This document shows positions 1 through 64,000 of a DNA stretch of 64,000 bases, one piece after another (the first letter of the stretch is position 1; every line of letters begins with the position of its first letter). The translations under genes were made by a program, and so were the position numbers. Source of the DNA: Bactericera cockerelli (Eukaryota > Arthropoda > Insecta > Hemiptera > Triozidae); NCBI GenBank assembly GCA_024516035.1, contig CM044961.1:18171374-18235373 (forward strand). Reading direction: 5' to 3'. Below the pieces are notes generated by a model. It was not told the origin of the DNA and searched no databases. It was given only the letters and a program-made list of their open reading frames with translations.

Positions 1-251
1 CAAGATGCTCTCTGCTCCGGTTTTGAAATCTTCACAGAGAAATTGAGAGAGGGTTGTTTGAATTTTCTCCACTTCTTGTTTTGTCAAGAAACTAGGACGA
101 AAACTTTGGACACAATGCAAACAAAAGTTCATGACACGATAGGGAAGTTGAGAAATAGATGTTGGATGTTGGCAACAACTTTGATCGACCAGGGCGGATT
201 GTTCGCTGAGTTAAAACTTTGATGATGTAACGGAAATAAAAGCTTTGGAAG

Positions 252-485
252 CTATTAGCGTCGATGACATGTTTAATACAGAAGTTCTTGTTCTGTCACT
301 GAAGTTAAGCAACGTCCACTGACGTTAGAACGTGAATGGGTGACCGATCAAATTCGAACCCTGGTGATGCTGGCCCCCACTATTCCCGACCTAACCCAGG
401 CAGTGGGTGAGGTTAATGTGGATAGCTAGTTTGTGAGTTTCCAATCGAGCGAATTAAAGCCTCCGTCTCAAATGATTTAAACAAA
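252..485 (+). mobile_element. 5S rRNA-derived SINE
   Basis: Head tagcgtcgatgacatgttta, then tgtcactgaagttaagcaac, gaatgggtgacc, followed by the non-5S body ggtgaggttaatgtggatag and a tail. The 5S-like part matches the copies at 19050 and 58755. Confidence 0.82.
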
Positions 486-2230
486 AAAGGCTATTGGACT
501 TTTCAATCAAAATAAATGTTCCAATTCATCAACATCAAAAAAAAAAAAAAACCATTTTTCAATCGTGTTTCTTGAAGAGCCCTGTAAGAACTACACCAGT
601 ATCAATTTATTGTAGAGTACGGTGATATGAGCAGGCCCTATGAATACCTGGAATGAATGAATAGGAATGTTTCAAGGAGAAGTAATCACTATCATGCAGG
701 AAAAGTGATGTAGGAATGTGGTGGTGATAGGTAAGACTAGACAGGCGATGGAGATGATATCATGATGCTAGGAAGTGGATACTCACGTAGTGTAACTACA
801 ACATGGCCATAACCACTTGGTAAATCGAGTACTAGACTCTTTACTACAAAACCACCAATACACTGTCTCTCGTGACTGTCATTGCCAAGGCAACCCATTG
901 ATAAATATTAGGAAGACATATAAATGATATGAAGTCTTTGAAAAAAAAACAAATGAGCTATTACCAGCATTATCTATTAAATTGCCATGCAACTCATGCT
1001 TAGCTTCAGATCTGATGTTGTTTCTTGTTTGCGTATTCTGAGGAATCTGCCCACTGATGGGTCATATCTGACGCAGCGCGGTGGTCTGTACAATCTGTAG
1101 TGATGGTGAAAGGAATGTATGGACGCATTTGACGCCCAGATCCATGGGCTCCTTCCATACCCAAATACCCATGTACCGAATGATAGTACAATATGTTCTA
1201 TTGATCATGAAATTCCAAGAAACATAAAATGAACGCACCACTTTTATAATGCTGAGTCTTATCAGTGGGAACTAGATGCCCTAATCAGAGCTGATAACAG
1301 CGTAATGCAAACATTTTGGACTTTAGTTTAAATTACAGCACAGAAGAATTTTACAGTTTCCAACATTTCTGATGAAACCCTTGACCATTGGACACAGTGA
1401 ATATTTTCTCATTACTTTTGTTTTAGGGACCCCCTTTATCAATATCAAATTCTTCCATTGCAGGTATAATCTTCCTAATGTTATCAATATAGTAACCAGG
1501 GATTCGGTAATTTTATTAACCGTAGGTAGTACAGGAATGTAATATCACAGGTACTTTAATGATAAGAACCGACAACACGTAACAAGAGGTGATAAGAAGA
1601 CGAAAGATGTGTCCTTGAGAATCAAAGGTCGGACGGCAGTGATTTCTTGAAAAGCGAACGATAGGGAATTACCGGTGCGCCTCGGTGCTTTGAAGCAGTT
1701 CTTGGGATGTCGCAAATATGTTTGCTAAAAAAACATAACAAAGGTGGAATTTTTAGAACTTATTTTTTTTTAAAGGGATTAAACCTATTTTAATAAACTA
1801 GTTTTTGAAAAGACAATGTCTTGTTGAAAGAGTTTTATTTTATGATGGTGCGTTTAGAGATTGTCTTTTGGTCGAGTTTGAGAATTAAAAAAAACACACA
1901 CAATACAAAGGGTCAATACATCCTAAGAGGTCATTAAAAATAGAGAAAGAAAAAAGTCAATCAATAACTTAAAACTCGATTCCTCGTTCAACTTCTAGGA
2001 AATAAAGATGGGCCAAATGGGCCATACCCGTCGATTTGTTAAAATAAAGGCTTGGTCTCGAACCCCGTCCCGTGGATTACAGCTACCCGTGGCTCATCAG
2101 AGACAGAACAATGGGGTTCCCTCCTCATTGTTACTGCACCCAGCAGGTCACCAGGTCCATTGTTTTTCCTAGAACCACCCATCCTATTCATACACAAGGA
2201 TTTTTCATTTGTTTTCATTAGTGTTTCCCA
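486..2230. other. No gene seen
   Basis: AT-rich anonymous sequence. A fragment at about 1063-1170 (gacgcccagatccatgggct) is shared with 39905-39945. Short open frames have no domain. Confidence 0.5.
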
Positions 2231-2580
2231 GTATTTCCTCTCTATCTCTCTCTCTCTCTTTCCCTCCCCCTTATTCTCTCTCTCTCTTTCCCTCTCCCTT
2301 ATTATCTCTTTCCTCTCTCTCTCTTTCCCTCTTCTTTATTCCCTCTCTCTCTTTCCCTCTCCCTTACTCTTTCTCTCTCTCTTTCCCTCTCCCTTACTCT
2401 CTCCCTCTTTTCTTCTTTATTATCTCTCTCTCTTTCCCTGTCCTTTATTTTCCCTCTCTCCTCCACTTCACTTACTCTTCCTTTCCCTCTTCTCTTTCCC
2501 ATCTCTCTGTCTATATCTTTTCTCTTCATTTCTTCCACTATACGACCTCCCTCTGTCTCATTTTCTCTCTCTCTCTCCCA
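2231..2580 (+). repeat. Pyrimidine-rich (CT)n / tttccctctccc tract
   Basis: A loose tandem repeat of ctctctctctttccctctcc with ttatt interruptions. Overlapping Ser/Leu-rich and Arg/Glu-rich frames up to 247 codons are composition artefacts. Confidence 0.95.
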
Positions 2581-2834
2581 ATGTACTATGCATTTCTCTG
2601 CTCACTTTTTTTCCTCTATACCTCCCTGCCTCCTGTTATTTTTCTCACCCTTCATACTACCTATTCCTCTCACCTTTTATCTGTCTCTCTATCCCGTGTA
2701 TTTTCATTACTTTCTCAACACTACTTGCTGCTACTCCAAGTACTTTCTATCTCTTATTGGTAATTAATCATCTGAACACCAACAACAGTAGCTGAGTGGT
2801 TAGCGAACTGCAATTCGAATCAGGAGATAGATGG

Positions 2835-2990
2835 GTTTGTTCTCTATCGCTGGAAACTCGCAAACCCGATACCCACATTATCCTCACCCAGCCTGGGTTG
2901 GGCCAGGGATCCAGCACTCACCCAGATCCAGAGGATTCGAATTTGGGTGGTACCCGATTTAGTTCTGACCTTGCTAGGGTTGAGAGGTTT
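2835..2990 (-). repeat. Degraded 5S-SINE body, inverted
   Basis: On the minus strand acccaggctgggtgaggat and gagtttccagcgat are recognisable; the 5S-like head is too diverged to be sure. Confidence 0.5.
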
Positions 2991-3247
2991 AAAACTAGAT
3001 TTTGACGAAAGCATTAATAAAATAAAGTATTTATTAAGGAATCATGGTTGTGACATGTTCAAGGGCGTAAAACCATTAATTCTGTTTTTTTAGTATTCAT
3101 GTACCTCTAGGAAATGGCTCCGCCTACAGATCCCCAGAAAGGTCTATACAATCTTATTTAATAGAAAAAATAAGAGATCATTTAATGAAGCTTTTGAAAA
3201 CTCTACAACCAGCTACATCATGTAAAAATCTGGTGTAAACCACACGA

Positions 3248-3373
3248 CTTTCCTTATCCTATTAGAAAAAGGACCGGAACCAGAGGAACTGTTATTATAA
3301 TTCGTCCAGAAATGTGAAGAAATGTGAAAAAAAAGACAAATACAATACTTTTCTTAATATAGGATAAGGAAAG
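3248..3373. mobile_element. MITE with ctttccttatcctat ends
   Basis: A perfect 15-bp terminal inverted repeat (ctttccttatcctat / ataggataaggaaag) bounds 126 bp of AT-rich sequence. Single ends of the same type occur at about 30420 and 31840. The target duplication is unclear. Confidence 0.6.
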
Positions 3374-3387
3374 TAAAAAGAAAGGTC

Positions 3388-3580
3388 CAGCGAGGTTAAG
3401 ACTTGGATGGGTGACCATTCAAATTCTAATTCTCGTGACGCTGGCTTTTCCCGGCCCCACTCAGGCTGGGTGAGGTCAATGTGAGTAGCAGGTTTGTGAG
3501 TTTCCTGCGAATGGAGGGTAAAACCCCCGTCGTGATATGACCATGGCAGTTGAAAGCGACGTTAAACCCCACTTAAAAAA
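3388..3580 (+). mobile_element. 5S rRNA-derived SINE, 5'-truncated
   Basis: Starts within the 5S-like part (gtccagcgaggttaagactt, ggatgggtgacc), continues with ggctgggtgaggtcaatgtg and the complete tail (cagttgaaagcgacgttaaa) plus an A-rich end. Confidence 0.78.
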
Positions 3581-6269
3581 AAAGAAAAAAAAAAAAAGAA
3601 AGGCAGCACAACTTACCTTTGCGAAGAAGGTTGAGTCCACTTGAAGATTATGCTAGATCTTCTATCTAGTTCACGATTCTGAAAAACAAAGGAGAATATT
3701 TATCTATATGAGCTGGTAGTCAGCAATCATCACCTCGCAGGAACAAGCCCAGAAAGATAACTCACAAAATTCTTCGTAAACAACACCAACCTCTAAGATA
3801 AAACAGAACGATAGGAGAACGTAGGTGTGGATATAAATCAAAATTCCTCAACACGAGAAATAATGAAATACTGAAAAAAAGTGTAGACCCGTTATAGAAC
3901 TTCACATAAATAACTGATATGAGTATAATATGAGTATAATATGAGGAACAGACGATACCTACACAAGAGCACTATTCTCCATTTATAGGTTTGGTGCTTT
4001 ACTCCTTACGTCGCTAGATTTTTATTAAAAAAAAAAAAGTGGATTAACTTATTTCTTGGGTGACACATGGACCAGTTTCAACCTTTTTTTGTTTAATAAT
4101 AATATCGCCTTATTTATACTGCCCGATTAGGACTTTTAAGTCCCATTATTCCAGCAGTAAGCCCAAGATGTATTATTCTGTGGTAAATATCTCTCCATTT
4201 GTAAGAAACTCACCCAGGTACCCTCTTAAAATTCACCCAGCCTGGGTTGGTCCGGGAATCATCGGGAGGATTTGGTTTTTGCTGTCACCAATGATCAGTC
4301 CAAAAATGGTGTATTCAAGGAACCATCAAAGCTTGATCATAAGAATATATTTCAGTTTTGAGTTTCAACACAAGCACTGTTATAATAGATGTAGAACATT
4401 TCAGATTTGATTCATATTTTAATGCACAAACATTGTTAATTGCTACAGATGATGTCATCATCAATTTTTCCATTAATCCTTCTAATGTGGAAACTATGCA
4501 GCTATGCAGGAATGTTAATACTATGTATTATGTGTACGTATAATGCATGTACCACTATGTATAATTTATATGTATACCATTCCACACTGTAAGCCCCAAT
4601 GGCCTCATATAGTTGATGCTATAATATTTTATGGAGATGTTTTGACTAATTTGTTCGAGAGCAAGACCCTATGATGTCGTTTCGGCTCATTTGCCAATTA
4701 TGTAAAGCACACAGTTTGACTATTCTACATGGAGTCGAACCTATTTGATTAGCTGAGTACACAACACAGGACTGTGTTAGGAAACTATACAGAAATGAGA
4801 CATACGATATTGTAGTATGTCTCATTTACATTACAATTCAGGGCCATTCAATATGGCAAAATAGACTATGTGCTGTCAGTTAAGTATGTATTGTAAAAGT
4901 AAACAATTATGAATGGGGTACATAACAGTGGTATTGTAGTAGAAATTTAATGTTACACTTTCTCCATTTTTTTCCAACGAGCCTTGATAGTGGCCCTCAA
5001 CCCTCAACTCTGTTGGGTACACACTACACAAGTACACATATTATAGGGTCGGTCAATCTTTATATTCGCTTGAAAAAACATGGTCTCACAGCTGAGGGCT
5101 AGTGCAAGGGTTTAATACGTTTACGGGTATAATTCCATAGAATCTAAGGGTTCAAACCAATAATAAAATTGTAACCCATAAATTTTTGAATGATCTAAGA
5201 AATCAAGTACTTTCGGTGAGTAAAATAACTTCATTGCCTCGAAAAACGATCTATGTTAAAAAAATTGGAAACCATTTCCCTTGAAAATAATGATTTGAAA
5301 GGTGTTGAAATACTTGGCTTCATTTTTTTTTTTTTTTTTTTTTTTTTCAAGATAATATCTTGTAATCATTTGTCAAAAAAAATTGAAGCTATGTATTCTA
5401 AACTACTCTCAGATAATTATTTCAAGTAAAACAGATTTCCAAAATATGTAACATAGATATTTTTTCGAGACACGCCATTCAGTTTTTGAAAAGGAATTTT
5501 GTTTTTGGGAATAAAAAAAAAGGGTCTAGATATACAATGTATTATTTCCCTACTTAGGTGGGTACCTACTGTCTCTCTCCTCATCGACATCTCTCTTATT
5601 CTGAGTTTCACTTTGGAAACGAGAGGAACAATTGTAAGAGCAAAAGTTCTGAATGTGTTGTAAAAGTTCTCGGGAAAGTCACCCCAGACATTGCAGGTAC
5701 AACAGAAGACTGCTGGTTAATATTTTATGCATCCCTCAGTCGTCCCTGGTCCCTTTAGGAACTATTGAGGGAATTCAGGTCAGGATCCCTGCAGTGTGTA
5801 AAGTGTGAGGTGTTCTGTCTGGGGCCTGAGTGCTTGACTTTGTTCAAACTGGGGACTTTGCCAGACGAAATTCGACATAAACTTTCCATCTTACATCAAT
5901 ACAATGTTCTCTGTTTATCCTGAAAGAATGAGAACACTCGAAAGCAGTCGAAAGAGTCTTTATACCCTTTATTTTCTGTTTATTCCCATTAAAATAGAGA
6001 GGTTAGTTGATGGCATGAATAGTCAGAACTATTACCTGCTGATGAGAGCAAATAAGCTCGAAACAGCTGTCCAGGTATGTTCAGATATTCATGTAAGTAC
6101 ATCTAGTACAACTTCGCACTCTTCTGTTTATTCTCTCTCTCTCTCACACAGTCTTAAGAAAGTCTCATTTACTGGTGTAAATGCCATCTGTGCAAAAAAA
6201 AGCTTTTCGGTTGTTAACGGAGATGGCACGTTAAAAAATGGACGAGTTTCTGCAGAAACACTCAAGATA
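3581..6269. other. No gene seen
   Basis: AT-rich. Includes an inverted S4 SINE body at about 4090-4190, a 5S-SINE body fragment near 4205-4265 and a 27-base T run at 5321-5347. The open frames show no domain. Confidence 0.5.
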
Positions 6270-6480
6270 AGTAACGTCCAGCGAGAGAGAACACGGATTG
6301 GTGACGTTTTTGGATTTGAATCAACATGAAATACATTCGAACCCTCATGATGCTGCTGGCTATTCCCGGTCCCACTTAGGCTGGGTGAGGTAATTTGAGT
6401 AGCTGGTTTGTGAGTTTCCAGCATGGAGGGTAACCCCCGCCGTATAATATGACCATGCAGTTGAAAGCGACGGAAAAAAC
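6270..6480 (+). repeat. Degraded 5S-derived SINE
   Basis: gtaacgtccagcgagagaga followed by attggtgacg, then ggctgggtgaggtaatttga and the tail cagttgaaagcgacgg. More diverged than the copies at 252 and 3388. Confidence 0.65.
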
Positions 6481-7671
6481 ATGAAATATGAGTTATTTGC
6501 ATTCTTTTTTATAGATTGGTGGCCACGAAATTTTCGAAACCTCAGTGTTTTTTATGTTAATACTGGTGGTATACTTTTTATTAGCAAGCTTATAATTACT
6601 GTCTTGCAAATTTCCCACTATCTTGAAATTCTCCCATCAGCTGCTCAGGTGAGAAATGATTTGAGTGAAATGCGATTTGAAGAGTAATAAAGCAGGTGTA
6701 ATTTAGTAATTTTGTAATAGAAAGTAATATGAGAAGAAATATGCATGGAATGCAATCAAGACATGTGAAACGAAAGAAATTTAATCAAGAAATGTAAGAA
6801 ATGCAATCAAGGAGGGAGATGTAATCAAGACATAGTAGCTACTTATGAAATGCATTAATGCAATCAAGGAAGTAGGGACTACTGTGAAAGAAAACAAAAC
6901 GAGCGTGCTCTTACCATAAGTGCAAAAACTAAACACATAAAACTGTAAAAGAATTTGGAAAACTATAAGAGGGAGAGAAAATCCCATTACACTTCCCTAG
7001 AATGAAATCGCGGGGAAAGTTATTTCAGTTGCAATGAAAACTTTCGAACAAAATAACAATATTTTTTTTTAGTACATTTTTTTTTTATATAGAAATTATT
7101 GAACATGGTACTGTAGCAACTCCTTTTACACATATCCTTTTTTTGAAGACCCCTGAAAATATTATGTATTAGGTTGTCCTACAAGCGATATTCACAACCA
7201 TCATGATTTGGATCTTGGAAAAATAATCTCAATGCAGGCCTTGAGAATGCTTGAACTAAATGGTCAAGTTCTTAATTTTTATTTTATTTGACAAAGACAT
7301 ATTTATATGAATGACCCGTCAGAAAAAAAGAATCAAAGAAACTATTGGAAATCAAATATCTAGGGGGAAAAAATGAGTTATGATTATTCGAATCTTCTTC
7401 TTCAAAAACATGTACTACATACAAACATACATGGTACCCATGAAATACATTAGACCTGTTTGACTGTTTGAGTAAAGGGACTTTTCAGTCTTACCGGGGC
7501 AGTATATAAAAGATATTTGTAATAATTATTCTAATATTCTAGTTACGAACCAAACCAAGACACACAGCATTCTGTTTACTCAGTTTTCGTCGAACACACC
7601 ACGCTATACTATCAATGCATAAAGCACAGACCTAAATTATTTAAACACAAGATATTTAGTTAGGACTTTAT
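6481..7671. other. No gene seen
   Basis: AT-rich anonymous sequence, with a possible S4-like SINE body near 7450-7530. Confidence 0.45.
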
Positions 7672-7818
7672 TTAGGACATATATTATGTATATATTTATT
7701 TATTTTTTCTTCATTTTTTTTTCTCTTTTTACTTCTCTTATATTGCATGTTCTTTTGTAATTATGTGTGTTGTATATATGTCCCAATGTCCATATAAATA
7801 AAGTGTTAAATATAAATA
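7672..7818 (+). repeat. Retroposon 3' tail
   Basis: Contains aggacatatattatgtatat, ttacttctcttatattgc and an end caatgtccatataaataaag. Same family as 53748 but lacking the gcaataaccccgccc block. Confidence 0.6.
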
Positions 7819-8619
7819 AGATGAGTTCGAAACTTTCGACCGACATTAACAGCCACTGTGCTAATAACAAAGGAGGGCACAGAGCTCCCATAACACTAAC
7901 AATACAACTTACATGGACGTAACCAAGCACTGGTCAGCGGGCCATCACGACGAGGTAAAGCATGTATTCCCAACACAGAAACCCATCCCGACATTCACAA
8001 CGCACAGCGAACACCAACCCCTTTACAACCTGGCAGAGTTATCACTCACACTTTAATTCAAAAGCCATTCGGAACATGGCATTCAACGGGAAATATTGCA
8101 AAGATTCAATATTCTTGAAGAGATAGAAAAAATTAAAAATAAAAGATTTAGATCAAAAATGAGTTTAATAATTTCAAAAAATTCAAGAACAGTTACACCT
8201 CACTATTTTAGAAGTATCCAAATATGAAGAGTAAACTATTCCTTAAAAAACACGCCCGTACCGATGTTGTGTGAAACGTATGAATTTCACAAGATAGAAC
8301 AGCGTTCACACACAATGATCACGAGTCCACAGGAATTAGATTAATGAGCGGGTATGCCAATAAAGAAAACTTTCTCCCACTATCACAATTCACGACAGTC
8401 CGCAAAAGTCCACAAGCTTTCATATCATCTTGGAAATCCCGAAAAAAAAATCACACAAAAAACTCCGTGTGTGCGCGCGAGAGAGAGAGAAGGAATCTCC
8501 CGTGGAAGAGAAGGGAAAACTCCCGATATTCCTGATACGGGAGAGGGATGAATTGGTTCGTGAAATGTACCGGCTCCCAGGAGTAGTCATGCGCGTTGCG
8601 TCCCTATCGATCCTTACCA

Positions 8620-9125
8620 CGCCCTCCCCTCACTCTATCACTCCTTGCTTCCCTAGTACCTGCTCCCTCCCCTCACTCTATCACTCCTTGCTTCCCTAGT
8701 ACTGCTCCCCTCCCCTCACTCTATCACTCCTTGCTTCCCTAGTACTGCTCCCTCCCCTCACTCTATCACTCCTTGCTTCCCTAGTACTGCTCCCCCCCTC
8801 ACTCTATCACTCCTTGCTTCCCTAGTACTGCTCCCTCTCCTCACTCTATCACTCCTTGCTTCCCTAGTACTGCTCCCCTCCCCTCACTCCTTGCTTCCCT
8901 AGTACTGCTCCCTCCCCTCACTCCTTGCTTCCCCCTATACTGCTCCCTCCCCTCACTCCTTGCTTCCGTCTCCACCCCTACTGCTCTAGCTCCCCTCTCA
9001 CCTCACTCCTTGCTTCCCTATACTGCTCCCTCCCATCACTCCTAGTCGACTCCTTGCTTCCCTAGTACTGCTCCCTCCCCTCACTCCTTGCTCTCCCTAG
9101 TACTGCTCCCTCCCCTCACTCCTTG
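8620..9125 (+). repeat. CT-rich minisatellite, clean 5' segment
   Basis: Tandem units with core tcactccttgcttccctagt followed by actgctccctcccc. Long units carry an extra tctatcac (about 42 bp), short units lack it (about 34 bp). Begins right after a unique flank ending cttaccacgccctcc. Confidence 0.95.
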
Positions 9126-9126
9126 C

Positions 9127-9715
9127 TTACAAAGTACACGGGCCCCCCATACACTAACAATACAACTTACATAGTAACCCCTTCCCCTCACCCGATGCTT
9201 CCCCACAGAACCTCCCGACATTCACCGCCAGCGAACACCAACCCCTTTAACTGGCGGTCCTCACTCACACTTTATTCCCATTACTGCTCCTTGCATTAAA
9301 CTTCTTGAAGTAAAATTAAAATAGACTTGCTCAAATCGTCTTTATCATCTTCTTCAAGTACATGTCACCTCACTATTCTTGATATCCCATATGAAGAAAA
9401 ACTTCCCACCCCTCACTGTTTGCTTGCCAAGTACGCTCCACACAGATCACAGTCCACAGAATTAATTATGAGCGGTATCCAATAAGAGAAACTTTCCACT
9501 ATCACAATCACGACATCCGCAAAAGTCCACAAGCTTTCATATACTTGGAAATCCCAAAAAAAATCACACAAAAAACTCGTGTGCGCCAAGGAGAAAGGAA
9601 TCTCCCGTGGAAGAGAAGGAAAACTCCCGATATCCTGATCGGAAGATGAATTGTGTCGTGAATGTACCGGCTCCCAGGAGTGCAGCCGTTGCGCCCTATC
9701 GATCCTACCACGCCC
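9127..9715 (+). repeat. Degraded second copy of the array's left flank
   Basis: Reproduces 7870-8620 in order (acactaacaatacaacttac; gcgaacaccaacccctttaa; aaaagtccacaagctttcat; gtaccggctcccaggagt) with many single-base losses and with array words (cttccc, actgctcc) blended in. It looks like a low-quality consensus of flank and array, not ordinary divergence. Confidence 0.8.
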
Positions 9716-12700
9716 TCCCCTCACTCTATCACTCCTTGCTTCCCTAGTACTGCTCCCCCCCCTCTATCACTCCTTGCTTCCCTAGTACTGCTCCCTCCCC
9801 ACCTATCACTCCTTGCTTCCCTAGTACTGCTCCCTCCCCTCACTCATCACTCCTTGCTTCCCTAGTACTGCTCCCTCCCCTCACTCTATCACTCCTTGCT
9901 CCCTAGTACTGCTCCCTCCTCACTCTACCTCCTTGCTTCCCTAGTACTGCTCCCTCCCCCTCACTCCTTGCTTCCCTAGTACTGCTCCCTCCCCTCACTC
10001 CTTGCTTCCCTATACTGCTCCCTCCCCTCACCCTTCTTCCCCCTAGTACTGCTCCCTCCCCTCACTCCTTGCTTCCTATACGCTCCCTCTCCTCACCTAT
10101 CACTCCTGCTTCCTAGTATGCTCCCTCCCCTCACTCTAACTTCCCTATACTGCTCCTCCCCTCATCCTCCTTGCTTCCCTAGTACGCTCCCTCCCCTCAC
10201 CCTTGCTTCCCAACTGCCCCCTCCCCTCACTCCTTGCTTCCTAGTACTGCCCCTCTCTCACTCCTTGCTTCCCTAGTACGCACCCTCCCCTCACTCCTTG
10301 CTTCCCTATACTGCTTCCCCTCACTCCTTGCTTCCCTAGACTCCCTCCCTCACTCTTCTTCCCAGTATGCCCTCCTCACCCTTCCTCCTTGCCCCTAGTA
10401 CTGCTCCCTCCCCTCACTCCTTGCTCCAGTACTGCTCCCTCCCCTCACCCTTCTTCCCTATACTGCCCTCCCCTCACTCCTTCTTCCCTAGTACTGCCCC
10501 TCCCCTCACTCCTTGCTTCCTAGTACGCTCCCTCCCCTCACTCTTCACCGCCCTATACTCTCCCCCTCCCTCACTCCTGCTTCCCTATACTGCTCCCTCC
10601 CCTCACTCCTTGCTTCCTAGTACTGCTCCCTCCCCCACTCCTGCTTCCCTATCTGCTCCCTCCCCTCACTCCTTCTTCCCTAGTACTGCTCCCTCCCCCA
10701 CTCCTTGCTTCCTATACTGCTCCCTCCCTCACTCTTCACTCTTGCTCCATACTGCTCCCTCCCTCACTTTCCCCCCATACTCTCCCTCCCCCTTCCTCCT
10801 TGCTTCCCTAGTACTGCTCCCTCCCCTCACTCCTCCTTCCCCTAGTACGCCCCCCCTCCCTCACTCCTTGTTCCTAACTGCTCCTCCCCTCACTCCTTGC
10901 TTCCCTAGTACTGCTCCCCCCCTACTCCTGCTTCCCTAACTGCCCCTCCCCCCCCCCCACTCCCCCCCCTCCTCCTTGCTTCCCTATACTGCTCCCTCCC
11001 CTCACTCCTTGCTCCCTAGTACTGCTCCCCCTCCCTCCTCCTTGCTTCCCTAGTACTGCCCCTCCCCTCAACTCCTTGCTCCCTAGTACGCTCCCTCCCT
11101 CACCTATCACTCCTTGCTTCCCTATACTGCTTCCCTCCCTCACTCTATCCGACTGCCCCCCCTTTCCCCAGTACTGCTCCCTCCCCTACTCTTCCTCCCC
11201 TTGCTTCCCTACTCTGCTTCCCCCCTCACTCTATCCTCCTTGCTCCTTACTGCTCCTCCCTCACTCTTCTTCCCATATACTGCCCCTCCCCTCACTCTTG
11301 CTTCCTAGTACTGCCCCTCCCCTCACACCTTGCTTCCTATACTGCTCCTCCCCTCACTCCTTCTTCCCTAGTACTGCTCCTCCCCTCACTCTATCACTCC
11401 TGCTTCCCTATACGCTCCCTCCCCTCACCTATCCTTGCTTCCTAGTACTGCTCCCTCCCTCCTTCCTTGCTTCCCATACTGCTCCCTCCCTCACTCTATC
11501 ACTCCTCTTCCTAGTACTGCTCCCTCCCCCCCTCCTTGCTTCCTAGTACTGCTCCCTCCCCATCTTGCTTCCCTATACTGCTCCCTCCCCTCACTCTATC
11601 ACTCCTTGCTTCCTAGTACCTCCTCCCCCCCTCCTCCTTGCTTCCCTAGTACTCTCCCTCCCCCCTCTCTTCCCTTGTTTCCCCCCACCTTTCCTATACG
11701 CCCCTCCCTCACTCTAACTCCTTGCTTCCTAGTATGCTCCTCCCCACTCTTCACTCTGCTCCTATACTGCTCCCTCCCCTCACTCCTGCTTCCCTAGTAC
11801 TGCTCCCTCCCCCCTTTGCTTCCCTAGTACTGCCCTCCCTCACTCATCACTCCTGCTTCCTATACTGCTCACTCTATCCTCCTTGCTTCCCTATACTGCT
11901 CCTCCCCTCACTCCTCTTCCTAGTACGCTCCCTCCCCTCACTCCTTGCTTCCTAGTATGCTCCCTCCCCTCACTCCCTTCTTCCCTAGTCTTCCCCCCCC
12001 CCCTCACTCCTTGCTTCCTGTATCCCCTCCTACTCTTCACTCCTTTTATACTGCCCCTCCCTCCTCTATCCCCTTGTTTCCCTATACTGCTCCCTCCCTC
12101 ACTCTATCACTCCTTCTTCCTAGTCTGCTCCCTCCCCTCACCCTTGCTTCCCTAGTACTGCTCCCCTCCCTCACTTCACTCCTTGCTTCCCTAGTACTGC
12201 TCCTCTCCCCTCACTCCTTGTCTCACTACTTCTTCCCTAGTAACCTCCAAGCTCCCTCCCCTCACTCTCATTGCACTCCCTGCTTCCTATCATCTCTGCT
12301 CCTGTTCCCTCCCCACCTATCATTTTGCTCTTCTCCCCTATCACTTGCTTCCCTCCCCCTTCGCTTCCTATACTTCCCTCCCTTTTCTTCCCATACTCTC
12401 TCCTCCCCTCACTCTATCCTCTTGCTTCCCTATTACTCTGCGCCCCTTCCTCACTCTATCACTCCTTGGCTTCCACTAGCTCCCTCCTCTCCCTCCTCCA
12501 ACCTCCTTGCTTCCCTACTACTGCTCTTCCTCCCCCTCATCAACTCCTTGCTTCCCTAGTATCTCTGCCCTCTCCTCCCTCCTCTAATCCTCCCTTCTTC
12601 TCCTATACTGCTCCTCCCTCACTCCTTACTTCCCAGTCTCTCCCCACTCTCTCTTGCTCCTAGTACTGCTCCCTCCCCCTCCCCTCTTACCCTCTTCCCC

Positions 12701-15700
12701 TAGTACGCTCCCCCTCACCCCTCCCTCCCCTCACTCCTTGCTTCCCTAGTACTGCTCCCTCCCCTCACTCCTTGCTTCCCCTAGTACTGCTCCCTCCCCC
12801 TCTACTCTATCACTCCTTGCTTCCCTATTGCTCCCTACTGCTCCCTCCCCTCACTCCTTGCTTCCCCTAGTACTGCTCCCTCCCCTCACTCCTTGCTTCC
12901 CCCTAGTACTGCTCCCTCCCACTCACTCCTTGCTTCCCTAGTACTGCTCCCTCTCCTCACTCTATCACTCCTTGCTTCCCTAGTACTGCTCCCTCCCCTC
13001 ACTCCTAACTTCCCCTAGTACTGCCTCCCTCCCCTCACTCCTTGCTTCCCTAGTACTGCTCCCTCCCCTCACTCCTTGCTTCCCCCTAGTACTGCTCCCT
13101 CCCCTCACTCATCCTCCTTGCTTCCCTAGTACTGCTCCCTCCCTCACTCTATCACTCCTTGCTTCCCTAGTACTGCTCCCTCCCCTCACTCCTTGCTTCC
13201 CTAGTACTGCTCCCCTCCCCTCACTCCTTGCTTCCCTAGTACTGCTCCCTCCCCTCACTCCTTGCTTCCCTTAGTACTGCTCCCTCCCCTCACTCGTCAC
13301 TCCTTGCTTCCCTAGTACTGCTCCCTCCCCTCACTCTATCACTCCTTGCTTCCCTAGTACTGCTCCCCTCCCCTCACTCTATCACTCCTTGCTTCCCTAG
13401 TACTGCTCCCTCCCCTCACTCTATCACTCCTTGCTTCCCTAGTACTGCTCCCTCCCCTCACTCTATCACTCCTGCTTCCCTAGTACTGCTCCTCCCCTCA
13501 CTCCTTGCTTCCCTAGTACTGCTCCCTCTCCCACTCTATCACTCCTTGCTTCCCTAGTACTGCTCCCTCCCCTCCTCTATCACTCCTTGCTTCCCTAGTA
13601 CTGCTCCCTCCCTCATCTATCACTCCTTGCTTCCCTAGTACTGCTCCCTCCCCTCACTCTATCACTCCTTGCTTCCCTAGTACTGCTCCCTCCCCTCACT
13701 CATCACTCCTTGCTTCCCTAGTACTGCTCCCTCCCTCACTCTCCTCCTTGCTTCCCTAGTACTGCTCCCTCCCTCATCTTCTCCTTGCTTCCCTAGTACT
13801 GCTCCCTCCCTCACTCCTTGCTTCCCTATACTGCTCCCTCCCCTCACTCCTTGCTTCCCTAGTACTGCTCCCTCCCCTCACTCTATCACTCCTTGCTTCC
13901 CTAGTACTGCTCCCTCCCCTCACTCTATCACTCCTTGCTTCCCTAGTACTGCTCCCTCCCCACCTCACTCCTTGCTTCCCTATACTGCTCCCTCCCCTCA
14001 CTCCTGCTTCCCTAGTACTGCTCCCTCCCCTCACTCCTTGCTTCCCTAGTACTGCTCCTCCCCTCACTCTATCACTCCTTGCTTCCCTAGTACTGCTCCC
14101 TCCCCCTCACTCTATCACTCCTTGCTTCCTTAGTACTGCTCCCTCTCCTCACTCTATCACTCCTTGCTTCCCTAGTACTGCTCCCTCCTCCTCACTCTAT
14201 CACTCCTTGCTTCCCCTATACTGCTCCCTCCCCTCACTCCTTGCTTCCCTAGTACTGCTCCCTCCCTCACTCTATCACTCCTTGCTTCCCTATACTGCTC
14301 CCTCCCTCACCTATCACTCCTTGCTTCCTAGTACTGCTTCCCCTCCCCTCACTCCTATCACTCCTTCTTCCCCTAGTAAATGCTCCCTCCCCTCACTCTT
14401 CCTTGCTTCCCTAGTACTGCTCCCTCCCCTCATCACTCCTTGCTTCCCTAGTACTGCTCCCTCCCCTCACTCTATCACTCCTTGCTTCCCTAGTACTGCT
14501 CTCCTCCTCACTCTATCCTCCTTGCTTCCCAGTACCCCTCCCATACTTTGCTTCCCTAGTCTCTCCCTCCCCTCACTCTATCACTCCTTGCTTCCCTAGT
14601 ACTGCTCCCTCCCCTCACTCCTACTTCCCCTAGTACTGCTGCTCCCTCCCCTCACTCCTGCTTCCCTAGTACTGCTCCCTCCCCTCACTCAACTTGCTTC
14701 CCTAGTACTGCTCCCTCCCTCACTCTATCACTCCTTGCTTCCCTAGTACTGCTCCCTCCCCTCACTCCTTGCTTCCCTAGTACTGCTCCCCTCCCCTCAC
14801 TCTATCACTCCTTGCTTCCCTAGTACTGCTCCCCTCCCTCACTCTATCACTCTGCTTCCCAGTATGCTCCCTCCCCTCACCCTAGCTCCTAGTACGCTCC
14901 CTCCCTCACTTCCTTGCTTCCCTAGTACTGCTCCCTCCCCTCACTCTATCACTCCTTGCTTCCCTAGTACTGCCCCTCCCTCACTCTATCACTCCTTGCT
15001 TCCCTAGTACTGCTCCCTCCCCTCACTCATCACTCCTTGCTTCCTAACTGCTCCCTCCCTACTCCTGCTTCCCGATCGCTCCCCCCTCACTCCTTGCTTC
15101 CCTAGTACTGCTCCTCCCCTCACTTAACTCCTTGCTTCCCTAGTACTGCTCCCTCCCTCACTCCTTGCTTCCCTAGTACTGCTCCCTCCCTCACCTATCA
15201 CCCTTGCTCCCTAGTACTGCTCCCCCCTCACTCTATCACCCCCTTGCTTCCCTAAGTACTGCTCCCTCCCCTCACTCTATCACTCCTTGCTTCCCTAGTA
15301 CTCTCCCTCCTCCTTATCACTACCTTCTTCCGACTGCATTCCATGCCCTCACTCCTCTTTTAGTATGCTCCCCTCCTCACTCCTTTTCCCTAGTACCGCT
15401 CCCTCCCCTCACCTATCATCCTTCTCCTTACTCTCTCACACCTCACTCATCACTCCTTGTTCCTATATGTCCCCTTATCTACTTCCCATACCTCCTCCCA
15501 CTCTTCTTCCCAGTCTGCTTCCCATCTGATCTCCTTGCTTCCTAGTAAGCTCCCTCCCCTCAACTCGAACTTCTGTTTAGTTGCTCTCCCCACTCTATCA
15601 CTCCTTGCTTCCTAGACTCGTCCCTCCCTCCTCTATCACTCCTTGCTTTCCCCTAACTGCTCCCTCCTACTCTATCATCCTTGCTCTAGTACTGCTCTCC

Positions 15701-15780
15701 CCTACTTATCACTTTGCTTTCCTAGTCTGCTCCTCCCCTCACTCCTAGCTTCCCTAGTATGTGCTCTCTCACATACTTTT
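9716..15780 (+). repeat. CT-rich minisatellite, main block (about 6 kb)
   Basis: Same 34/42-bp units as 8620. From 9716 to about 12700 and after about 15040 the units are riddled with one-base deletions; from about 12720 to 15000 they are almost clean. All open frames (Pro/Ser/Leu-rich, or Gly/Arg/Glu-rich in antisense) are array artefacts. Confidence 0.95.
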
Positions 15781-16261
15781 CTTCTTTTTAACTGTCCCTC
15801 CCACAATCTATCACTCTCTCCCTTAACGGCTCCCTTCCCCTCATCCTGTTCATATGCTTCCTTCTCTATCACTCCTTCTTCCCTTACTTCCCCCCTCACT
15901 CTACATCCTTCTCTCTCTCCCTCTCCTCTCTTCACTCCTTGCTTCCCTCTCTCTCCCCTCCTCTACTTCCCTACTCTCCCTCCCTCACTCCTCTCCCTGT
16001 CTCTCCCTCTCCTCTCTCACCTCCTTCTCCTCTCTCCCTCCCCTCATCTCTCACTCTCTCTTCCTCTCCCTCCCCTCTACTCTCACTCCTCCCTCCACTT
16101 CGCTCCCTTCACTCTATCACTCCTCTCCCTTCTCTCCCTCACCCCTCACTCTTCTCTCCTTCTCCTTATACTCCCCTCTCCTCCTCTCACCCTTCTTCCC
16201 ATCTCTCTCCCCCTCACTCTCTCCTCCTTCCTTCCCATACTCTCTCTCTCAAACACTCACT
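15781..16261 (+). repeat. Decayed CT-rich continuation
   Basis: Units dissolve into ctctctccctcccctc-like sequence; the period is no longer readable. Confidence 0.85.
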
Positions 16262-16600
16262 TTTTAATGACTCCTTGATCCCTATGTATTGAATATAGCG
16301 TCTCGATTATTCCATCTAATCATACCATCTTCGGCTATTGATGCTGATACGTAGGAGCTCAGCTCACCTATAATGACTTGGCTTCTCCTTTAGGACTGTG
16401 CCTCCCCTCACTCTAGCAATCGTCTTACACATGCCTAGTACTTTCCTCCTGATGAATTCTTTCTTTAGTGCACGCTAGCAATTATATAAAATCATTATTC
16501 CATGGCCTGTTCTCTTCTATTAATAATTTACCAGAAACAAATTTTTTCCCTTTTCTTTTTTTCTCCCATCAATTTTTTCCTTTTGTATCCCTTTCTTTCC
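16262..16600 (+). repeat. Degraded copy of the array's right flank
   Basis: Parallels 17830-18270 in order: tgtattgaata, atctaat, tgatgctgat, ataatgacttg, ctttaggac, cacatgcctag, tataaaatcattat, attaataatttacc. CT-rich words are interspersed (cctcccctcactcta). Same blended character as 9127-9715. Confidence 0.7.
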
Positions 16601-17373
16601 TTGTTTCTTCTGTCTACTATACCTTCTACAACTTTCTTCTCTCAACACGCCTACCTTCAATTCCTCCTATATTTTTTTTATTCCTCTCTTCCCCTTTCTC
16701 AACACACTTCCCCGTTTTGCTTTCTTTTCCCCGCAAAAGTTTAGCTTTCCCGAGAAGTTTTGGGAGTTCCGTGTGCGGCGGGATTCGAAAGAATGGAAAA
16801 GTTAGAGGGTAGCGTCGACGACGCTATTCGGAAAAGTGGAAAAAGTTTGAGAGTTGAAGAGGAGTGTGGGAAGGAGAGGGGGGGGGAAGGAGAGGGGATG
16901 AGGCCGCACGTTGTGGCTGAGTGGGATGCAAGAGGTGACTCGCTTTAGTTTGACTTTTCGGAAGAAAGAGATTTTCATGCTCGAGCGGAATTCTTAAGCC
17001 TTCCTTGAGAAAAATAGATCCTCAAAGCTGGCTTTTTGTAGATACATAATACATACAGTTAAGTATGTTGTGAGAGAACATAATTGATTTTAACTTATGT
17101 ACATTTACATGAAGTTGGTTTTCAACTTCAACGCTTTCGACTGCTGACTTAACTTGGACTTAGATATTGTAGGACATTATATAAAAGGTGAAGAAAACAA
17201 ATACTATTGAACTTACTTTTTTTTTGGAAAAACAGTCCCTCCCGACAACAATGTCGATGAAGGTTCACCTAATACCTCTAACAGGAGTAGTTCTACGTCA
17301 TTGCCTAGGTGTATAGTTCCTTCTTATGACGTACTACTTACTACTCCTTACTTCCCAACTCAATCTTTACATT
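16601..17373. other. No gene seen
   Basis: Pyrimidine-rich, then a moderately GC-rich stretch (16740-16945) with a 62-codon frame. No domain or splice structure supports it. Confidence 0.4.
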
Positions 17374-17429
17374 CTCTCTTCCTCTCTCTCTCTCTCGTCT
17401 CTTTCTCTCTCGTCTCTCTCCTCTCTCTC

Positions 17430-17461
<32 letters not shown>

Positions 17462-17774
17462 CTCCTCTCTCTCCTCTCCTCTCTCTCTCTCTCCTCTCTC
17501 TCTCTCCTCTCTCTCTCCTCTCTCTCACTCTCACTCTCTCTCCCCTCCTCACTCTCTCTCACTCTCTCCTCCCCTCTCACTCTCGCTCACTCTCTCTCAC
17601 TCACTACACTCTCTCTCTCTCCTCTCTCTCACTCTCTCTCTTACCTCTCTCTCTCTCTCACTCTCTCTCTCTCCCCTCTCACTCTCTCTCCCCTCTCACT
17701 CACTCTCTCTCTCTCTCTCCCCCTCCACTCTCGCTCGCTCACTCTCTCTCACTCACTCACTCACTCTCTCTCCC
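17374..17774 (+). repeat. (CT)n microsatellite
   Basis: Nearly pure ctctctctc with cctc and cactctc variants. All Ser/Leu- and Arg/Glu-rich frames are artefacts. Confidence 0.97.
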
Positions 17775-19049
17775 AAACACATTCTGCAAGACATAATATT
17801 GTAAAGTGATTAAGTGACTCCTTTGTATCCTGGTTACAGGATGATTGTATTGAATAATAGAAACGTTAGCTACGTATGTATATCTCATCTAATAATAGAT
17901 ATCCGATCTCGGAACATATTTGATGCTGATGAGTGAGGAAGGGTCAGAGCGGAAGTACCGGATATAGTGACTTGAAGAAACCATCAATTCAATACTCTTT
18001 AAGGACAGGGTGTTGCTCTCCCGTCATCAGAATCGTGCTGATACACATGACTAGCTCAACACCAGCACTCCGGGGCTGCAGATTCTTTTCTTATGTCACG
18101 GGTAGGAATGTTAGGATAATATAAAATCATTATGACACTGCAGGCTATAGGGGAAGCTGTTGTTTTGAAAAGAAATTAATAAATTTACCTAGAGAACAAA
18201 TGGCTTTAAAAGCGTTTATCCAAAATTAAATTAAAAATTGGTGATGAGTGTTTCAATAATTTTTTTTCCTCTTTTACTCAGACTTAAGCATCGCATTGTT
18301 GTCCACTCAGTACGCTCTCAGTTTTGATATGACAAGGACTTGGATCAGACGTAGGGTTCATGTCATAACATCAAGAGATAGTGCACTTTACTCATTAGAT
18401 AAGAGACAGGGGTTTGTTTAGTGTCACAGGAGGATTCCTGTTATCACTGCTTCTTATCATGTGTCTATTTTGAGGGCTCAGAAAACAATAAGATGGAAGC
18501 TGTCTTCAAGATATGAACAAGACAGAGTCAACAGCGGAAAAAAAGTTTTTGTCTCTGTTTCCACAGATGAAATAACGAGAAGTATTCAAGATACCTTGGC
18601 CTTGGAATGAGGTTATTTGGATTGTAGAGCGAACAATTAACCTCAGATCATTAAGACAGCGGTAGAATCGTAACCTGGAGGTCATTGGTTCAAGTCCCAT
18701 GGCGTATTTTCATAAAGGTTATATAATAATTATAATATCATGACAACCTTTGGAAGAAACCTAGAACGACCAATTAAAAGGAATTTGAATCGTGCTGAGA
18801 ATTGCTCGTCACAAAAGGGCTACCTTTTTCCCTTTAGAATAGGTATTTTGTTATTGTACCTATTGGTACACGTATAAAAGTACTGGATTTGGAAATCTAG
18901 TCCCCAGATTCGGTTTCCACCGACTTTAAACCCCAAAACTTTAAATTAATTTCAAAGAAAAAATAACTAAGTTTATATTCCTCATAGAATTCTTCCTAAA
19001 AAAAGAACAGATGTGCAGTTGACCTTTACACTAAAGAGAGCTCTCTTTA
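17775..19049. other. Unique sequence with a tRNA-like SINE head
   Basis: Contains the clean right flank of the CT array (17800-18270) and, at about 18640-18705, an S1-type head fragment (gtaacctggaggtcattggt followed by tcaagtccc). No gene is supported. Confidence 0.5.
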
Positions 19050-19300
19050 GCCAGCGTCCCGTCGCGTCGATGCGATGGCACGATGACTACACAAAAGTTT
19101 TCGGTCTGTCACTGAAGTTAAGTAACGTCCAGCGGGGTAAGGACTTGAATAAGTGACCAGTAAAATTCAAACTCTCGTGATACTGATGGCTATTTCACTA
19201 TTACCTCACCCAGTCTGGGTGAGGTTATAGTGGGTAGCTGGTTTTGAGAGTTTCCAGCGAATGGAGGGTAAAACTTTCATCTCAAATGACCTAGATGTTA
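19050..19300 (+). mobile_element. 5S rRNA-derived SINE
   Basis: Starts agccagcgtcccgtcgcgtc (5S-like 5' end), then tctgtcactgaagttaagta and ggacttgaataagtgacc, followed by gtctgggtgaggttatagtg and a tail that diverges after gagggtaaaac. Confidence 0.8.
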
Positions 19301-21306
19301 GAGAGAAGTTTTTTTGTTCGCTCAGAACATTGCTTCTGGGACCACAAAATATTTGCCAGCACTACAACAGAATTTTTAATTTCAGAATGCAGCACAGAGA
19401 TAATATGAATTTAGGTACCCCTCATAGAGCCTGATTAGGGTTCATTCCCTGGCCTCTCTCTCTCTATAGCCCCTGAGACTGACATAGGAGAGGGTATATG
19501 GTGACATTGAATTGATTACAGAACATTGCAATGAGCCTTATCTCTATGATAAAATGCATCTCTTATGAAAATGACAGGGTTTAAACTGTTTAAAGCAATG
19601 CAACTAGCAACTTATTTTTCAATTACTTGACAATTTAATATGCCCAGCTTGATGATCTCACACTGGTTAGTGATGAAATTTAGCAGTTCTTTCAGCCATG
19701 CAAGTATCCACAATTCCACACCTGATGATACGTACCTGAATAAATATGTGCCTGGACTGGAAAACAGAACCTTTACTCTCAGTACATAGCACAGAGATAC
19801 ATACAACTAAATTCTCATTCACAAACTTATGTCCATACAAGTGTAAAATGAACTAAATTTTTAATTAAGAGATTGGAGGGATACAAATTTCAAAACAACA
19901 AGAAAACCACAGCATATTAGAGTCAAACGACCACTGTGATCAAGAATTTGCATTTAATACAGGCAGACTCAGATAGTGACTACAAGAGAGGAGCTTAGAA
20001 ACCAAGTGAGCATCTGTGTAGAGGCCATAGTTCAAATCAAAATAGGTATGGGTTAGCAATAATTTACTCAAGTTCAAGTAGTTGATCTCTGAGCTCTTCA
20101 TAATTAAAATAGAAAGGTTCATAACATCCTAGACAGGTCTGAAAATGAGAGACAATTAAAGAAACTGTAGACAGTAGAAGAGACTGAGATTTGATTATCA
20201 AGTGCTTGGGTAAATCTAAAATACTTTTCTGGAATTTGACAGATAGGGTCCTTGGTACAGCATGACAGAAAATTCCACTTGATTTCTACATTCAATATAT
20301 CATCTTCTATCATGGAAATTTTGTTGACATTAGCAATTGTAGCTTTGAGAGGTCACCTATTGTGGCCCACCCAAATCATAACTCAAGTGGACATTACTTT
20401 ACTTAAAGAGGATTTACAAGAACTGATGTCTGATCAGGAAGCTTTTAGCACAGCCTCAGTCATTGGTACTTACATTGTATACCTATGTATTGTTAATAGT
20501 AGTCTAGAATGTCAACTCTCGACCATTTTTTTGAAAAATTCACAGAGGAGGAAAAATTGTCTAGCTCTGACATCCCTAGTTTTGGGTAAAAAGTTACATA
20601 ACAATTTCTATGTGGTGAAACACAAGGTCTCTTTACATTTTTGTGACGAAGCCTTGTTCAGGAGACTGACAAAAAGGTGCACAATAACTTCAGAAGGTGC
20701 ACAAAATACACAAAAGTTCAATTTTGGGGTAGGTATTTCTTGTTTTTTCAAAATCTTCAGTTATCTTGTATAACTTAACAGATATCAAAAAAAATTCTCA
20801 AACTTTGATTCCTGATATTTTTCACTTCTTGGAAAAATTGCTTTTAGAGCCCATTCCCAATTTTACCACAAAGCAGGTGTTTTTTCTGCTTGCTCTGGTG
20901 GCAATACATTTCAAATGAGACTCTCTGCATTGAAGAGCAGAGTAAACACCCCGCTTCAATGGGAACACTCTCATTTAGAATGTCTGCTACATACTGCTGA
21001 TGGGCAATGGGCTTTTGGGGTTTTGGAAGGGAAATTTCTCCAAACATCAAAAATTCCAGAAATCAAATTAAAAAATGTTTATTTTGGGTTTATTTTAAAA
21101 ATGTTTAGTCATACCAGCTTTATATTTATTACCTTCAGTTCACAAGATAATTCATAATCAAGGTTCTAAGGGGCCAATAATGTCAACGTAGATAACTACC
21201 TAGAAAATGGACTTTTGAGTGTTTCTTTTTTAATTATTGCACTCCTCATCATGACCAAATACTACAGTATTAAATATGTCGTGTAAACTAGACATATACC
21301 ACATCT
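19301..21306. other. Unassigned region with a 173-codon open frame
   Basis: The plus frame 20252-20773 and the minus frame 20844-21050 are open, but neither shows a domain I recognise with confidence. The latter has a Cys-rich tail (GCLLCSSMQRVSFEMYC) loosely like the terminal zinc finger of piggyBac transposases. Decayed transposon sequence is likely. Confidence 0.35.
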
Positions 21307-21310
21307 TTAA

Positions 21311-21460
21311 CACTTAGACGACCGGCATGGTTTTTTGTGAATTCTCTTGTGGGACCGGCGATAATACGGCTCTCCGACATTGTGTACCACCGGTGGTACA
21401 CCCGGTCCATTCCGTACGAACGTGCGTGTACCACCGGTGGTACACCCGGTTGTCTAAGTG
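21311..21460. mobile_element. piggyBac-type MITE, copy 1
   Basis: Flanked on both sides by TTAA (21307-21310 and 21461-21464). Ends cacttagacgaccgg and ccggttgtctaagtg are a 15-bp inverted repeat with one mismatch. The interior holds two copies of the perfect palindrome gtgtaccaccggtggtacac. Confidence 0.88.
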
Positions 21461-21464
21461 TTAA

Positions 21465-22221
21465 AGTCATTGAAATTGACAAGCTAGCCAAGCTGTTCTG
21501 CATTTGCAGAGCTGCACTTATTTAAGGTCCCCCCATCTACATTTTATTTTACATTGTAAATATGTGATTAATCCACTAAGAAATAAAAGTAATTAAACAT
21601 TGATGAACCTCAAATACAAAGAATAAGGGACAAATGATAAAACATGATTTAATTTAGGATAAGCCAGACTATCCCTCAAGTTGGGCTTTGTGTGCCCATA
21701 ATCAGTTCAAACTCTTCTGGGTTGAGGGAGGTGACTTGATGGACTCTGACTCAACTTGAGTCTGACTTATCTTAAATTGTATCCTTGTGCACCAACACCT
21801 AAAAATTAAATGTGGATTCTTGTAAAATTCTAATAAATTTTAACATTCAATACACAAGAAACACCTGACTAGAAGCAAAGACAAAGTTCTTTTCCTTTTC
21901 AAGAAGTGAATAAAAAAAAGACCTACAAATTCAAGCAAAAGAAAGTGGAGTATTTGTTGAGAATTTCATACCTTAATAAAAAGCTTTTCCTCTTATCTTC
22001 TGGTTTTGGTTCTATTTGTGTATTGATTTAGCACTGAAGTTATTCCAGGGTAAACACTTTATGACTCATTTGCGTTCCTGTCTCCAAGGTGCAAAATGTA
22101 TGAAAATTAGTTAAAATAAAACTAACGTACAATAAAAGACTATCTGTAGGTTTCAATAAGAAATTTAACTAGATAACTACATAAGATCTATCAAGAAAAT
22201 GCAACCAAAAATTCTTATATT
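21465..22221. other. No gene seen
   Basis: AT-rich anonymous sequence. Confidence 0.45.
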
Positions 22222-22500
22222 TTATTTTAAAACACCTTTACACTCTTCAAAACTTGAATGCTCCTCACTACGAACGCGCCCGCTACGAAGTGCAAACTCA
22301 AACTGATGATGAGAAGATGGGATGGGAAGTGCATGCTGCTTATGTTTGTGAACTGCCTTTTTGAAAAGTCCGAGATATCTGTGGACTTTTACTATACCGG
22401 GTGGGTTATCTTGAGCGATTAGAAATACACTATCAATAAAACTCCGTGTACATATTTCCTGACGGTTGAAAAATCTGTCATAATATATACTCTTTCTTAG
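22222..22500 (-). CDS. Possible terminal exon of an unidentified gene
   Basis: The minus-strand frame reads EICTRSFIDSVFLIAQDNPP, GIVKVHRYLGLFKKAVHKHK, then HALPIPSSHHQFEFALRSGR, and stops just before taaaataaaatataag. The composition is more protein-like than neighbouring frames and a possible acceptor (aaccgtcag) precedes the Glu codon. No upstream exon is visible: a MITE starts at 22500 and TMEM104 lies beyond. It could be a mobile-element remnant. No function is claimed. Confidence 0.3.
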   Translation of the reverse strand, partial: LRKSIYYDRFFNRQEICTRSFIDSVFLIAQDNPPGIVKVHRYLGLFKKAVHKHKQHALPIPSSHHQFEFALRSGRVRSEEHSSFEECKGVLK

Positions 22501-22603
22501 GGCGGAATTAATAGACAACATCAATAACTTAAGTCGTTGGTAAGTGTTGGTTTTCCCTATCTTACACAGTACGCATTCGGTGACTTAGCGCCACAGAGGT
22601 ATT
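22500..22603. mobile_element. Harbinger-type MITE, 3'-truncated
   Basis: Preceded by tta; starts gggcggaattaatagacaac and follows the family consensus until cagaggt, where it gives way to an (ata)n run. It lacks the second terminal repeat. Confidence 0.85.
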
Positions 22604-22809
22604 AATAATAATAATAATAATAATGCTTTTTCATTGTGTTATTATGTCACAATTTTAGTGGGTAGCGTAGAATCATAGGACTTTACCACTTTAATTTACA
22701 ATATCTTGTATTATTTTTTTTTGCCTATGATTCTGCCACTGGTCGCTGCTTCACATCAAAGCAGCTACTCATTTTTCCTCACGAGGTATGAGTGGACCCC
22801 GAACATCCA

Positions 22810-22912
22810 AGTACAGAGCAGAAAAAATCCTCCCCCGCTGGGAATCGAACCCAGGTCACCATGTGTGCAATGCCTAGCGCGCTAACTCACTCTGCCACAG
22901 TGACTACTTAAT
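22810..22912 (-). mobile_element. tRNA-derived SINE head (family S3)
   Basis: On the minus strand gtcactgtggcagagtgagt and cctgggttcgattcccagcg give A- and B-box-like motifs. It resembles the head at 28566. The acceptor stem does not close, so it is not called a tRNA gene. Confidence 0.6.
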
Positions 22913-22953
22913 GTACATAATATAATTTGTATTGTATAAAAAACTAAAACTTA

Positions 22954-23078
22954 GGGCGGAATTAATAGACAACATCAATAACTTAAGTCGTTGGTAAGTG
23001 TCGATTTTCCTATCTACACAGTACGCAATCGTGACTTAGCGCCACAGAGTATTACAAAAACGTCTATTAATTCCGCCC
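22954..23078. mobile_element. Harbinger-type MITE, left member of an inverted pair
   Basis: 125 bp with tta on both sides. Ends gggcggaattaatagac and gtctattaattccgccc. The interior reads aacatcaataacttaagtcg on the left side. Confidence 0.92.
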
Positions 23079-23095
23079 TTAGTTTATGATTTTAA

Positions 23096-23224
23096 GGGCG
23101 GAATTAATAGACGTTTTTGTAATACCTCTGTGGCACTAAGTCAGGGATTGCGTACTGTGTAAGATAGGGAAAACCGACACTTACCAACGACTTAAGTTAT
23201 TGATGTTGTCTATTAATTCCGCCC
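23096..23224. mobile_element. Harbinger-type MITE, right member of an inverted pair
   Basis: 129 bp with taa on both sides. Same element as 22954 but inverted, 17 bp away, so the two together form a near-perfect palindrome of about 270 bp. Confidence 0.92.
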
Positions 23225-23840
23225 TAAGAGTTTTTTTTTATTGAACAAAAACAGTATGGACATCTTCTTAGAATTGAGTGAAAATCAAGTTTACGACGCG
23301 CGATGTCACAAAGGAAAATGAAAAATCTTATAGTTTACCTTTGAGTAATACGGTCTTGTGTTTAGTGTGAGTCTTCCTACTGTTATTAATCTTGAAAAAT
23401 ATCAATAACTACCTAGTACCTACCAACCCATAATAAGCCAAATTTATTCCAAGAACTTCGGTGTTTGGCAATCGATATCAATCGCCGCTATCCGCCACTG
23501 GCGTCTCCTCTAAATTCTATATTCAAAAATCTGTGTTAACACCTTAGAGATCTGTGATTTCCCCTCTTTTCTTGTATTCAAATCAGCTGCTCATTTCAAT
23601 CAGCTGAGAATTGATTACAAATTTTGATAAGCACGGTTAGACGGCAAAACAAAAGCTTTTGAAATCACTTTTTATCAGTAATCAGACAGAAGGAATTCAG
23701 ATGAGCAGACTGAACGTAGCCTTTGCGAAGAAAGTATTGTGGTATTTTTCTTCAGCTCGTGTGAAAAAATTAATATTCCAAATTCAATTTTCTTTGATAA
23801 ATCTTATAATTAAGCGGGTCAAGTAGTGTGTTCTGTGGGG
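23225..23840 (+). promoter_or_regulatory. Presumed promoter and 5' UTR region of TMEM104
   Basis: This lies between the palindromic MITE pair and the TMEM104 start codon. No TATA box, initiator or CpG-rich block is convincing by eye, and no transcription start can be placed. It is assigned only by position. Confidence 0.3.
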
Positions 23841-23885
23841 ATGGCGGAGGCGGAGTATGCAATAGTGGATAAGTATTCCACTTCG
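23841..23885 (+). CDS. TMEM104: TMEM104 coding exon 1
   Basis: Encodes residues 1-15 and ends at TCG|gtaagt, phase 0. It is a short hydrophilic cytosolic N-terminus with a tyrosine-containing stretch. The ATG follows GGGG, an acceptable initiation context. Confidence 0.8.
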
Positions 23886-26800
23886 GTAAGTAAACTACTT
23901 GTTGATTTCTACTTCATGAGCCAGGACACTTGTTATCAGGGGAAGAAATCTAAAAAGTTAAGAGAAATGTGGACAGACTTAATTGTTTATATAATTTTTT
24001 TGTCTATCATAGACCATGGTCTACCAATGAGTCACAAATGATTCCATGAACTTAGTACAACCACAGGTCACATTGTAAAAACTAGAAACAGACCTCCACA
24101 TGAGATTTAGTGGTCTCGAAATTCTTCAGCATATCAATAATTAGAGTATTGCTTTTGTGTGTATTCCACTAAACTTGGTGTTACAAATTTATTGATAAAG
24201 TTTAACCACATTTTGAATATGAAGCTAACACCATGAGAGATAATGTATAGCACTTAAATACAACATATGTCTCATTAAAGTTCAACCATCAGTGGATGTA
24301 TTATTATAACAAAAGAAACTTTTACAACAACAGCAAATAAAAGAAGTAGAGATGAAAAGCAAAAAATACAAACACAATACTTCCGATTTCTAATATTAGA
24401 AATTTCTAATAAGTAATACAATAGATCTTACTCAGAATGAAACAAAATAATCCCTACAAACCATAATAATAAATTTTCATTTCCCTTTTGTACCTATATT
24501 GTGTTATGTTTTTACATACCTAAATACCTATTATGTTTTTTATGAGCTGTTTAACATATGATTTGCTTCAGTCGGTAATCTTCTTCTCTGTACTGGAAAG
24601 TTTCATTTCCCTCTGCAGCTGGCATCCCTGTATCCCTGTTAGAATATTAAAAAATCCTTTCTCATTGCACTCTTTATAACATAAAAACCCCTTAAAAGTA
24701 CAACAGATATATTGTACTTCAAGGGGATTTTAAATGAAAAATACATATCATTTACCCACCAAAAATTTACCGGTAGAGGGTAACAATTATGAACAGGTGA
24801 TTGATTTTTTTCCCCATGGTTAACATCACACTTGTTATATTTAGAAAAAGAAAAGTATTTCTTATTATAGGTACCTTAGAGGCATTAAAAGAAACTACAT
24901 TTTAGCTTTATAGAATGTACCAATACAGAGAGGAGTGAGTGACTGTTGCTTTCACAAGTATCAGATTTAGGGCTGAAGGAGTTTCATTTGAATACCAACC
25001 TCAGTAGCTTGATTAATAAGGTGGTTGACTCATAAACTAGAAGTCAGTAATTTGATTTTGAGAGTTTGGCTAAAACTTAGTGAGGCCAGTTTGAGAGATA
25101 AACACAAATATGATAGTGTAAATGAATGAAAATATTGTTGTATAAGAAGGTTTATGTCATCATCCTAACAAGTCCTGATGAGTAATGGTCATGACTCATT
25201 GAAGTACAACTTGAGGTCAAAATACATGTTCTCTTACTTGTACCTTTAAATCAATGTTTTTAGAGGTTATTAAACACTTCAAAGTCATGATCTTCCTTGT
25301 ATATATTCCTTTTATATATTCTTTTTAATTATTTTCAGACTGGACTGATATACATTTTCAACCTAGTGATAGGCACAGGAGCACTCACACTACCCCATGC
25401 AATACAAGAGACAGGATGGATACTGGGAACAGTTATACTCACTCTCATTTGTTTATTCAGGTAGGTATCTATACTACCACATTAAATAAGTCCAAGCTCA
25501 ATATAACAGCATTGCTAGTGCCAAAATGTTTAGTCTCTTGCCAGACATTTCCCTTGCCCACAGAACTAGTTGGTTAGTGAGACAAACCATCTTGCAGATA
25601 TAAAGCCTATAAAAGTATTTAATACAGTATCTTAAATATACCAGTTTTTGATGTGTCACTTGAGTTGAGCAACATCCAGAAAGGTAAGGACTTGGATAGG
25701 TGATTAATTCAATTTAAATTATCATGATGTTGGCTAGTCCTGTCACCACTCAAGTTGGGTAAGTATAATTTGTGTAGTTGGTTTGTGAGTTTTTAGATAT
25801 GACCATGCAATTGAAAACAACTTTTAACCCAAAGATAAGTCTTAATTTTCAAGTAACTTCCAACTACCTTAGTCAGTTAGAGGTCTATTATTTCTATTTA
25901 TAGTCAAGCAGCCAGATGACATGCTAATGGACCCACTAAAAAAAATATTTGTACTTCTTGATTTTCAGTTTTATCACTGTCACATTTGTGTTCGAGTCAA
26001 TGGCCACCACAAATGCTATTCGCCAGTGGCGTAAAATAGGAGAGCTCAGACGAATCAGCTCCTATTTGAGGCAGAGTATCAATAGTTCTGTGGACCGTCT
26101 CACAGACACTTCTGTGAGTACAAGTGTGGATGAGCTCACTAACACTGAGAATGTCCCTCTCAATGGAACAGCAGAAATCAGAAGAAGTGCAGGTAAGCCT
26201 TAATTTTACAATTTCTTCATGTTGATTTTTACATTTTAAAAATCGCTACCATCGTTCACGATGACGCCACCCTATGCTGATGATTTATTATATCATTGTA
26301 TGTAAAAGGGAACATTCTTAAAGACTTGACTACTTTACAATAAAAACATACACATTACAAACAAGTACCTTCAATATTTAGTGTACAAATACCTGAATAT
26401 AAGAGAAGACTGTTCGTCTGAAACTCGATATAAAGAAGCTGGATTTAGTAAAAACTTGACATAAGTGTAGGTAAGCCTTAATTTTACAATTTCTTCATGT
26501 TGATTTTTATATTTTATGTTTTTTCATGTAAATCTCCTCATTATTATTATTATTTATTATAGTCTGGCTGGGGGACTATAAACAGGGAGTAGGCCAGCAT
26601 TGGCTTGTTTCTGGAGGCCCTTGTCGATTATTAGCCTCCTTGTAAAGACAGTGGTAGAAGTGCTGAGTCATTCCTCCACTGTCTGGCTACCATCGTTCAC
26701 GATGACGCCACCCTATGCTGATGATTTATTATATCATTGTATGTAAAAGGGAACATTCTTAAAGACTTGACTACTTTACAATAAAAACATACACATTACA

Positions 26801-29800
26801 AACAAGTACCTTCAATATTTAGTGTACAAATACCTGAATATAAGAGAAAACTGTTCGTCTGAAACTCGATATAAAGAAGCTGGATTTAGTAAAAATTTGA
26901 CATAAGAGAAGAAAATCTTGGTCCCTTGGATTCTCTTATATCCAAGTTGGGCTGTATTGTACAAATGTTTTCCCTTGCTAGGAACCAAAAAAATGGTGGT
27001 GTTGAGTGGGTGTTATAACATCTTCATAACTTAATAAGTACTGTAATAATATTATTATACTTAAGAAGTACTGTAATAATATTATTATTACTTTAAGAAG
27101 TACTGAGAGCTGAAAGTATACATATTTTCTCTGTTTTTTGTTTTTCTTTACAGAGCTGTTTCCTAATTTCCCCACTGAACCAAAAGTGTTGTACACACTG
27201 GAAACTAAAGTGGAGATGGTGAGTATTTTTATTTACATATCTACTGGAGACGAAATTGTAATATCCATACAAGAAGTTTTGAATTTACTCATCAATAAAA
27301 TTGTTTTATTGTATTTTGTCCTGGCATTTCTTTGTGCATTTTGTGTAGTTTTTGTAACAAGATTCTGGCGGTCATTGTTTGGAATAAAAATATAAATATA
27401 TTCCAACACAAAAAGCTTCCTCTATAGTCTTATTCAAAATTAAAACTATCAATTCATTTTTTCAGGCTGAAATGTCAAGCATGTATTTCTCCAAAGTGGG
27501 TCGCAGCTTATTCTTCCTCGTGTTAGTGGTGTATCTGTTTGGAGACCTGTCCATATATTGTGCCACGGTGGCCAAATGCTTAGTTAATATTGTCTGGTGA
27601 GTAAATACTCCGTTCTCCGTGGTAAACTTCATGCCTCTTAATCCTTAGGTTGCGGGATCGATTTCCAGCTGGAAAAATAATGTCTCTCAGAAACAGAAAT
27701 AGTCCTAGGCAAAAATGAAACCTATAGTCAGGTTACATTGTAGCACTGTACCTATCAATGTGCCATTTACCCAGGTTTATATAGAGGAATTGTTTTTTTT
27801 TTTTAAGCAAAAAAAGTTCTTTCGTAAGTTACTCACTTGCCATGTGGAAGGTTCCTTGTTCGAATCCCAGAGCTGACAAAAAATAGTATTGAAAATTTGG
27901 TTACAGTTGTTTGTAAGGGATACCTTCTGGTGCGTTTGAGTTAACCAAGCACCTAACAGGGAAGTATTGAGTCACTTCTCGCCGATCAGAGGGGAAGCTT
28001 ACTACGGGATGAGCATGCTTTAACACAGACCACAATGCTACGAAATGAAAAAGGTTATTAAGCACTCATATTTTTTTTAATCATCTGTCAGAAGCTGTGT
28101 GTAAGTGATTAAAATGTATGATCTTACATGCTTTTAACCATGTCAATTTTTTGACTTATCTAGTGATCCTGTACCGGCAAACTTGACCAACAATGAAACT
28201 CTGCAGTGCTTACACAACTATCCCATATCCCGGGGAAGCAGCTACTACATATTTGTGACTCTGTTCACTATTCTCCTCGGCCCGTTCGTGTTCTTCAACG
28301 TCCACAAGACCAAGTACCTTCAGTTCCTGACCTCGGTCATGCGGTGTGCTGGTAAGTTTATCAATTTTTTATTTTATTTATTTACACTTTATTAATAGGA
28401 CATATTATATAAAAGACAAATAATTACAATTAAAACACAATATAATAGAAGAAAAAAATAAAGAAAAAATAAATAAATTTATACATAAATATATATCAAT
28501 AAAGATACCCAGCTGGGAATCGAACCCAGGTCACCGTGCTACACTTCTCGGCCACGGTGACGATTTGATTTATCAATGTTTCTCTTTATAACAAAATATT
28601 GGAGTGATTTGTTTACAAAGTCTGGGTCATCTTGGTTATAAAAAATGAAATGCATGGAACTATGTTTTCCGTAACCTTACACTCTGCCGGCTGTCTCTTT
28701 CTTTGTATAGCGTTCTTCACTCCTCGGCCGAGGTGTTTGATAAAGTATTTTTTCACATGTAGAATTTTCAATTTTGGACAACATCAGATTTAAAAAAATA
28801 AGAGATTAATACAGGACTACAGTGTAGGTAGATAATTAAAACTGAAGAAAAAACCTACAGTCGAACTTGGTTATGTGGAATAGTCAGGGACTGACCCTTT
28901 TATTCCACTTGGCCAGCATCAAAAAACAAATCAATTGACACAAACAAGTTAGTGTCAATTGTGTCCCATTCATTGCTGTTACCCGGTTAAAGAGATTTTC
29001 TCGCGATTTACCATCATCCACCTCTTTCCAACACCCGTGATGTCCATTTCAATCTCGTTCCAGCTACAGAGAACAGGATAAACCTTGGAAGTTTTCAATT
29101 TCTCATCAACAGATACCAAAATTCCACTCAATGATGAATTTGGTCTTCCAGGGGTTGAAACCAACACTTTATTTACACATATCGAGGAGTTCCACATAAA
29201 ATATCCAGTCCCACAAATCCAGTTTGATTGTTATTCGAAACAATGATATATGTTTGTTCCGAAAAATGGCGTTTCATTTCGGAAATCACCTTCAACTCAG
29301 ATTAAATGTTACAATTAATTAAATTATATTGATTTGTTTTGAAGATGTACAATTGTACATGGCACTGAGGTATACTATACCACAAAAACAAAACACTGTC
29401 TTTTAAATGTGTTTAGGCTTTGGTAAATGTACGGAATGTTATAATAATAATAAAATACCGACGGTGCACCGTTGTTCATTTATTTATTTAAGATTAATCT
29501 ATTACATTAATAGCTATTATACATGAATGTACGATTAGCGCGCGATAGCTCAGTGTAAGCACTCGTTTGCCATCGAGGTCCGGTTCCGATTCCCGTGCCG
29601 ACAAAAATTTGTTATTCTTAATTAGGTTACAATTGTTTGTAACCTTCCGGTGCACTCGTGTTGACCCGCACCTATGGAAGTATTGTCTCACTTTCGCCAT
29701 CAGAGGGGAGGCTTACTACGGATGGCAGGTTACAACACAGACCACAAGCGTCTACAGTAGTCTGTTTTCATGGCTACGAATAAAACGGCTTGTGAAACAC

Positions 29801-31419
29801 TCATCTTTTTTTTTTAAATGTATTATTATGTTTGTGTAAAAGATAGAAAGAAAAGAAAAAAAAAAGATATAAGTAATTATTTAATCTGTAGCCCGGGTTT
29901 GGACCGATTGGTCACATGCCTCCTTATAAGGAGAGGCCTCAGATACCAATCTGATTTTGTACAACTTTATTGTGTTTTATGTATTTATGTTAAAATGTGT
30001 AAATTTAATCGTACAAATAAAGGCTATTTACATTACATTACATTATCAGGGTGTCTACTGGTCAGGGAAAACCTGGAAAACCTGGAATTGTCAGGGAATT
30101 TTTTGATACCAAAAAAGTCAGGGAAAAGTCAGGGAATTTGTGAAAAAACACCATAAGTCAGGGAATTTTGTGAAAAAACACCAAAAGTCAGGGAATTTTT
30201 TTCAAGATCCAATTTTGTCATGAAAATGATTAATAAAAAAAAATTCGCCTGCGGCGCCACTGTAATCCAGGCAGTGTGATAATGCTTCTTTGGAAAAAAA
30301 AAAAAAAAAAAAAAAAAAAAAACACACAACACTCTTAACCACTTTTTGATAATATTAACAAAATTTTAGCAGGTTTTTTTTCAGGGTTTTCCCTTTCTAA
30401 ATAAGAATCTACTTTTTAATTTCCTTATCCTATTGTGAGGAAAATATTTCATGTATTTTTATACCTGAATACTATAGTAAATATGGCTTAAATAAAGGCT
30501 TATCTTCGAATTAACGGAATTATTGTCTTTTTTTTTATTTAACCTAAGCAAACAAAACCCGACTTAGGACAATGTATTAATATGAGTAATAAAACTCCAA
30601 TCACATATTATTTTTCCAGCGTAGGGATGTGGCAACCCCATCACCCAGCACATTGCACAAAGTATTGCAGTCAGCCAATAACATACCCCCCTCCCTATTA
30701 ACAAAAATCCTTTTCCTTCTAATTTGCAAAATAATTAAGTCTACAATGAACTATCTATATCTATAAAAGAAAGCTGTCTGTATGTGTGTATGTATGTGTG
30801 TATGTATGTATGTATGTTCTTTATACAAATCCACACCGTTTGACCGAGAAACCTGAAATTTTCCACATAGGTCCGCTTGGATCAGGAAATTCTTCTAGGC
30901 TAGATTATATCTCCCTGAGGTTAAGCTACAATGAGTAAGGATAAAAATGGATGGGTGACGCAAAAAAAATGCACGTTTTTTGACATAAATGACATTTTTT
31001 CTCGAAATTTGTCGCGACGACCTATCAACTCAAAGCGAGAAAGTTTTAGGCAAGGGTTTGAGCTTTCAATTGACATATCGATCGCGAATTTCTGATGAGC
31101 CGTTCTTGAGCTACGCCGGGTAAGGTAAAAAAATGGATGGGTAACATGTAAAATATTCACGTTTTTTGACCTAAATGACATTTTTTCTCGAAATTTGAAG
31201 TGACGACCTATCAACTCAGAGCAAGAAAGTTTTAGGCAAGGGTTTAGGCTTTCATTTGACATATTGATCGCGAAATTCTGATGAGCCATTCTTGAGCTAC
31301 GCCGGGGAAGGCCAGAAAATAGATGGGCGACAAAAAATATTCAGGTTTTTTTTCAAACCTAAATGACATTTTTGTGTGTGTGTGTGTGTGGTGTGTGTGT
31401 GTGGTGTGTGTGTGGTGTG

Positions 31420-31450
<31 letters not shown>

Positions 31451-34400
31451 TGTATGGTGTGTGTGTGTGGTGTGTGTGTGGTGTGTGTGTGTGGTGTGTG
31501 TGTGGTGTGTGTGTGTGGTGTGTGTGTGTGGTGTGTGTGTGGTGTGGTTGTGTGTGTGTGTGGTGGTGTGGGGTGTGTGCGTGTGTGGTGGGTGTGTGTG
31601 GGGTGTGTAAATGTGTGTGTGTGGGTGGGTGTGTGTGTGCGTTGTGTGTGTCTGATGGGCTGGCGAAGCGGCGGGTGTAACCCGCTAGTATCAAATAAAA
31701 ATACTGAACTATTCAAGACGCGTAACTACCTATATCCAATTGAACAAATTCATAATTATAATTGTGGAGGAGCGGTCACCCGTCCAAGTACCGTCTATGT
31801 GCGATGTCGGTAGCTTACCTCAGTTAAAGTGCTTTCCTTATCCTATAATGAGGAAAGTATTGTATTCGGCGAAATTTCAAAAAATATGAGAATATAATTT
31901 GTGTATTTCTTTTTTTAACATTCCTAACACATTCTTGGTAAGAGCTACCGTTAGCGAACTTTTATAAAATTTACGAGAAAAGAATTGGTGATTTCGTAGA
32001 ACCTACCAAAAACTCATTTAATATATTTAGAAAAAATGTTTGGTTGGGTGGCGGTGGGCTTGCAAAAAAATAATAATAGAAGTCTGATTGAGGTCTTATA
32101 TAATAAACATATAATGTCTCCTTAAAAAAAGTAGACTGGAAAAACTGGAAAAATGGTCTGGAAAACCTGGAAAAGTCAGGGAATTTTACTTTGACCATTT
32201 AGTAGACACCCTGATTATGCAACACTTCTCCTCCGTTTTCCCAGCCTTCTTCATAATGATCGTGCTGGCGACGATGCGTCTGTTCCGCTCGGATCTCTGA
32301 ACATTATACATTCATGTACGATTAATGCATTATGCAACACTTTTCCTCCGTTTTCCCAGCCTTCTTCATAATGATCGTGCTGGCGACGCTGCGTCTGTTC
32401 CGCTCTGATCTCCCGCACGGCGCCCCCTCCCCGGTGCTGTGGGGGGGACTCACCACTCTGTTCGGGTGCGGGGTCTACTCCTTCATGTGCCACCACTCGC
32501 TGCCCTCCGTGGTCACCCCCATGAGGAACAAGTCTCAGCTGATGCAGCTCACGGGCTTCGATCTCATGGTACCGAATAATAATTGTTCTCTTAATTTTTT
32601 AACCCTGTAAAGCCCGTTGTTACATATATGCAGGGTGGACACAAAGTCTCACCCCACTCGGCGAGGCGGCCAGTAACTAACACTATCAGATAAGGTTGAG
32701 TTTGTTTGAAAGGTGTAGTTGAGAGGATTTCTCATGAAAAAAAAATCATTTTTTTTTTTTTTTTTTTTTTTTTTACACTTTATTAGGTAATAGGACATAT
32801 ACAATACAAATAATTACAAATGAAAATACAATATACAATATAACAGAAGAAAAAAATAAAGAAAAAATAAATAAATATATACATAATATATGTCCTAACT
32901 AAAGGGCGGGGTTATTGCCTTAGGCAATCTCTTCCACCCAACCCTTATCTCTCTACCAATTCTTTTCTAGAGATACAGCATAGAACACAGTCATACTGCG
33001 AGTGGGGTCAGACTTTGTGATCACCCTGTATATATATAACAAGATATTTCAAAGATTCATGCTCGCTTTCATTTTGTTTTTTTCTTCGTTTAAAACCTAC
33101 CCTAACCTATCATCGCACATGTTCTCAGCTGTTTACAAAAGCAAACATTGTATGGTTCTACTTGTGGTTTCATAGAAGTTTCATCACTTTAGAGAAAAGC
33201 GTTTCGAGGGAACTGCATGCCTACTGAGAGGGTAAACTTCTTTTCAGTTATTTTCAGTTTTTTTTTTATATAGGAGATCAAATAAAGTAATTTTTATTTG
33301 TGTAGTAAAGCTTCCATCTATTGTATCATACAATTTGTATGTACATTCTACATTTCTACTTAGAAAGGTCCAAAATTTCAATTACACATATGTACATGGT
33401 ATTAGAGATTTTTTTACATTTTTGAACTAAATAACCAATATTTAGAAGAAAAAATTTTCTTGTCTTTTTCACTTCTTGGGCATTACAGGCTTCTAATAAT
33501 TAGTACAAACCAGCTGTCGTCCACCAATTCTCGTATCACTTATCAATCACTCAATGTTGTATGAAGTTATGTGGGTAGCAGACCTCCCTCATTCTGAACT
33601 CTACAAATCCAAACTTCCCCTTTCAATCCTTCTACAAACCATCTAACTACTCGTCAAATACACAATACGAGTTCGTTGTTGCCTAAGAAATCTAACTTGG
33701 GAGAGGGTGCTTTCGTAAGATCGAGTTGTATTTCCTGCGATCGATCAGAAGTGCCCTCTCTAACTATTTAAGAACATCAGTCAGTCGTCTGCTAACATGG
33801 TTAGAAATGAGAATGACTAGATTCACCCTGACTCATTCAGGAGGCTTTATAATTTGAAAGGCAGATTTTACTAAATAGTTCCTTAATGACTGGTTAATAT
33901 CTGTTTATGAGTCCCCTTGCTCAAACTGATGATCACAGTACGACATGTTATAAGTGCCGAGAGAACACGTGCTGGATACTACATTTTTATATTGTAGCCA
34001 ACATGTGACTCTATTCTCTTTATGGATAATTTTAAGTTATTTTGTACAAAGATAGCCTCATATTAATCGTTTTACATGATGCATTACATTATATGTTTTT
34101 TAATTTAATTGTCAATGGCTACATACTACTTACAATAAAAAGACCAGTTATCAACATTGTTACGTTCCTGTTATAAATAGTTCGTTCGTCGCCACAGCGT
34201 TAGTCTACTCCTGCTGTTCTAAGTCTGCCTCCCTATCATGAGGATGTCTACTTCCTTTGTGACAGCAAGATCCCAGCACAGACTGAAACGTAGATTTCTC
34301 TATATCCTCTCACTCTGAATAGCTTCCCACAGCAGACTCTGAGAACAACATCCTTAGTAAGTCTACCTCCAGAAAACTGCATCTGAAACTCCCTTTACAT

Positions 34401-36705
34401 AGCCTCCAGCAACTGGTTCATTCTATTTCCCTTGTAATATCCTACAGCCGACTGCTGTTATACCATGTTTAACGTGCATGACAGCTGGTCTAATTTCACC
34501 TGTTTATATCAACCAGTCCAGACAGTGAATGATCTACACTTCTGTTATGTATTTAAAGTCCCCCAGACCAACGAAGCTGATCTACTTCCTGTTTATATCC
34601 CCTCAGCCAGACTGCTGTCTACTCCTGTTTATAGTCCCCCAGCCAGACTGCTGATCTACTCCTGTTTATAGTCCCCAGCCAGACTGCTGGATCTACATCC
34701 GTTTAGTCCCCCAGCCAGATGCTGATCTACTCCCTGTTTATAGTCCCCCAGCCAGACTGCTGATCTACTCCTGTTTATAGTCCCCCAGCCAGACTGCTGT
34801 CTACTCCTGTTTATAGTCCCCCAGCCAGACTCGTTACTCGTTGCCCAGAATGCTCACTCCTGTTTATAGTCCCCCAGCCAGACTGCTGATCTACTCCTGT
34901 TTAATAGTCCCCACAGCCAGACTGCTGACATCAACTGTCCTGTTTATAGTCCCCCAGCCAGACTGCTGTCTACTCCTGTTTATAGTCCCCCAGCCAGACT
35001 GCTGATCTACTCCCTGTTTATAGTCCCCCAGCCAGACTGCTGATCTACTCCCTGTTTATTGTCCCCCAGCCAGACTGCTGGTCTACTCCCTGTTTAGAGT
35101 CCCCCGCTAGACTGCTCATCTACTCCCTGTTTATAGTCCCCCAGCCAGACTGTTTATTGTTGCCCAGCCAGACTGTTTATTGTTCCCAGCCAGACTTTTT
35201 AAATAAGCATAATTAATTATTGTTTATAAAAGTTCTTTTTTTAATGGCTTTTAATAAGCTCTTTTTGTATATTTTTTTTATACAAATACATAATTATGTA
35301 TCTCTATGTTGAACATTTCAGGCCGTGCTGTTCCATCAGGAGCAGAGCAGCTGGGTCATGAGGGACATTATGGTGCCCTCGGTTGTGATACTCTTCCCTG
35401 TGGTCATATCTCTGACTACCAGTGACATCAGTCTTCTAGTAGGCATCACCGGATCCTATGGAGGTGAGATATACCTGTTAAACTTAGCATGGGCCGCGGG
35501 TTCAAGGGACAACAGGTTTCAAAAATGCTATCAACAAAAAAATTAATTAAATATTTTTTTTATAAACATTTATTTAAAGAGACGTGTCTATATCATTTCG
35601 AGTCCTTGCCCTATTAAACCATCTATTATACCTTGTGAGGAAGATGAGAAGCTGCGTGGATGTGAGCAATGAACAGTAGCAGAGTTATTGACATTTTTTT
35701 TGTTGTATTTTGTATTTTTATAAATCAAGAACATTTTATCAAAAACAAATGAAAGAACATGAAAAAACTAAAAAAAAAAAATTAATTAAAAATGTTCATA
35801 AAATAATTTTTATTATTATTTTTATTAAAAAATAGTATTTAAAGTTTAGTTGAGTTGTGCAAAGTTGCATGTGTTGGTCCTCACCTTTATGAGTTTGTAA
35901 ATAATATAGATAGGATACAAATAAAAACATTATTTATTTATACCTACACCTCCAGCGCTTGAATACAAAAATAAAGTTAAAAAATGAATTGTTTCAAAGT
36001 ACTTGACCCATGTCGACCCTTTCGCATGTGTCCCATTCACCCATTAAATATATAAGACCTGTTTCACTGCTGGAGTAAAGGGTCTTCGACAGTATAAACA
36101 AGGTATATTCTATTTGCCTAGCACATACTTAAAAAGTAAATTAGGCTATGTGATCTAAAATTTTGTTGTATTGTAGCTTCTGTCTGTCCCTGTAGCTCAG
36201 TGGTAAAGGCGGTACTCTGTGAATCCAAAGCTTCCAGTGGTCGCGGGTTCGAAACCCAACCGGACATGACAAGTTATCCTCCCATTCGGGATTTTTACCA
36301 CATAATAATACGTCTTGAGCTTACTGCTGGAATAATGGGACTTAATAGTCCTAATCAGGCAGTATAAATAAGGCGATATTATTATTATTATTTGTAAATA
36401 ACATAAAAATGTAAATAAATAAAAGTTGAAAGACAGAAAAATTACTTATTTTACTTGCAGGTGCTTGTATACAATACGTGATCCCCGCGTTCATCGTGAT
36501 ATTCTCCCGGGCGGAGGTGCCTGAGGACCTGAAGCACGTCCCCAACCAGTTCCGCTCCCCCTTCCACTCCTTCCTCTGGCCCATCCTCATCCTGGTGTGG
36601 GCCGGCATTACCATCGCCTTCGTCACCATCGACCACATAGAGAACATGTTCAAGGTCCTCATCACAGACGTCACGCCTCAGGTGACGCCTGGACTGTTGA
36701 AGTGA
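23841..36705 (+). CDS. TMEM104: TMEM104-like multi-pass membrane protein, nine visible coding exons
   Basis: Nine exons (23841-23885, 25339-25460, 25969-26192, 27154-27218, 27466-27596, 28164-28351, 32360-32568, 35322-35463, 36461-36705) join in phase to about 456 residues. From memory of the family, the order of conserved segments matches animal TMEM104, an uncharacterised member of the amino-acid/auxin permease superfamily: a GTGALTLP motif in TM1, a FVFESMA stretch after TM2, KVG in TM3, GPFVFFNVHKTKYLQ after TM5, VYSFMCHHSLPSVVTP, and GACIQYVIPAF near the C-terminus. No transport substrate can be read from sequence. The chosen start gives MAEAEYAIVDKYSTS; the only in-frame upstream alternative is a GTG. 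Against the human protein as I recall it, about 70 residues (two membrane helices) are missing between visible exons 7 and 8, although both edges are phase 0. All introns carry transposon debris. Family assignment is strong; completeness is not. Confidence 0.9.
23886..25338 (+). other. TMEM104 intron 1
   Basis: AT-rich intron with no convincing additional exon. It contains a degraded tRNA-headed SINE near 24996-25130 whose A-box and promoter-like region is still recognisable (cctcagtagcttgattaat). It ends in attttcag. Confidence 0.6.
25339..25460 (+). CDS. TMEM104: TMEM104 coding exon 2 (TM1 and start of TM2)
   Basis: Residues 16-56. It encodes TGLIYIFNLVIGTGALTLP, the hallmark first helix of the permease fold with a small-residue GTG break, followed by QETGWILGTVILTLICLF. 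Acceptor attttcag, donor CAG|gtaggt; it ends two bases into a codon. Confidence 0.9.
25650..25833 (+). mobile_element. 5S-derived SINE, degraded, in TMEM104 intron 2
   Basis: gtcacttgagttgagcaaca, then ggacttggataggtga, then agttgggtaagtataattt and a tail ending in gcaattgaaaacaac. Clearly the same family but about as diverged as the copy at 6270. Confidence 0.7.
25969..26192 (+). CDS. TMEM104: TMEM104 coding exon 3 (TM2 end and cytosolic loop)
   Basis: Residues 56-131. SFITVTFVFESMATTNA completes TM2. It is followed by a basic stretch (RQWRKIGELRR) and a long Ser/Thr-rich hydrophilic loop, as expected for the variable cytosolic loop of TMEM104. The donor is GTGCAG|gtaagcc. About 277 bp downstream (near 26470) the same donor context recurs as a decoy. 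Confidence 0.88.
26187..26906 (+). repeat. Tandem duplication spanning the exon 3 donor
   Basis: The exon-3/intron junction (gtgcaggtaagccttaattt) and about 45 bp downstream recur as gtgtaggtaagcc at about 26467. A second block (gctaccatcgttcacgatga onward, about 215 bp) is present at 26247-26462 and again at 26690-26906 with few differences. The second unit additionally contains 26513-26689, which holds an interspersed repeat ending in gtctggctgggggactataa. The parsimonious reading is one tandem duplication followed by loss of the repeat from the first unit or gain in the second. Confidence 0.8.
26563..26690 (+). repeat. Interspersed repeat (gtctggctgggggactata family)
   Basis: gtctggctgggggactataa, ccttgtcgattattagcctc and tcattcctccactgtctggc. 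A second copy is at 55331-55505. Its end supplies the monomer of the 34580-35200 array. Confidence 0.65.
27154..27218 (+). CDS. TMEM104: TMEM104 coding exon 4 (loop)
   Basis: Residues 131-152, reading ELFPNFPTEPKVLYTLETKV then EM. Human TMEM104 has a comparable segment ending in a conserved TDRVEM-like motif just before TM3. Acceptor tttacag, donor ATG|gtgagt, phase 0. Confidence 0.82.
27466..27596 (+). CDS. TMEM104: TMEM104 coding exon 5 (TM3)
   Basis: Residues 153-196. AEMSSMYFSKVGRSLFFLVL continues into VVYLFGDLSIYCATV, matching the MASMFFNKVG / VYLYGDLAIY block of the family. Acceptor tttcag, donor CTG|gtgagt, ending two bases into a Cys codon completed by exon 6. Confidence 0.9.
27815..28075 (+). 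mobile_element. tRNA-derived SINE (family S2) in TMEM104 intron 5
   Basis: A tRNA-like head with a B-box-like ggttccttgttcgaatccc is followed by a body reading gataccttctggtgcgtttg, then cacagaccacaa, and an A/T-rich end. The same body occurs at 29536-29817 and 45562-45752, so this is an interspersed SINE family and not a functional tRNA. Confidence 0.72.
28164..28351 (+). CDS. TMEM104: TMEM104 coding exon 6 (luminal loop, TM4/5)
   Basis: Residues 196-258. It begins CDPVPANLTNNETLQCLHNY, a loop with two N-glycosylation sequons (NLT, NET) and cysteines, then SYYIFVTLFTILLGPFVFFN and HKTKYLQFLTSVMR. The GPF-F-V-KTKYLQ signature is the clearest TMEM104 marker in the window. Donor GCTG|gtaagt. 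Confidence 0.93.
28366..28566 (-). mobile_element. SINE with tRNA head and LINE-like 3' tail (family S3)
   Basis: Read on the minus strand, a tRNA-like head (cctgggttcgattcccagct) at 28566-28506 leads into an A/T-rich tail ending in taataaagtg. The tail is the same as the stand-alone retroposon 3' ends at 7672, 53748 and 63735. A tRNA head fused to a shared 3' tail is typical of SINEs mobilised by a partner LINE. Confidence 0.65.
28567..29535. other. TMEM104 intron 6, non-repetitive part
   Basis: I see no exon, RNA gene or clear element in this AT-rich stretch. The minus-strand open frame at 28979-29197 has no recognisable domain. Confidence 0.5.
29536..29817 (+). mobile_element. tRNA-derived SINE (family S2) in TMEM104 intron 6
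   Basis: It has a recognisable tRNA-like head: A-box region gcgcgatagctcagtgtaag and B-box region ggttccgattcccgt. The body reads ccttccggtgcactcgtgtt and later cacagaccacaagcg, with a terminal T/A run. It is the best-preserved head of the S2 family in this window. Confidence 0.78.
29880..30046 (+). repeat. Retroposon 3' tail with polyadenylation signal
   Basis: A segment ending gtacaaataaaggctattta followed by cattacattacatt resembles the 3' end of a non-LTR element with a short tandem tail. It directly abuts the DNA transposon starting at 30047. Confidence 0.4.
30753..31689 (+). mobile_element. Helentron/Helitron-like non-autonomous element
   Basis: It begins atctatatctataaaagaaa and ends with the hairpin gcgggtgtaacccgc followed by ctagt, an arrangement typical of Helentron-type 3' ends. 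Inside are two roughly 180-bp direct repeats (about 30915-31090 and 31120-31290, each with ttgagctacgccgggtaagg or a variant) and a GT microsatellite. A related element lies inverted at 60608-60859. No Rep/helicase frame is present. Confidence 0.55.
31371..31655 (+). repeat. (GT)n / (GTGTGTGTG)n microsatellite
   Basis: Almost pure GT with regular gtgg interruptions that give a higher-order period of about 10 bases. All overlapping Cys/Val-rich or Thr/His-rich open frames are low-complexity artefacts. Confidence 0.97.
32214..32300 (+). pseudogene. Truncated duplicate of TMEM104 exon 7 acceptor and exon start
   Basis: The branch/polypyrimidine tract, the acceptor (ttttcccag) and the first 50 or so bases of exon 7 are repeated 115 bp upstream of the real exon. 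The copy starts at 32245 and reads FFIMIVLATMRLFRSDL before a TGA where the true exon continues with PHGAPSP. It is a decoy 3' splice site whose use would truncate the protein. Confidence 0.88.
32360..32568 (+). CDS. TMEM104: TMEM104 coding exon 7 (TM6 and conserved cytosolic motif)
   Basis: Residues 259-328. AFFIMIVLATLRLF is followed by a proline-rich turn, then LFGCGVYSFMCHHSLPSVVT and RNKSQLMQLTGFDLM. The SFMC-HSLPS-VTP motif is a family hallmark. GC content is much higher than in the flanking introns. Donor ATG|gtaccg is weak at +4, phase 0. The acceptor is chosen over the upstream decoy because only this one leads into an open frame. Confidence 0.92.
32775..32960 (-). repeat. Retroposon 3' tail (ggcaataaccccgccc family)
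   Basis: Read on the minus strand it carries ggttgggtggaagagattgc, then the gcaataaccccgccctttag block, then an AT-rich stretch ending near a tttacactttatt complement. Related copies occur at 7672, 28366, 50700, 53748, 56013 and 63548. Confidence 0.72.
34580..35200 (+). repeat. 37-bp minisatellite derived from a transposon end
   Basis: Roughly 15 tandem units of a monomer containing gtttatagtcccccagccag followed by actgctgatctactcct. The monomer is the complement of the terminal sequence gtctggctgggggactataa found singly in interspersed repeats at 26571 and 55331. Several units have small deletions, and upstream (34170-34580) the array decays into partly matching sequence. Confidence 0.88.
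35322..35463 (+). CDS. TMEM104: TMEM104 coding exon 8 (TM helix and GITGSYGG motif)
   Basis: Residues 329-376 of the visible protein. AVLFHQEQSSWVMRDIMVPS then VVILFPVVISLTTSD, followed by LVGITGSYGG, matching the VGITGAYAG region of TMEM104. Acceptor atttcag, donor GGAG|gtgaga, ending one base into a Gly codon. Confidence 0.92.
35464..36460 (+). other. TMEM104 intron 8
   Basis: AT-rich intron with no coding signal. It contains a diverged SINE body around 36010-36115 and a tRNA-headed SINE at 36180-36390. Confidence 0.55.
36180..36390 (+). mobile_element. tRNA-derived SINE (family S4)
   Basis: The head resembles a tRNA: A-box tgtagctcagtggtaaaggc and B-box gcgggttcgaaaccc, but acceptor-stem pairing is only about 5 bp and the variable region is irregular. 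The body (acttaatagtcctaatcagg, then gcagtataaataaggc) recurs in reverse at about 4090-4190 and, more diverged, at 7450-7530. I therefore call it a SINE, not a tRNA gene. Confidence 0.68.
36461..36705 (+). CDS. TMEM104: TMEM104 coding exon 9 (last helices and C-terminus)
   Basis: Residues 376-456. GACIQYVIPAFIVIFSRAEV, a hydrophilic loop ending HVPNQFRSPFHSFLWP, then a final helix ILILVWAGITIAFVTIDHI. The frame ends KVLITDVTPQVTPGLLK with TGA at 36703-36705. The last eight codons and the stop lie inside the first unit of a 50-bp tandem array. CAG|gtgacg at 36684 could alternatively be a donor, but no downstream exon is visible, so I prefer the stop. Confidence 0.85.
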
Positions 36706-37405
36706 TTTCCATCCAGGGAGACATGGCCAAAGTAACGCTGGACTGTTGAATGATTCCATCCAGGAGACGCCTCAGTGACGCCTGGACTGTTGAAGTGATT
36801 TCCATCCAGGGAGACAGGCCAAGTACGCCTGGACTGTTGAAGTGATTTCCATCCAGGGAGACATGGCCAAAGTAACGCCTGGACTGTTGAAGTGATTTCC
36901 ATCCAGGGAGACATGCCAAAGTAACGCCTGGACTGTTGAAGTGATTTCCATCCAGGGAGACATGGCCAAAGTAACGCCTGGACTGTTGAAGTGATTTCCA
37001 TCCAGGGAGACATGCCAAGTACGCCTGGACTGTTGAAGTGATTTCCATCCAGGGAGACTGGCCAAAGTAACGCCTGGACTGTTGAAGTGATTTCCACCCA
37101 GGGAGACATGGCCAAAGTAACGCCTGGACTGTTGAAGTGATTTCCTCCAGGAGACCCCAGTACGCCTGGACTGTTGAAGTGATTTCCATCCAGGAGACAT
37201 GGCCAAAGTAACGCCTGGACTGTTGAAGTGATTTCCGTCCAGGGAGACATGGCCAAAAGTAACGCCTGGACCTGTTGAAGTGATTTCCATCCAGGGAGAC
37301 CCCCTCAGGTGACGCCTGGACTGTTGAAGTGATTTCCATCCAGGGAGACATGGCCAAAGTAACGCCTGGACTGCTGAGGTGATTTCCGTCCAGGGAGACA
37401 TGGCC
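36664..37405 (+). repeat. 50-bp minisatellite seeded from the TMEM104 stop region
   Basis: About 15 units containing gcctggactgttgaagtgat and ttccatccagggagacatgg. The first unit overlaps the end of the TMEM104 reading frame. The coding-end phrase cctcaggtgacgcctgg recurs intact at 37303 and, with one base lost, at 36771. Scattered single-base losses between units suggest either drift or low consensus quality. Long antisense open frames here are array artefacts. Confidence 0.93.
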
Positions 37406-37425
37406 ACAAAAAGTCTCGTTTAAAA

Positions 37426-37586
37426 CACATGGACGACCGGCATGTTTTTTAGTAAGTTCTCCCGTGGGACCGGCGATGTTTAGGCTATTCACAGGCGTAG
37501 TACATGCGTGTACCACCGGTGGTACACCCGGTCCATTCCGTACAGACACGCGTGTACCACCGGTGGTACACCTGGTCGTCCAAGTG
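37426..37586. mobile_element. piggyBac-type MITE, copy 2
   Basis: Bounded by TTAA-containing flanks. Ends cacatggacgaccgg and ggtcgtccaagtg form an imperfect inverted repeat. Inside are two copies of the perfect 20-bp palindrome gtgtaccaccggtggtacac or its near-identical form, as in copy 1 at 21311. TTAA target sites are the signature of piggyBac insertion. Confidence 0.75.
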
Positions 37587-37590
37587 TTAA

Positions 37591-39840
37591 CTTGAAAATC
37601 CACGAAGTCTTCTTTTTACCCTGGGGGATGACGAGGGGTTCCACGACTTTTTGGACTGACTGTTTTTATTTACGTGAGACAAGGTTATCATTGAAAACAA
37701 TTAATCAGTGAATTCGCTTGAGAACATTAAGACGTTTATTCAATGGCGTTCAATGAAATTGACGGTACAGACCGTACTTTGTTTCAAGACTTTGAAGGCG
37801 CTGTGTACATTAAAGTGATATTATTAGAGATGTTCCTTATCTACGATGAAATTATTTTTGTAAGGTCATCCAAAAAGCCAATTTATTTTAGTTTTTCTTT
37901 TAGTTCGATTTCGTTATTTGAAATGTGAATTACATACTTTTTTTTACAGGTTTTTTGGTATGAATGAAGATAATTGACTTTAGTAATAGTCATGATTCAT
38001 TGGACTAAAATTGTTAATGGACTTATCCGTTTGACCACCTATAGCATAGGAACATTTGATTTTTATTTGTTGACATTTTGTACGAAAATATTTGCCAAAG
38101 AAAGCCTCTTATTGAATGAATAATTATTTAGATGTCATAGGAATTAGAATGGATTGGTTGTTTTTATAATTCAACACACCGAGCGTCATATAAATTCATT
38201 TAATTAGATTTTTTGTAAACGATCAAATTACAAATAATTTATTTTATTTTTTGACTTTTAACGTAAACCATTGAACAAGGCCTGATGACGTAATATGATT
38301 TTCATTAATTAGCTGTCACAAGAATAAGGCGGTATAAGAAATGTTTTGTTTTTTTTTTTAAATTGATGTTTATTTATAGAGGAGACTTAATTAACAATCA
38401 GAGTCCTTGCTCCTTGTTTATTTTTAATAATGATAATGATTATTTTAAATGAAAAGATAATATCTCAGAAGAGTGGGGTGAAAGAGCCCCCTGTGTAAAT
38501 AAGTTAAATATACGTATGTTATTTGTGCTGATTTAGAACGGCATCTATTTTTTAGAAAGATTTTCAATATTCCTTTTCGACGGAAGAAATTTTTGATTTT
38601 GTTTAACGAGAATTTAAAAAAATAACTCAGAATTTTTACAAATTAAACTACCTAAATTTACTTTTCCAAGGTCTTCTTTAGCTTAGCATGGAATTGATTC
38701 GAATTGGCTCGATATGTGTGTCTCTAACTTTATAAATCACAATTTGAAGGATTCCACTTGATATGACATATTAATTTTGTAATTACAAGTTCCTTTCACC
38801 ACTGGTGTAAATCTTTGGGGTGAAAATTTACTGTTTCTTAAAATTTCAGCTAAAATTTCAAAGCAAAAGGGTCTAATAGATGTAACCTACGCACATAAAT
38901 TTTACATTACCTGCGCTTGAGTTTTGTAATTGTTTTCTTTCATTTTGTAAGTTAACTAGCCGCGTTATGGCCAGGCCAGCTACGCAAGTGATCAAGTTAA
39001 TGTGATCTCAAATAATTTTATTATAGAAAATTCCAGACCTTATGAGACATTCTCATTATGTTATTTTTTATTTATAAAAAAATGTTATATTTATTTATTT
39101 GAGAGTTGGGAATCCACACATAGTGTTAAGGCTTTAAATTATTTATAATTGGAAATGGATCTGAAAAACGCAACATAGGGTCTGTTTCAAGCATAATTAT
39201 ATTATCAGGAGCCCGCCAATCTTGCCTATCTCAACTCTCAAAGTGAAGTATAAAAGAATATAAAGATGTAACATCTTTATATTCTTTCTTTTTTGTAGCA
39301 TGTTTGTGCCTTTTTTAAATGTCATACAGGGTGACCCCAGTGTATGTTGACCTAATTCGAAAATAACTTAGAAAATATTTGTCTTGTTTTGTTGAGAATA
39401 AGAGGTGGTTCATGTCAATTTAAAATGTAAGAGGTTGCATTCACATATTTCCGTGATTATTTAATTTTAAATAAGAGTTATGTACAGGGTTTAAAAACGT
39501 TAATGGAATTGAAAAAAATTAAAATTGAATCTGCACATTCCTCAGGAAATCAAAATTTATTTTTCGAAAATAATTACTCTCTTCCCAATAGGTTTTTTCT
39601 TCTTTGTTGATATTTTGTCTCGAATTTATTTTTGTGCTTTTCAAAATCTCTTTGAAATTTATGTTCTTGTTCGTGAATCTCATAAATATTTTCTATTTTT
39701 TATACATACTTTAAAATTAATATTAATTGTCAAATGTTTACATTTTGTAAAATAAAGAAAATCTCTCTAGAATATTATGGTTCTTTATTTTCAGTTTTTT
39801 TTTTTTTTTATTAAATATTGTGGTATTATTGGTTAGCTAT
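37591..39840. other. Intergenic / possible TMEM104 3' UTR
   Basis: AT-rich sequence without a supported gene. The first aataaa on the plus strand after the TMEM104 stop is near 39750, so a long 3' UTR cannot be excluded. The 61- and 76-residue frames here show no recognisable domain. Confidence 0.45.
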
Positions 39841-39854
39841 AATAATAATAATTC

Positions 39855-40078
39855 CGTGTCCGTGAGATAGGTATTGATACCTAAATCACGGTGGTGAGAG
39901 GATTATATGGACGCCCAGATCCAATGTCTAGGCTCCTTTCATGTCCATTGATTCTATTTGGTTTTAACGTCCTGACTTGAGGTAGACAGGACGGGGGTTT
40001 TACCCTCCATTCGCTGGGAATCGTACCAGCTACCCATTTTAACCACACCCAGCCTGGGTAATCAGTACCGATATCTAT
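39855..40078 (-). repeat. Interspersed repeat sharing the 5S-SINE 3' tail
   Basis: Read on the minus strand it contains acccaggctgggtg, then tcccagcgaatggagggtaa and acccccgtcctg, the same tail as in the 5S-derived SINEs. The adjoining part (ggacgcccagatccaatgtc) also occurs at about 1128-1165. Confidence 0.6.
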
Positions 40079-40097
40079 TTACAGTTCTAATAATATT

Positions 40098-40217
40098 TAT
40101 GACTGGGTCAAGATGCGCCTGCCAGGTCTGAGCTCGTGTAATTGGTGGAAATTGATCACGTAACGTTAAATATAAATGAGCCGAGACCTGACAGCCACAT
40201 CTCGACCCAGCCATTTA
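40098..40217. mobile_element. MITE with long imperfect inverted repeats, copy 1
   Basis: Left arm tatgactgggtcaagatg with ctgccaggtctgagctcgtg; right arm gagccgagacctgacagcc with tctcgacccagccattta. The arms pair over about 45 bp around a short loop containing gatcacgtaacgtta. The same architecture occurs at 42374-42531. Confidence 0.65.
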
Positions 40218-41950
40218 TAAAGCGACATAAGGACTACCTTGGGAGAAAAAGTCACGAGGATTTTATAACATATTTTTCATCTCAAATATCTAAATGAATT
40301 TGAGTACACATACCTCAGAGGGAATCACATTAGCTTGGTATGCAGAGTCTGGTTCAAATCGCGACTGAATAGAACATGTGGCCCACCTATGGGTATATGT
40401 GGCGTAATTTGGTCCACCTCTGTGTTTGTATGGCACCCTGTGGCCTACCTCTATGTACATGTGCATTATGTGATATACTGTCAAACCGTGATACTTTGAC
40501 CAATCCACTCACTTTCAACTGAACATAAGGAAAATAATTCACTCGTTTTGTTATGATATCAGCTAAATATGTGATAAAGACAATAAAGACTTTTTCAAAT
40601 AAAAACACAGGGTATACAGAGAAATATCTAACATAAATGTATATTTAAATATTTACTGTTATGGATATTGAAATGCAACTTTTTTGTTGTTAGTTTCGTT
40701 TCTCTAAATTACAAAAATGTTACAAAAGAATCAATAGTAAATGTGTGATTCTAGGATTAGGATGCACGGGTTCTCAATAGGAATATCAGGATCTACCTAG
40801 TAATTTATATAGTTTATGACAAGTTCAAAATATGACTGTATTGGCAAGAGATTATGAGAATTCGAATGGGTTATTTCATTGCTTTGTACTCAGTCAATGT
40901 CAACTGTGAAAGTCTTGACAAATCATGGATAAGTACATTAAGTAAGTAATCATACAAAGAGCTCTGCATTATTATAATTACCTACCCTCTGACATCTTGA
41001 TATTCCTATTGAAATACCTATGTAATATGGAGGTCAAATAAATAAAATCAGACAAACATATACTATACAAACATGAAGTAGTATCTATCTATGTATATTG
41101 TATATCCTATCTATGTTTTAAGGAAATGTTAATTATTATTTTAATTTAGGGCAAAGCTAATCATTATTTTTGATATGTTTTAACTATACTTTACAAGATC
41201 TACTTTGGTGAATAATAATTCATTATAATGCCAGTAAGAGTCACACAGAGAGGCTTCTTTCAAAATAATGAAATATGATTTTTTAGTACAAAATATTGAA
41301 CTTTTTTAACAGAGTAACTGGAATTTATAAAACTATTTCTTTGAACAACAAAAATTATGACGACAGAGTAAAGAATTGCAATTAAAATGCTCAATTTATT
41401 TGTTTTTCATATGAGGCAAGAATAGGGCCTAATTTATCTAAGGCTTTCTTTTCAGCAATTATTATTGCAGAGTGAGTTTAAATGAATTTCATTTAGATAC
41501 AAGATGTACCTGTACCTACGTGATTTTCTAGTCATGGAATTGAAAATAAATATTATGAATCTAAATATTTCCATCATCACTCCTATAATTAATCAAGCAA
41601 TAGTTTTCACCAAGAATATCTAAAATAAAAAAAGCTAACGAAGAATCTAATGAGAAAAATAATGCAAAAACTTAGAAACGTCTTTGGTATGAGGTTGTTT
41701 TAAATTTTCTTTATAAGCTGTACACTAAATTTGAACAGTTGCCATACAATTTAAAATTGAAAGAAAACAAAGTTGGATTAGAAAATGACAAGAATAAGAA
41801 AGAAAATTAAAGCGGTGTAAACGAATGACGTTAGTGCGTACTTTGTAGGGTTGGTTTATGAAGGAACCAGGACATTTTGTCTCGTGGGGATCGTTTAAAA
41901 AAACAACTGTGCTTACACATAGGGAAACAATTCGTTAAATCAGAGTATAC
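40218..41950. other. Intergenic AT-rich sequence
   Basis: No gene, RNA or clear mobile element can be supported. The short open frames show no domain or coding composition. Confidence 0.5.
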
Positions 41951-41956
41951 ATAAAA

Positions 41957-42139
41957 GTGGGTGATAATTTGATCCGTGCCACTGGCACTCAAAGTGCCAA
42001 AGAATTCTTGCTGCAGAGAATATCCATAGCGATTCAACGCGGCAATGCAGCCTGCATTCTTGGTACTCTACCACATGTCAGTGGCATGGATCATATACAA
42101 CCTTCACTAGTGAATAATACAATGTTAACAATAAAATAA
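41957..42139 (+). pseudogene. Fragment of a transposable-element protein, copy A
   Basis: The frame contains KEFLLQRISIAIQRGNAACI then LGTLPHVSGMDHI, followed by a stop and aataaaataaa. A clearly related stretch is encoded at 57882-58001. The recurrence and the adjacent A-rich end suggest the C-terminus of a mobile-element protein; I cannot name the family. Confidence 0.45.
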
Positions 42140-42373
42140 ATATCAAAGCATAAATATTGGAATCATGAGTTTAACTCCTCGTGTTACACCCTCGATAACG
42201 CTGAACCAAACGACACAACCAGGGCAAAATTGCAAATATGTACAAGTAATTTCTAAAATAAAATAATTAAGGCAGTGCAAAGCATCTTACTTTACTTAAG
42301 TAGTTGAGAGAAAGATATAAAGTAAACCTAGTAAATGCGAAACCATGAATTGGGTCCATACCGAGAAAAGTTG

Positions 42374-42531
42374 TGACGGGGTCAAGACTCAAGACTCGAC
42401 TGCTGGGTTCCAGCTCAGGTAGATTTAGCGTCACGTGATATATTTCCACCCATCACAGGAGCTCTAAATTGATCACGTAACGCAAAATACACATGAGCTA
42501 GGACCCAGCAGTCGAGTCTCGACCCGGCCAT
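42374..42531. mobile_element. MITE with long imperfect inverted repeats, copy 2
   Basis: Left arm gactcgactgctgggttcca and right arm taggacccagcagtcgagtc form the core of an inverted repeat of about 60 bp, ending in ggggtc and gacccc-like termini. Central sequence gatcacgtaacgcaaaat resembles copy 1. No coding capacity. Confidence 0.7.
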
Positions 42532-43309
42532 TAGTGTTGGGTTGAGGCAATTTATACAATTATTTCCTCTCCGGCTTCAATATTGGTGAAAAATATTATA
42601 CCTCAAGAAAAAATAAAAATTCAAATATCTCGTAAACCATAAGAGTTATCAAAAAAAAAGAACAAAATCGTCTTTATGTTGATTTCTTAGTAGGACCCTA
42701 CTCACTTGGAGGGTTAGGGCCCAGGATTCTCTATATCAGACGTCCTGCAATAACGCAGAACAAAAATGTGCGTTGCCACACAAACACTTGAAGCAAAATA
42801 AAAACCATTTTTCATAGCGCTACTACGATAAACTCGTTTAGCAAGTGTATGTTAATTTTTCAGGAAAAATAATCTATAACAGAAACAAGTAAATATTCGA
42901 CCATCAGTAAAATATGTGTCACAGTGTTAAAAGAAAACATTAAATGCAAAAATCAATGCTACACAATAATATTTAACATAAAGCTACACGTAAAACTATA
43001 GTACACTTAACTTATTGTATAATATGTACAGTACATGGCCGTTCTCCATAAGTTTAAACAAAATATAAATATGCCACTCTGTCAAATTTGATTTTCAAAA
43101 TAAATATATTTAAGTAAGATGGACAGAACTCGAAGAAAGACAAGAGAGAGAGAGAGAGAGGAGGACTGAATTGCAAAGGTAGGATTACTACTAAACTAAA
43201 TTTATTATTTGTTGTTAAGAGGTCTAAGGCTAGATTAGTTAAGAGGCTAATGCAAGGGAACCTAGCTCACAGATCTGAACCAATAAAATTATTGCATTGA
43301 AATTATTCC
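42532..43309. other. Intergenic AT-rich sequence
   Basis: Nothing supported beyond a short GA run at 43146-43162. Confidence 0.5.
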
Positions 43310-43441
43310 TTCTTTTTTCCGGCCCTACCCAGGCTGGGTGAGGTTAATGTGGGTAGCTGGTACGATTCCCAGCGAATGGAGGGTAAAACCCCCGTCCTGA
43401 TTATCTATCTCAAATCGGAACGTTAAAACCGAATAGAATCA
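43310..43441 (+). repeat. Interspersed repeat with 5S-SINE-type 3' tail
   Basis: Contains ggctgggtgaggttaatgtg, then tcccagcgaatggagggtaa and acccccgtcctgat, then ggaacgttaaaaccgaatag. It is the tail portion only; no 5S-like head is visible. Confidence 0.65.
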
Positions 43442-44814
43442 ACTGGTCACAATAGATGTAATTAGGTCGCAGTGTTAAATTGTAAGGGTTTCACTGAAAA
43501 CCGTGCAGTTAATAATAATGTGTAATATAATAAAACTAGTTGACGCAGCTCCTCACTTGTCTTATCCATCGGAATTCGACATCCTAAAGCCCTCTTGATT
43601 ATGAATATGATGGCACATTTTGTACATGGTCTAAACCCAGATAATCCCATAGGCGGTATAGAATGCCACAGGATTACCGTATCACAACGTAGCAGGTAAA
43701 TCGTATAACACAACATTCTAACTACCGTAAATCAAGCTAGTATTCAACTGTTTGTCAGAGGAAAATTTTAGATAGATTTTTTATTGATAAAAAACGATAA
43801 ACCGACCTGTTTTGAGGATTTATGAAAAATAGTCAAAAAAGAGCACGCGCTTTTAGGCGTTGATGAGCTACTGGTTTAAGACTAAGCGGTACTAAAATTG
43901 TCCTCTTCATAAGGAAATAAATTTGAAAGACACTATAGTAACACGACGAAAAATTTCTGGACGTTTGACAAACAGTCTAATATAAGCTGTAATCGGTCGT
44001 AGAATTATCTCTGAAATGAGTTTAAACGATAAAAAATGAAACTTTCGAGACACCAAAGTTGGTATCTATAAATACGAGAAGTTTGAGATTGCTACCCAAA
44101 TTCTTACTGGAAAAAAAAGAGGTGGCTACATATAAAATGGGTACTAAGAAACAAATCGACAAAATAAATTAATTATAAATTAGATAGTAAATAGATACTA
44201 AAGAAAATAAATAAATCTCTACAAAAATAAGCATATAAAATTATAAAATTTCAGACCAACAAAAAATTCTGGGAAGTTAAAATATTGATCTTGGCGTAAT
44301 AAATAAATAAATTCAGTTGAAATGAAAGAAGTACACACAGATGATTCGCGGAAGCCTACATGATTAGATTGGAATTAAATAAAATATGAAATTATACAAC
44401 AGTTAACAAAAACTAACATTAAATAAATAAAAAGGTTAAAATAATAAATTTGATTACAGGATTTTGAATTAGGCAAAAAAAAGGAGAAGGAGGAGGAGAA
44501 GATTAAAGGATTTTTAAAGAATAATGGCATGATAGAGAAGAAAGAGATCTGTCATTATTGAAGTGTTATCATTGATCAATTTTATCTGGCTCAAGGTACT
44601 TGATACCTGTTTAAACACCATTTCAACAAAAATGAAGAATTCAACACGTTGTTGGTGCAAAAATAAACCCATACATGAAGATACATGTAAAACATCGAAA
44701 ATTACTGAACACAATTTGTTCAAAGTTAGGTTTCCCAAAATATAAGTCGGATATCCAACCAAAGTCATCAAAATTGTCAAAAAGCAGCTTGCTGAATGAC
44801 TAGAAACATTTTTT
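43442..44814. other. Intergenic sequence downstream of the minus-strand gene
   Basis: AT-rich with no supported feature. On the minus strand this would hold the 3' UTR of the membrane protein gene; possible polyadenylation signals occur but cannot be chosen between. Confidence 0.45.
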
Positions 44815-45052
44815 CTATACGGTAGTGCCGTAGGTGCTAAACACTACTCTAGTTGAGTCCTTGTCTAGAGTAACGTCTTCAGGTGTAAAGTATACTATTC
44901 GGTAGTGCCGTAGGTGCTAAACACTACTCTAGTTGAGTCCGTGTCTAGAGTTACGTCTTCAGGTGTAAAGTATACTATACGGTAGTGCCGTAGGTGCTAA
45001 ACACTACTCTAGTTGAATCCGTGTCTAGAGTTACGTCTTCAGGTGAAGCCAG
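44815..45052 (-). repeat. 80-bp tandem triplication of the terminal coding exon
   Basis: ggtagtgccgtaggtgctaa starts at 44821, 44901 and 44981, exactly 80 bp apart. The rightmost unit is the 3' end of the last coding exon of the minus-strand gene (codons for VTLDTDSTRVVFSTYGTTV and the stop). The two left units are near-identical non-coding copies beyond the stop codon. Confidence 0.93.
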
Positions 45053-45111
45053 GTCCACACGGACTACGTTGCTGTTCCTCATCTTACGGCGAGTGGCACT
45101 GTTCCATTCTC
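44975..45111 (-). CDS. Membrane protein exon M (terminal coding exon)
   Basis: Acceptor ttttctcag; 44 complete codons beginning EWNSATRRKMRNSNVVRVDL and ending FSTYGTTV, stop TAG at 44977-44975. The phase joins exon L (G|GA). The final 80 bp are tandemly triplicated downstream. Confidence 0.85.
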
Positions 45112-48100
45112 CTGAGAAAATAAATTAACTTCATATTAAATATAACTATTTGATTTTTCCATTGTTATATGGTAAATCTTAAAATTATTGTTTTTAGTAG
45201 TACATACAAAGAGTGTTCCAAAATAATGTTCTGTCATTTCCTCCAACATGGAAGAGAGAAAAAATGGACTAAGGCCGGACAATCTGAAAAGAAATAATTC
45301 TGTAAAGTAACAAGATGGCAGGATAATAATATTGAAATGGATATATCACGGATGGGGATGGATCCAGGAACATGGAAAGAAAGAGCACAAGACCGAAATC
45401 AATGGAGACAAGCTGTGAAGCAGGCATTTGGTCAATCAAGCACAAGCCAAGGATAAGTAAGTATTTGCATCGGGTAAAAATAGATTCCGCAAGCTAGAAA
45501 TTTAGAAAGAAGAGTGCTTCTTTACGTTACAAAGGTGTCATAAAATGGTTATCTTGTTCATGTTGTAAGGGATACCTTCCGGTGCGCTCGTGTTGACCCA
45601 GCACCTAAATGGGAAGTATTGTGTCACTTCTCGCCCCTTAGAGAGGAGGCGTACTACGGAATGGACAAGCTACAACACAGACCACAAATGTCTACAGTAG
45701 CTACTGCTTCATCGCTACGAAATAAAAGAGGCTGAAACACATCTCTAAAAAAAAAAGAAGAAAAAGGGTATTAATAGTTACCTTGTCTCCAGTTGAAAGT
45801 AGAACTAGAAGCAATGGAGCTTTGAGATTCAACACTGTCCATGCTATTCTCTTCTAGATACTTGGACATTTCGCCTTGGTACTCTGTACTGCTGTCCTCT
45901 ATCGCTCTGTAATACGAGATCGTCAAAATTAATCTAGGTTTGCTGTTCAAATATGATTTTTTCGAGTCATTAATTAAAAAAGAAGTTGTTGGCACAGTAT
46001 AATAAATGCTAATAAAAAAAAAGAAGTTCATGTAGTGGTTGTTATACGGTTTTGATAGTTGTTTTGACATTAACAGATGCAGTAACAAAGATTGTGAGAT
46101 TAAAGGGACTCTTTAGTCTCATTACTCCTACATCTTCACATTCTCGCAGGATAAACAGAGTAATGTATTGTAACACATACTGTCAACTGATCCAAGCCCA
46201 AACTATTTTTTAGTTTTATAATTATTTATTTTTTGAAGCATACCAGTTTGTTTCTTGTTTAAAATGTCTCGGCCAGATGACTTTTGTTGGAACGGTTAAT
46301 TCTGCCGGTGAGTATATTTTCATGATAATTAAAAGCAAATTCTCGCTATAGATCCTATCTTACCTGAGTACCAGCTGTGTTAGATCCGAGTCGAGGTCAA
46401 TGACATCCTCTGAGTCTCTGTTATGAATAGTCACTGCTATGCGCGTGGGGTGAGGCAGGGGGAGGGGAATCAGCAACTTCTCGCCACTGGAAAAAAAAAA
46501 AAAAAAACAAAACGTAAGGGTAAGGAATATATGAGTGTTAATAATAACTAGGATTATAGATCATACAGGATCTAATTCAACGAGTTGATCAAACTGATCA
46601 GATCAACTAAGATTTTGGATTTTTATGTCTATTTGATGCATACCAGTTTGTTTAAAATGTCTCGGCCAGATGGCTTTTGTTCGAACGACGTAGCTAGTTC
46701 TGACATGTTTATAAAACTAAACTTTACTTCTACATCTTCTGGCGCTTTGGTTCTTTATCCATAAATGTGAAAAGTGAATAAATTCTAAGGGCAAAATTAA
46801 TAGACAAAATCGATAGCTTAAGTAATTGCTTAGCATCGGTTTTCACTATCTTAAACAGTACGCAATCTGAGAGCCACAGAGGTATAACAGAAACGTCTAT
46901 TAATTCCGCCCTAAAACTCTCTGTTGTTGTTGTTGTAGCCAGCTTGGCTACAGCTGGAGGGTTGAGTGATGGTCTCCAGCCAACTTTATTTCAAAGTTGG
47001 CTCGTCCAGAACCACATATTTCCATGTGCGATCAACCATCATGAGGTCTTGGACTTTTCTTTAAAAGCCATTAAACCCTTAGGAAACTGCAAGCTAGCCT
47101 GGCTTGTAAGGGTTGGCTAGTCTGTTCTCTGTTTACAGTCCTCTAGCGGGACACTGGTCTTCTCCCTGTTTAACGTCCCCCAGCCAGACTCCCCGTTCTT
47201 GCTCACCTGTAGGGAATGTTTACTCACCTGTAGGGAATGTTTGCTCACCTGTAGGGAATGTTTGCTCGCTTCCAGGGTCGCCGCCAGCAGTGGCTGCCTC
47301 CTCGCTTCTCCTCCCTCCCCCCTCCTCTCCTGTCAGAGGAGGAGTCACCCCCTTCGCCCCCACTGCTAGCCCCTCCACTGCCTCCTCCCCCCGCCCCTCC
47401 ACTCGGCACCCCTCCACCCCGCACGTTGTGGCTCTTGGTGTTCCAACTGGGGAGAGACATGAGGGGAACTTATACATCTATATAAATTAATACAATTAAA
47501 AAATTCAAGTAGGTAAGTGACATATCCTCAGGTTGGGTGGAAGACATATCCTCAGGTTGGGTATTTTCTATTCTTTTTCATTTTTATTGTATACAGTTAG
47601 GTGCAAAAGTGATACAATAAATTTCGATTCTGTGAACATGTAATTATATCTTTTGTTTGTGTACCTAAATGAATGCAGTTTTTTTATGTATATAAATGTC
47701 GTATTCTTTAGACATATTTAGCGAAAACTAAAGTAGGAAAAAGTCAATAAATAAAAATAGAAAAATGAATTTCATTCGATGTCCGAGTGGATCACTTTTG
47801 CAACTTTCGTCAGAACCCAAAAATTTATCACGAAGAGGTGAATTTCTTGAATTATTTTTTTCGGCCAGTTACTTTACGACCTTTGTCTTGTACATTCTTC
47901 GAAAAATTCAGTTCCATAACATCTCTTGTCGCGATGAAATCAAAAATATCTATTTTTAGTGAAAGTGTGAGATATTACCTAATACAAGGCTTATCTAACC
48001 GTGAAATTGCAAAAAAGTTGAACCTCAGTTATGCCACAGTGCAAAGAATTCGGCAGCTGCACAAAGATGTACCTCAGAAGCCGAAAGAAGGGCGACCAAG

Positions 48101-51100
48101 AAAGCTCACAGCTCAAGATCACAAGAGGCTTGTTAGATATGTCATCACAGGTCGGACCACAACTGCACCTGAAGCTGCTGAAGCCCTCAGAAGTGATACT
48201 GGTGTCAGTGTTAGCAAGTGGACAATAGCTCGAGCACTGAAAAGGTCTCATTTCAACGCAATCGAGAAAAAGAAAAAACCACTTCTGAGTAAGAAGAATA
48301 TTGAAAGAAGAAAGAAATTCACCAAGACCTACGAGGATTGGTCCGTTGAGAAATGGAAGAATGTAATATGGTCCGATGAGTCAAAAATCAACCGATATCA
48401 CACTGACGGACGGCAATGGGCTTGGAAAAGAAGTGGTGAGACCCCCCAACCTAGAGATTTTATCCAGACTGTGAAACATGGGGGTGGAAACATCAAAGTT
48501 TGGGGCTGTTTTAGTGCACATGGAGTGGGGCCAATACGCAAAATTGATGGTAACATGAATAAAGAGATGTACCTAGACATTCTCAAGACTCAAGTGAGTG
48601 AAACAGTTGACTTTATGCCTTGTCCCAATGAAGAAGTTGTGTTCCAGCATGATAACGACCCCAAACATACAGCTAAAATAGTGAAGAGCTGGTTAGGTGA
48701 ACAAAAATTTTCAATCCTAGAACACCCTGCACAGAGTCCTGATGTAAATCGAATTGAAAATCTGTGGTCATATTTGAAGACACAACTTGTGAAGGATTAT
48801 GATTCACCTCCATCAAATTTGAAGATACTTTGGGAGCGTGTGCAACAAACATGGTACAATATTCCAATTGACTACTGTGAAAAACTAGCCATGAGTATGC
48901 CGAAGAGGATTCAAGCAGTGAAAAATGCCAGAGGACTCTGGACAAAATACTGAGGCCACTTTCCCTGGGGGAAAGTGATCGGAGCAAAAGTGATCCAAAT
49001 ATTTTTCTGTTAATTATCAATATTATTATTTTTGTTCTTTCATTTTCATTGTAAATAAAATTGTTTATTTGTTGGAAACAACATGTTACATCATTCAATA
49101 AAAATCTGTATTAATTTACCTATTACACCATTAAGTAAAATCAAGTTATTGAGGACATCTAAATTTATTGAATCACTTTTGCACCTAACTGTATATTGTT
49201 TCTATTTTTTTCATTGTTAAAATAATTATTTGTATGTACATAATGTCCATTATATCTAATAAAGCGTTGTATAATAATAATAATAATATCCGAGTTAAGG
49301 CAGGATGATTGCCTAGGTCAGTATTAACTACTCAAATCCTAGACAATTTCCAAGAGTTAGACACAGAGACAACAAAGATATCTCTTTTAGAGGCCTAGAA
49401 AGTAAGGGACAAATTATTAGACAGAATTGGATTCCTGAGATTGATTGAGCTCTTAATTTTTACCCATCTAAACAATATTATACAAGACTTTTGAGGGGAG
49501 AACGTGTATTGCGACTTGGTCACCAGAGGTATTGAAATTTACAATGTATTGAACTTTTGTCTCTTTGCCTCGACTTGTTGCCTTCTGTGAAAGAACCTCA
49601 AGTTCGACTTAAAGATTACATTTGCCANNNNNNNNNNNNNNNNNNNNNNNNNNNNNNNNNNNNNNNNNNNNNNNNNNNNNNNNNNNNNNNNNNNNNNNNN
49701 NNNNNNNNNNNNNNNNNNNNNNNNNNNGTCGCACGCTGGCACGCGGCCCCGCTTCTGGATGAGTCCGTAGAACATGAGGGAGTCCCAGACCAGGCGGAGC
49801 CAGTAGCGCGCGAGGCCCACTGAAGTAGAGAGGAAATTAATTTTTTTTTTTAAACTCAAGAGTAAACCCTGAAAACATTTTTCTCTTTTAAAAAAAAAAA
49901 AAAAAAAGAGTGGAGTATTTAACACTATTACACTAAGGGCGGAATTAATAGACGTTTTTGTAATACCTCTGTGGCGCTAAGTCACGGATTGCGTACTGTG
50001 TAAGATAGGGAAAACCGACACTTACCAACGACTTAAGTTATTGATGTTGTCTATTAATTCCGCCCTTAGTTTTAAACTCAAGAGTAAACCCTGAATTAAA
50101 ACATTTCTCTCTCCTTCTTTTAAATAAAAGAGTGGAGTATTTAACACTATTACACTTAGTTTTAAACTCAAGAGTAAACCCTGAATTAAAACATTTCTCT
50201 CTCCTTCTTTTAAATAAAAGAGTGGAGTATTTAACACGTTTACACTAAGGGCGGAATTAATAGACAACATCAATAACTTAAGTCGTTGGTAAGTGTCGGT
50301 TTTCCCTATCTTACACAGTACGCAATCCGTGACTTAGCGCCACAGAGGTATTACAAAAACGTCTATTAATTCCGCCCTTAGTTTTAAACTCAAGAGTAAA
50401 CCCTGAATTAAAACATTTTTCTCTCCTTCTTTTAAATAAAAGGGTGGAGTATTTAACACTATTACACTTAGTTTTAAACTCAAGAGTAAACCCTGAATTA
50501 AAACATTTTTCTCTCCTTCTTTTAAATAAAAGAGTGGAGTATTTAACACTATTACACATAGTTTTAAACTCAAGAGTAAACCCTGAATTAAAACATTTTT
50601 CTCTTCTTTTTTTAAAAGAGTGGAGTATTTAACATTATTACAATCAGAATACTAGTTTCATTACCTCACGTCTAAATGACTCTACGAAATGTGCAGAAAT
50701 ATCCTTATTTATTTAGAAACACTTCATTAGTAGAACATAATATATACAGACAAATAATGGTAAAAATTAAATATAAAAATTGACAACATTAATAATATAA
50801 ACAAGAAGAAAAAAAAAATAAACATTATATATACATATGTCCTAACTAAAGGGCGGGGTTATATTGAGTTTTATTTATTCTTTGGTGTTTTATTGAGCAA
50901 TCTTACTGATGTAGCCGCGTAGTCTATGCCAAATGGTTCAGGGTATCAAGACATTTAATATCACGCGGTACAGTAAAACCAAGACTGTCATCTGACATGT
51001 AAACATCTCAGCAGTACAGGACAAAAGATGAGAGCTATGAGTAGGGCTAGCAATGAGTGCACCTCCAGTATACTAACTCACCTGAGCAGCAGAGGACACA

Positions 51101-54100
51101 GGCTAGAGGGCAGAAGATCAGAGCTATGAGCAGGGCTAGCACTGGCTGCACCTCCAGTATACTAACTCACCTGAGCAGCACAGGACACAGGCTAGAGGGC
51201 AGAAGACCAGAGCTATGAGCAGGGCTAGCACTGGCTGCACCTCCAGTATACTAACTCACCTGAGCAGCAGAGGACACAGGCTAGAGGGCAGAAGATCAGA
51301 GCTATGAGCAGGGCTAGCACTGGCTGCACCTCCAGTATACTAACTCACCTGAGCAGCAGAGGACACAGGCTAGAGGGCAGAAGACCAGAGCTATGAGCAG
51401 GGCTAGCACTGGCTGCACCTCCAGTATACTAACTCACCTGAGCAGCAGAGGACACAGGCTAGAGGGCAGAAGATCAGAGCTATGAGCAGGGCTAGCACTG
51501 GCTGCACCTCCAGTATACTAACTCACCTGAGCAGCAGAGGACACAGGCTAGAGGGCAGAAGACCAGAGCTATGAGCAGGGCTAGCACTGGCTGCACCTCC
51601 AGTATACTAACTCACCTGAGCAGCAGAGGACACAGGCTAGAGGGCAGAAGACCAGAGCTATGAGCAGGGCTAGCACTGGCTGCACCAGACCCTGCAGCAG
51701 GATGTTGACCACCAAGGCCTCCAGTATGACGCAGTAGCGGTTGCGGTGGGCGGGGTCAGGGCAGTCGAAATCGTACACGAGAGCCATGACGATGTGCGTG
51801 CCTAGAGTCACGAAAGGCACCCTGAAGAATAAAGGAAAACATTGACCAGTAATAATATCAGTATAGCATAGCCCATTACATCATTTATTTACAAGACATT
51901 TACTTACAAGAAGACTTTTACTTACAAGACATTTACTTACAAGAAGACTTTACTTACAAGACATTTACTTACAAGAAGACTTTACTTACAAGACATTTAC
52001 TTACAAGACTTTACTTACAAGAAGACTAAAAGACATAAAATGAAAAAACTAGAAAGCCGGGATCCCACAGATTGCAACTTTTTGTTTCAAAACGTTTCGT
52101 AGCATTTTCTCGCCACGAATTAGCACGGAAAGTGTTCAAAGCATTGAGAAGCACAGTCATTTGATTCCAAAGGCTGAGCGGAGCATTGAACGGTGAAACG
52201 CTTCGCAACATTGTGAGTCAAATTGTTGCATTCAGTGGGATCCCAGCTTTAGGAAGCTTTATTTATACTTTAGATAGAAACTTATGGGGAGTAAGAATAA
52301 GTTTAAGAAAAGACATAAAAACATCACTTACTTCTCTGTAAGATATTTTTTTTTTTTTAAATGTGACTTCAGAAAAATAGCAATAAGATTAAGTAGCTCT
52401 TCATTATTGATTGTTAAATCTGTTTAATTCTTCATTCAGAATGTCAGGGCGAGGATGCCCCATTTTGAAAACAGTTGCAGCAAACTGTTTCCTAAGTGTT
52501 TAACTGGATAACACTTGAGAGGTTTCCAGATTTATAGCACACACTAAGGCTAGGAGAACACTCACCATATGACGGCAGTTAAGGCTAGGAGAACACTCAC
52601 CATATGACGGCAGTTAAGGATAGGAGAACACTCACCATATGACGGCAGTTAAAGCTAGGAGAACACTCACCATATGACGGCAGTTAAGGCTAGGAGAACA
52701 CTCACCATATGACGGCAGTTAAGGCTAGGAGAACACTCACCATATGACGGCAGTTAAGGCTAGGAGAACACTCACCATATGACGGCAGTTAAGGCGAGGA
52801 GAACACTCACCATATGACGGCAGTTAAGGCGAGGAGAAGGCACACGAGGGTGGTAAGGACGCAGGCTACAGGAAACAGGATGGTCAGCACGAGAGTGCCC
52901 AGGACTCCTTTGATCAGGTAGTTCCACACTCTGTTCACATGACGCGTCAGTCCCTTCCCGATGAATCCTGAAATATAAAACAATTAGAGTGAATAAATTT
53001 CAAATAGCTCTACAAAGAAAAGTGCAATGCTGGAACTTGGCCTGGCGCACTGCCAAGCGCTCAGATCAACAATAATTTTATCTTCTTCTTTCACTTTGCC
53101 TTTTCCCAAACCTACTTGGGGTCAGCATTGTCCAACCTCATGTTTGAGGTTGGTTGGTTGTGGCATATTTTTTACGGCTGGATGCCCTTCACAACACCAA
53201 CTATTCTATTTGATTTAACGTCCTGATTAGGACGGGGTTTTTAACAATAATTTTATGTTATCAATAAATTCTCAATAATTCCTTTCGAACTACGAGTAAT
53301 TTTGAACAAATAGAACATAAAATGACACTATCAACACAAAAGTAGATCAAGATTGTTTCAATTTTCATCAAGCAAGGAACCATGTAATGCTTTGGAAGGC
53401 TCCAAAATGAATACATAATATGTACACAAATCATGAACATACAAAAAATATCCTTCAGGTAAATGTTAAAAGTTAAAGTTATCATATTTGTGTTAAACAC
53501 TTTCGTGATATCACAACTACTGAAACTCGCTTTACTAAATCCACGCTGAAACCGGGACTCGAACCACCGACCTCCAGGTTAGAAGTCCGCGGCCTTATCG
53601 ATCAAGCTACTGAGGTCGGTTCCTTCAGGTAAATGTAATATTATGACAAAATTATACTTTATAAGATATTTCACTTTTCGTTTTAATGATTTCTCTTGCT
53701 GTTCTCCACGAATGAGTGTCTTGATCTATTTACATTACATTATGATAGGGAACTTTAAGGGTTGGGTGGAAGAGATTGCCAAAGGCAATAACCCCGCCCT
53801 TTAGTTAGGACATATGTATATATTTATTTATTTTTTCCTCTTTTTACTTCTTCTTATATTTTATGTTAATTTGTAATTATCTGTGTTGTATTTCTATTAT
53901 GTCCTTATTAATAAAGTGTATATATTTTATAAGATGTTTCGTGGTGTGTATGACCATAGATGTTAGATGTTGACATGCACCACTATAATCTAATAAAAAA
54001 TAGATAGATAGATAGATAAGATGTTTCACTTTTCGTTTTAATCATTTTTCTTGCTGTTCTCCACAAATGAGTGTCTTGATCTATTTACATGATTTAAACG

Positions 54101-57100
54101 AAAAGTGAAACATCTTATCATCGTTAAACAGGAACTTTTTGTTCTTGTATCTTTGCTTACTCTTATTGTTTTTCTTTATAATTTCATTCTATTTCACTAT
54201 ATGTATGTATATATTTTTGTTCTACCTAATAAAGCTTACTATAATAATAATATGAAATCAACGCAAATGATACTAACCCGTGTCCGGCTTGGTTTCGAAG
54301 TAGGTCCGGGACTTGGAGATGTGCCGACACAGGTGCAGCAGCCGAGAGCAGAGGGTGGGGGTGAGGGAGAACTTGCGAGGAAACAATGTGCCGTTCACTT
54401 GCGACAGCTCGAAGTGGGAGTAGAAGGGCTCGATGCAAACGAGAGCGCGGATTCCGAGCGGACTGCACCAGGGAATGAAAATCTGAGGAAGCACATGAGT
54501 TATTTATTTTATTTATTTATTTATAAAGAACCGTTGGTACCCAAATTAATGGGCTAGGGCCTCCTTTAAAAGGGTATATTGCATGATTAATCCGACCTCA
54601 GTAGCTTGATCGATAAGGCGGCGGACTTGTAACCTGGAGGTCGGTGGTTCAAGTCCCGGTTTCAGCGTAGATTTAGTAAAGCGAGTTTGAGTAGTTGTGA
54701 TATCACGAAAGTTATTAACACAAATATGATAACTTTAAAAAAAAACTTTTATTGCATGATTATGTTGATGATCTGTTACAAGAATGTACAAAAAATGTCC
54801 TGGTCAATGTCAGTCTTTATTTTGTATTTAATAAGTAGGTCATTTCTTGTTTTTTTTTTTTATACATTCACATGAGTTATGTGGAATAGTTAATAAGTTT
54901 TCATATTTGTGTTAATCACTTTCGTGATATCACAACTACTCGAACTCGCTTTACTAAATCTACGCTGAAACCGGGACTTGAACAACTCCACGTTACGAGT
55001 CCGCCGCGTTATCGATCAAGCTACTGAGATGGGTGGAATAGTTAATAAAAATTAAATAAAAATCTGTCTGGCTGGGGGACGTTAAACAGGAAGACTATAA
55101 ACAGAAGAGCGGAGTAGACAATCCTAAGTTAGGCTAGCTTGAAATTTCCCAAGGGTTTAATGGTCTATAAAGAAAAAGTCCAAGTTCTTACGATGGTTGA
55201 TCGCACATAGAAATATGTGGTTCAGGACAAGACAACATTAAACTAAAGTTGGCTGGAGACCATCACTGCCCCCAGCTGTAGCCAAGCTGTTTACAAACAA
55301 CTGTAACCAAATTTTGAATACAATTTTTTTGTCTGGCTGGGGGACTATAGTCTGGCTGGGGAACTATAAACAGGGAGTAGACCAGCATTGGTTTGATTCT
55401 ATGGGCCCTTGTCAATTATTAGCCTCCTTGTAAAGACAGTGTCAGAAGTGCTGAGTCATTCCTCCACTGTCTGGCTACCATCGTGCACGATGACGCCACC
55501 CTATGATGATATGATGAAGAATTTTTTGTCAGCTCAGAAGTTTGAACCCGGGTCCTTCCGCATGGCAAGCGAGTATTTTAACATTGATCTACACATGAAT
55601 GAACCACTTAACATTGATGTACACATGACTGAACCACTTACCCCGAAGAAGAAAGCTTCTAAGAAATTGATGTACACATGACTGAACCACTTACCCCGAA
55701 GAAGAAAGCTTCTAAGAAATTGATGTACACATGACTGAACCACTTACCCCGAAGAAGAAAGCTTCTAAGAAATTGATGTACACATGACTGAACCACTCAC
55801 CCCGAAGAAGAACATGGTGTTCCAGGTCCAGGCCCAGGTGCGGTGTGTGTAGTTGATCCAGCGCCAGAGAGGCCAGCGAGTGCTGGAGCTGCGGGTTACT
55901 TCCTTCTCCACCAGGAACACGGGCTGGGGAGGAAAATTGTATTTCAAAATGAAGATTCATTGAAATAACTAATAATAATTATCACTAGAAAATCTATCTA
56001 GAAATCAGTTATTATTATTATTATACAACGCTTTATCAGGTATAAATGGACATTATGTACACATACAAATAATTAATTTTACAATGAAAAAATGGAAACA
56101 ATATAGGTATACAATAAAAATGAAAAAGAATAGAAAATATATAAAAAAAAGCATAAGTTCTAACTAAAGGGCGGGGTTATTGCGTATGGCAATCTCTTCC
56201 ACCCAACCCTTCTATTCACACTAAGAGATTAGAATCGCTTGTTTTGTGAGTAAATATTGTCTTGGTTTGAGGAGGAGTACCTACCTGGTTGGGTTTGAGG
56301 AGGAGTGCCTACCTGGTTGGGTTTGAGGAGGAGTGCCTACCTGGTTGGGTTTGAGGAGGAGTACCTACCTGGTTGGGTTTGAGGAGGAGTACCTACCTGG
56401 TTGAGGAGTACCTACCTGGTTGGGTTTGAGGAGGAGTGCCTACCTGGTTGAGGAGTACCTACCTGGTTGGGTTGGAGGAGGAGTACCTACCTGGTTGGGT
56501 TGGAGGAGGAGTACCTACCTGGTTGGGTTGGAGGAGGAGTGCCTACCTGGTTGGGTTTGAGGAGGAGTACCTACCTGGTTGGGTTTGAGGAGGAGTACCT
56601 ACCTGGTTGGGTTTGAGGAGGAGTGCCTACCTGGTTGGGTTTGAGGAGGAGTACCTACCTGGTTGGGTTTGAGGAGGAGTACCTACCTGGTTGGGTTTGA
56701 GAGAGAGTGCCTACCTGGTTGGGTTTGAGGAGGAGTACCTACCTGGTTGGGTTTGAGGAGGAGTACCTACCTGGTTGGGCAGCCCTGCTGTAAGGTATGG
56801 AAAGTATTGAGGAGGAGTGCCTACCTGGTTGGGTTTGAGGAGGAGTACCTACCTGGTTGAGGAGTACCTACCTGGTTGGGTTGGAGGAGGAGTACCTACC
56901 TGGTTGGGTTGGAGGAGGAGTACCTACCTGGTTGGGTTGGAGGAGGAGTGCCTACCTGGTTGGGTTTGAGGAGGAGTACCTACCTGGTTGGGTTGGAGGA
57001 GGAGTACCTACCTGGTTGGGTTTGAGGAGGAGTACCTACCTGGTTGGGTTTGAGGAGGAGTACCTACCTGGTTGAGGAGTACCTACCTGGTTGGGTTGGA

Positions 57101-60100
57101 GGAGGAGTACCTACCTGGTTGGGTTGGAGGAGGAGTACCTACCTGGTTGGGTTGGAGGAGGAGTACCTACCTGGTTGGGTTTGAGGAGGAGTACCTACCT
57201 GGTTGGGTTTGAGGAGGAGTACCTACCTGGTTGAGGAGTACCTACCTGGTTGGGTTGGAGGAGGAGTACCTACCTGGTTGGGTTGGAGGAGGAGTACCTA
57301 CCTGGTTGGGTTTGAGGAGGAGTACCTACCTGGTTGGGTTTGAGGAGGAGTACCTACCTGGTTGGGTTTGAGGAGGAGTACCTACCTGGTTGGGTTGGAG
57401 GAGGAGTACCTACCTGGTTGGGTTGGAGGAGGAGTACCTACCTGGTTGGGTTTGAGGAGGAGTACCTACCTGGTTGGGTTTGAGGAGGAGTACCTACCTG
57501 GTTGGGTTTGAGGAGGAGTACCTACCTGGTTGAGGAGTACCTACCTGGTTGAGGAGTACCTACCTGGTTGGGGTCGGAGCGTGGGGTGGTGATGGAGGTG
57601 GCGGTGGAGGAGAACACGGTGGGGATGTTCTCGCTCTGGCCCTGGAAGTTGCGCTTCACCACCCAGTGCTGGGGGAACCAGATCTGCGTGGGCCACTGGA
57701 AGGTGCGCGTGGGCGTCTTCACCTTGCGCAGCTCCTTCAGTAGGACGGGCTCTCTCTGGAAACCGGGGGTACCAGAGCAGAGTGGTCAGTCACACGTGTA
57801 GTGAAAAACATAATAAATATTGCTGAGTCGATTTCTTTTCTAAAAAAGATTTACTCTGCCCTTCGGTGTGTTTCTGGTAATTCTCGCTCGCATCAGTTCC
57901 TGATACAAAAAATATCACAGGCCATCCAAAGGGGCAATAGCTCGAGCATCAGAGGCACGCTTCCTCTCGGTAGTGAGCTGGAAGAAATATTTTACCTTTG
58001 AAAGAATATGAAATAAATATTTAAAAACATAGTAAAGAAGTAAACATTCTCAATTACAATTCAATTTAAATTTCTGATTTTCTTCAAAACATAAAATAAA
58101 ATAAAATTCTGAATGATTTTCCCCTAATATGTAAAAACAACACTCATCTTAGAAGCCAAATAAAAATAAATATGAAAAATAAAACAAATGATTTATTATT
58201 ATTATTATATCTTAAGAAAGAAAATAAAACTTCAAAATTATTACAGCCGGACCAATACAGAGGTCGTAAATACAGAGGTCGTTAGAATAATGTAAAAACC
58301 AATAATTAAAAAAAAAATTAAATACCCGGTGTACGGGAGCATATTTACGGGAATAGCCCTATTTACAATGTCAACAATAAAAATGTCAATAATTGCAAAG
58401 ATTAAAATAAAATAATGTTAAAAAGTAAGATCACAAGTAGTAAAAAGTAATTAATACACAAATATGAAAAACAGTACAACACAAATACAATTATTTTAGC
58501 GAATGATTTTTTTCCCTAGGTTTTTTTTTAACGTCAACTTCAACTGTATGGTCATATCCCTTCATTCGCTCGAAACTTGCAAACCAGATACTCAAATTAA
58601 CCTCACTCAGCCTGAGTTGGCCCGACAATAGCATTATGAGGGTTCAGATTTGAATGGTCACCCATTCAAGTCCTAGCCTCGCTGGACTTTGCTTCACTTC
58701 AGTGACTCAATGAGAACTGGTGCATTCAACGTGCCATCGACGCTGGCTGAAATTTGATTGAATAGTTCTTGGGTGATAGTAAAAATATCGGTAGATTAAA
58801 TGGCTGAGGCAATTATTTCACCGCAGATTACAAAACAATTGTGAAAATAAATTAATTTTTTTATATGTTTTTTCCCATATATTTTCAAGTTTCTTTTTAT
58901 ATTTTTTCACCTCTTGATGATTGTTTTGTACAAAAAAAACTATAAATGTTGAAATTTTATTTTATTTATTTATTACATGACAAGTAAATGGTTCAAATAT
59001 ATATATCAATGACAGTTTACAAAATTCATAATATTTTTAACTGAACTTATGCTATTTTTTTGGCTGTCGTCATCCTACACCAAGGGCCACACCTTTGAAT
59101 ATGGTCCTTGTGTCGTGGGATGATGAATATTATATGTAATTTCTTTACTGAATATTGAATAATAAATAACTAACAAAATGCCTACAGGAGTAGGCTTAAC
59201 AGGTCGACTCTGTGAACTTTTACACTTGTTTCCTTAATAATTATAAACTGTTCAATACTGTTCATAATTCAAATTTCTGTCGAGTGAAGACAAGTGTTTA
59301 TCTTTTCTCTACTAACTTCTCTATTGTTCTCACCTCTCTCATGAACGCCAGATCCCGCTGCAGGAAGTACAGTGCCTGGGGCAAGCTGTGTGCAGTACAC
59401 AGTGCTATGGCCTCCTGGTGACCGCTCCACTTGTTCTCCAGGATGAACCGAGCTTCCGTACTGCGCAGCTCTCCGCGCAGCCAGGCAGAGATGCGCGCTA
59501 GTATCGGGTGGGAGTATCGGATGCGCGCGCAGAGGAGATCCTTGGTGCGCGCTAGTTTACAGCGCACGTTGTCGATGGCGCGATGCATGAGGACCGTGGC
59601 CTGCGCCTGGTCGATGAGGAGTTGAGGGATGCCTGAGGGGCGAATAGGGATAGTAGTACATTAAGTTTTAAGTGGCCTGGGCTTGGTCGATGAGGAGTTG
59701 AGGGATGCCTGAGGGGCGAATAGGGATAGTAGTACATTAAGTTTTAAGTGGCCTGGGCTTGGTCGATGAGGAGTTGAGGGATGCCTGAGGGGCGAATAGG
59801 GATAGTAGTACATTAAGTTTTAAGTGGCCTGGGCTTGGTCGATGAGGAGTTGAGGGATGCCTGAGGGGCGAATAGGGATAGTAGTACATTAAGTTTTAAG
59901 TGGCCTGGGCTTGGTCGATGAGGAGTTGAGGGATGCCTGAGGGGCGAATAGGGATAGTAGTACATTAAGTTTTAAGTGGCCTGGGCTTGGTCGATGAGGA
60001 GTTGAGGGATGCCTGAGGGGCGAATAGGGATAGTAGTACATTAAGTTTTAAGTGGCCTGGGCTTGGTCGATGAGGAGTTGAGGGATGCCTGAGGGGCGAA

Positions 60101-63100
60101 TAGGGATAGTAGTACATTAAGTTTTAAGTGGCCTGGGCTTGGTCGATGAGGAGTTGAGGGATGCCTGAGGGGCGAATAGGGATAGTAGTACATTAAGTTT
60201 TAAGTGGCCTGGACTTGGTCGATGAGGAGTTGAGGGATGCCTGAGGGGCGAATAGGGATAGTAGTACATTAAGTTTTAAGTGGCCTGGGCTTGGTCGATG
60301 AGGAGTTGAGGGATGCCTGAGGGGCGAATAGGGATAGTAGTTTTTTTTTTAAAAAAAAGGAAGGGCGGGGAAAAACACCCAGACATTTTAAAGACACCCA
60401 GGTCTTAGCCTGGGGTGTGGGATTTCCACCCACTAAAAACCCACCTTTCCTGAGGGATAGTAGTACATTAACACTTTGAGCCGCCCCAGAGCTGGGATCG
60501 GCGAGTGAGCACGAAGGACCAAGGCAAAAAATGCGTTTTGCACCCTTTGTACCAAAGTTTTTTTTTGGTAAATTTACGTCTTTCAGCTGCACCTTTTATA
60601 CTTTATGACTAGCGGGCTGTCGCCCGCTTTGCGGGCCGAGGCATGGCCGTGAAAGCAAAAAATCCTTTTTCGCTAATGGCAGGTGTTGTAGTGGGAATTT
60701 CGAAAAATCCCGTCTTAGTGCACATCTAGACTATAAGACAAAGCTACCTACCAAATTTCAGCTTCCTAGGACTTACCAGTTCGGAGAAACAGTGATGAAT
60801 CAGTGAGTGAGTCAGTCAGTCAGTCAGTGAGTGAAACTCTCTTTTATAAGTATAGATTTAACTTCAATGTAAGGAAGGTCGTGAATACCATATATAGAGT
60901 ACTCATGTCCACAGTCAAAATTCGCGTGAGGGTCATATACGAGGTCTGTCCGAAAAGTTCGTATAAAAGTGAGATAAAATTTTTATTTTACAATTAATCG
61001 GGTAATTCAATTTTGAGTCCTTCAAAATACTCTCCCTGGGACACAATGCACTTCTGCCATCGCCGTTTCCACTGTTTGAAGGCTCCTTGAAAGCCCTCAG
61101 TTTGAAGGCTTCTCAGCTGACTCGTCGTTGCTGCTTTAATGGCCTCAACGTCCCCCGAATACCGCCCTCGAAGCACCAATTTTGTTTTTGGGAATAAAAA
61201 GAAGTTACAAGGTGCCAAATCCGGTGAATAAGGGGGGTGTTCAGTCGCTATGATCGAATTGGCAGCCAGAAACTCACGCACAACGAGACAGGTGTGAGCG
61301 GGGGCATTGTCGTGGTGGAGGATCCACCGCCCCTCTCGCGCCAAATCCAGCCGAACTCAAAGAAAGCTCTTCAGCCACCTGTCTGACGATTAAACGAAGG
61401 TCCTGCAGGACACAAAATCGAATTCTTTCCACATTGTCAGAAGTGCTGGAAGTGGAAGGACGTCCTGACCGAGGGTCATCTTCGAGACTTTCTCGGCCCT
61501 CACAAAATCATTTTAACCACTTGTGGACTGTTGGTTCCTTGAAGGCATCATCTCCATAAACTCGGTTGAGATCAATAAAAATTTCGCGGCCATTCTTGCC
61601 GAGTTTCGAGAGAAATTTGATGATGTTCTTGAATGACTGAGAGCTCCATGCCGACGAGTGGTAGAGAGAGGGGTCACTTCACAGGTACCGGGTCGAACCA
61701 GTTCTTTTCGTACGGTGGTCGGGCGCACACTGAGCATTGTTTGGGTGTTATAGAAGGGGATGCAGCCCACCTGGCCTCCCCACTTAGCCTTCCAGCCTTC
61801 CCAGAACACTTTTATACGAACTTTCCGGACAGACCTCGTATGGTACTCATGTCCTTTATGAAATGTCAGCTGAGAGTCATATATGGTATTCATGGGCTCA
61901 AAGTGTTAAGTTTTCAGTTTTATTGTACAGTTCTCTTATATCCAGGTTCGACTGTATCAACTATGCCTACCTTCGCCCAGCGCCTGCAACTCCTGGCTGT
62001 TGAGTATGCTGGCGTACACCCGGCCTAGGTACTCCTTCATCACAGCTTGGTTGTCTATCTCCTCATCTGGTACCTTGAGTACAGCACTATTAAGTCCACT
62101 TCTTCTCCTTCTTGTTCTTCTCCTTTATTTTCTATACTTTTCATTGTACCTTTAAATTTTTCTTTTCTCTTTTTTTTTCTCTCTTTTTTTTGTTTTTCCT
62201 TCTACTTTTTTAGAAGTATTTATTATTATATATATATTTTTTTCTCATTATTTTTTATATCCTATGGGGTTCGGTGGAAGAGAAAGCTTCGCCCCTTGGT
62301 TCACTACATATTCTATTTTTTTTTTTTTTTTAGCATTTGTTGAATGTATGTAGTTGACCAATAAAGAGTTAAATAATAATAATAATAATATAGTACCTTG
62401 AGACTTTGCCTACCTTCGCCCAGCGCCTGCAACTCCTGGCTGTTGAGTATGCTGGCGTACACCCGGCCTAGGTACTCCTTCATCTGGTACCTTGAGTACA
62501 GCACTAGTATAGTACCTTGAGACTATGCCTACCTTCTCCATAACCAAGAACTCCTTGTCCAGAGACTGACACTTCTCATGAAGGGAACAGGTTTCTGGAC
62601 TTAGGGTGTTCAGCTTTGGACAACCACTCCCAACTAAGCCCAGTTGGGCCGTCATAGGCACAGCACTGGGAAATAGGATGAGAGATTTTCTCCCTGGTTA
62701 CAATAGATCTCACTAGGTCGCAGTGTTAATTGCATGGTTTTTAGCTGAAACCCTGTAACCAGGTTTTATAATAATAATAAAATGCCTACCTTCTCCCAGC
62801 GCCTGCAACTCCTGGCTGTTGAGTATGCTGGCGTACACCCGGCCCAGGTACTCCTTCATCACGGCTTGGTTCTCTATCTCTTCATCTGGTACCTTGAGTA
62901 CAGCACTAGTATAGTACCTTGAGACTATGCCTACCTTCTCCCAACAGCACTATTATAGTACCTTGAGACTATGCCTACTGTACGGTAGCTTTGGAGGGCA
63001 CAGGACTGTAAGGGATGCCCACGGGAAAGCGTAATTTTCCTTTGATAGCGTTCGAGTTCACAGCACAGAGAGAGAGAGAGAAAGAATCGACTACCCACTT

Positions 63101-63484
63101 ACTTGGTTTGGAGAATACTGCCTCGAGCTCGAAGGCCTCACATGTTGAGAGATTGTTGGTGCAGTTTCGGGCGATGAACGTGGATCTCCAAGCTACCTAC
63201 CGGGTGTCCCTACTCTACGCAACACCTACCTTCGCCCAGCGCCTGCAACTCCTGGCTGCTGAGTATGCTGGCGTACACCCGACCTAGGTACTCCTTCATC
63301 ACGGCTTGGTTGACCGCCTTCTCGATCTCCTCGTCCGGCATCTTCTCCCCCTTCAGCTGGTTGATGAGCTTCTCGCGGAAGTGCAGGAACCACCCCCGCG
63401 TCTCCTTCTCCAGGATCAGGACCAGGGGGGGTAGGGCCCGCCTCATCAGGTCCCGGTTGAACAGGCGGAGGTCGAGCTTCTGAC
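44975..63484 (-). CDS. Unnamed multi-pass membrane protein, 3' portion of a large gene
   Basis: Exons on the minus strand: 63484-63230, (candidate 63192-63103), 59632-59334, 57755-57564, 55923-55801, 54482-54278, 52967-52811, 51821-51616, 49819-49728 (cut by the N gap), 47446-47249, 46486-46364, 45906-45782, 45111-44975. Every junction I could test is phase-consistent with GT/AG sites. The visible product starts with a charged helical region, continues through Trp/Arg-rich loops (TRWPLWRWINYTHRTWAWTW), then a block of hydrophobic helices in exons G-H, a conserved-looking RYWLRLVWDSLMFYGLIQKR stretch, and a Gly-rich then acidic Ser-rich tail ending in YGTTV. The pattern suggests a conserved animal membrane protein, but I do not recognise the family and give no function. 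The 5' end is outside the window and sequence is missing at the gap. Confidence 0.85.
45290..45456 (+). pseudogene. 3' end of a non-LTR retrotransposon reverse transcriptase ORF
   Basis: The frame from 45307 reads VTRWQDNNIEMDISRMGMDP then GTWKERAQDRNQWRQAVKQA and stops at 45454-45456. The RW-DD-I--D--W--LA-DR--WR pattern is the familiar C-terminal end of many LINE polyproteins. Only about 50 residues remain, inside intron L-M. Confidence 0.65.
45562..45752 (+). mobile_element. S2-family SINE, 5'-truncated
   Basis: Body only: ggataccttccggtgcgctc, cacagaccacaaatg and a terminal A-run. It matches the S2 SINEs at 27815 and 29536 but lacks the tRNA-like head. Confidence 0.72.
45782..45906 (-). 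CDS. Membrane protein exon L
   Basis: Reads (R)AIEDSSTEYQGEMSKYLEEN followed by SMDSVESQSSIASSSTFNWR. It is hydrophilic, acidic and Ser-rich, consistent with a disordered cytosolic tail. Acceptor attacag-type, donor CAAG|gtaact (weak at +5). Phase-consistent on both sides. Confidence 0.82.
46364..46486 (-). CDS. Membrane protein exon K
   Basis: Reads (S)GEKLLIPLPLPHPTRIAVTI then HNRDSEDVIDLDSDLTQLVL. The short proline-rich and acidic segments look evolutionarily constrained. Donor CTCAG|gtaaga; the acceptor follows a T-rich tract. Both phases fit. Confidence 0.85.
46789..46911. mobile_element. Harbinger-type (Tourist-like) MITE, diverged copy
   Basis: TAA flanks on both sides; the ends gggcaaaattaatagac and gtctattaattccgccc are inverted repeats. 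The interior follows the same consensus as the copies at 22954, 23096, 49937 and 50249 but with more substitutions, so it is an older insertion. Confidence 0.8.
46925..47200. repeat. Interspersed repeat ending in the gtctggctggggga motif (reverse)
   Basis: Contains gttggctcgtccagaaccac, a run with catatttccatgtgcgatca and a terminal tttaacgtcccccagccaga. An inverted copy lies at about 55065-55300. It sits immediately downstream of exon J. Confidence 0.6.
47202..47270 (-). repeat. 21-bp tandem repeat of the exon J donor
   Basis: ctcacctgtagggaatgttt-type units begin at 47202, 47223 and 47244. On the minus strand each is cattccctacag|gtgag, so three consecutive 5' splice sites are offered. Only the first in transcript order (exon end 47249) keeps the frame open: retaining a unit puts TGA directly after the Arg codon. 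Confidence 0.9.
47249..47446 (-). CDS. Membrane protein exon J (Gly-rich segment)
   Basis: Reads WNTKSHNVRGGGVPSGGAGG, a long Gly/Ser stretch, basic REEKRGG, then WRRPWKRANIPY. This frame was chosen over two other open frames because it alone joins exon K in phase (AG|T giving Ser). Acceptor ctccccag. The first base completes a codon begun in unseen sequence. Confidence 0.75.
47594..49191 (+). mobile_element. Apparently complete Tc1-family transposon
   Basis: Element of 1598 bp flanked by TA on both sides. Terminal inverted repeats of 31 bp begin cagttaggtgcaaaagtgat and differ at one position. It carries an uninterrupted transposase frame. It lies in the intron between exons I and J and is inserted in a retroposon 3' tail whose two halves continue on either side. 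Confidence 0.93.
47787..48953 (+). CDS. Tc1-family DD34E transposase
   Basis: Open frame of 388 codons. The native start is more likely the Met at residue 50 (47934), giving 339 residues, the usual Tc1 length. After that Met come a helix-turn-helix (LSNREIAKKLNLSYATVQRI), a GRPRKLT-type linker resembling the GRPR minor-groove motif, and a second helix-turn-helix (VSKWTIARALK). The catalytic triad is visible: Asp in VIWSDESK, Asp in VVFQHDN, and Glu in VNRIENLW, the last two separated by 34 residues. No frameshift or stop interrupts it. It would cut and paste DNA at TA sites in the nucleus. It is co-oriented against the host gene. Confidence 0.95.
   Translation: MDHFCNFRQNPKIYHEEVNFLNYFFRPVTLRPLSCTFFEKFSSITSLVAMKSKISIFSESVRYYLIQGLSNREIAKKLNLSYATVQRIRQLHKDVPQKPKEGRPRKLTAQDHKRLVRYVITGRTTTAPEAAEALRSDTGVSVSKWTIARALKRSHFNAIEKKKKPLLSKKNIERRKKFTKTYEDWSVEKWKNVIWSDESKINRYHTDGRQWAWKRSGETPQPRDFIQTVKHGGGNIKVWGCFSAHGVGPIRKIDGNMNKEMYLDILKTQVSETVDFMPCPNEEVVFQHDNDPKHTAKIVKSWLGEQKFSILEHPAQSPDVNRIENLWSYLKTQLVKDYDSPPSNLKILWERVQQTWYNIPIDYCEKLAMSMPKRIQAVKNARGLWTKY
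49291..49627. other. Unassigned sequence left of the scaffold gap
   Basis: A short frame reading ELLSLCLDLLPSVKEPQVRL then KDYIC runs into the gap. It looks like part of a mobile-element protein but cannot be named. Confidence 0.35.
49628..49727. other. Scaffold gap (100 N)
   Basis: Exactly 100 undetermined bases, the usual placeholder for a gap of unknown size. It truncates exon I of the minus-strand gene. Because exon J needs two bases from a preceding exon while exon I reaches the gap on a codon boundary, some coding sequence must be missing here. Confidence 0.98.
49728..49819 (-). CDS. Membrane protein exon I (cut by the gap)
   Basis: Reads (V)GLARYWLRLVWDSLMFYGLI then QKRGRVPACD, an amphipathic Trp/Arg-rich segment following the membrane block. 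Acceptor ctacttcag; G|TG joins exon H in phase. The 3' end is in the gap. Confidence 0.85.
49937..50065. mobile_element. Harbinger-type MITE in array unit (orientation 1)
   Basis: 129 bp, ends gggcggaattaatagac and gtctattaattccgccc. The left-hand subterminal sequence is gtttttgtaatacctctgtg. Flanks are ctaa on the left and ttag on the right, at the junction between two 90-bp units. The 3-bp TWA-like target fits PIF/Harbinger. Confidence 0.92.
50249..50377. mobile_element. Harbinger-type MITE in array unit (orientation 2)
   Basis: 129 bp with the same ends and the same ctaa/ttag flanks as the copy at 49937, but the interior is inverted: the left-hand subterminal sequence is aacatcaataacttaagtcg. 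Confidence 0.92.
50700..50868 (-). repeat. Retroposon 3' tail
   Basis: Minus-strand reading gives aaccccgccctttagttagg, then an AT-rich tail. It belongs to the same family as the copies at 32775 and 53748. Confidence 0.7.
51071..51690 (-). repeat. 89-bp tandem array of the exon H 3' end and donor
   Basis: Exon-H-like ends occur at 51082, 51171, 51260, 51349, 51438, 51527 and 51616, exactly 89 bp apart, each reading ctgctgctcag|gtgagttag on the minus strand. Each unit carries the code for QPVLALLIALVFCPLACVLC plus about 20 bp of intron. That gives seven near-perfect 5' splice sites in a row. Since 89 is not a multiple of 3, use of a downstream donor would shift the frame. Confidence 0.96.
51616..51821 (-). 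CDS. Membrane protein exon H (hydrophobic helices)
   Basis: Reads VPFVTLGTHIVMALVYDFDC, a loop PDPAHRNRYCVILEAL, then a long hydrophobic stretch LVQPVLALLIALVFCPLACV. Two or three membrane helices are likely. Acceptor ttcttcag; TG|G joins exon G as Trp. Donor TCAG|gtgagt, the first of seven tandem copies in transcript order. Confidence 0.9.
51880..52030. repeat. Short tandem repeat of acttacaagacattt type
   Basis: Alternating units containing acttacaagacattt and acttacaagaagacttt, about 16-20 bp each, near exon H's acceptor side in the intron. Confidence 0.8.
52547..52850 (-). repeat. 35-bp tandem array of the exon G donor
   Basis: ctcaccatatgacggcagtt occurs every 35 bp from 52561 to 52806, eight times. 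On the minus strand each unit reads ctgccgtcatatg|gtgagtg, the coding end of exon G plus its splice donor. Unit length is not divisible by 3. Confidence 0.95.
52811..52967 (-). CDS. Membrane protein exon G (helical block)
   Basis: Reads (G)FIGKGLTRHVNRVWNYLIKG followed by VLGTLVLTILFPVACVLTTL and VCLLLALTAVIW, one or two long membrane helices after an amphipathic basic segment. Acceptor atttcag, donor ATATG|gtgagt. Both phases fit. Confidence 0.9.
53075..53245. repeat. Dispersed repeat fragment (cctacttggggtcagc type)
   Basis: Contains aaacctacttggggtcagca and ggctggatgcccttcacaac, a combination I associate with widely dispersed animal retroposons, followed by a tttaacgtcctgattaggac end shared with the repeat at 39855. 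Confidence 0.5.
53479..53626 (-). mobile_element. tRNA-derived SINE (family S1)
   Basis: On the minus strand: head acctcagtagcttgatcgat, B-box ggttcgagtcccggttt, body gcgtggatttagtaaagcga and end gatatcacgaaagtg. Copies occur at 54591 (plus) and 54897 (minus). Confidence 0.8.
53748..53932 (+). repeat. Retroposon 3' tail, plus orientation
   Basis: Reads gggttgggtggaagagattg, aataaccccgccctttagtt, an AT-rich region and a terminal attaataaagtg. It is the most complete plus-strand representative of the family. Confidence 0.75.
54110..54254 (+). repeat. Retroposon 3' end with (aat)n tail
   Basis: A T-rich stretch ending ctaataaagcttactataat with an ataataataat tail, immediately adjacent to the exon F donor on its intron side. 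Confidence 0.5.
54278..54482 (-). CDS. Membrane protein exon F
   Basis: Reads IFIPWCSPLGIRALVCIEPF, then YSHFELSQVNGTLFPRKFSL and LCSRLLHLCRHISKSRTYFE. It has one N-glycosylation sequon (NGT) and several cysteines. Acceptor cctcag, donor ACGG|gttagt. Phases fit exons E and G. Confidence 0.88.
54591..54735 (+). mobile_element. tRNA-derived SINE (family S1)
   Basis: Head gacctcagtagcttgatcga, B-box ggttcaagtcccggttt, then gcgtagatttagtaaagcga and the end gatatcacgaaagt. This is the cleanest S1 copy. Confidence 0.82.
54897..55033 (-). mobile_element. tRNA-derived SINE (family S1), inverted
   Basis: Same family as 54591 in the opposite orientation, 160 bp away. The head region is slightly damaged (acttgaacaactccacg). 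Confidence 0.78.
55065..55510. repeat. Interspersed repeat cluster with gtctggctggggga ends
   Basis: Holds one inverse copy of the 46925 repeat (55065-55300) and one copy of the 26571 repeat (55331-55505), both bounded by gtctggctggggga followed by ctataaacag or cgttaaacag. Confidence 0.65.
55614..55825 (-). repeat. 53-bp tandem array of the exon E donor
   Basis: ttgatgtacacatgactgaa recurs at 55614, 55667, 55720 and 55773. On the minus strand the units read ttcttcttcggg|gtgagtggttc or ggg|gtaagtggttc, the coding end of exon E plus donor. The donor is gtgagt in the true exon and gtaagt in the downstream copies. Confidence 0.92.
55801..55923 (-). CDS. Membrane protein exon E
   Basis: Exactly 41 codons: PVFLVEKEVTRSSSTRWPLW then RWINYTHRTWAWTWNTMFFF G. 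It is Trp-rich and leads into a hydrophobic stretch. Acceptor ccccag, donor GGG|gtgagt, phase 0 at both ends. Confidence 0.88.
56013..56216 (-). repeat. Retroposon 3' tail with (aat)n end
   Basis: Minus-strand order: ggttgggtggaagagattgc, the aaccccgccctttagttaga block, tttctattctttttcatttt, then gataaagcgttgtataataa. It serves as the empty-site comparison for the Tc1 insertion at 47594. Confidence 0.78.
56270..57566 (-). repeat. 28-bp minisatellite of the exon D donor, about 45 copies
   Basis: Unit gaggaggagtacctacctgg plus ttgggttt (28 bp), with 19-bp short variants. On the minus strand each unit contains cccaaccag|gtaggtactcc, the last codons of exon D plus its 5' splice site. About 1.3 kb of intron is a head-to-tail series of splice donors. 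Confidence 0.97.
57564..57755 (-). CDS. Membrane protein exon D
   Basis: Exactly 64 codons: REPVLLKELRKVKTPTRTFQ, WPTQIWFPQHWVVKRNFQGQ and SENIPTVFSSTATSITTPRS DPNQ. Hydrophilic, with a Trp-rich amphipathic stretch. Acceptor tccag, donor CCAACCAG|gtaggt, phase 0 at both ends. Confidence 0.9.
57882..58001 (+). pseudogene. Fragment of a transposable-element protein, copy B
   Basis: The frame contains SRSHQFLIQKISQAIQRGNS then IRGTLPLGSELEEIFYL and a stop, followed by gaaataaatatt. It is related to copy A at 41957. Lies in intron C-D. Family not identified. Confidence 0.45.
58002..58520. other. Intron C-D, AT-rich part
   Basis: No supported feature; A/T-rich with scattered poly-A stretches. 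Confidence 0.5.
58521..58755 (-). mobile_element. 5S rRNA-derived SINE, best-preserved copy
   Basis: On the minus strand from 58755: gccagcgtcgatggcacgtt, gaatgcaccagttctcattg, agtcactgaagtgaagcaa, then ggacttgaatgggtgacc. Order and spacing follow the first 100 or so bases of animal 5S rRNA, including the internal promoter region. A non-5S body (ggctgagtgaggttaatttg) and a T-run-associated tail follow. It is a SINE3-like element, not a 5S gene. Confidence 0.85.
58756..59333. other. Intron C-D, remaining part
   Basis: AT-rich with no gene signal. The open frames near 59212 are shadows of exon C or chance. Confidence 0.5.
59334..59632 (-). CDS. Membrane protein exon C (helical, charged)
   Basis: Reads (G)IPQLLIDQAQATVLMHRAID, NVRCKLARTKDLLCARIRYS and so on to LPQALYFLQRDLAFMRE. 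Predominantly charged and Leu-rich, consistent with an alpha-helical cytosolic domain. Much higher GC than its introns. Acceptor cgcccctcag, the first functional copy of ten; donor GAGAG|gtgaga. Phase fits exons A and D. Confidence 0.92.
59631..60340 (-). repeat. 76-bp tandem array of the exon C acceptor, ten copies
   Basis: gcctgaggggcgaataggga occurs every 76 bp from 59631 to 60315. On the minus strand each unit is ttcgcccctcag|gcatccctcaactcc, i.e. polypyrimidine tract, 3' splice site and about 35 bp of exon. Only the last copy in transcript order leads into the rest of exon C. Confidence 0.96.
60608..60859 (-). mobile_element. Helentron-like non-autonomous element (inverted)
   Basis: On the minus strand it starts atctatacttataaaagaga and ends gcgggcgacagcccgc then tagtc. 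The interior includes a gact/tcac tandem stretch. Same architecture as 30753-31689. No coding capacity. Confidence 0.5.
60940..61838 (-). mobile_element. Internally deleted mariner element
   Basis: 899 bp bounded by TA. Inverted repeats of 32 bp begin cgaggtctgtccgaaaagtt and differ at one position. A typical mariner is about 1.3 kb. The transposase coding region has lost roughly 380 bp, joining the second helix-turn-helix region directly to the second catalytic Asp motif. Confidence 0.9.
60994..61344 (-). pseudogene. Mariner transposase C-terminal fragment
   Basis: The frame contains WILHHDNAPAHTCLVVREFL and YSPDLAPCNFFLFPKTKLVL, the second and third catalytic Asp motifs of a mariner DD34D enzyme, and ends at KIELPD. 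The first Asp and the central region are deleted. N-terminal remnants upstream (to about 61800) contain stop codons. It cannot encode an active enzyme. Confidence 0.93.
61957..62975 (-). repeat. Three partial tandem duplicates of exon A 3' end and donor
   Basis: Copies at about 61957-62095, 62395-62530 and 62782-62975 repeat the coding end of exon A (AVMKEYLGRVYASIL, then QELQALGEG) and its donor gaag|gtaggc, plus a shared ggtaccttgagtacagcact stretch. None has an acceptor. A retroposon 3' end (about 62100-62390) is inserted between the first two. Confidence 0.9.
62100..62392 (+). repeat. Retroposon 3' end with (aat)n tail
   Basis: T-rich sequence, then ggggttcggtggaagagaaa, gcttcgccccttggtt and a terminal ccaataaagagttaaataat tail. 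It resembles the other 3' tails here in layout but is a different subfamily. Confidence 0.6.
63103..63192 (-). CDS. Candidate exon B of the membrane protein gene
   Basis: 90 bp: two bases, 29 codons (WRSTFIARNCTNNLSTCEAF then ELEAVFSKP), one base, followed by a strong donor A|gtaagt. The phases exactly match exon A (ends one base in) and exon C (begins with two bases), so inclusion keeps the frame. The two cysteines and NCT sequon look constrained. Against it: the acceptor (ggtag) lacks a pyrimidine tract and the intron to exon A would be only 37 nt. A rearranged tandem duplication could explain that. Confidence 0.5.
63230..63484 (-). CDS. Membrane protein exon A (first visible exon)
   Basis: Reads QKLDLRLFNRDLMRRALPPL, VLILEKETRGWFLHFREKLI, an EKMPDEEIEKAV helix and MKEYLGRVYASILSSQELQA. 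Charged and helical, probably cytosolic. Acceptor cgcctcag, donor GAAG|gtaggt. Upstream exons must lie beyond the window, since the phase requires a preceding base and no start Met with upstream support is seen. Confidence 0.88.
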
Positions 63485-63547
63485 CTGAGGCGAAATAAAT
63501 TGATGTACGAATTATATAAGATATAAGGTCTCAGAAAGATCTTATTT

Positions 63548-63735
63548 TTTTATTTTTTTTAAGCTTTCTTAGGAGGACATACAATGGTTACAGTATAAAA
63601 TTAAGAAAAGAGAAGAAAAAAAAAAAAACAAACAAATGACAAAATAAATAAGTAAAAAAAAGAAAATAACAATAATGTCCTTCCTAAAGGGCGGGGTTAT
63701 TGCCTGTGGCAATCTCTTCCACCCAGCCCTTATAG
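63548..63735 (-). repeat. Retroposon 3' tail
   Basis: Minus-strand aagggctgggtggaagagat, then caataaccccgccctttagg and an AT-rich tail. Same family as 53748. Confidence 0.72.
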
Positions 63736-64000
63736 TTTTAATTATTATTTTACAATTTATATACGAATTATGTAAGGTCTCAGAATTATCCCACAAAACA
63801 AGAAAATCACTGATTTTCTTAGTGTGGGTAGTTTAAAACATGTTATGTGCGTTTATATGTTATCTATTTAGTATTTAAGTTAATCTTACGTACCTATTGT
63901 AAAAATGTATTTTCAATGTACTGTCATCATCAATAAAATCAAAAAATCAAACAACTCTTGATAGTTAGGTATATGTAATATTTTATATAAAACTAGGATT
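63736..64000. other. Window end, intron 5' of exon A
   Basis: AT-rich, with aataaaatcaaaaaatcaaa near 63930. No gene signal. Confidence 0.4.

Follow-up and report, generated by a model that had tools for sequence, protein, structure and literature searches.

Why should tandem repeats lie across the exon borders of two unrelated genes, and does this reflect one unusual locus or a property of the genome? The question is raised by a stretch of 64,000 nucleotides from the insect Bactericera cockerelli (contig CM044961.1), referred to here as the window, for which a preliminary description had counted about 22 exons and had placed many of their borders inside tandem duplications. We began with the identity of the genes and the position of their exons. 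The membrane gene on the minus strand is lips (Pfam PF25228, E 1.7e-205), whose exons align in tblastn with the Diaphorina citri proteins P0097, P0009 and P0099; a D. citri lips protein shows 90% identity across 65% of the lips query. The gene on the plus strand is TMEM104-like (Pfam PF01490), with the psyllid proteins P0101 and P0102 as its best relatives. Exons were placed by tblastn with proteins of D. citri, Cacopsylla and one further relative, after which the splice signals were read. In this way, homology located 20 exons within the window (12 of lips and 8 of TMEM104) and 5 additional lips exons to the right of it. For lips exon J the frame was read by eye alongside P0099, and its acceptor was left out of the counts. 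No tblastn match was obtained for residues 334-394 of P0102 or, exon J excepted, for residues 89-396 of P0099, and the second of these holes falls at a 100-N contig gap (window positions 49628-49727). The lips region additionally contains a 394-codon open frame (47769-48953) for a Tc1-like transposase (DDE_3, E 3.3e-14; HTH_Tnp_Tc3_2, E 1.8e-12) and, between exons A and C (60994-61640), broken pieces recognised by eye that we take to be mariner-like transposase.

Within lips, on the minus strand, tandem arrays span the donors of exon J (21-bp array, about 3 copies, 47199..47267; last exon base 47249), exon H (89 bp, about 7 copies, 51031..51686; last exon base 51616), exon G (35 bp, about 8 copies, 52545..52838; last exon base 52811), exon E (53 bp, about 4 copies, 55613..55812; last exon base 55801) and exon D, where a 28/19-bp array with 48 counted donor copies extends over 56264..57570 (last exon base 57564). 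The acceptor of exon C lies in a 76-bp array of 9.8 copies (59596..60341; first exon base 59632), and an array with an 80-bp unit and about 3 copies runs through the last codons and across the stop codon (44815..45045; stop 44975). The end and donor of exon A (63230-63484) recur three times in degenerate form, at 61966-62076, 62409-62483 and 62785-62895, and the whole feature occupies 61960..63485 on the minus strand. In TMEM104, on the plus strand, a 50-bp array of about 15 copies spans the last codons and the stop codon (36685..37406; stop ends at 36705), and the acceptor of exon 7 (first exon base 32360) has a second copy 115 bases upstream (32220..32420). The donor of exon 3 (last exon base 26192) had been described as duplicated: A second copy of the donor and early intron does exist (26181..26525), but it lies 278 bases downstream and is not adjacent. 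Among the arrays examined, the spacing of the units ranges from 19 to 126 bp. The possibility that one spreading repeat family produced the arrays was rejected, as it had been in the preliminary description, since the units of the junction arrays are by eye unrelated. Two further arrays (34552-35201, which is away from exon edges, and 55331-55368) resemble a dispersed element with 38-bp units and were left out of the counts; the body of this element, at 26540-26735, has at least 59 matches genome-wide, with 40 of 1274 candidates scored.

All edges were then judged by one uniform rule, according to which an edge is positive if the 20 bases spanning it, allowing up to 3 mismatches, are found again no more than 1500 bases away. 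In the window, 7 of 17 donors (lips A, D, E, G, H and J as well as TMEM104 exon 3), 2 of 19 acceptors (lips C and TMEM104 exon 7) and both stop codons were positive. A positive edge was thus found for 11 of the 20 exons placed by homology, which bears out the presence of arrays at exon borders in two unrelated genes, although the number of exons falls short of the roughly 22 reported before. The copies previously assigned to exon A are degenerate and scattered across 1.3 kb, and only one of them passes the strict rule. To the right of the window, one of five lips donors (79-bp unit, 2 copies) and none of five acceptors were positive, so that lips and TMEM104 together have 8/22 positive donors, 2/24 positive acceptors and 2/2 positive stop codons (donor versus acceptor, p 0.03). 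The same rule was applied to the interiors of introns, where sequence recurs at 22% of positions in lips and 20% in TMEM104, tails of junction arrays included, and to the interiors of exons (8.0% and 3.1%, respectively); in 13 stretches elsewhere (10 kb each, at round coordinates, C1-C3) the figure is 8.1%. Because the intron interiors of both genes recur at 20-22%, the window taken alone is not decisive: It was chosen for its look and constitutes weak, suggestive evidence.

A search with PF25228 located a second copy of lips, either a haplotype or a duplicate, about 217 kb away, with longer collinear pieces that are roughly 89-99% identical. Five of the six comparable arrays are present in this copy, mostly with different copy numbers. 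Exon D has 48 donors (spacing 28/19) in the window and 59 (mostly 22/19) in the second copy, the exon E array has 4 copies versus at least 12, the exon G array 8 versus at least 6, and exon x4, which lies outside the window, 2 versus 2; for exon A both show several partial copies, and further arrays are found in the second. The acceptor array of exon C, with its 9.8 copies in the window, corresponds to a single copy. This single-copy version carries two parts of the 76-bp unit in order with an insertion of about 250 bases between them, and the joint of the array has about 2 bases in common with the flank; to judge from these sequences, the exon C array is a plain local duplication that subsequently expanded. 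Because the second copy has most of the arrays at other copy numbers, the junction arrays look real and unstable. That they are artefacts of assembly, which the preliminary description had considered, is a reading to which we give hardly any credence. Contig gaps do lie in or near lips: The second copy starts directly after one of them (100 Ns), which interrupts its 35-bp array, and an inverted match (92%) to the sequence on the far side of this gap lies about 106 kb further on. Against an artefact, however, stand the second copy, in which the same edges carry arrays in five of six comparable cases, the individual differences borne by the unit copies and the recurrence of the same structure at unrelated loci.

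An excess of arrays beyond the window, whose absence would have refuted the preliminary description, was sought in two partial forms, by examining 20 exon ends of myosin genes and by counting donor patterns genome-wide, and neither of them refuted it. Of 77 myosin-head matches, 32 had no internal stop and an open frame below 260 aa; from these, 20 exon ends spread over loci were picked before their sequence was seen, and 440 bases around each 3' end were analyzed. By TRF and reading, 5 of the 20 donors have an array across them, with units of 30 bp (L055), 36 bp (L056), 32 bp (L060), 94 bp (L061) and 103-126 bp (L062), while at L063 an array is present only deeper inside the intron. The strict rule yields 4/19, as L057 has no clear donor and was dropped, and as the unit of L055 includes only about six exonic bases and hence scores negative. 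Random positions fall inside one seed unit in 2.1% of cases (53 arrays in 130 kb), compared with which 5/20 is an excess of about twelvefold (probability of 5 or more of 20, 5e-5), the 20 ends coming from related genes and being not fully independent. Relative to intron points of the same loci, the Fisher test gives p 0.002 with L055 taken as positive and p 0.09 with L055 taken as negative. A further sample was drawn by codon usage from the 13 stretches: It comprised 12 exons, of which three without a clear donor were dropped, and one of the remaining 9 donors was positive. This exon, L040, has 34-bp donor copies, two of them lying 2.1 kb further on, and contains YWTD motifs that we presume to be LDL-receptor-like. 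A third stop codon, in a codon-usage exon at L037:8797, has no array across it. In the same stretch, a 38-bp array (L037:8436-8699) stops just upstream of a likely acceptor and leaves it uncovered.

For the genome-wide form, each pattern was counted in the 565-Mb assembly and compared with the same pattern read backwards. As a single word, CAGGTAAGT occurs 8137 times versus 4347 times backwards, an excess of only 1.9-fold, whereas three CAGGTAAGT spaced by 12-42 bases occur 566 times versus 6. Three CAGGTGAGT occur 2303 times versus 36, and three AGGTRAG 19875 times versus 4261. The triple patterns of CAGGTAAGT and CAGGTGAGT therefore exceed their backwards control 64- to 94-fold, counts that are larger than the number of arrays because matches overlap inside one array. 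When the first 100 matches listed were grouped, they formed about 9 clusters for CAGGTAAGT, 5 for CAGGTGAGT and, for AGGTRAG, 7 within 4.6 Mb. By rough extrapolation from this grouping, the genome may hold several hundred arrays of donor motifs, and these would sit at exon ends, judging from the motif itself and from the minority of arrays that were read. For the acceptor, three TTTTTCAGG were found 38 times versus 46 times backwards (0.8-fold), a ratio that alone says little, TTTTTCAGG being a poor acceptor marker with a single count of 13547 versus 18648. For this reason we adopted the degenerate pattern CCTGRRAR, the reverse complement of an acceptor consensus, which carries the same information as AGGTRAG; it gave 1743 versus 908, that is, some excess of 1.9-fold on a count that has no single-word baseline. 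The earlier view that donors and acceptors are affected alike finds no support in these acceptor ratios, nor in the 2 of 19 acceptors in the window. The proposal of a recurrent process at exon borders, in turn, is backed by the donor patterns across the genome and by the myosin exon ends.

An explanation has to account for the arrays and their place, for the difference between the two assembled lips copies and for the genome-wide excess with the donor consensus. We consider it fairly probable that the arrays are minisatellites of the type named mirages in amphioxus, that is, local duplications at the exon end and intron start that are kept where later copies are silent. A short stretch spanning the exon end and the start of the intron would be duplicated in tandem and would later expand and contract as a variable array. 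In view of which donors and acceptors splicing generally selects first, a duplication across a donor would leave the first donor in place: The first transcribed donor would be used and the later copies would become silent intron, just as copies behind a stop codon would become silent 3' UTR. The duplication of an acceptor, by contrast, would offer an earlier, upstream AG that competes first, and such copies would mostly be purged. A filter of this kind fits the 8/22 donors versus 2/24 acceptors and the two stop-codon arrays. Silence alone, however, predicts that arrays are just as frequent in intron interiors. They are rarer there, and exon ends (or donors) would therefore also have to be hot for duplication beyond this filter. 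GC content may add to such a hot spot, but was rejected as its sole cause, the seed share at a unit GC of at least 55% being 6% (7 arrays, a small sample) and too low for 5/20. A purely splice-specific idea falls short because the arrays also span both stop codons.

Closest to this reading is the proposal that the 5' splice site itself provokes duplication through its sequence, through splicing factors or through RNA:DNA hybrids in transcription. We regard it as possible but rather unlikely, and the same holds for its consequence, namely a mutational process aimed at exon ends and coupled to splicing or transcription that duplicates the 5' splice site and has left several hundred donors with live arrays. 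The 64- to 94-fold excess of donor patterns, set against the 0.8- and 1.9-fold ratios of the acceptor patterns, would be expected under such a process, as would the roughly twelvefold elevation of myosin donors above the general seed share. Both window stop codons and two acceptors are nevertheless spanned by arrays as well, and survival of silent copies alone would predict the donor bias just as well. Should duplications instead arise evenly and become visible merely where they are harmless, the abundance of tandem arrays (7.2% of 130 kb with a period of 15 or more) and the raw intron recurrence in lips and TMEM104 would be readily understood. The inside of an intron tolerates arrays as well as a donor does; nevertheless, the myosin donors reach 5/20 versus 2.1% for random positions, and the triple CAGGTAAGT pattern differs so strongly from its control while single words differ 1.9-fold; we therefore think tolerance by itself improbable.

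Even less weight attaches to the idea that selection retains the extra donors as an aid to the splicing of these introns, which we judge very unlikely. The donor columns do vary less than the other columns of the units (46/1571 versus 264/4033 in the pooled arrays), and GT is kept in 48/48 and 59/59 of the counted exon D copies, but this column evidence is weak: Most of it comes from the exon D arrays, the copies depend on one another, and copies of this kind are picked up preferentially by the motif search. Most units, moreover, are not multiples of three, so that splicing from a later copy would change the reading frame, stop codons carry arrays too, and the copy number swings widely between the two lips copies.

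The preliminary description knew of nothing comparable, but minisatellites named mirages have been described in amphioxus, in Adh3, the globins BflGb6 and BflGb9, troponin C and PGBD5 (PMC3087553; PMC3902484). The accessible portions of these papers present them for single lancelet genes, note differences between haplotypes, contain no report of aberrant splicing and offer mirages as a source of introns (PMC3087553; PMC3902484). The likeness lies in a tandem unit that spans the exon-intron boundary, which is also what we found here, with the donor copy of TMEM104 and the copies of exon A being non-adjacent. As far as these portions go, mirages belong to cephalochordates and are spliced normally, whereas here the host is an insect, the excess extends over the whole genome, the donor bias is strong, stop codons are also affected and normal splicing is only presumed. 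The proteins of D. citri, which is another species, are continuous over most array junctions at the first donor. The intron-gain model of Rogers (PMC4974935) likewise invokes tandem duplication of a segment with AG and GT beside coding sequence. In that model, however, an exon acquires an intron it did not have, whereas the duplications described here affect borders of introns already present, and no gained intron was observed. A literature search in one open library turned up no description of arrays like these in insects. The arrays are thus real and known in kind, and it is their host, scale and donor bias that are new or unusual.

Judging from small samples (5/20, 1/9 and 1/5), the share of donors with arrays may lie between a tenth and a quarter. 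Each genome of this sort would provide many natural experiments on how the spliceosome selects its donor from several near-identical candidates, and the idea that exon ends are hot spots of mutation becomes testable in this genome; if donor-directed duplication were true, it would link RNA processing to local DNA duplication. Contig breaks and broken gene models may also accumulate at exon ends of this kind, as two hints suggest: The second lips copy is interrupted within an array, and the D. citri lips models P0097 and P0009 stop where the donors of exons A and G have their counterparts.

Tandem structure also occurs apart from the exon edges. A large C+T-rich satellite with 34-43-bp units occupies window positions 8622-16223, of which 9889-15412 comprises about 156 copies, away from exon edges. 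In a lips intron, away from any placed exon, units of 15/32 bp that are rich in GTAAGT on the minus strand lie at 51882-52022. Finally, apparently related tandem pairs of 186-187 bp at window positions 30935-31373, L030:5049-5417 and L040:4468-4841 represent a dispersed repeat with tandem structure.
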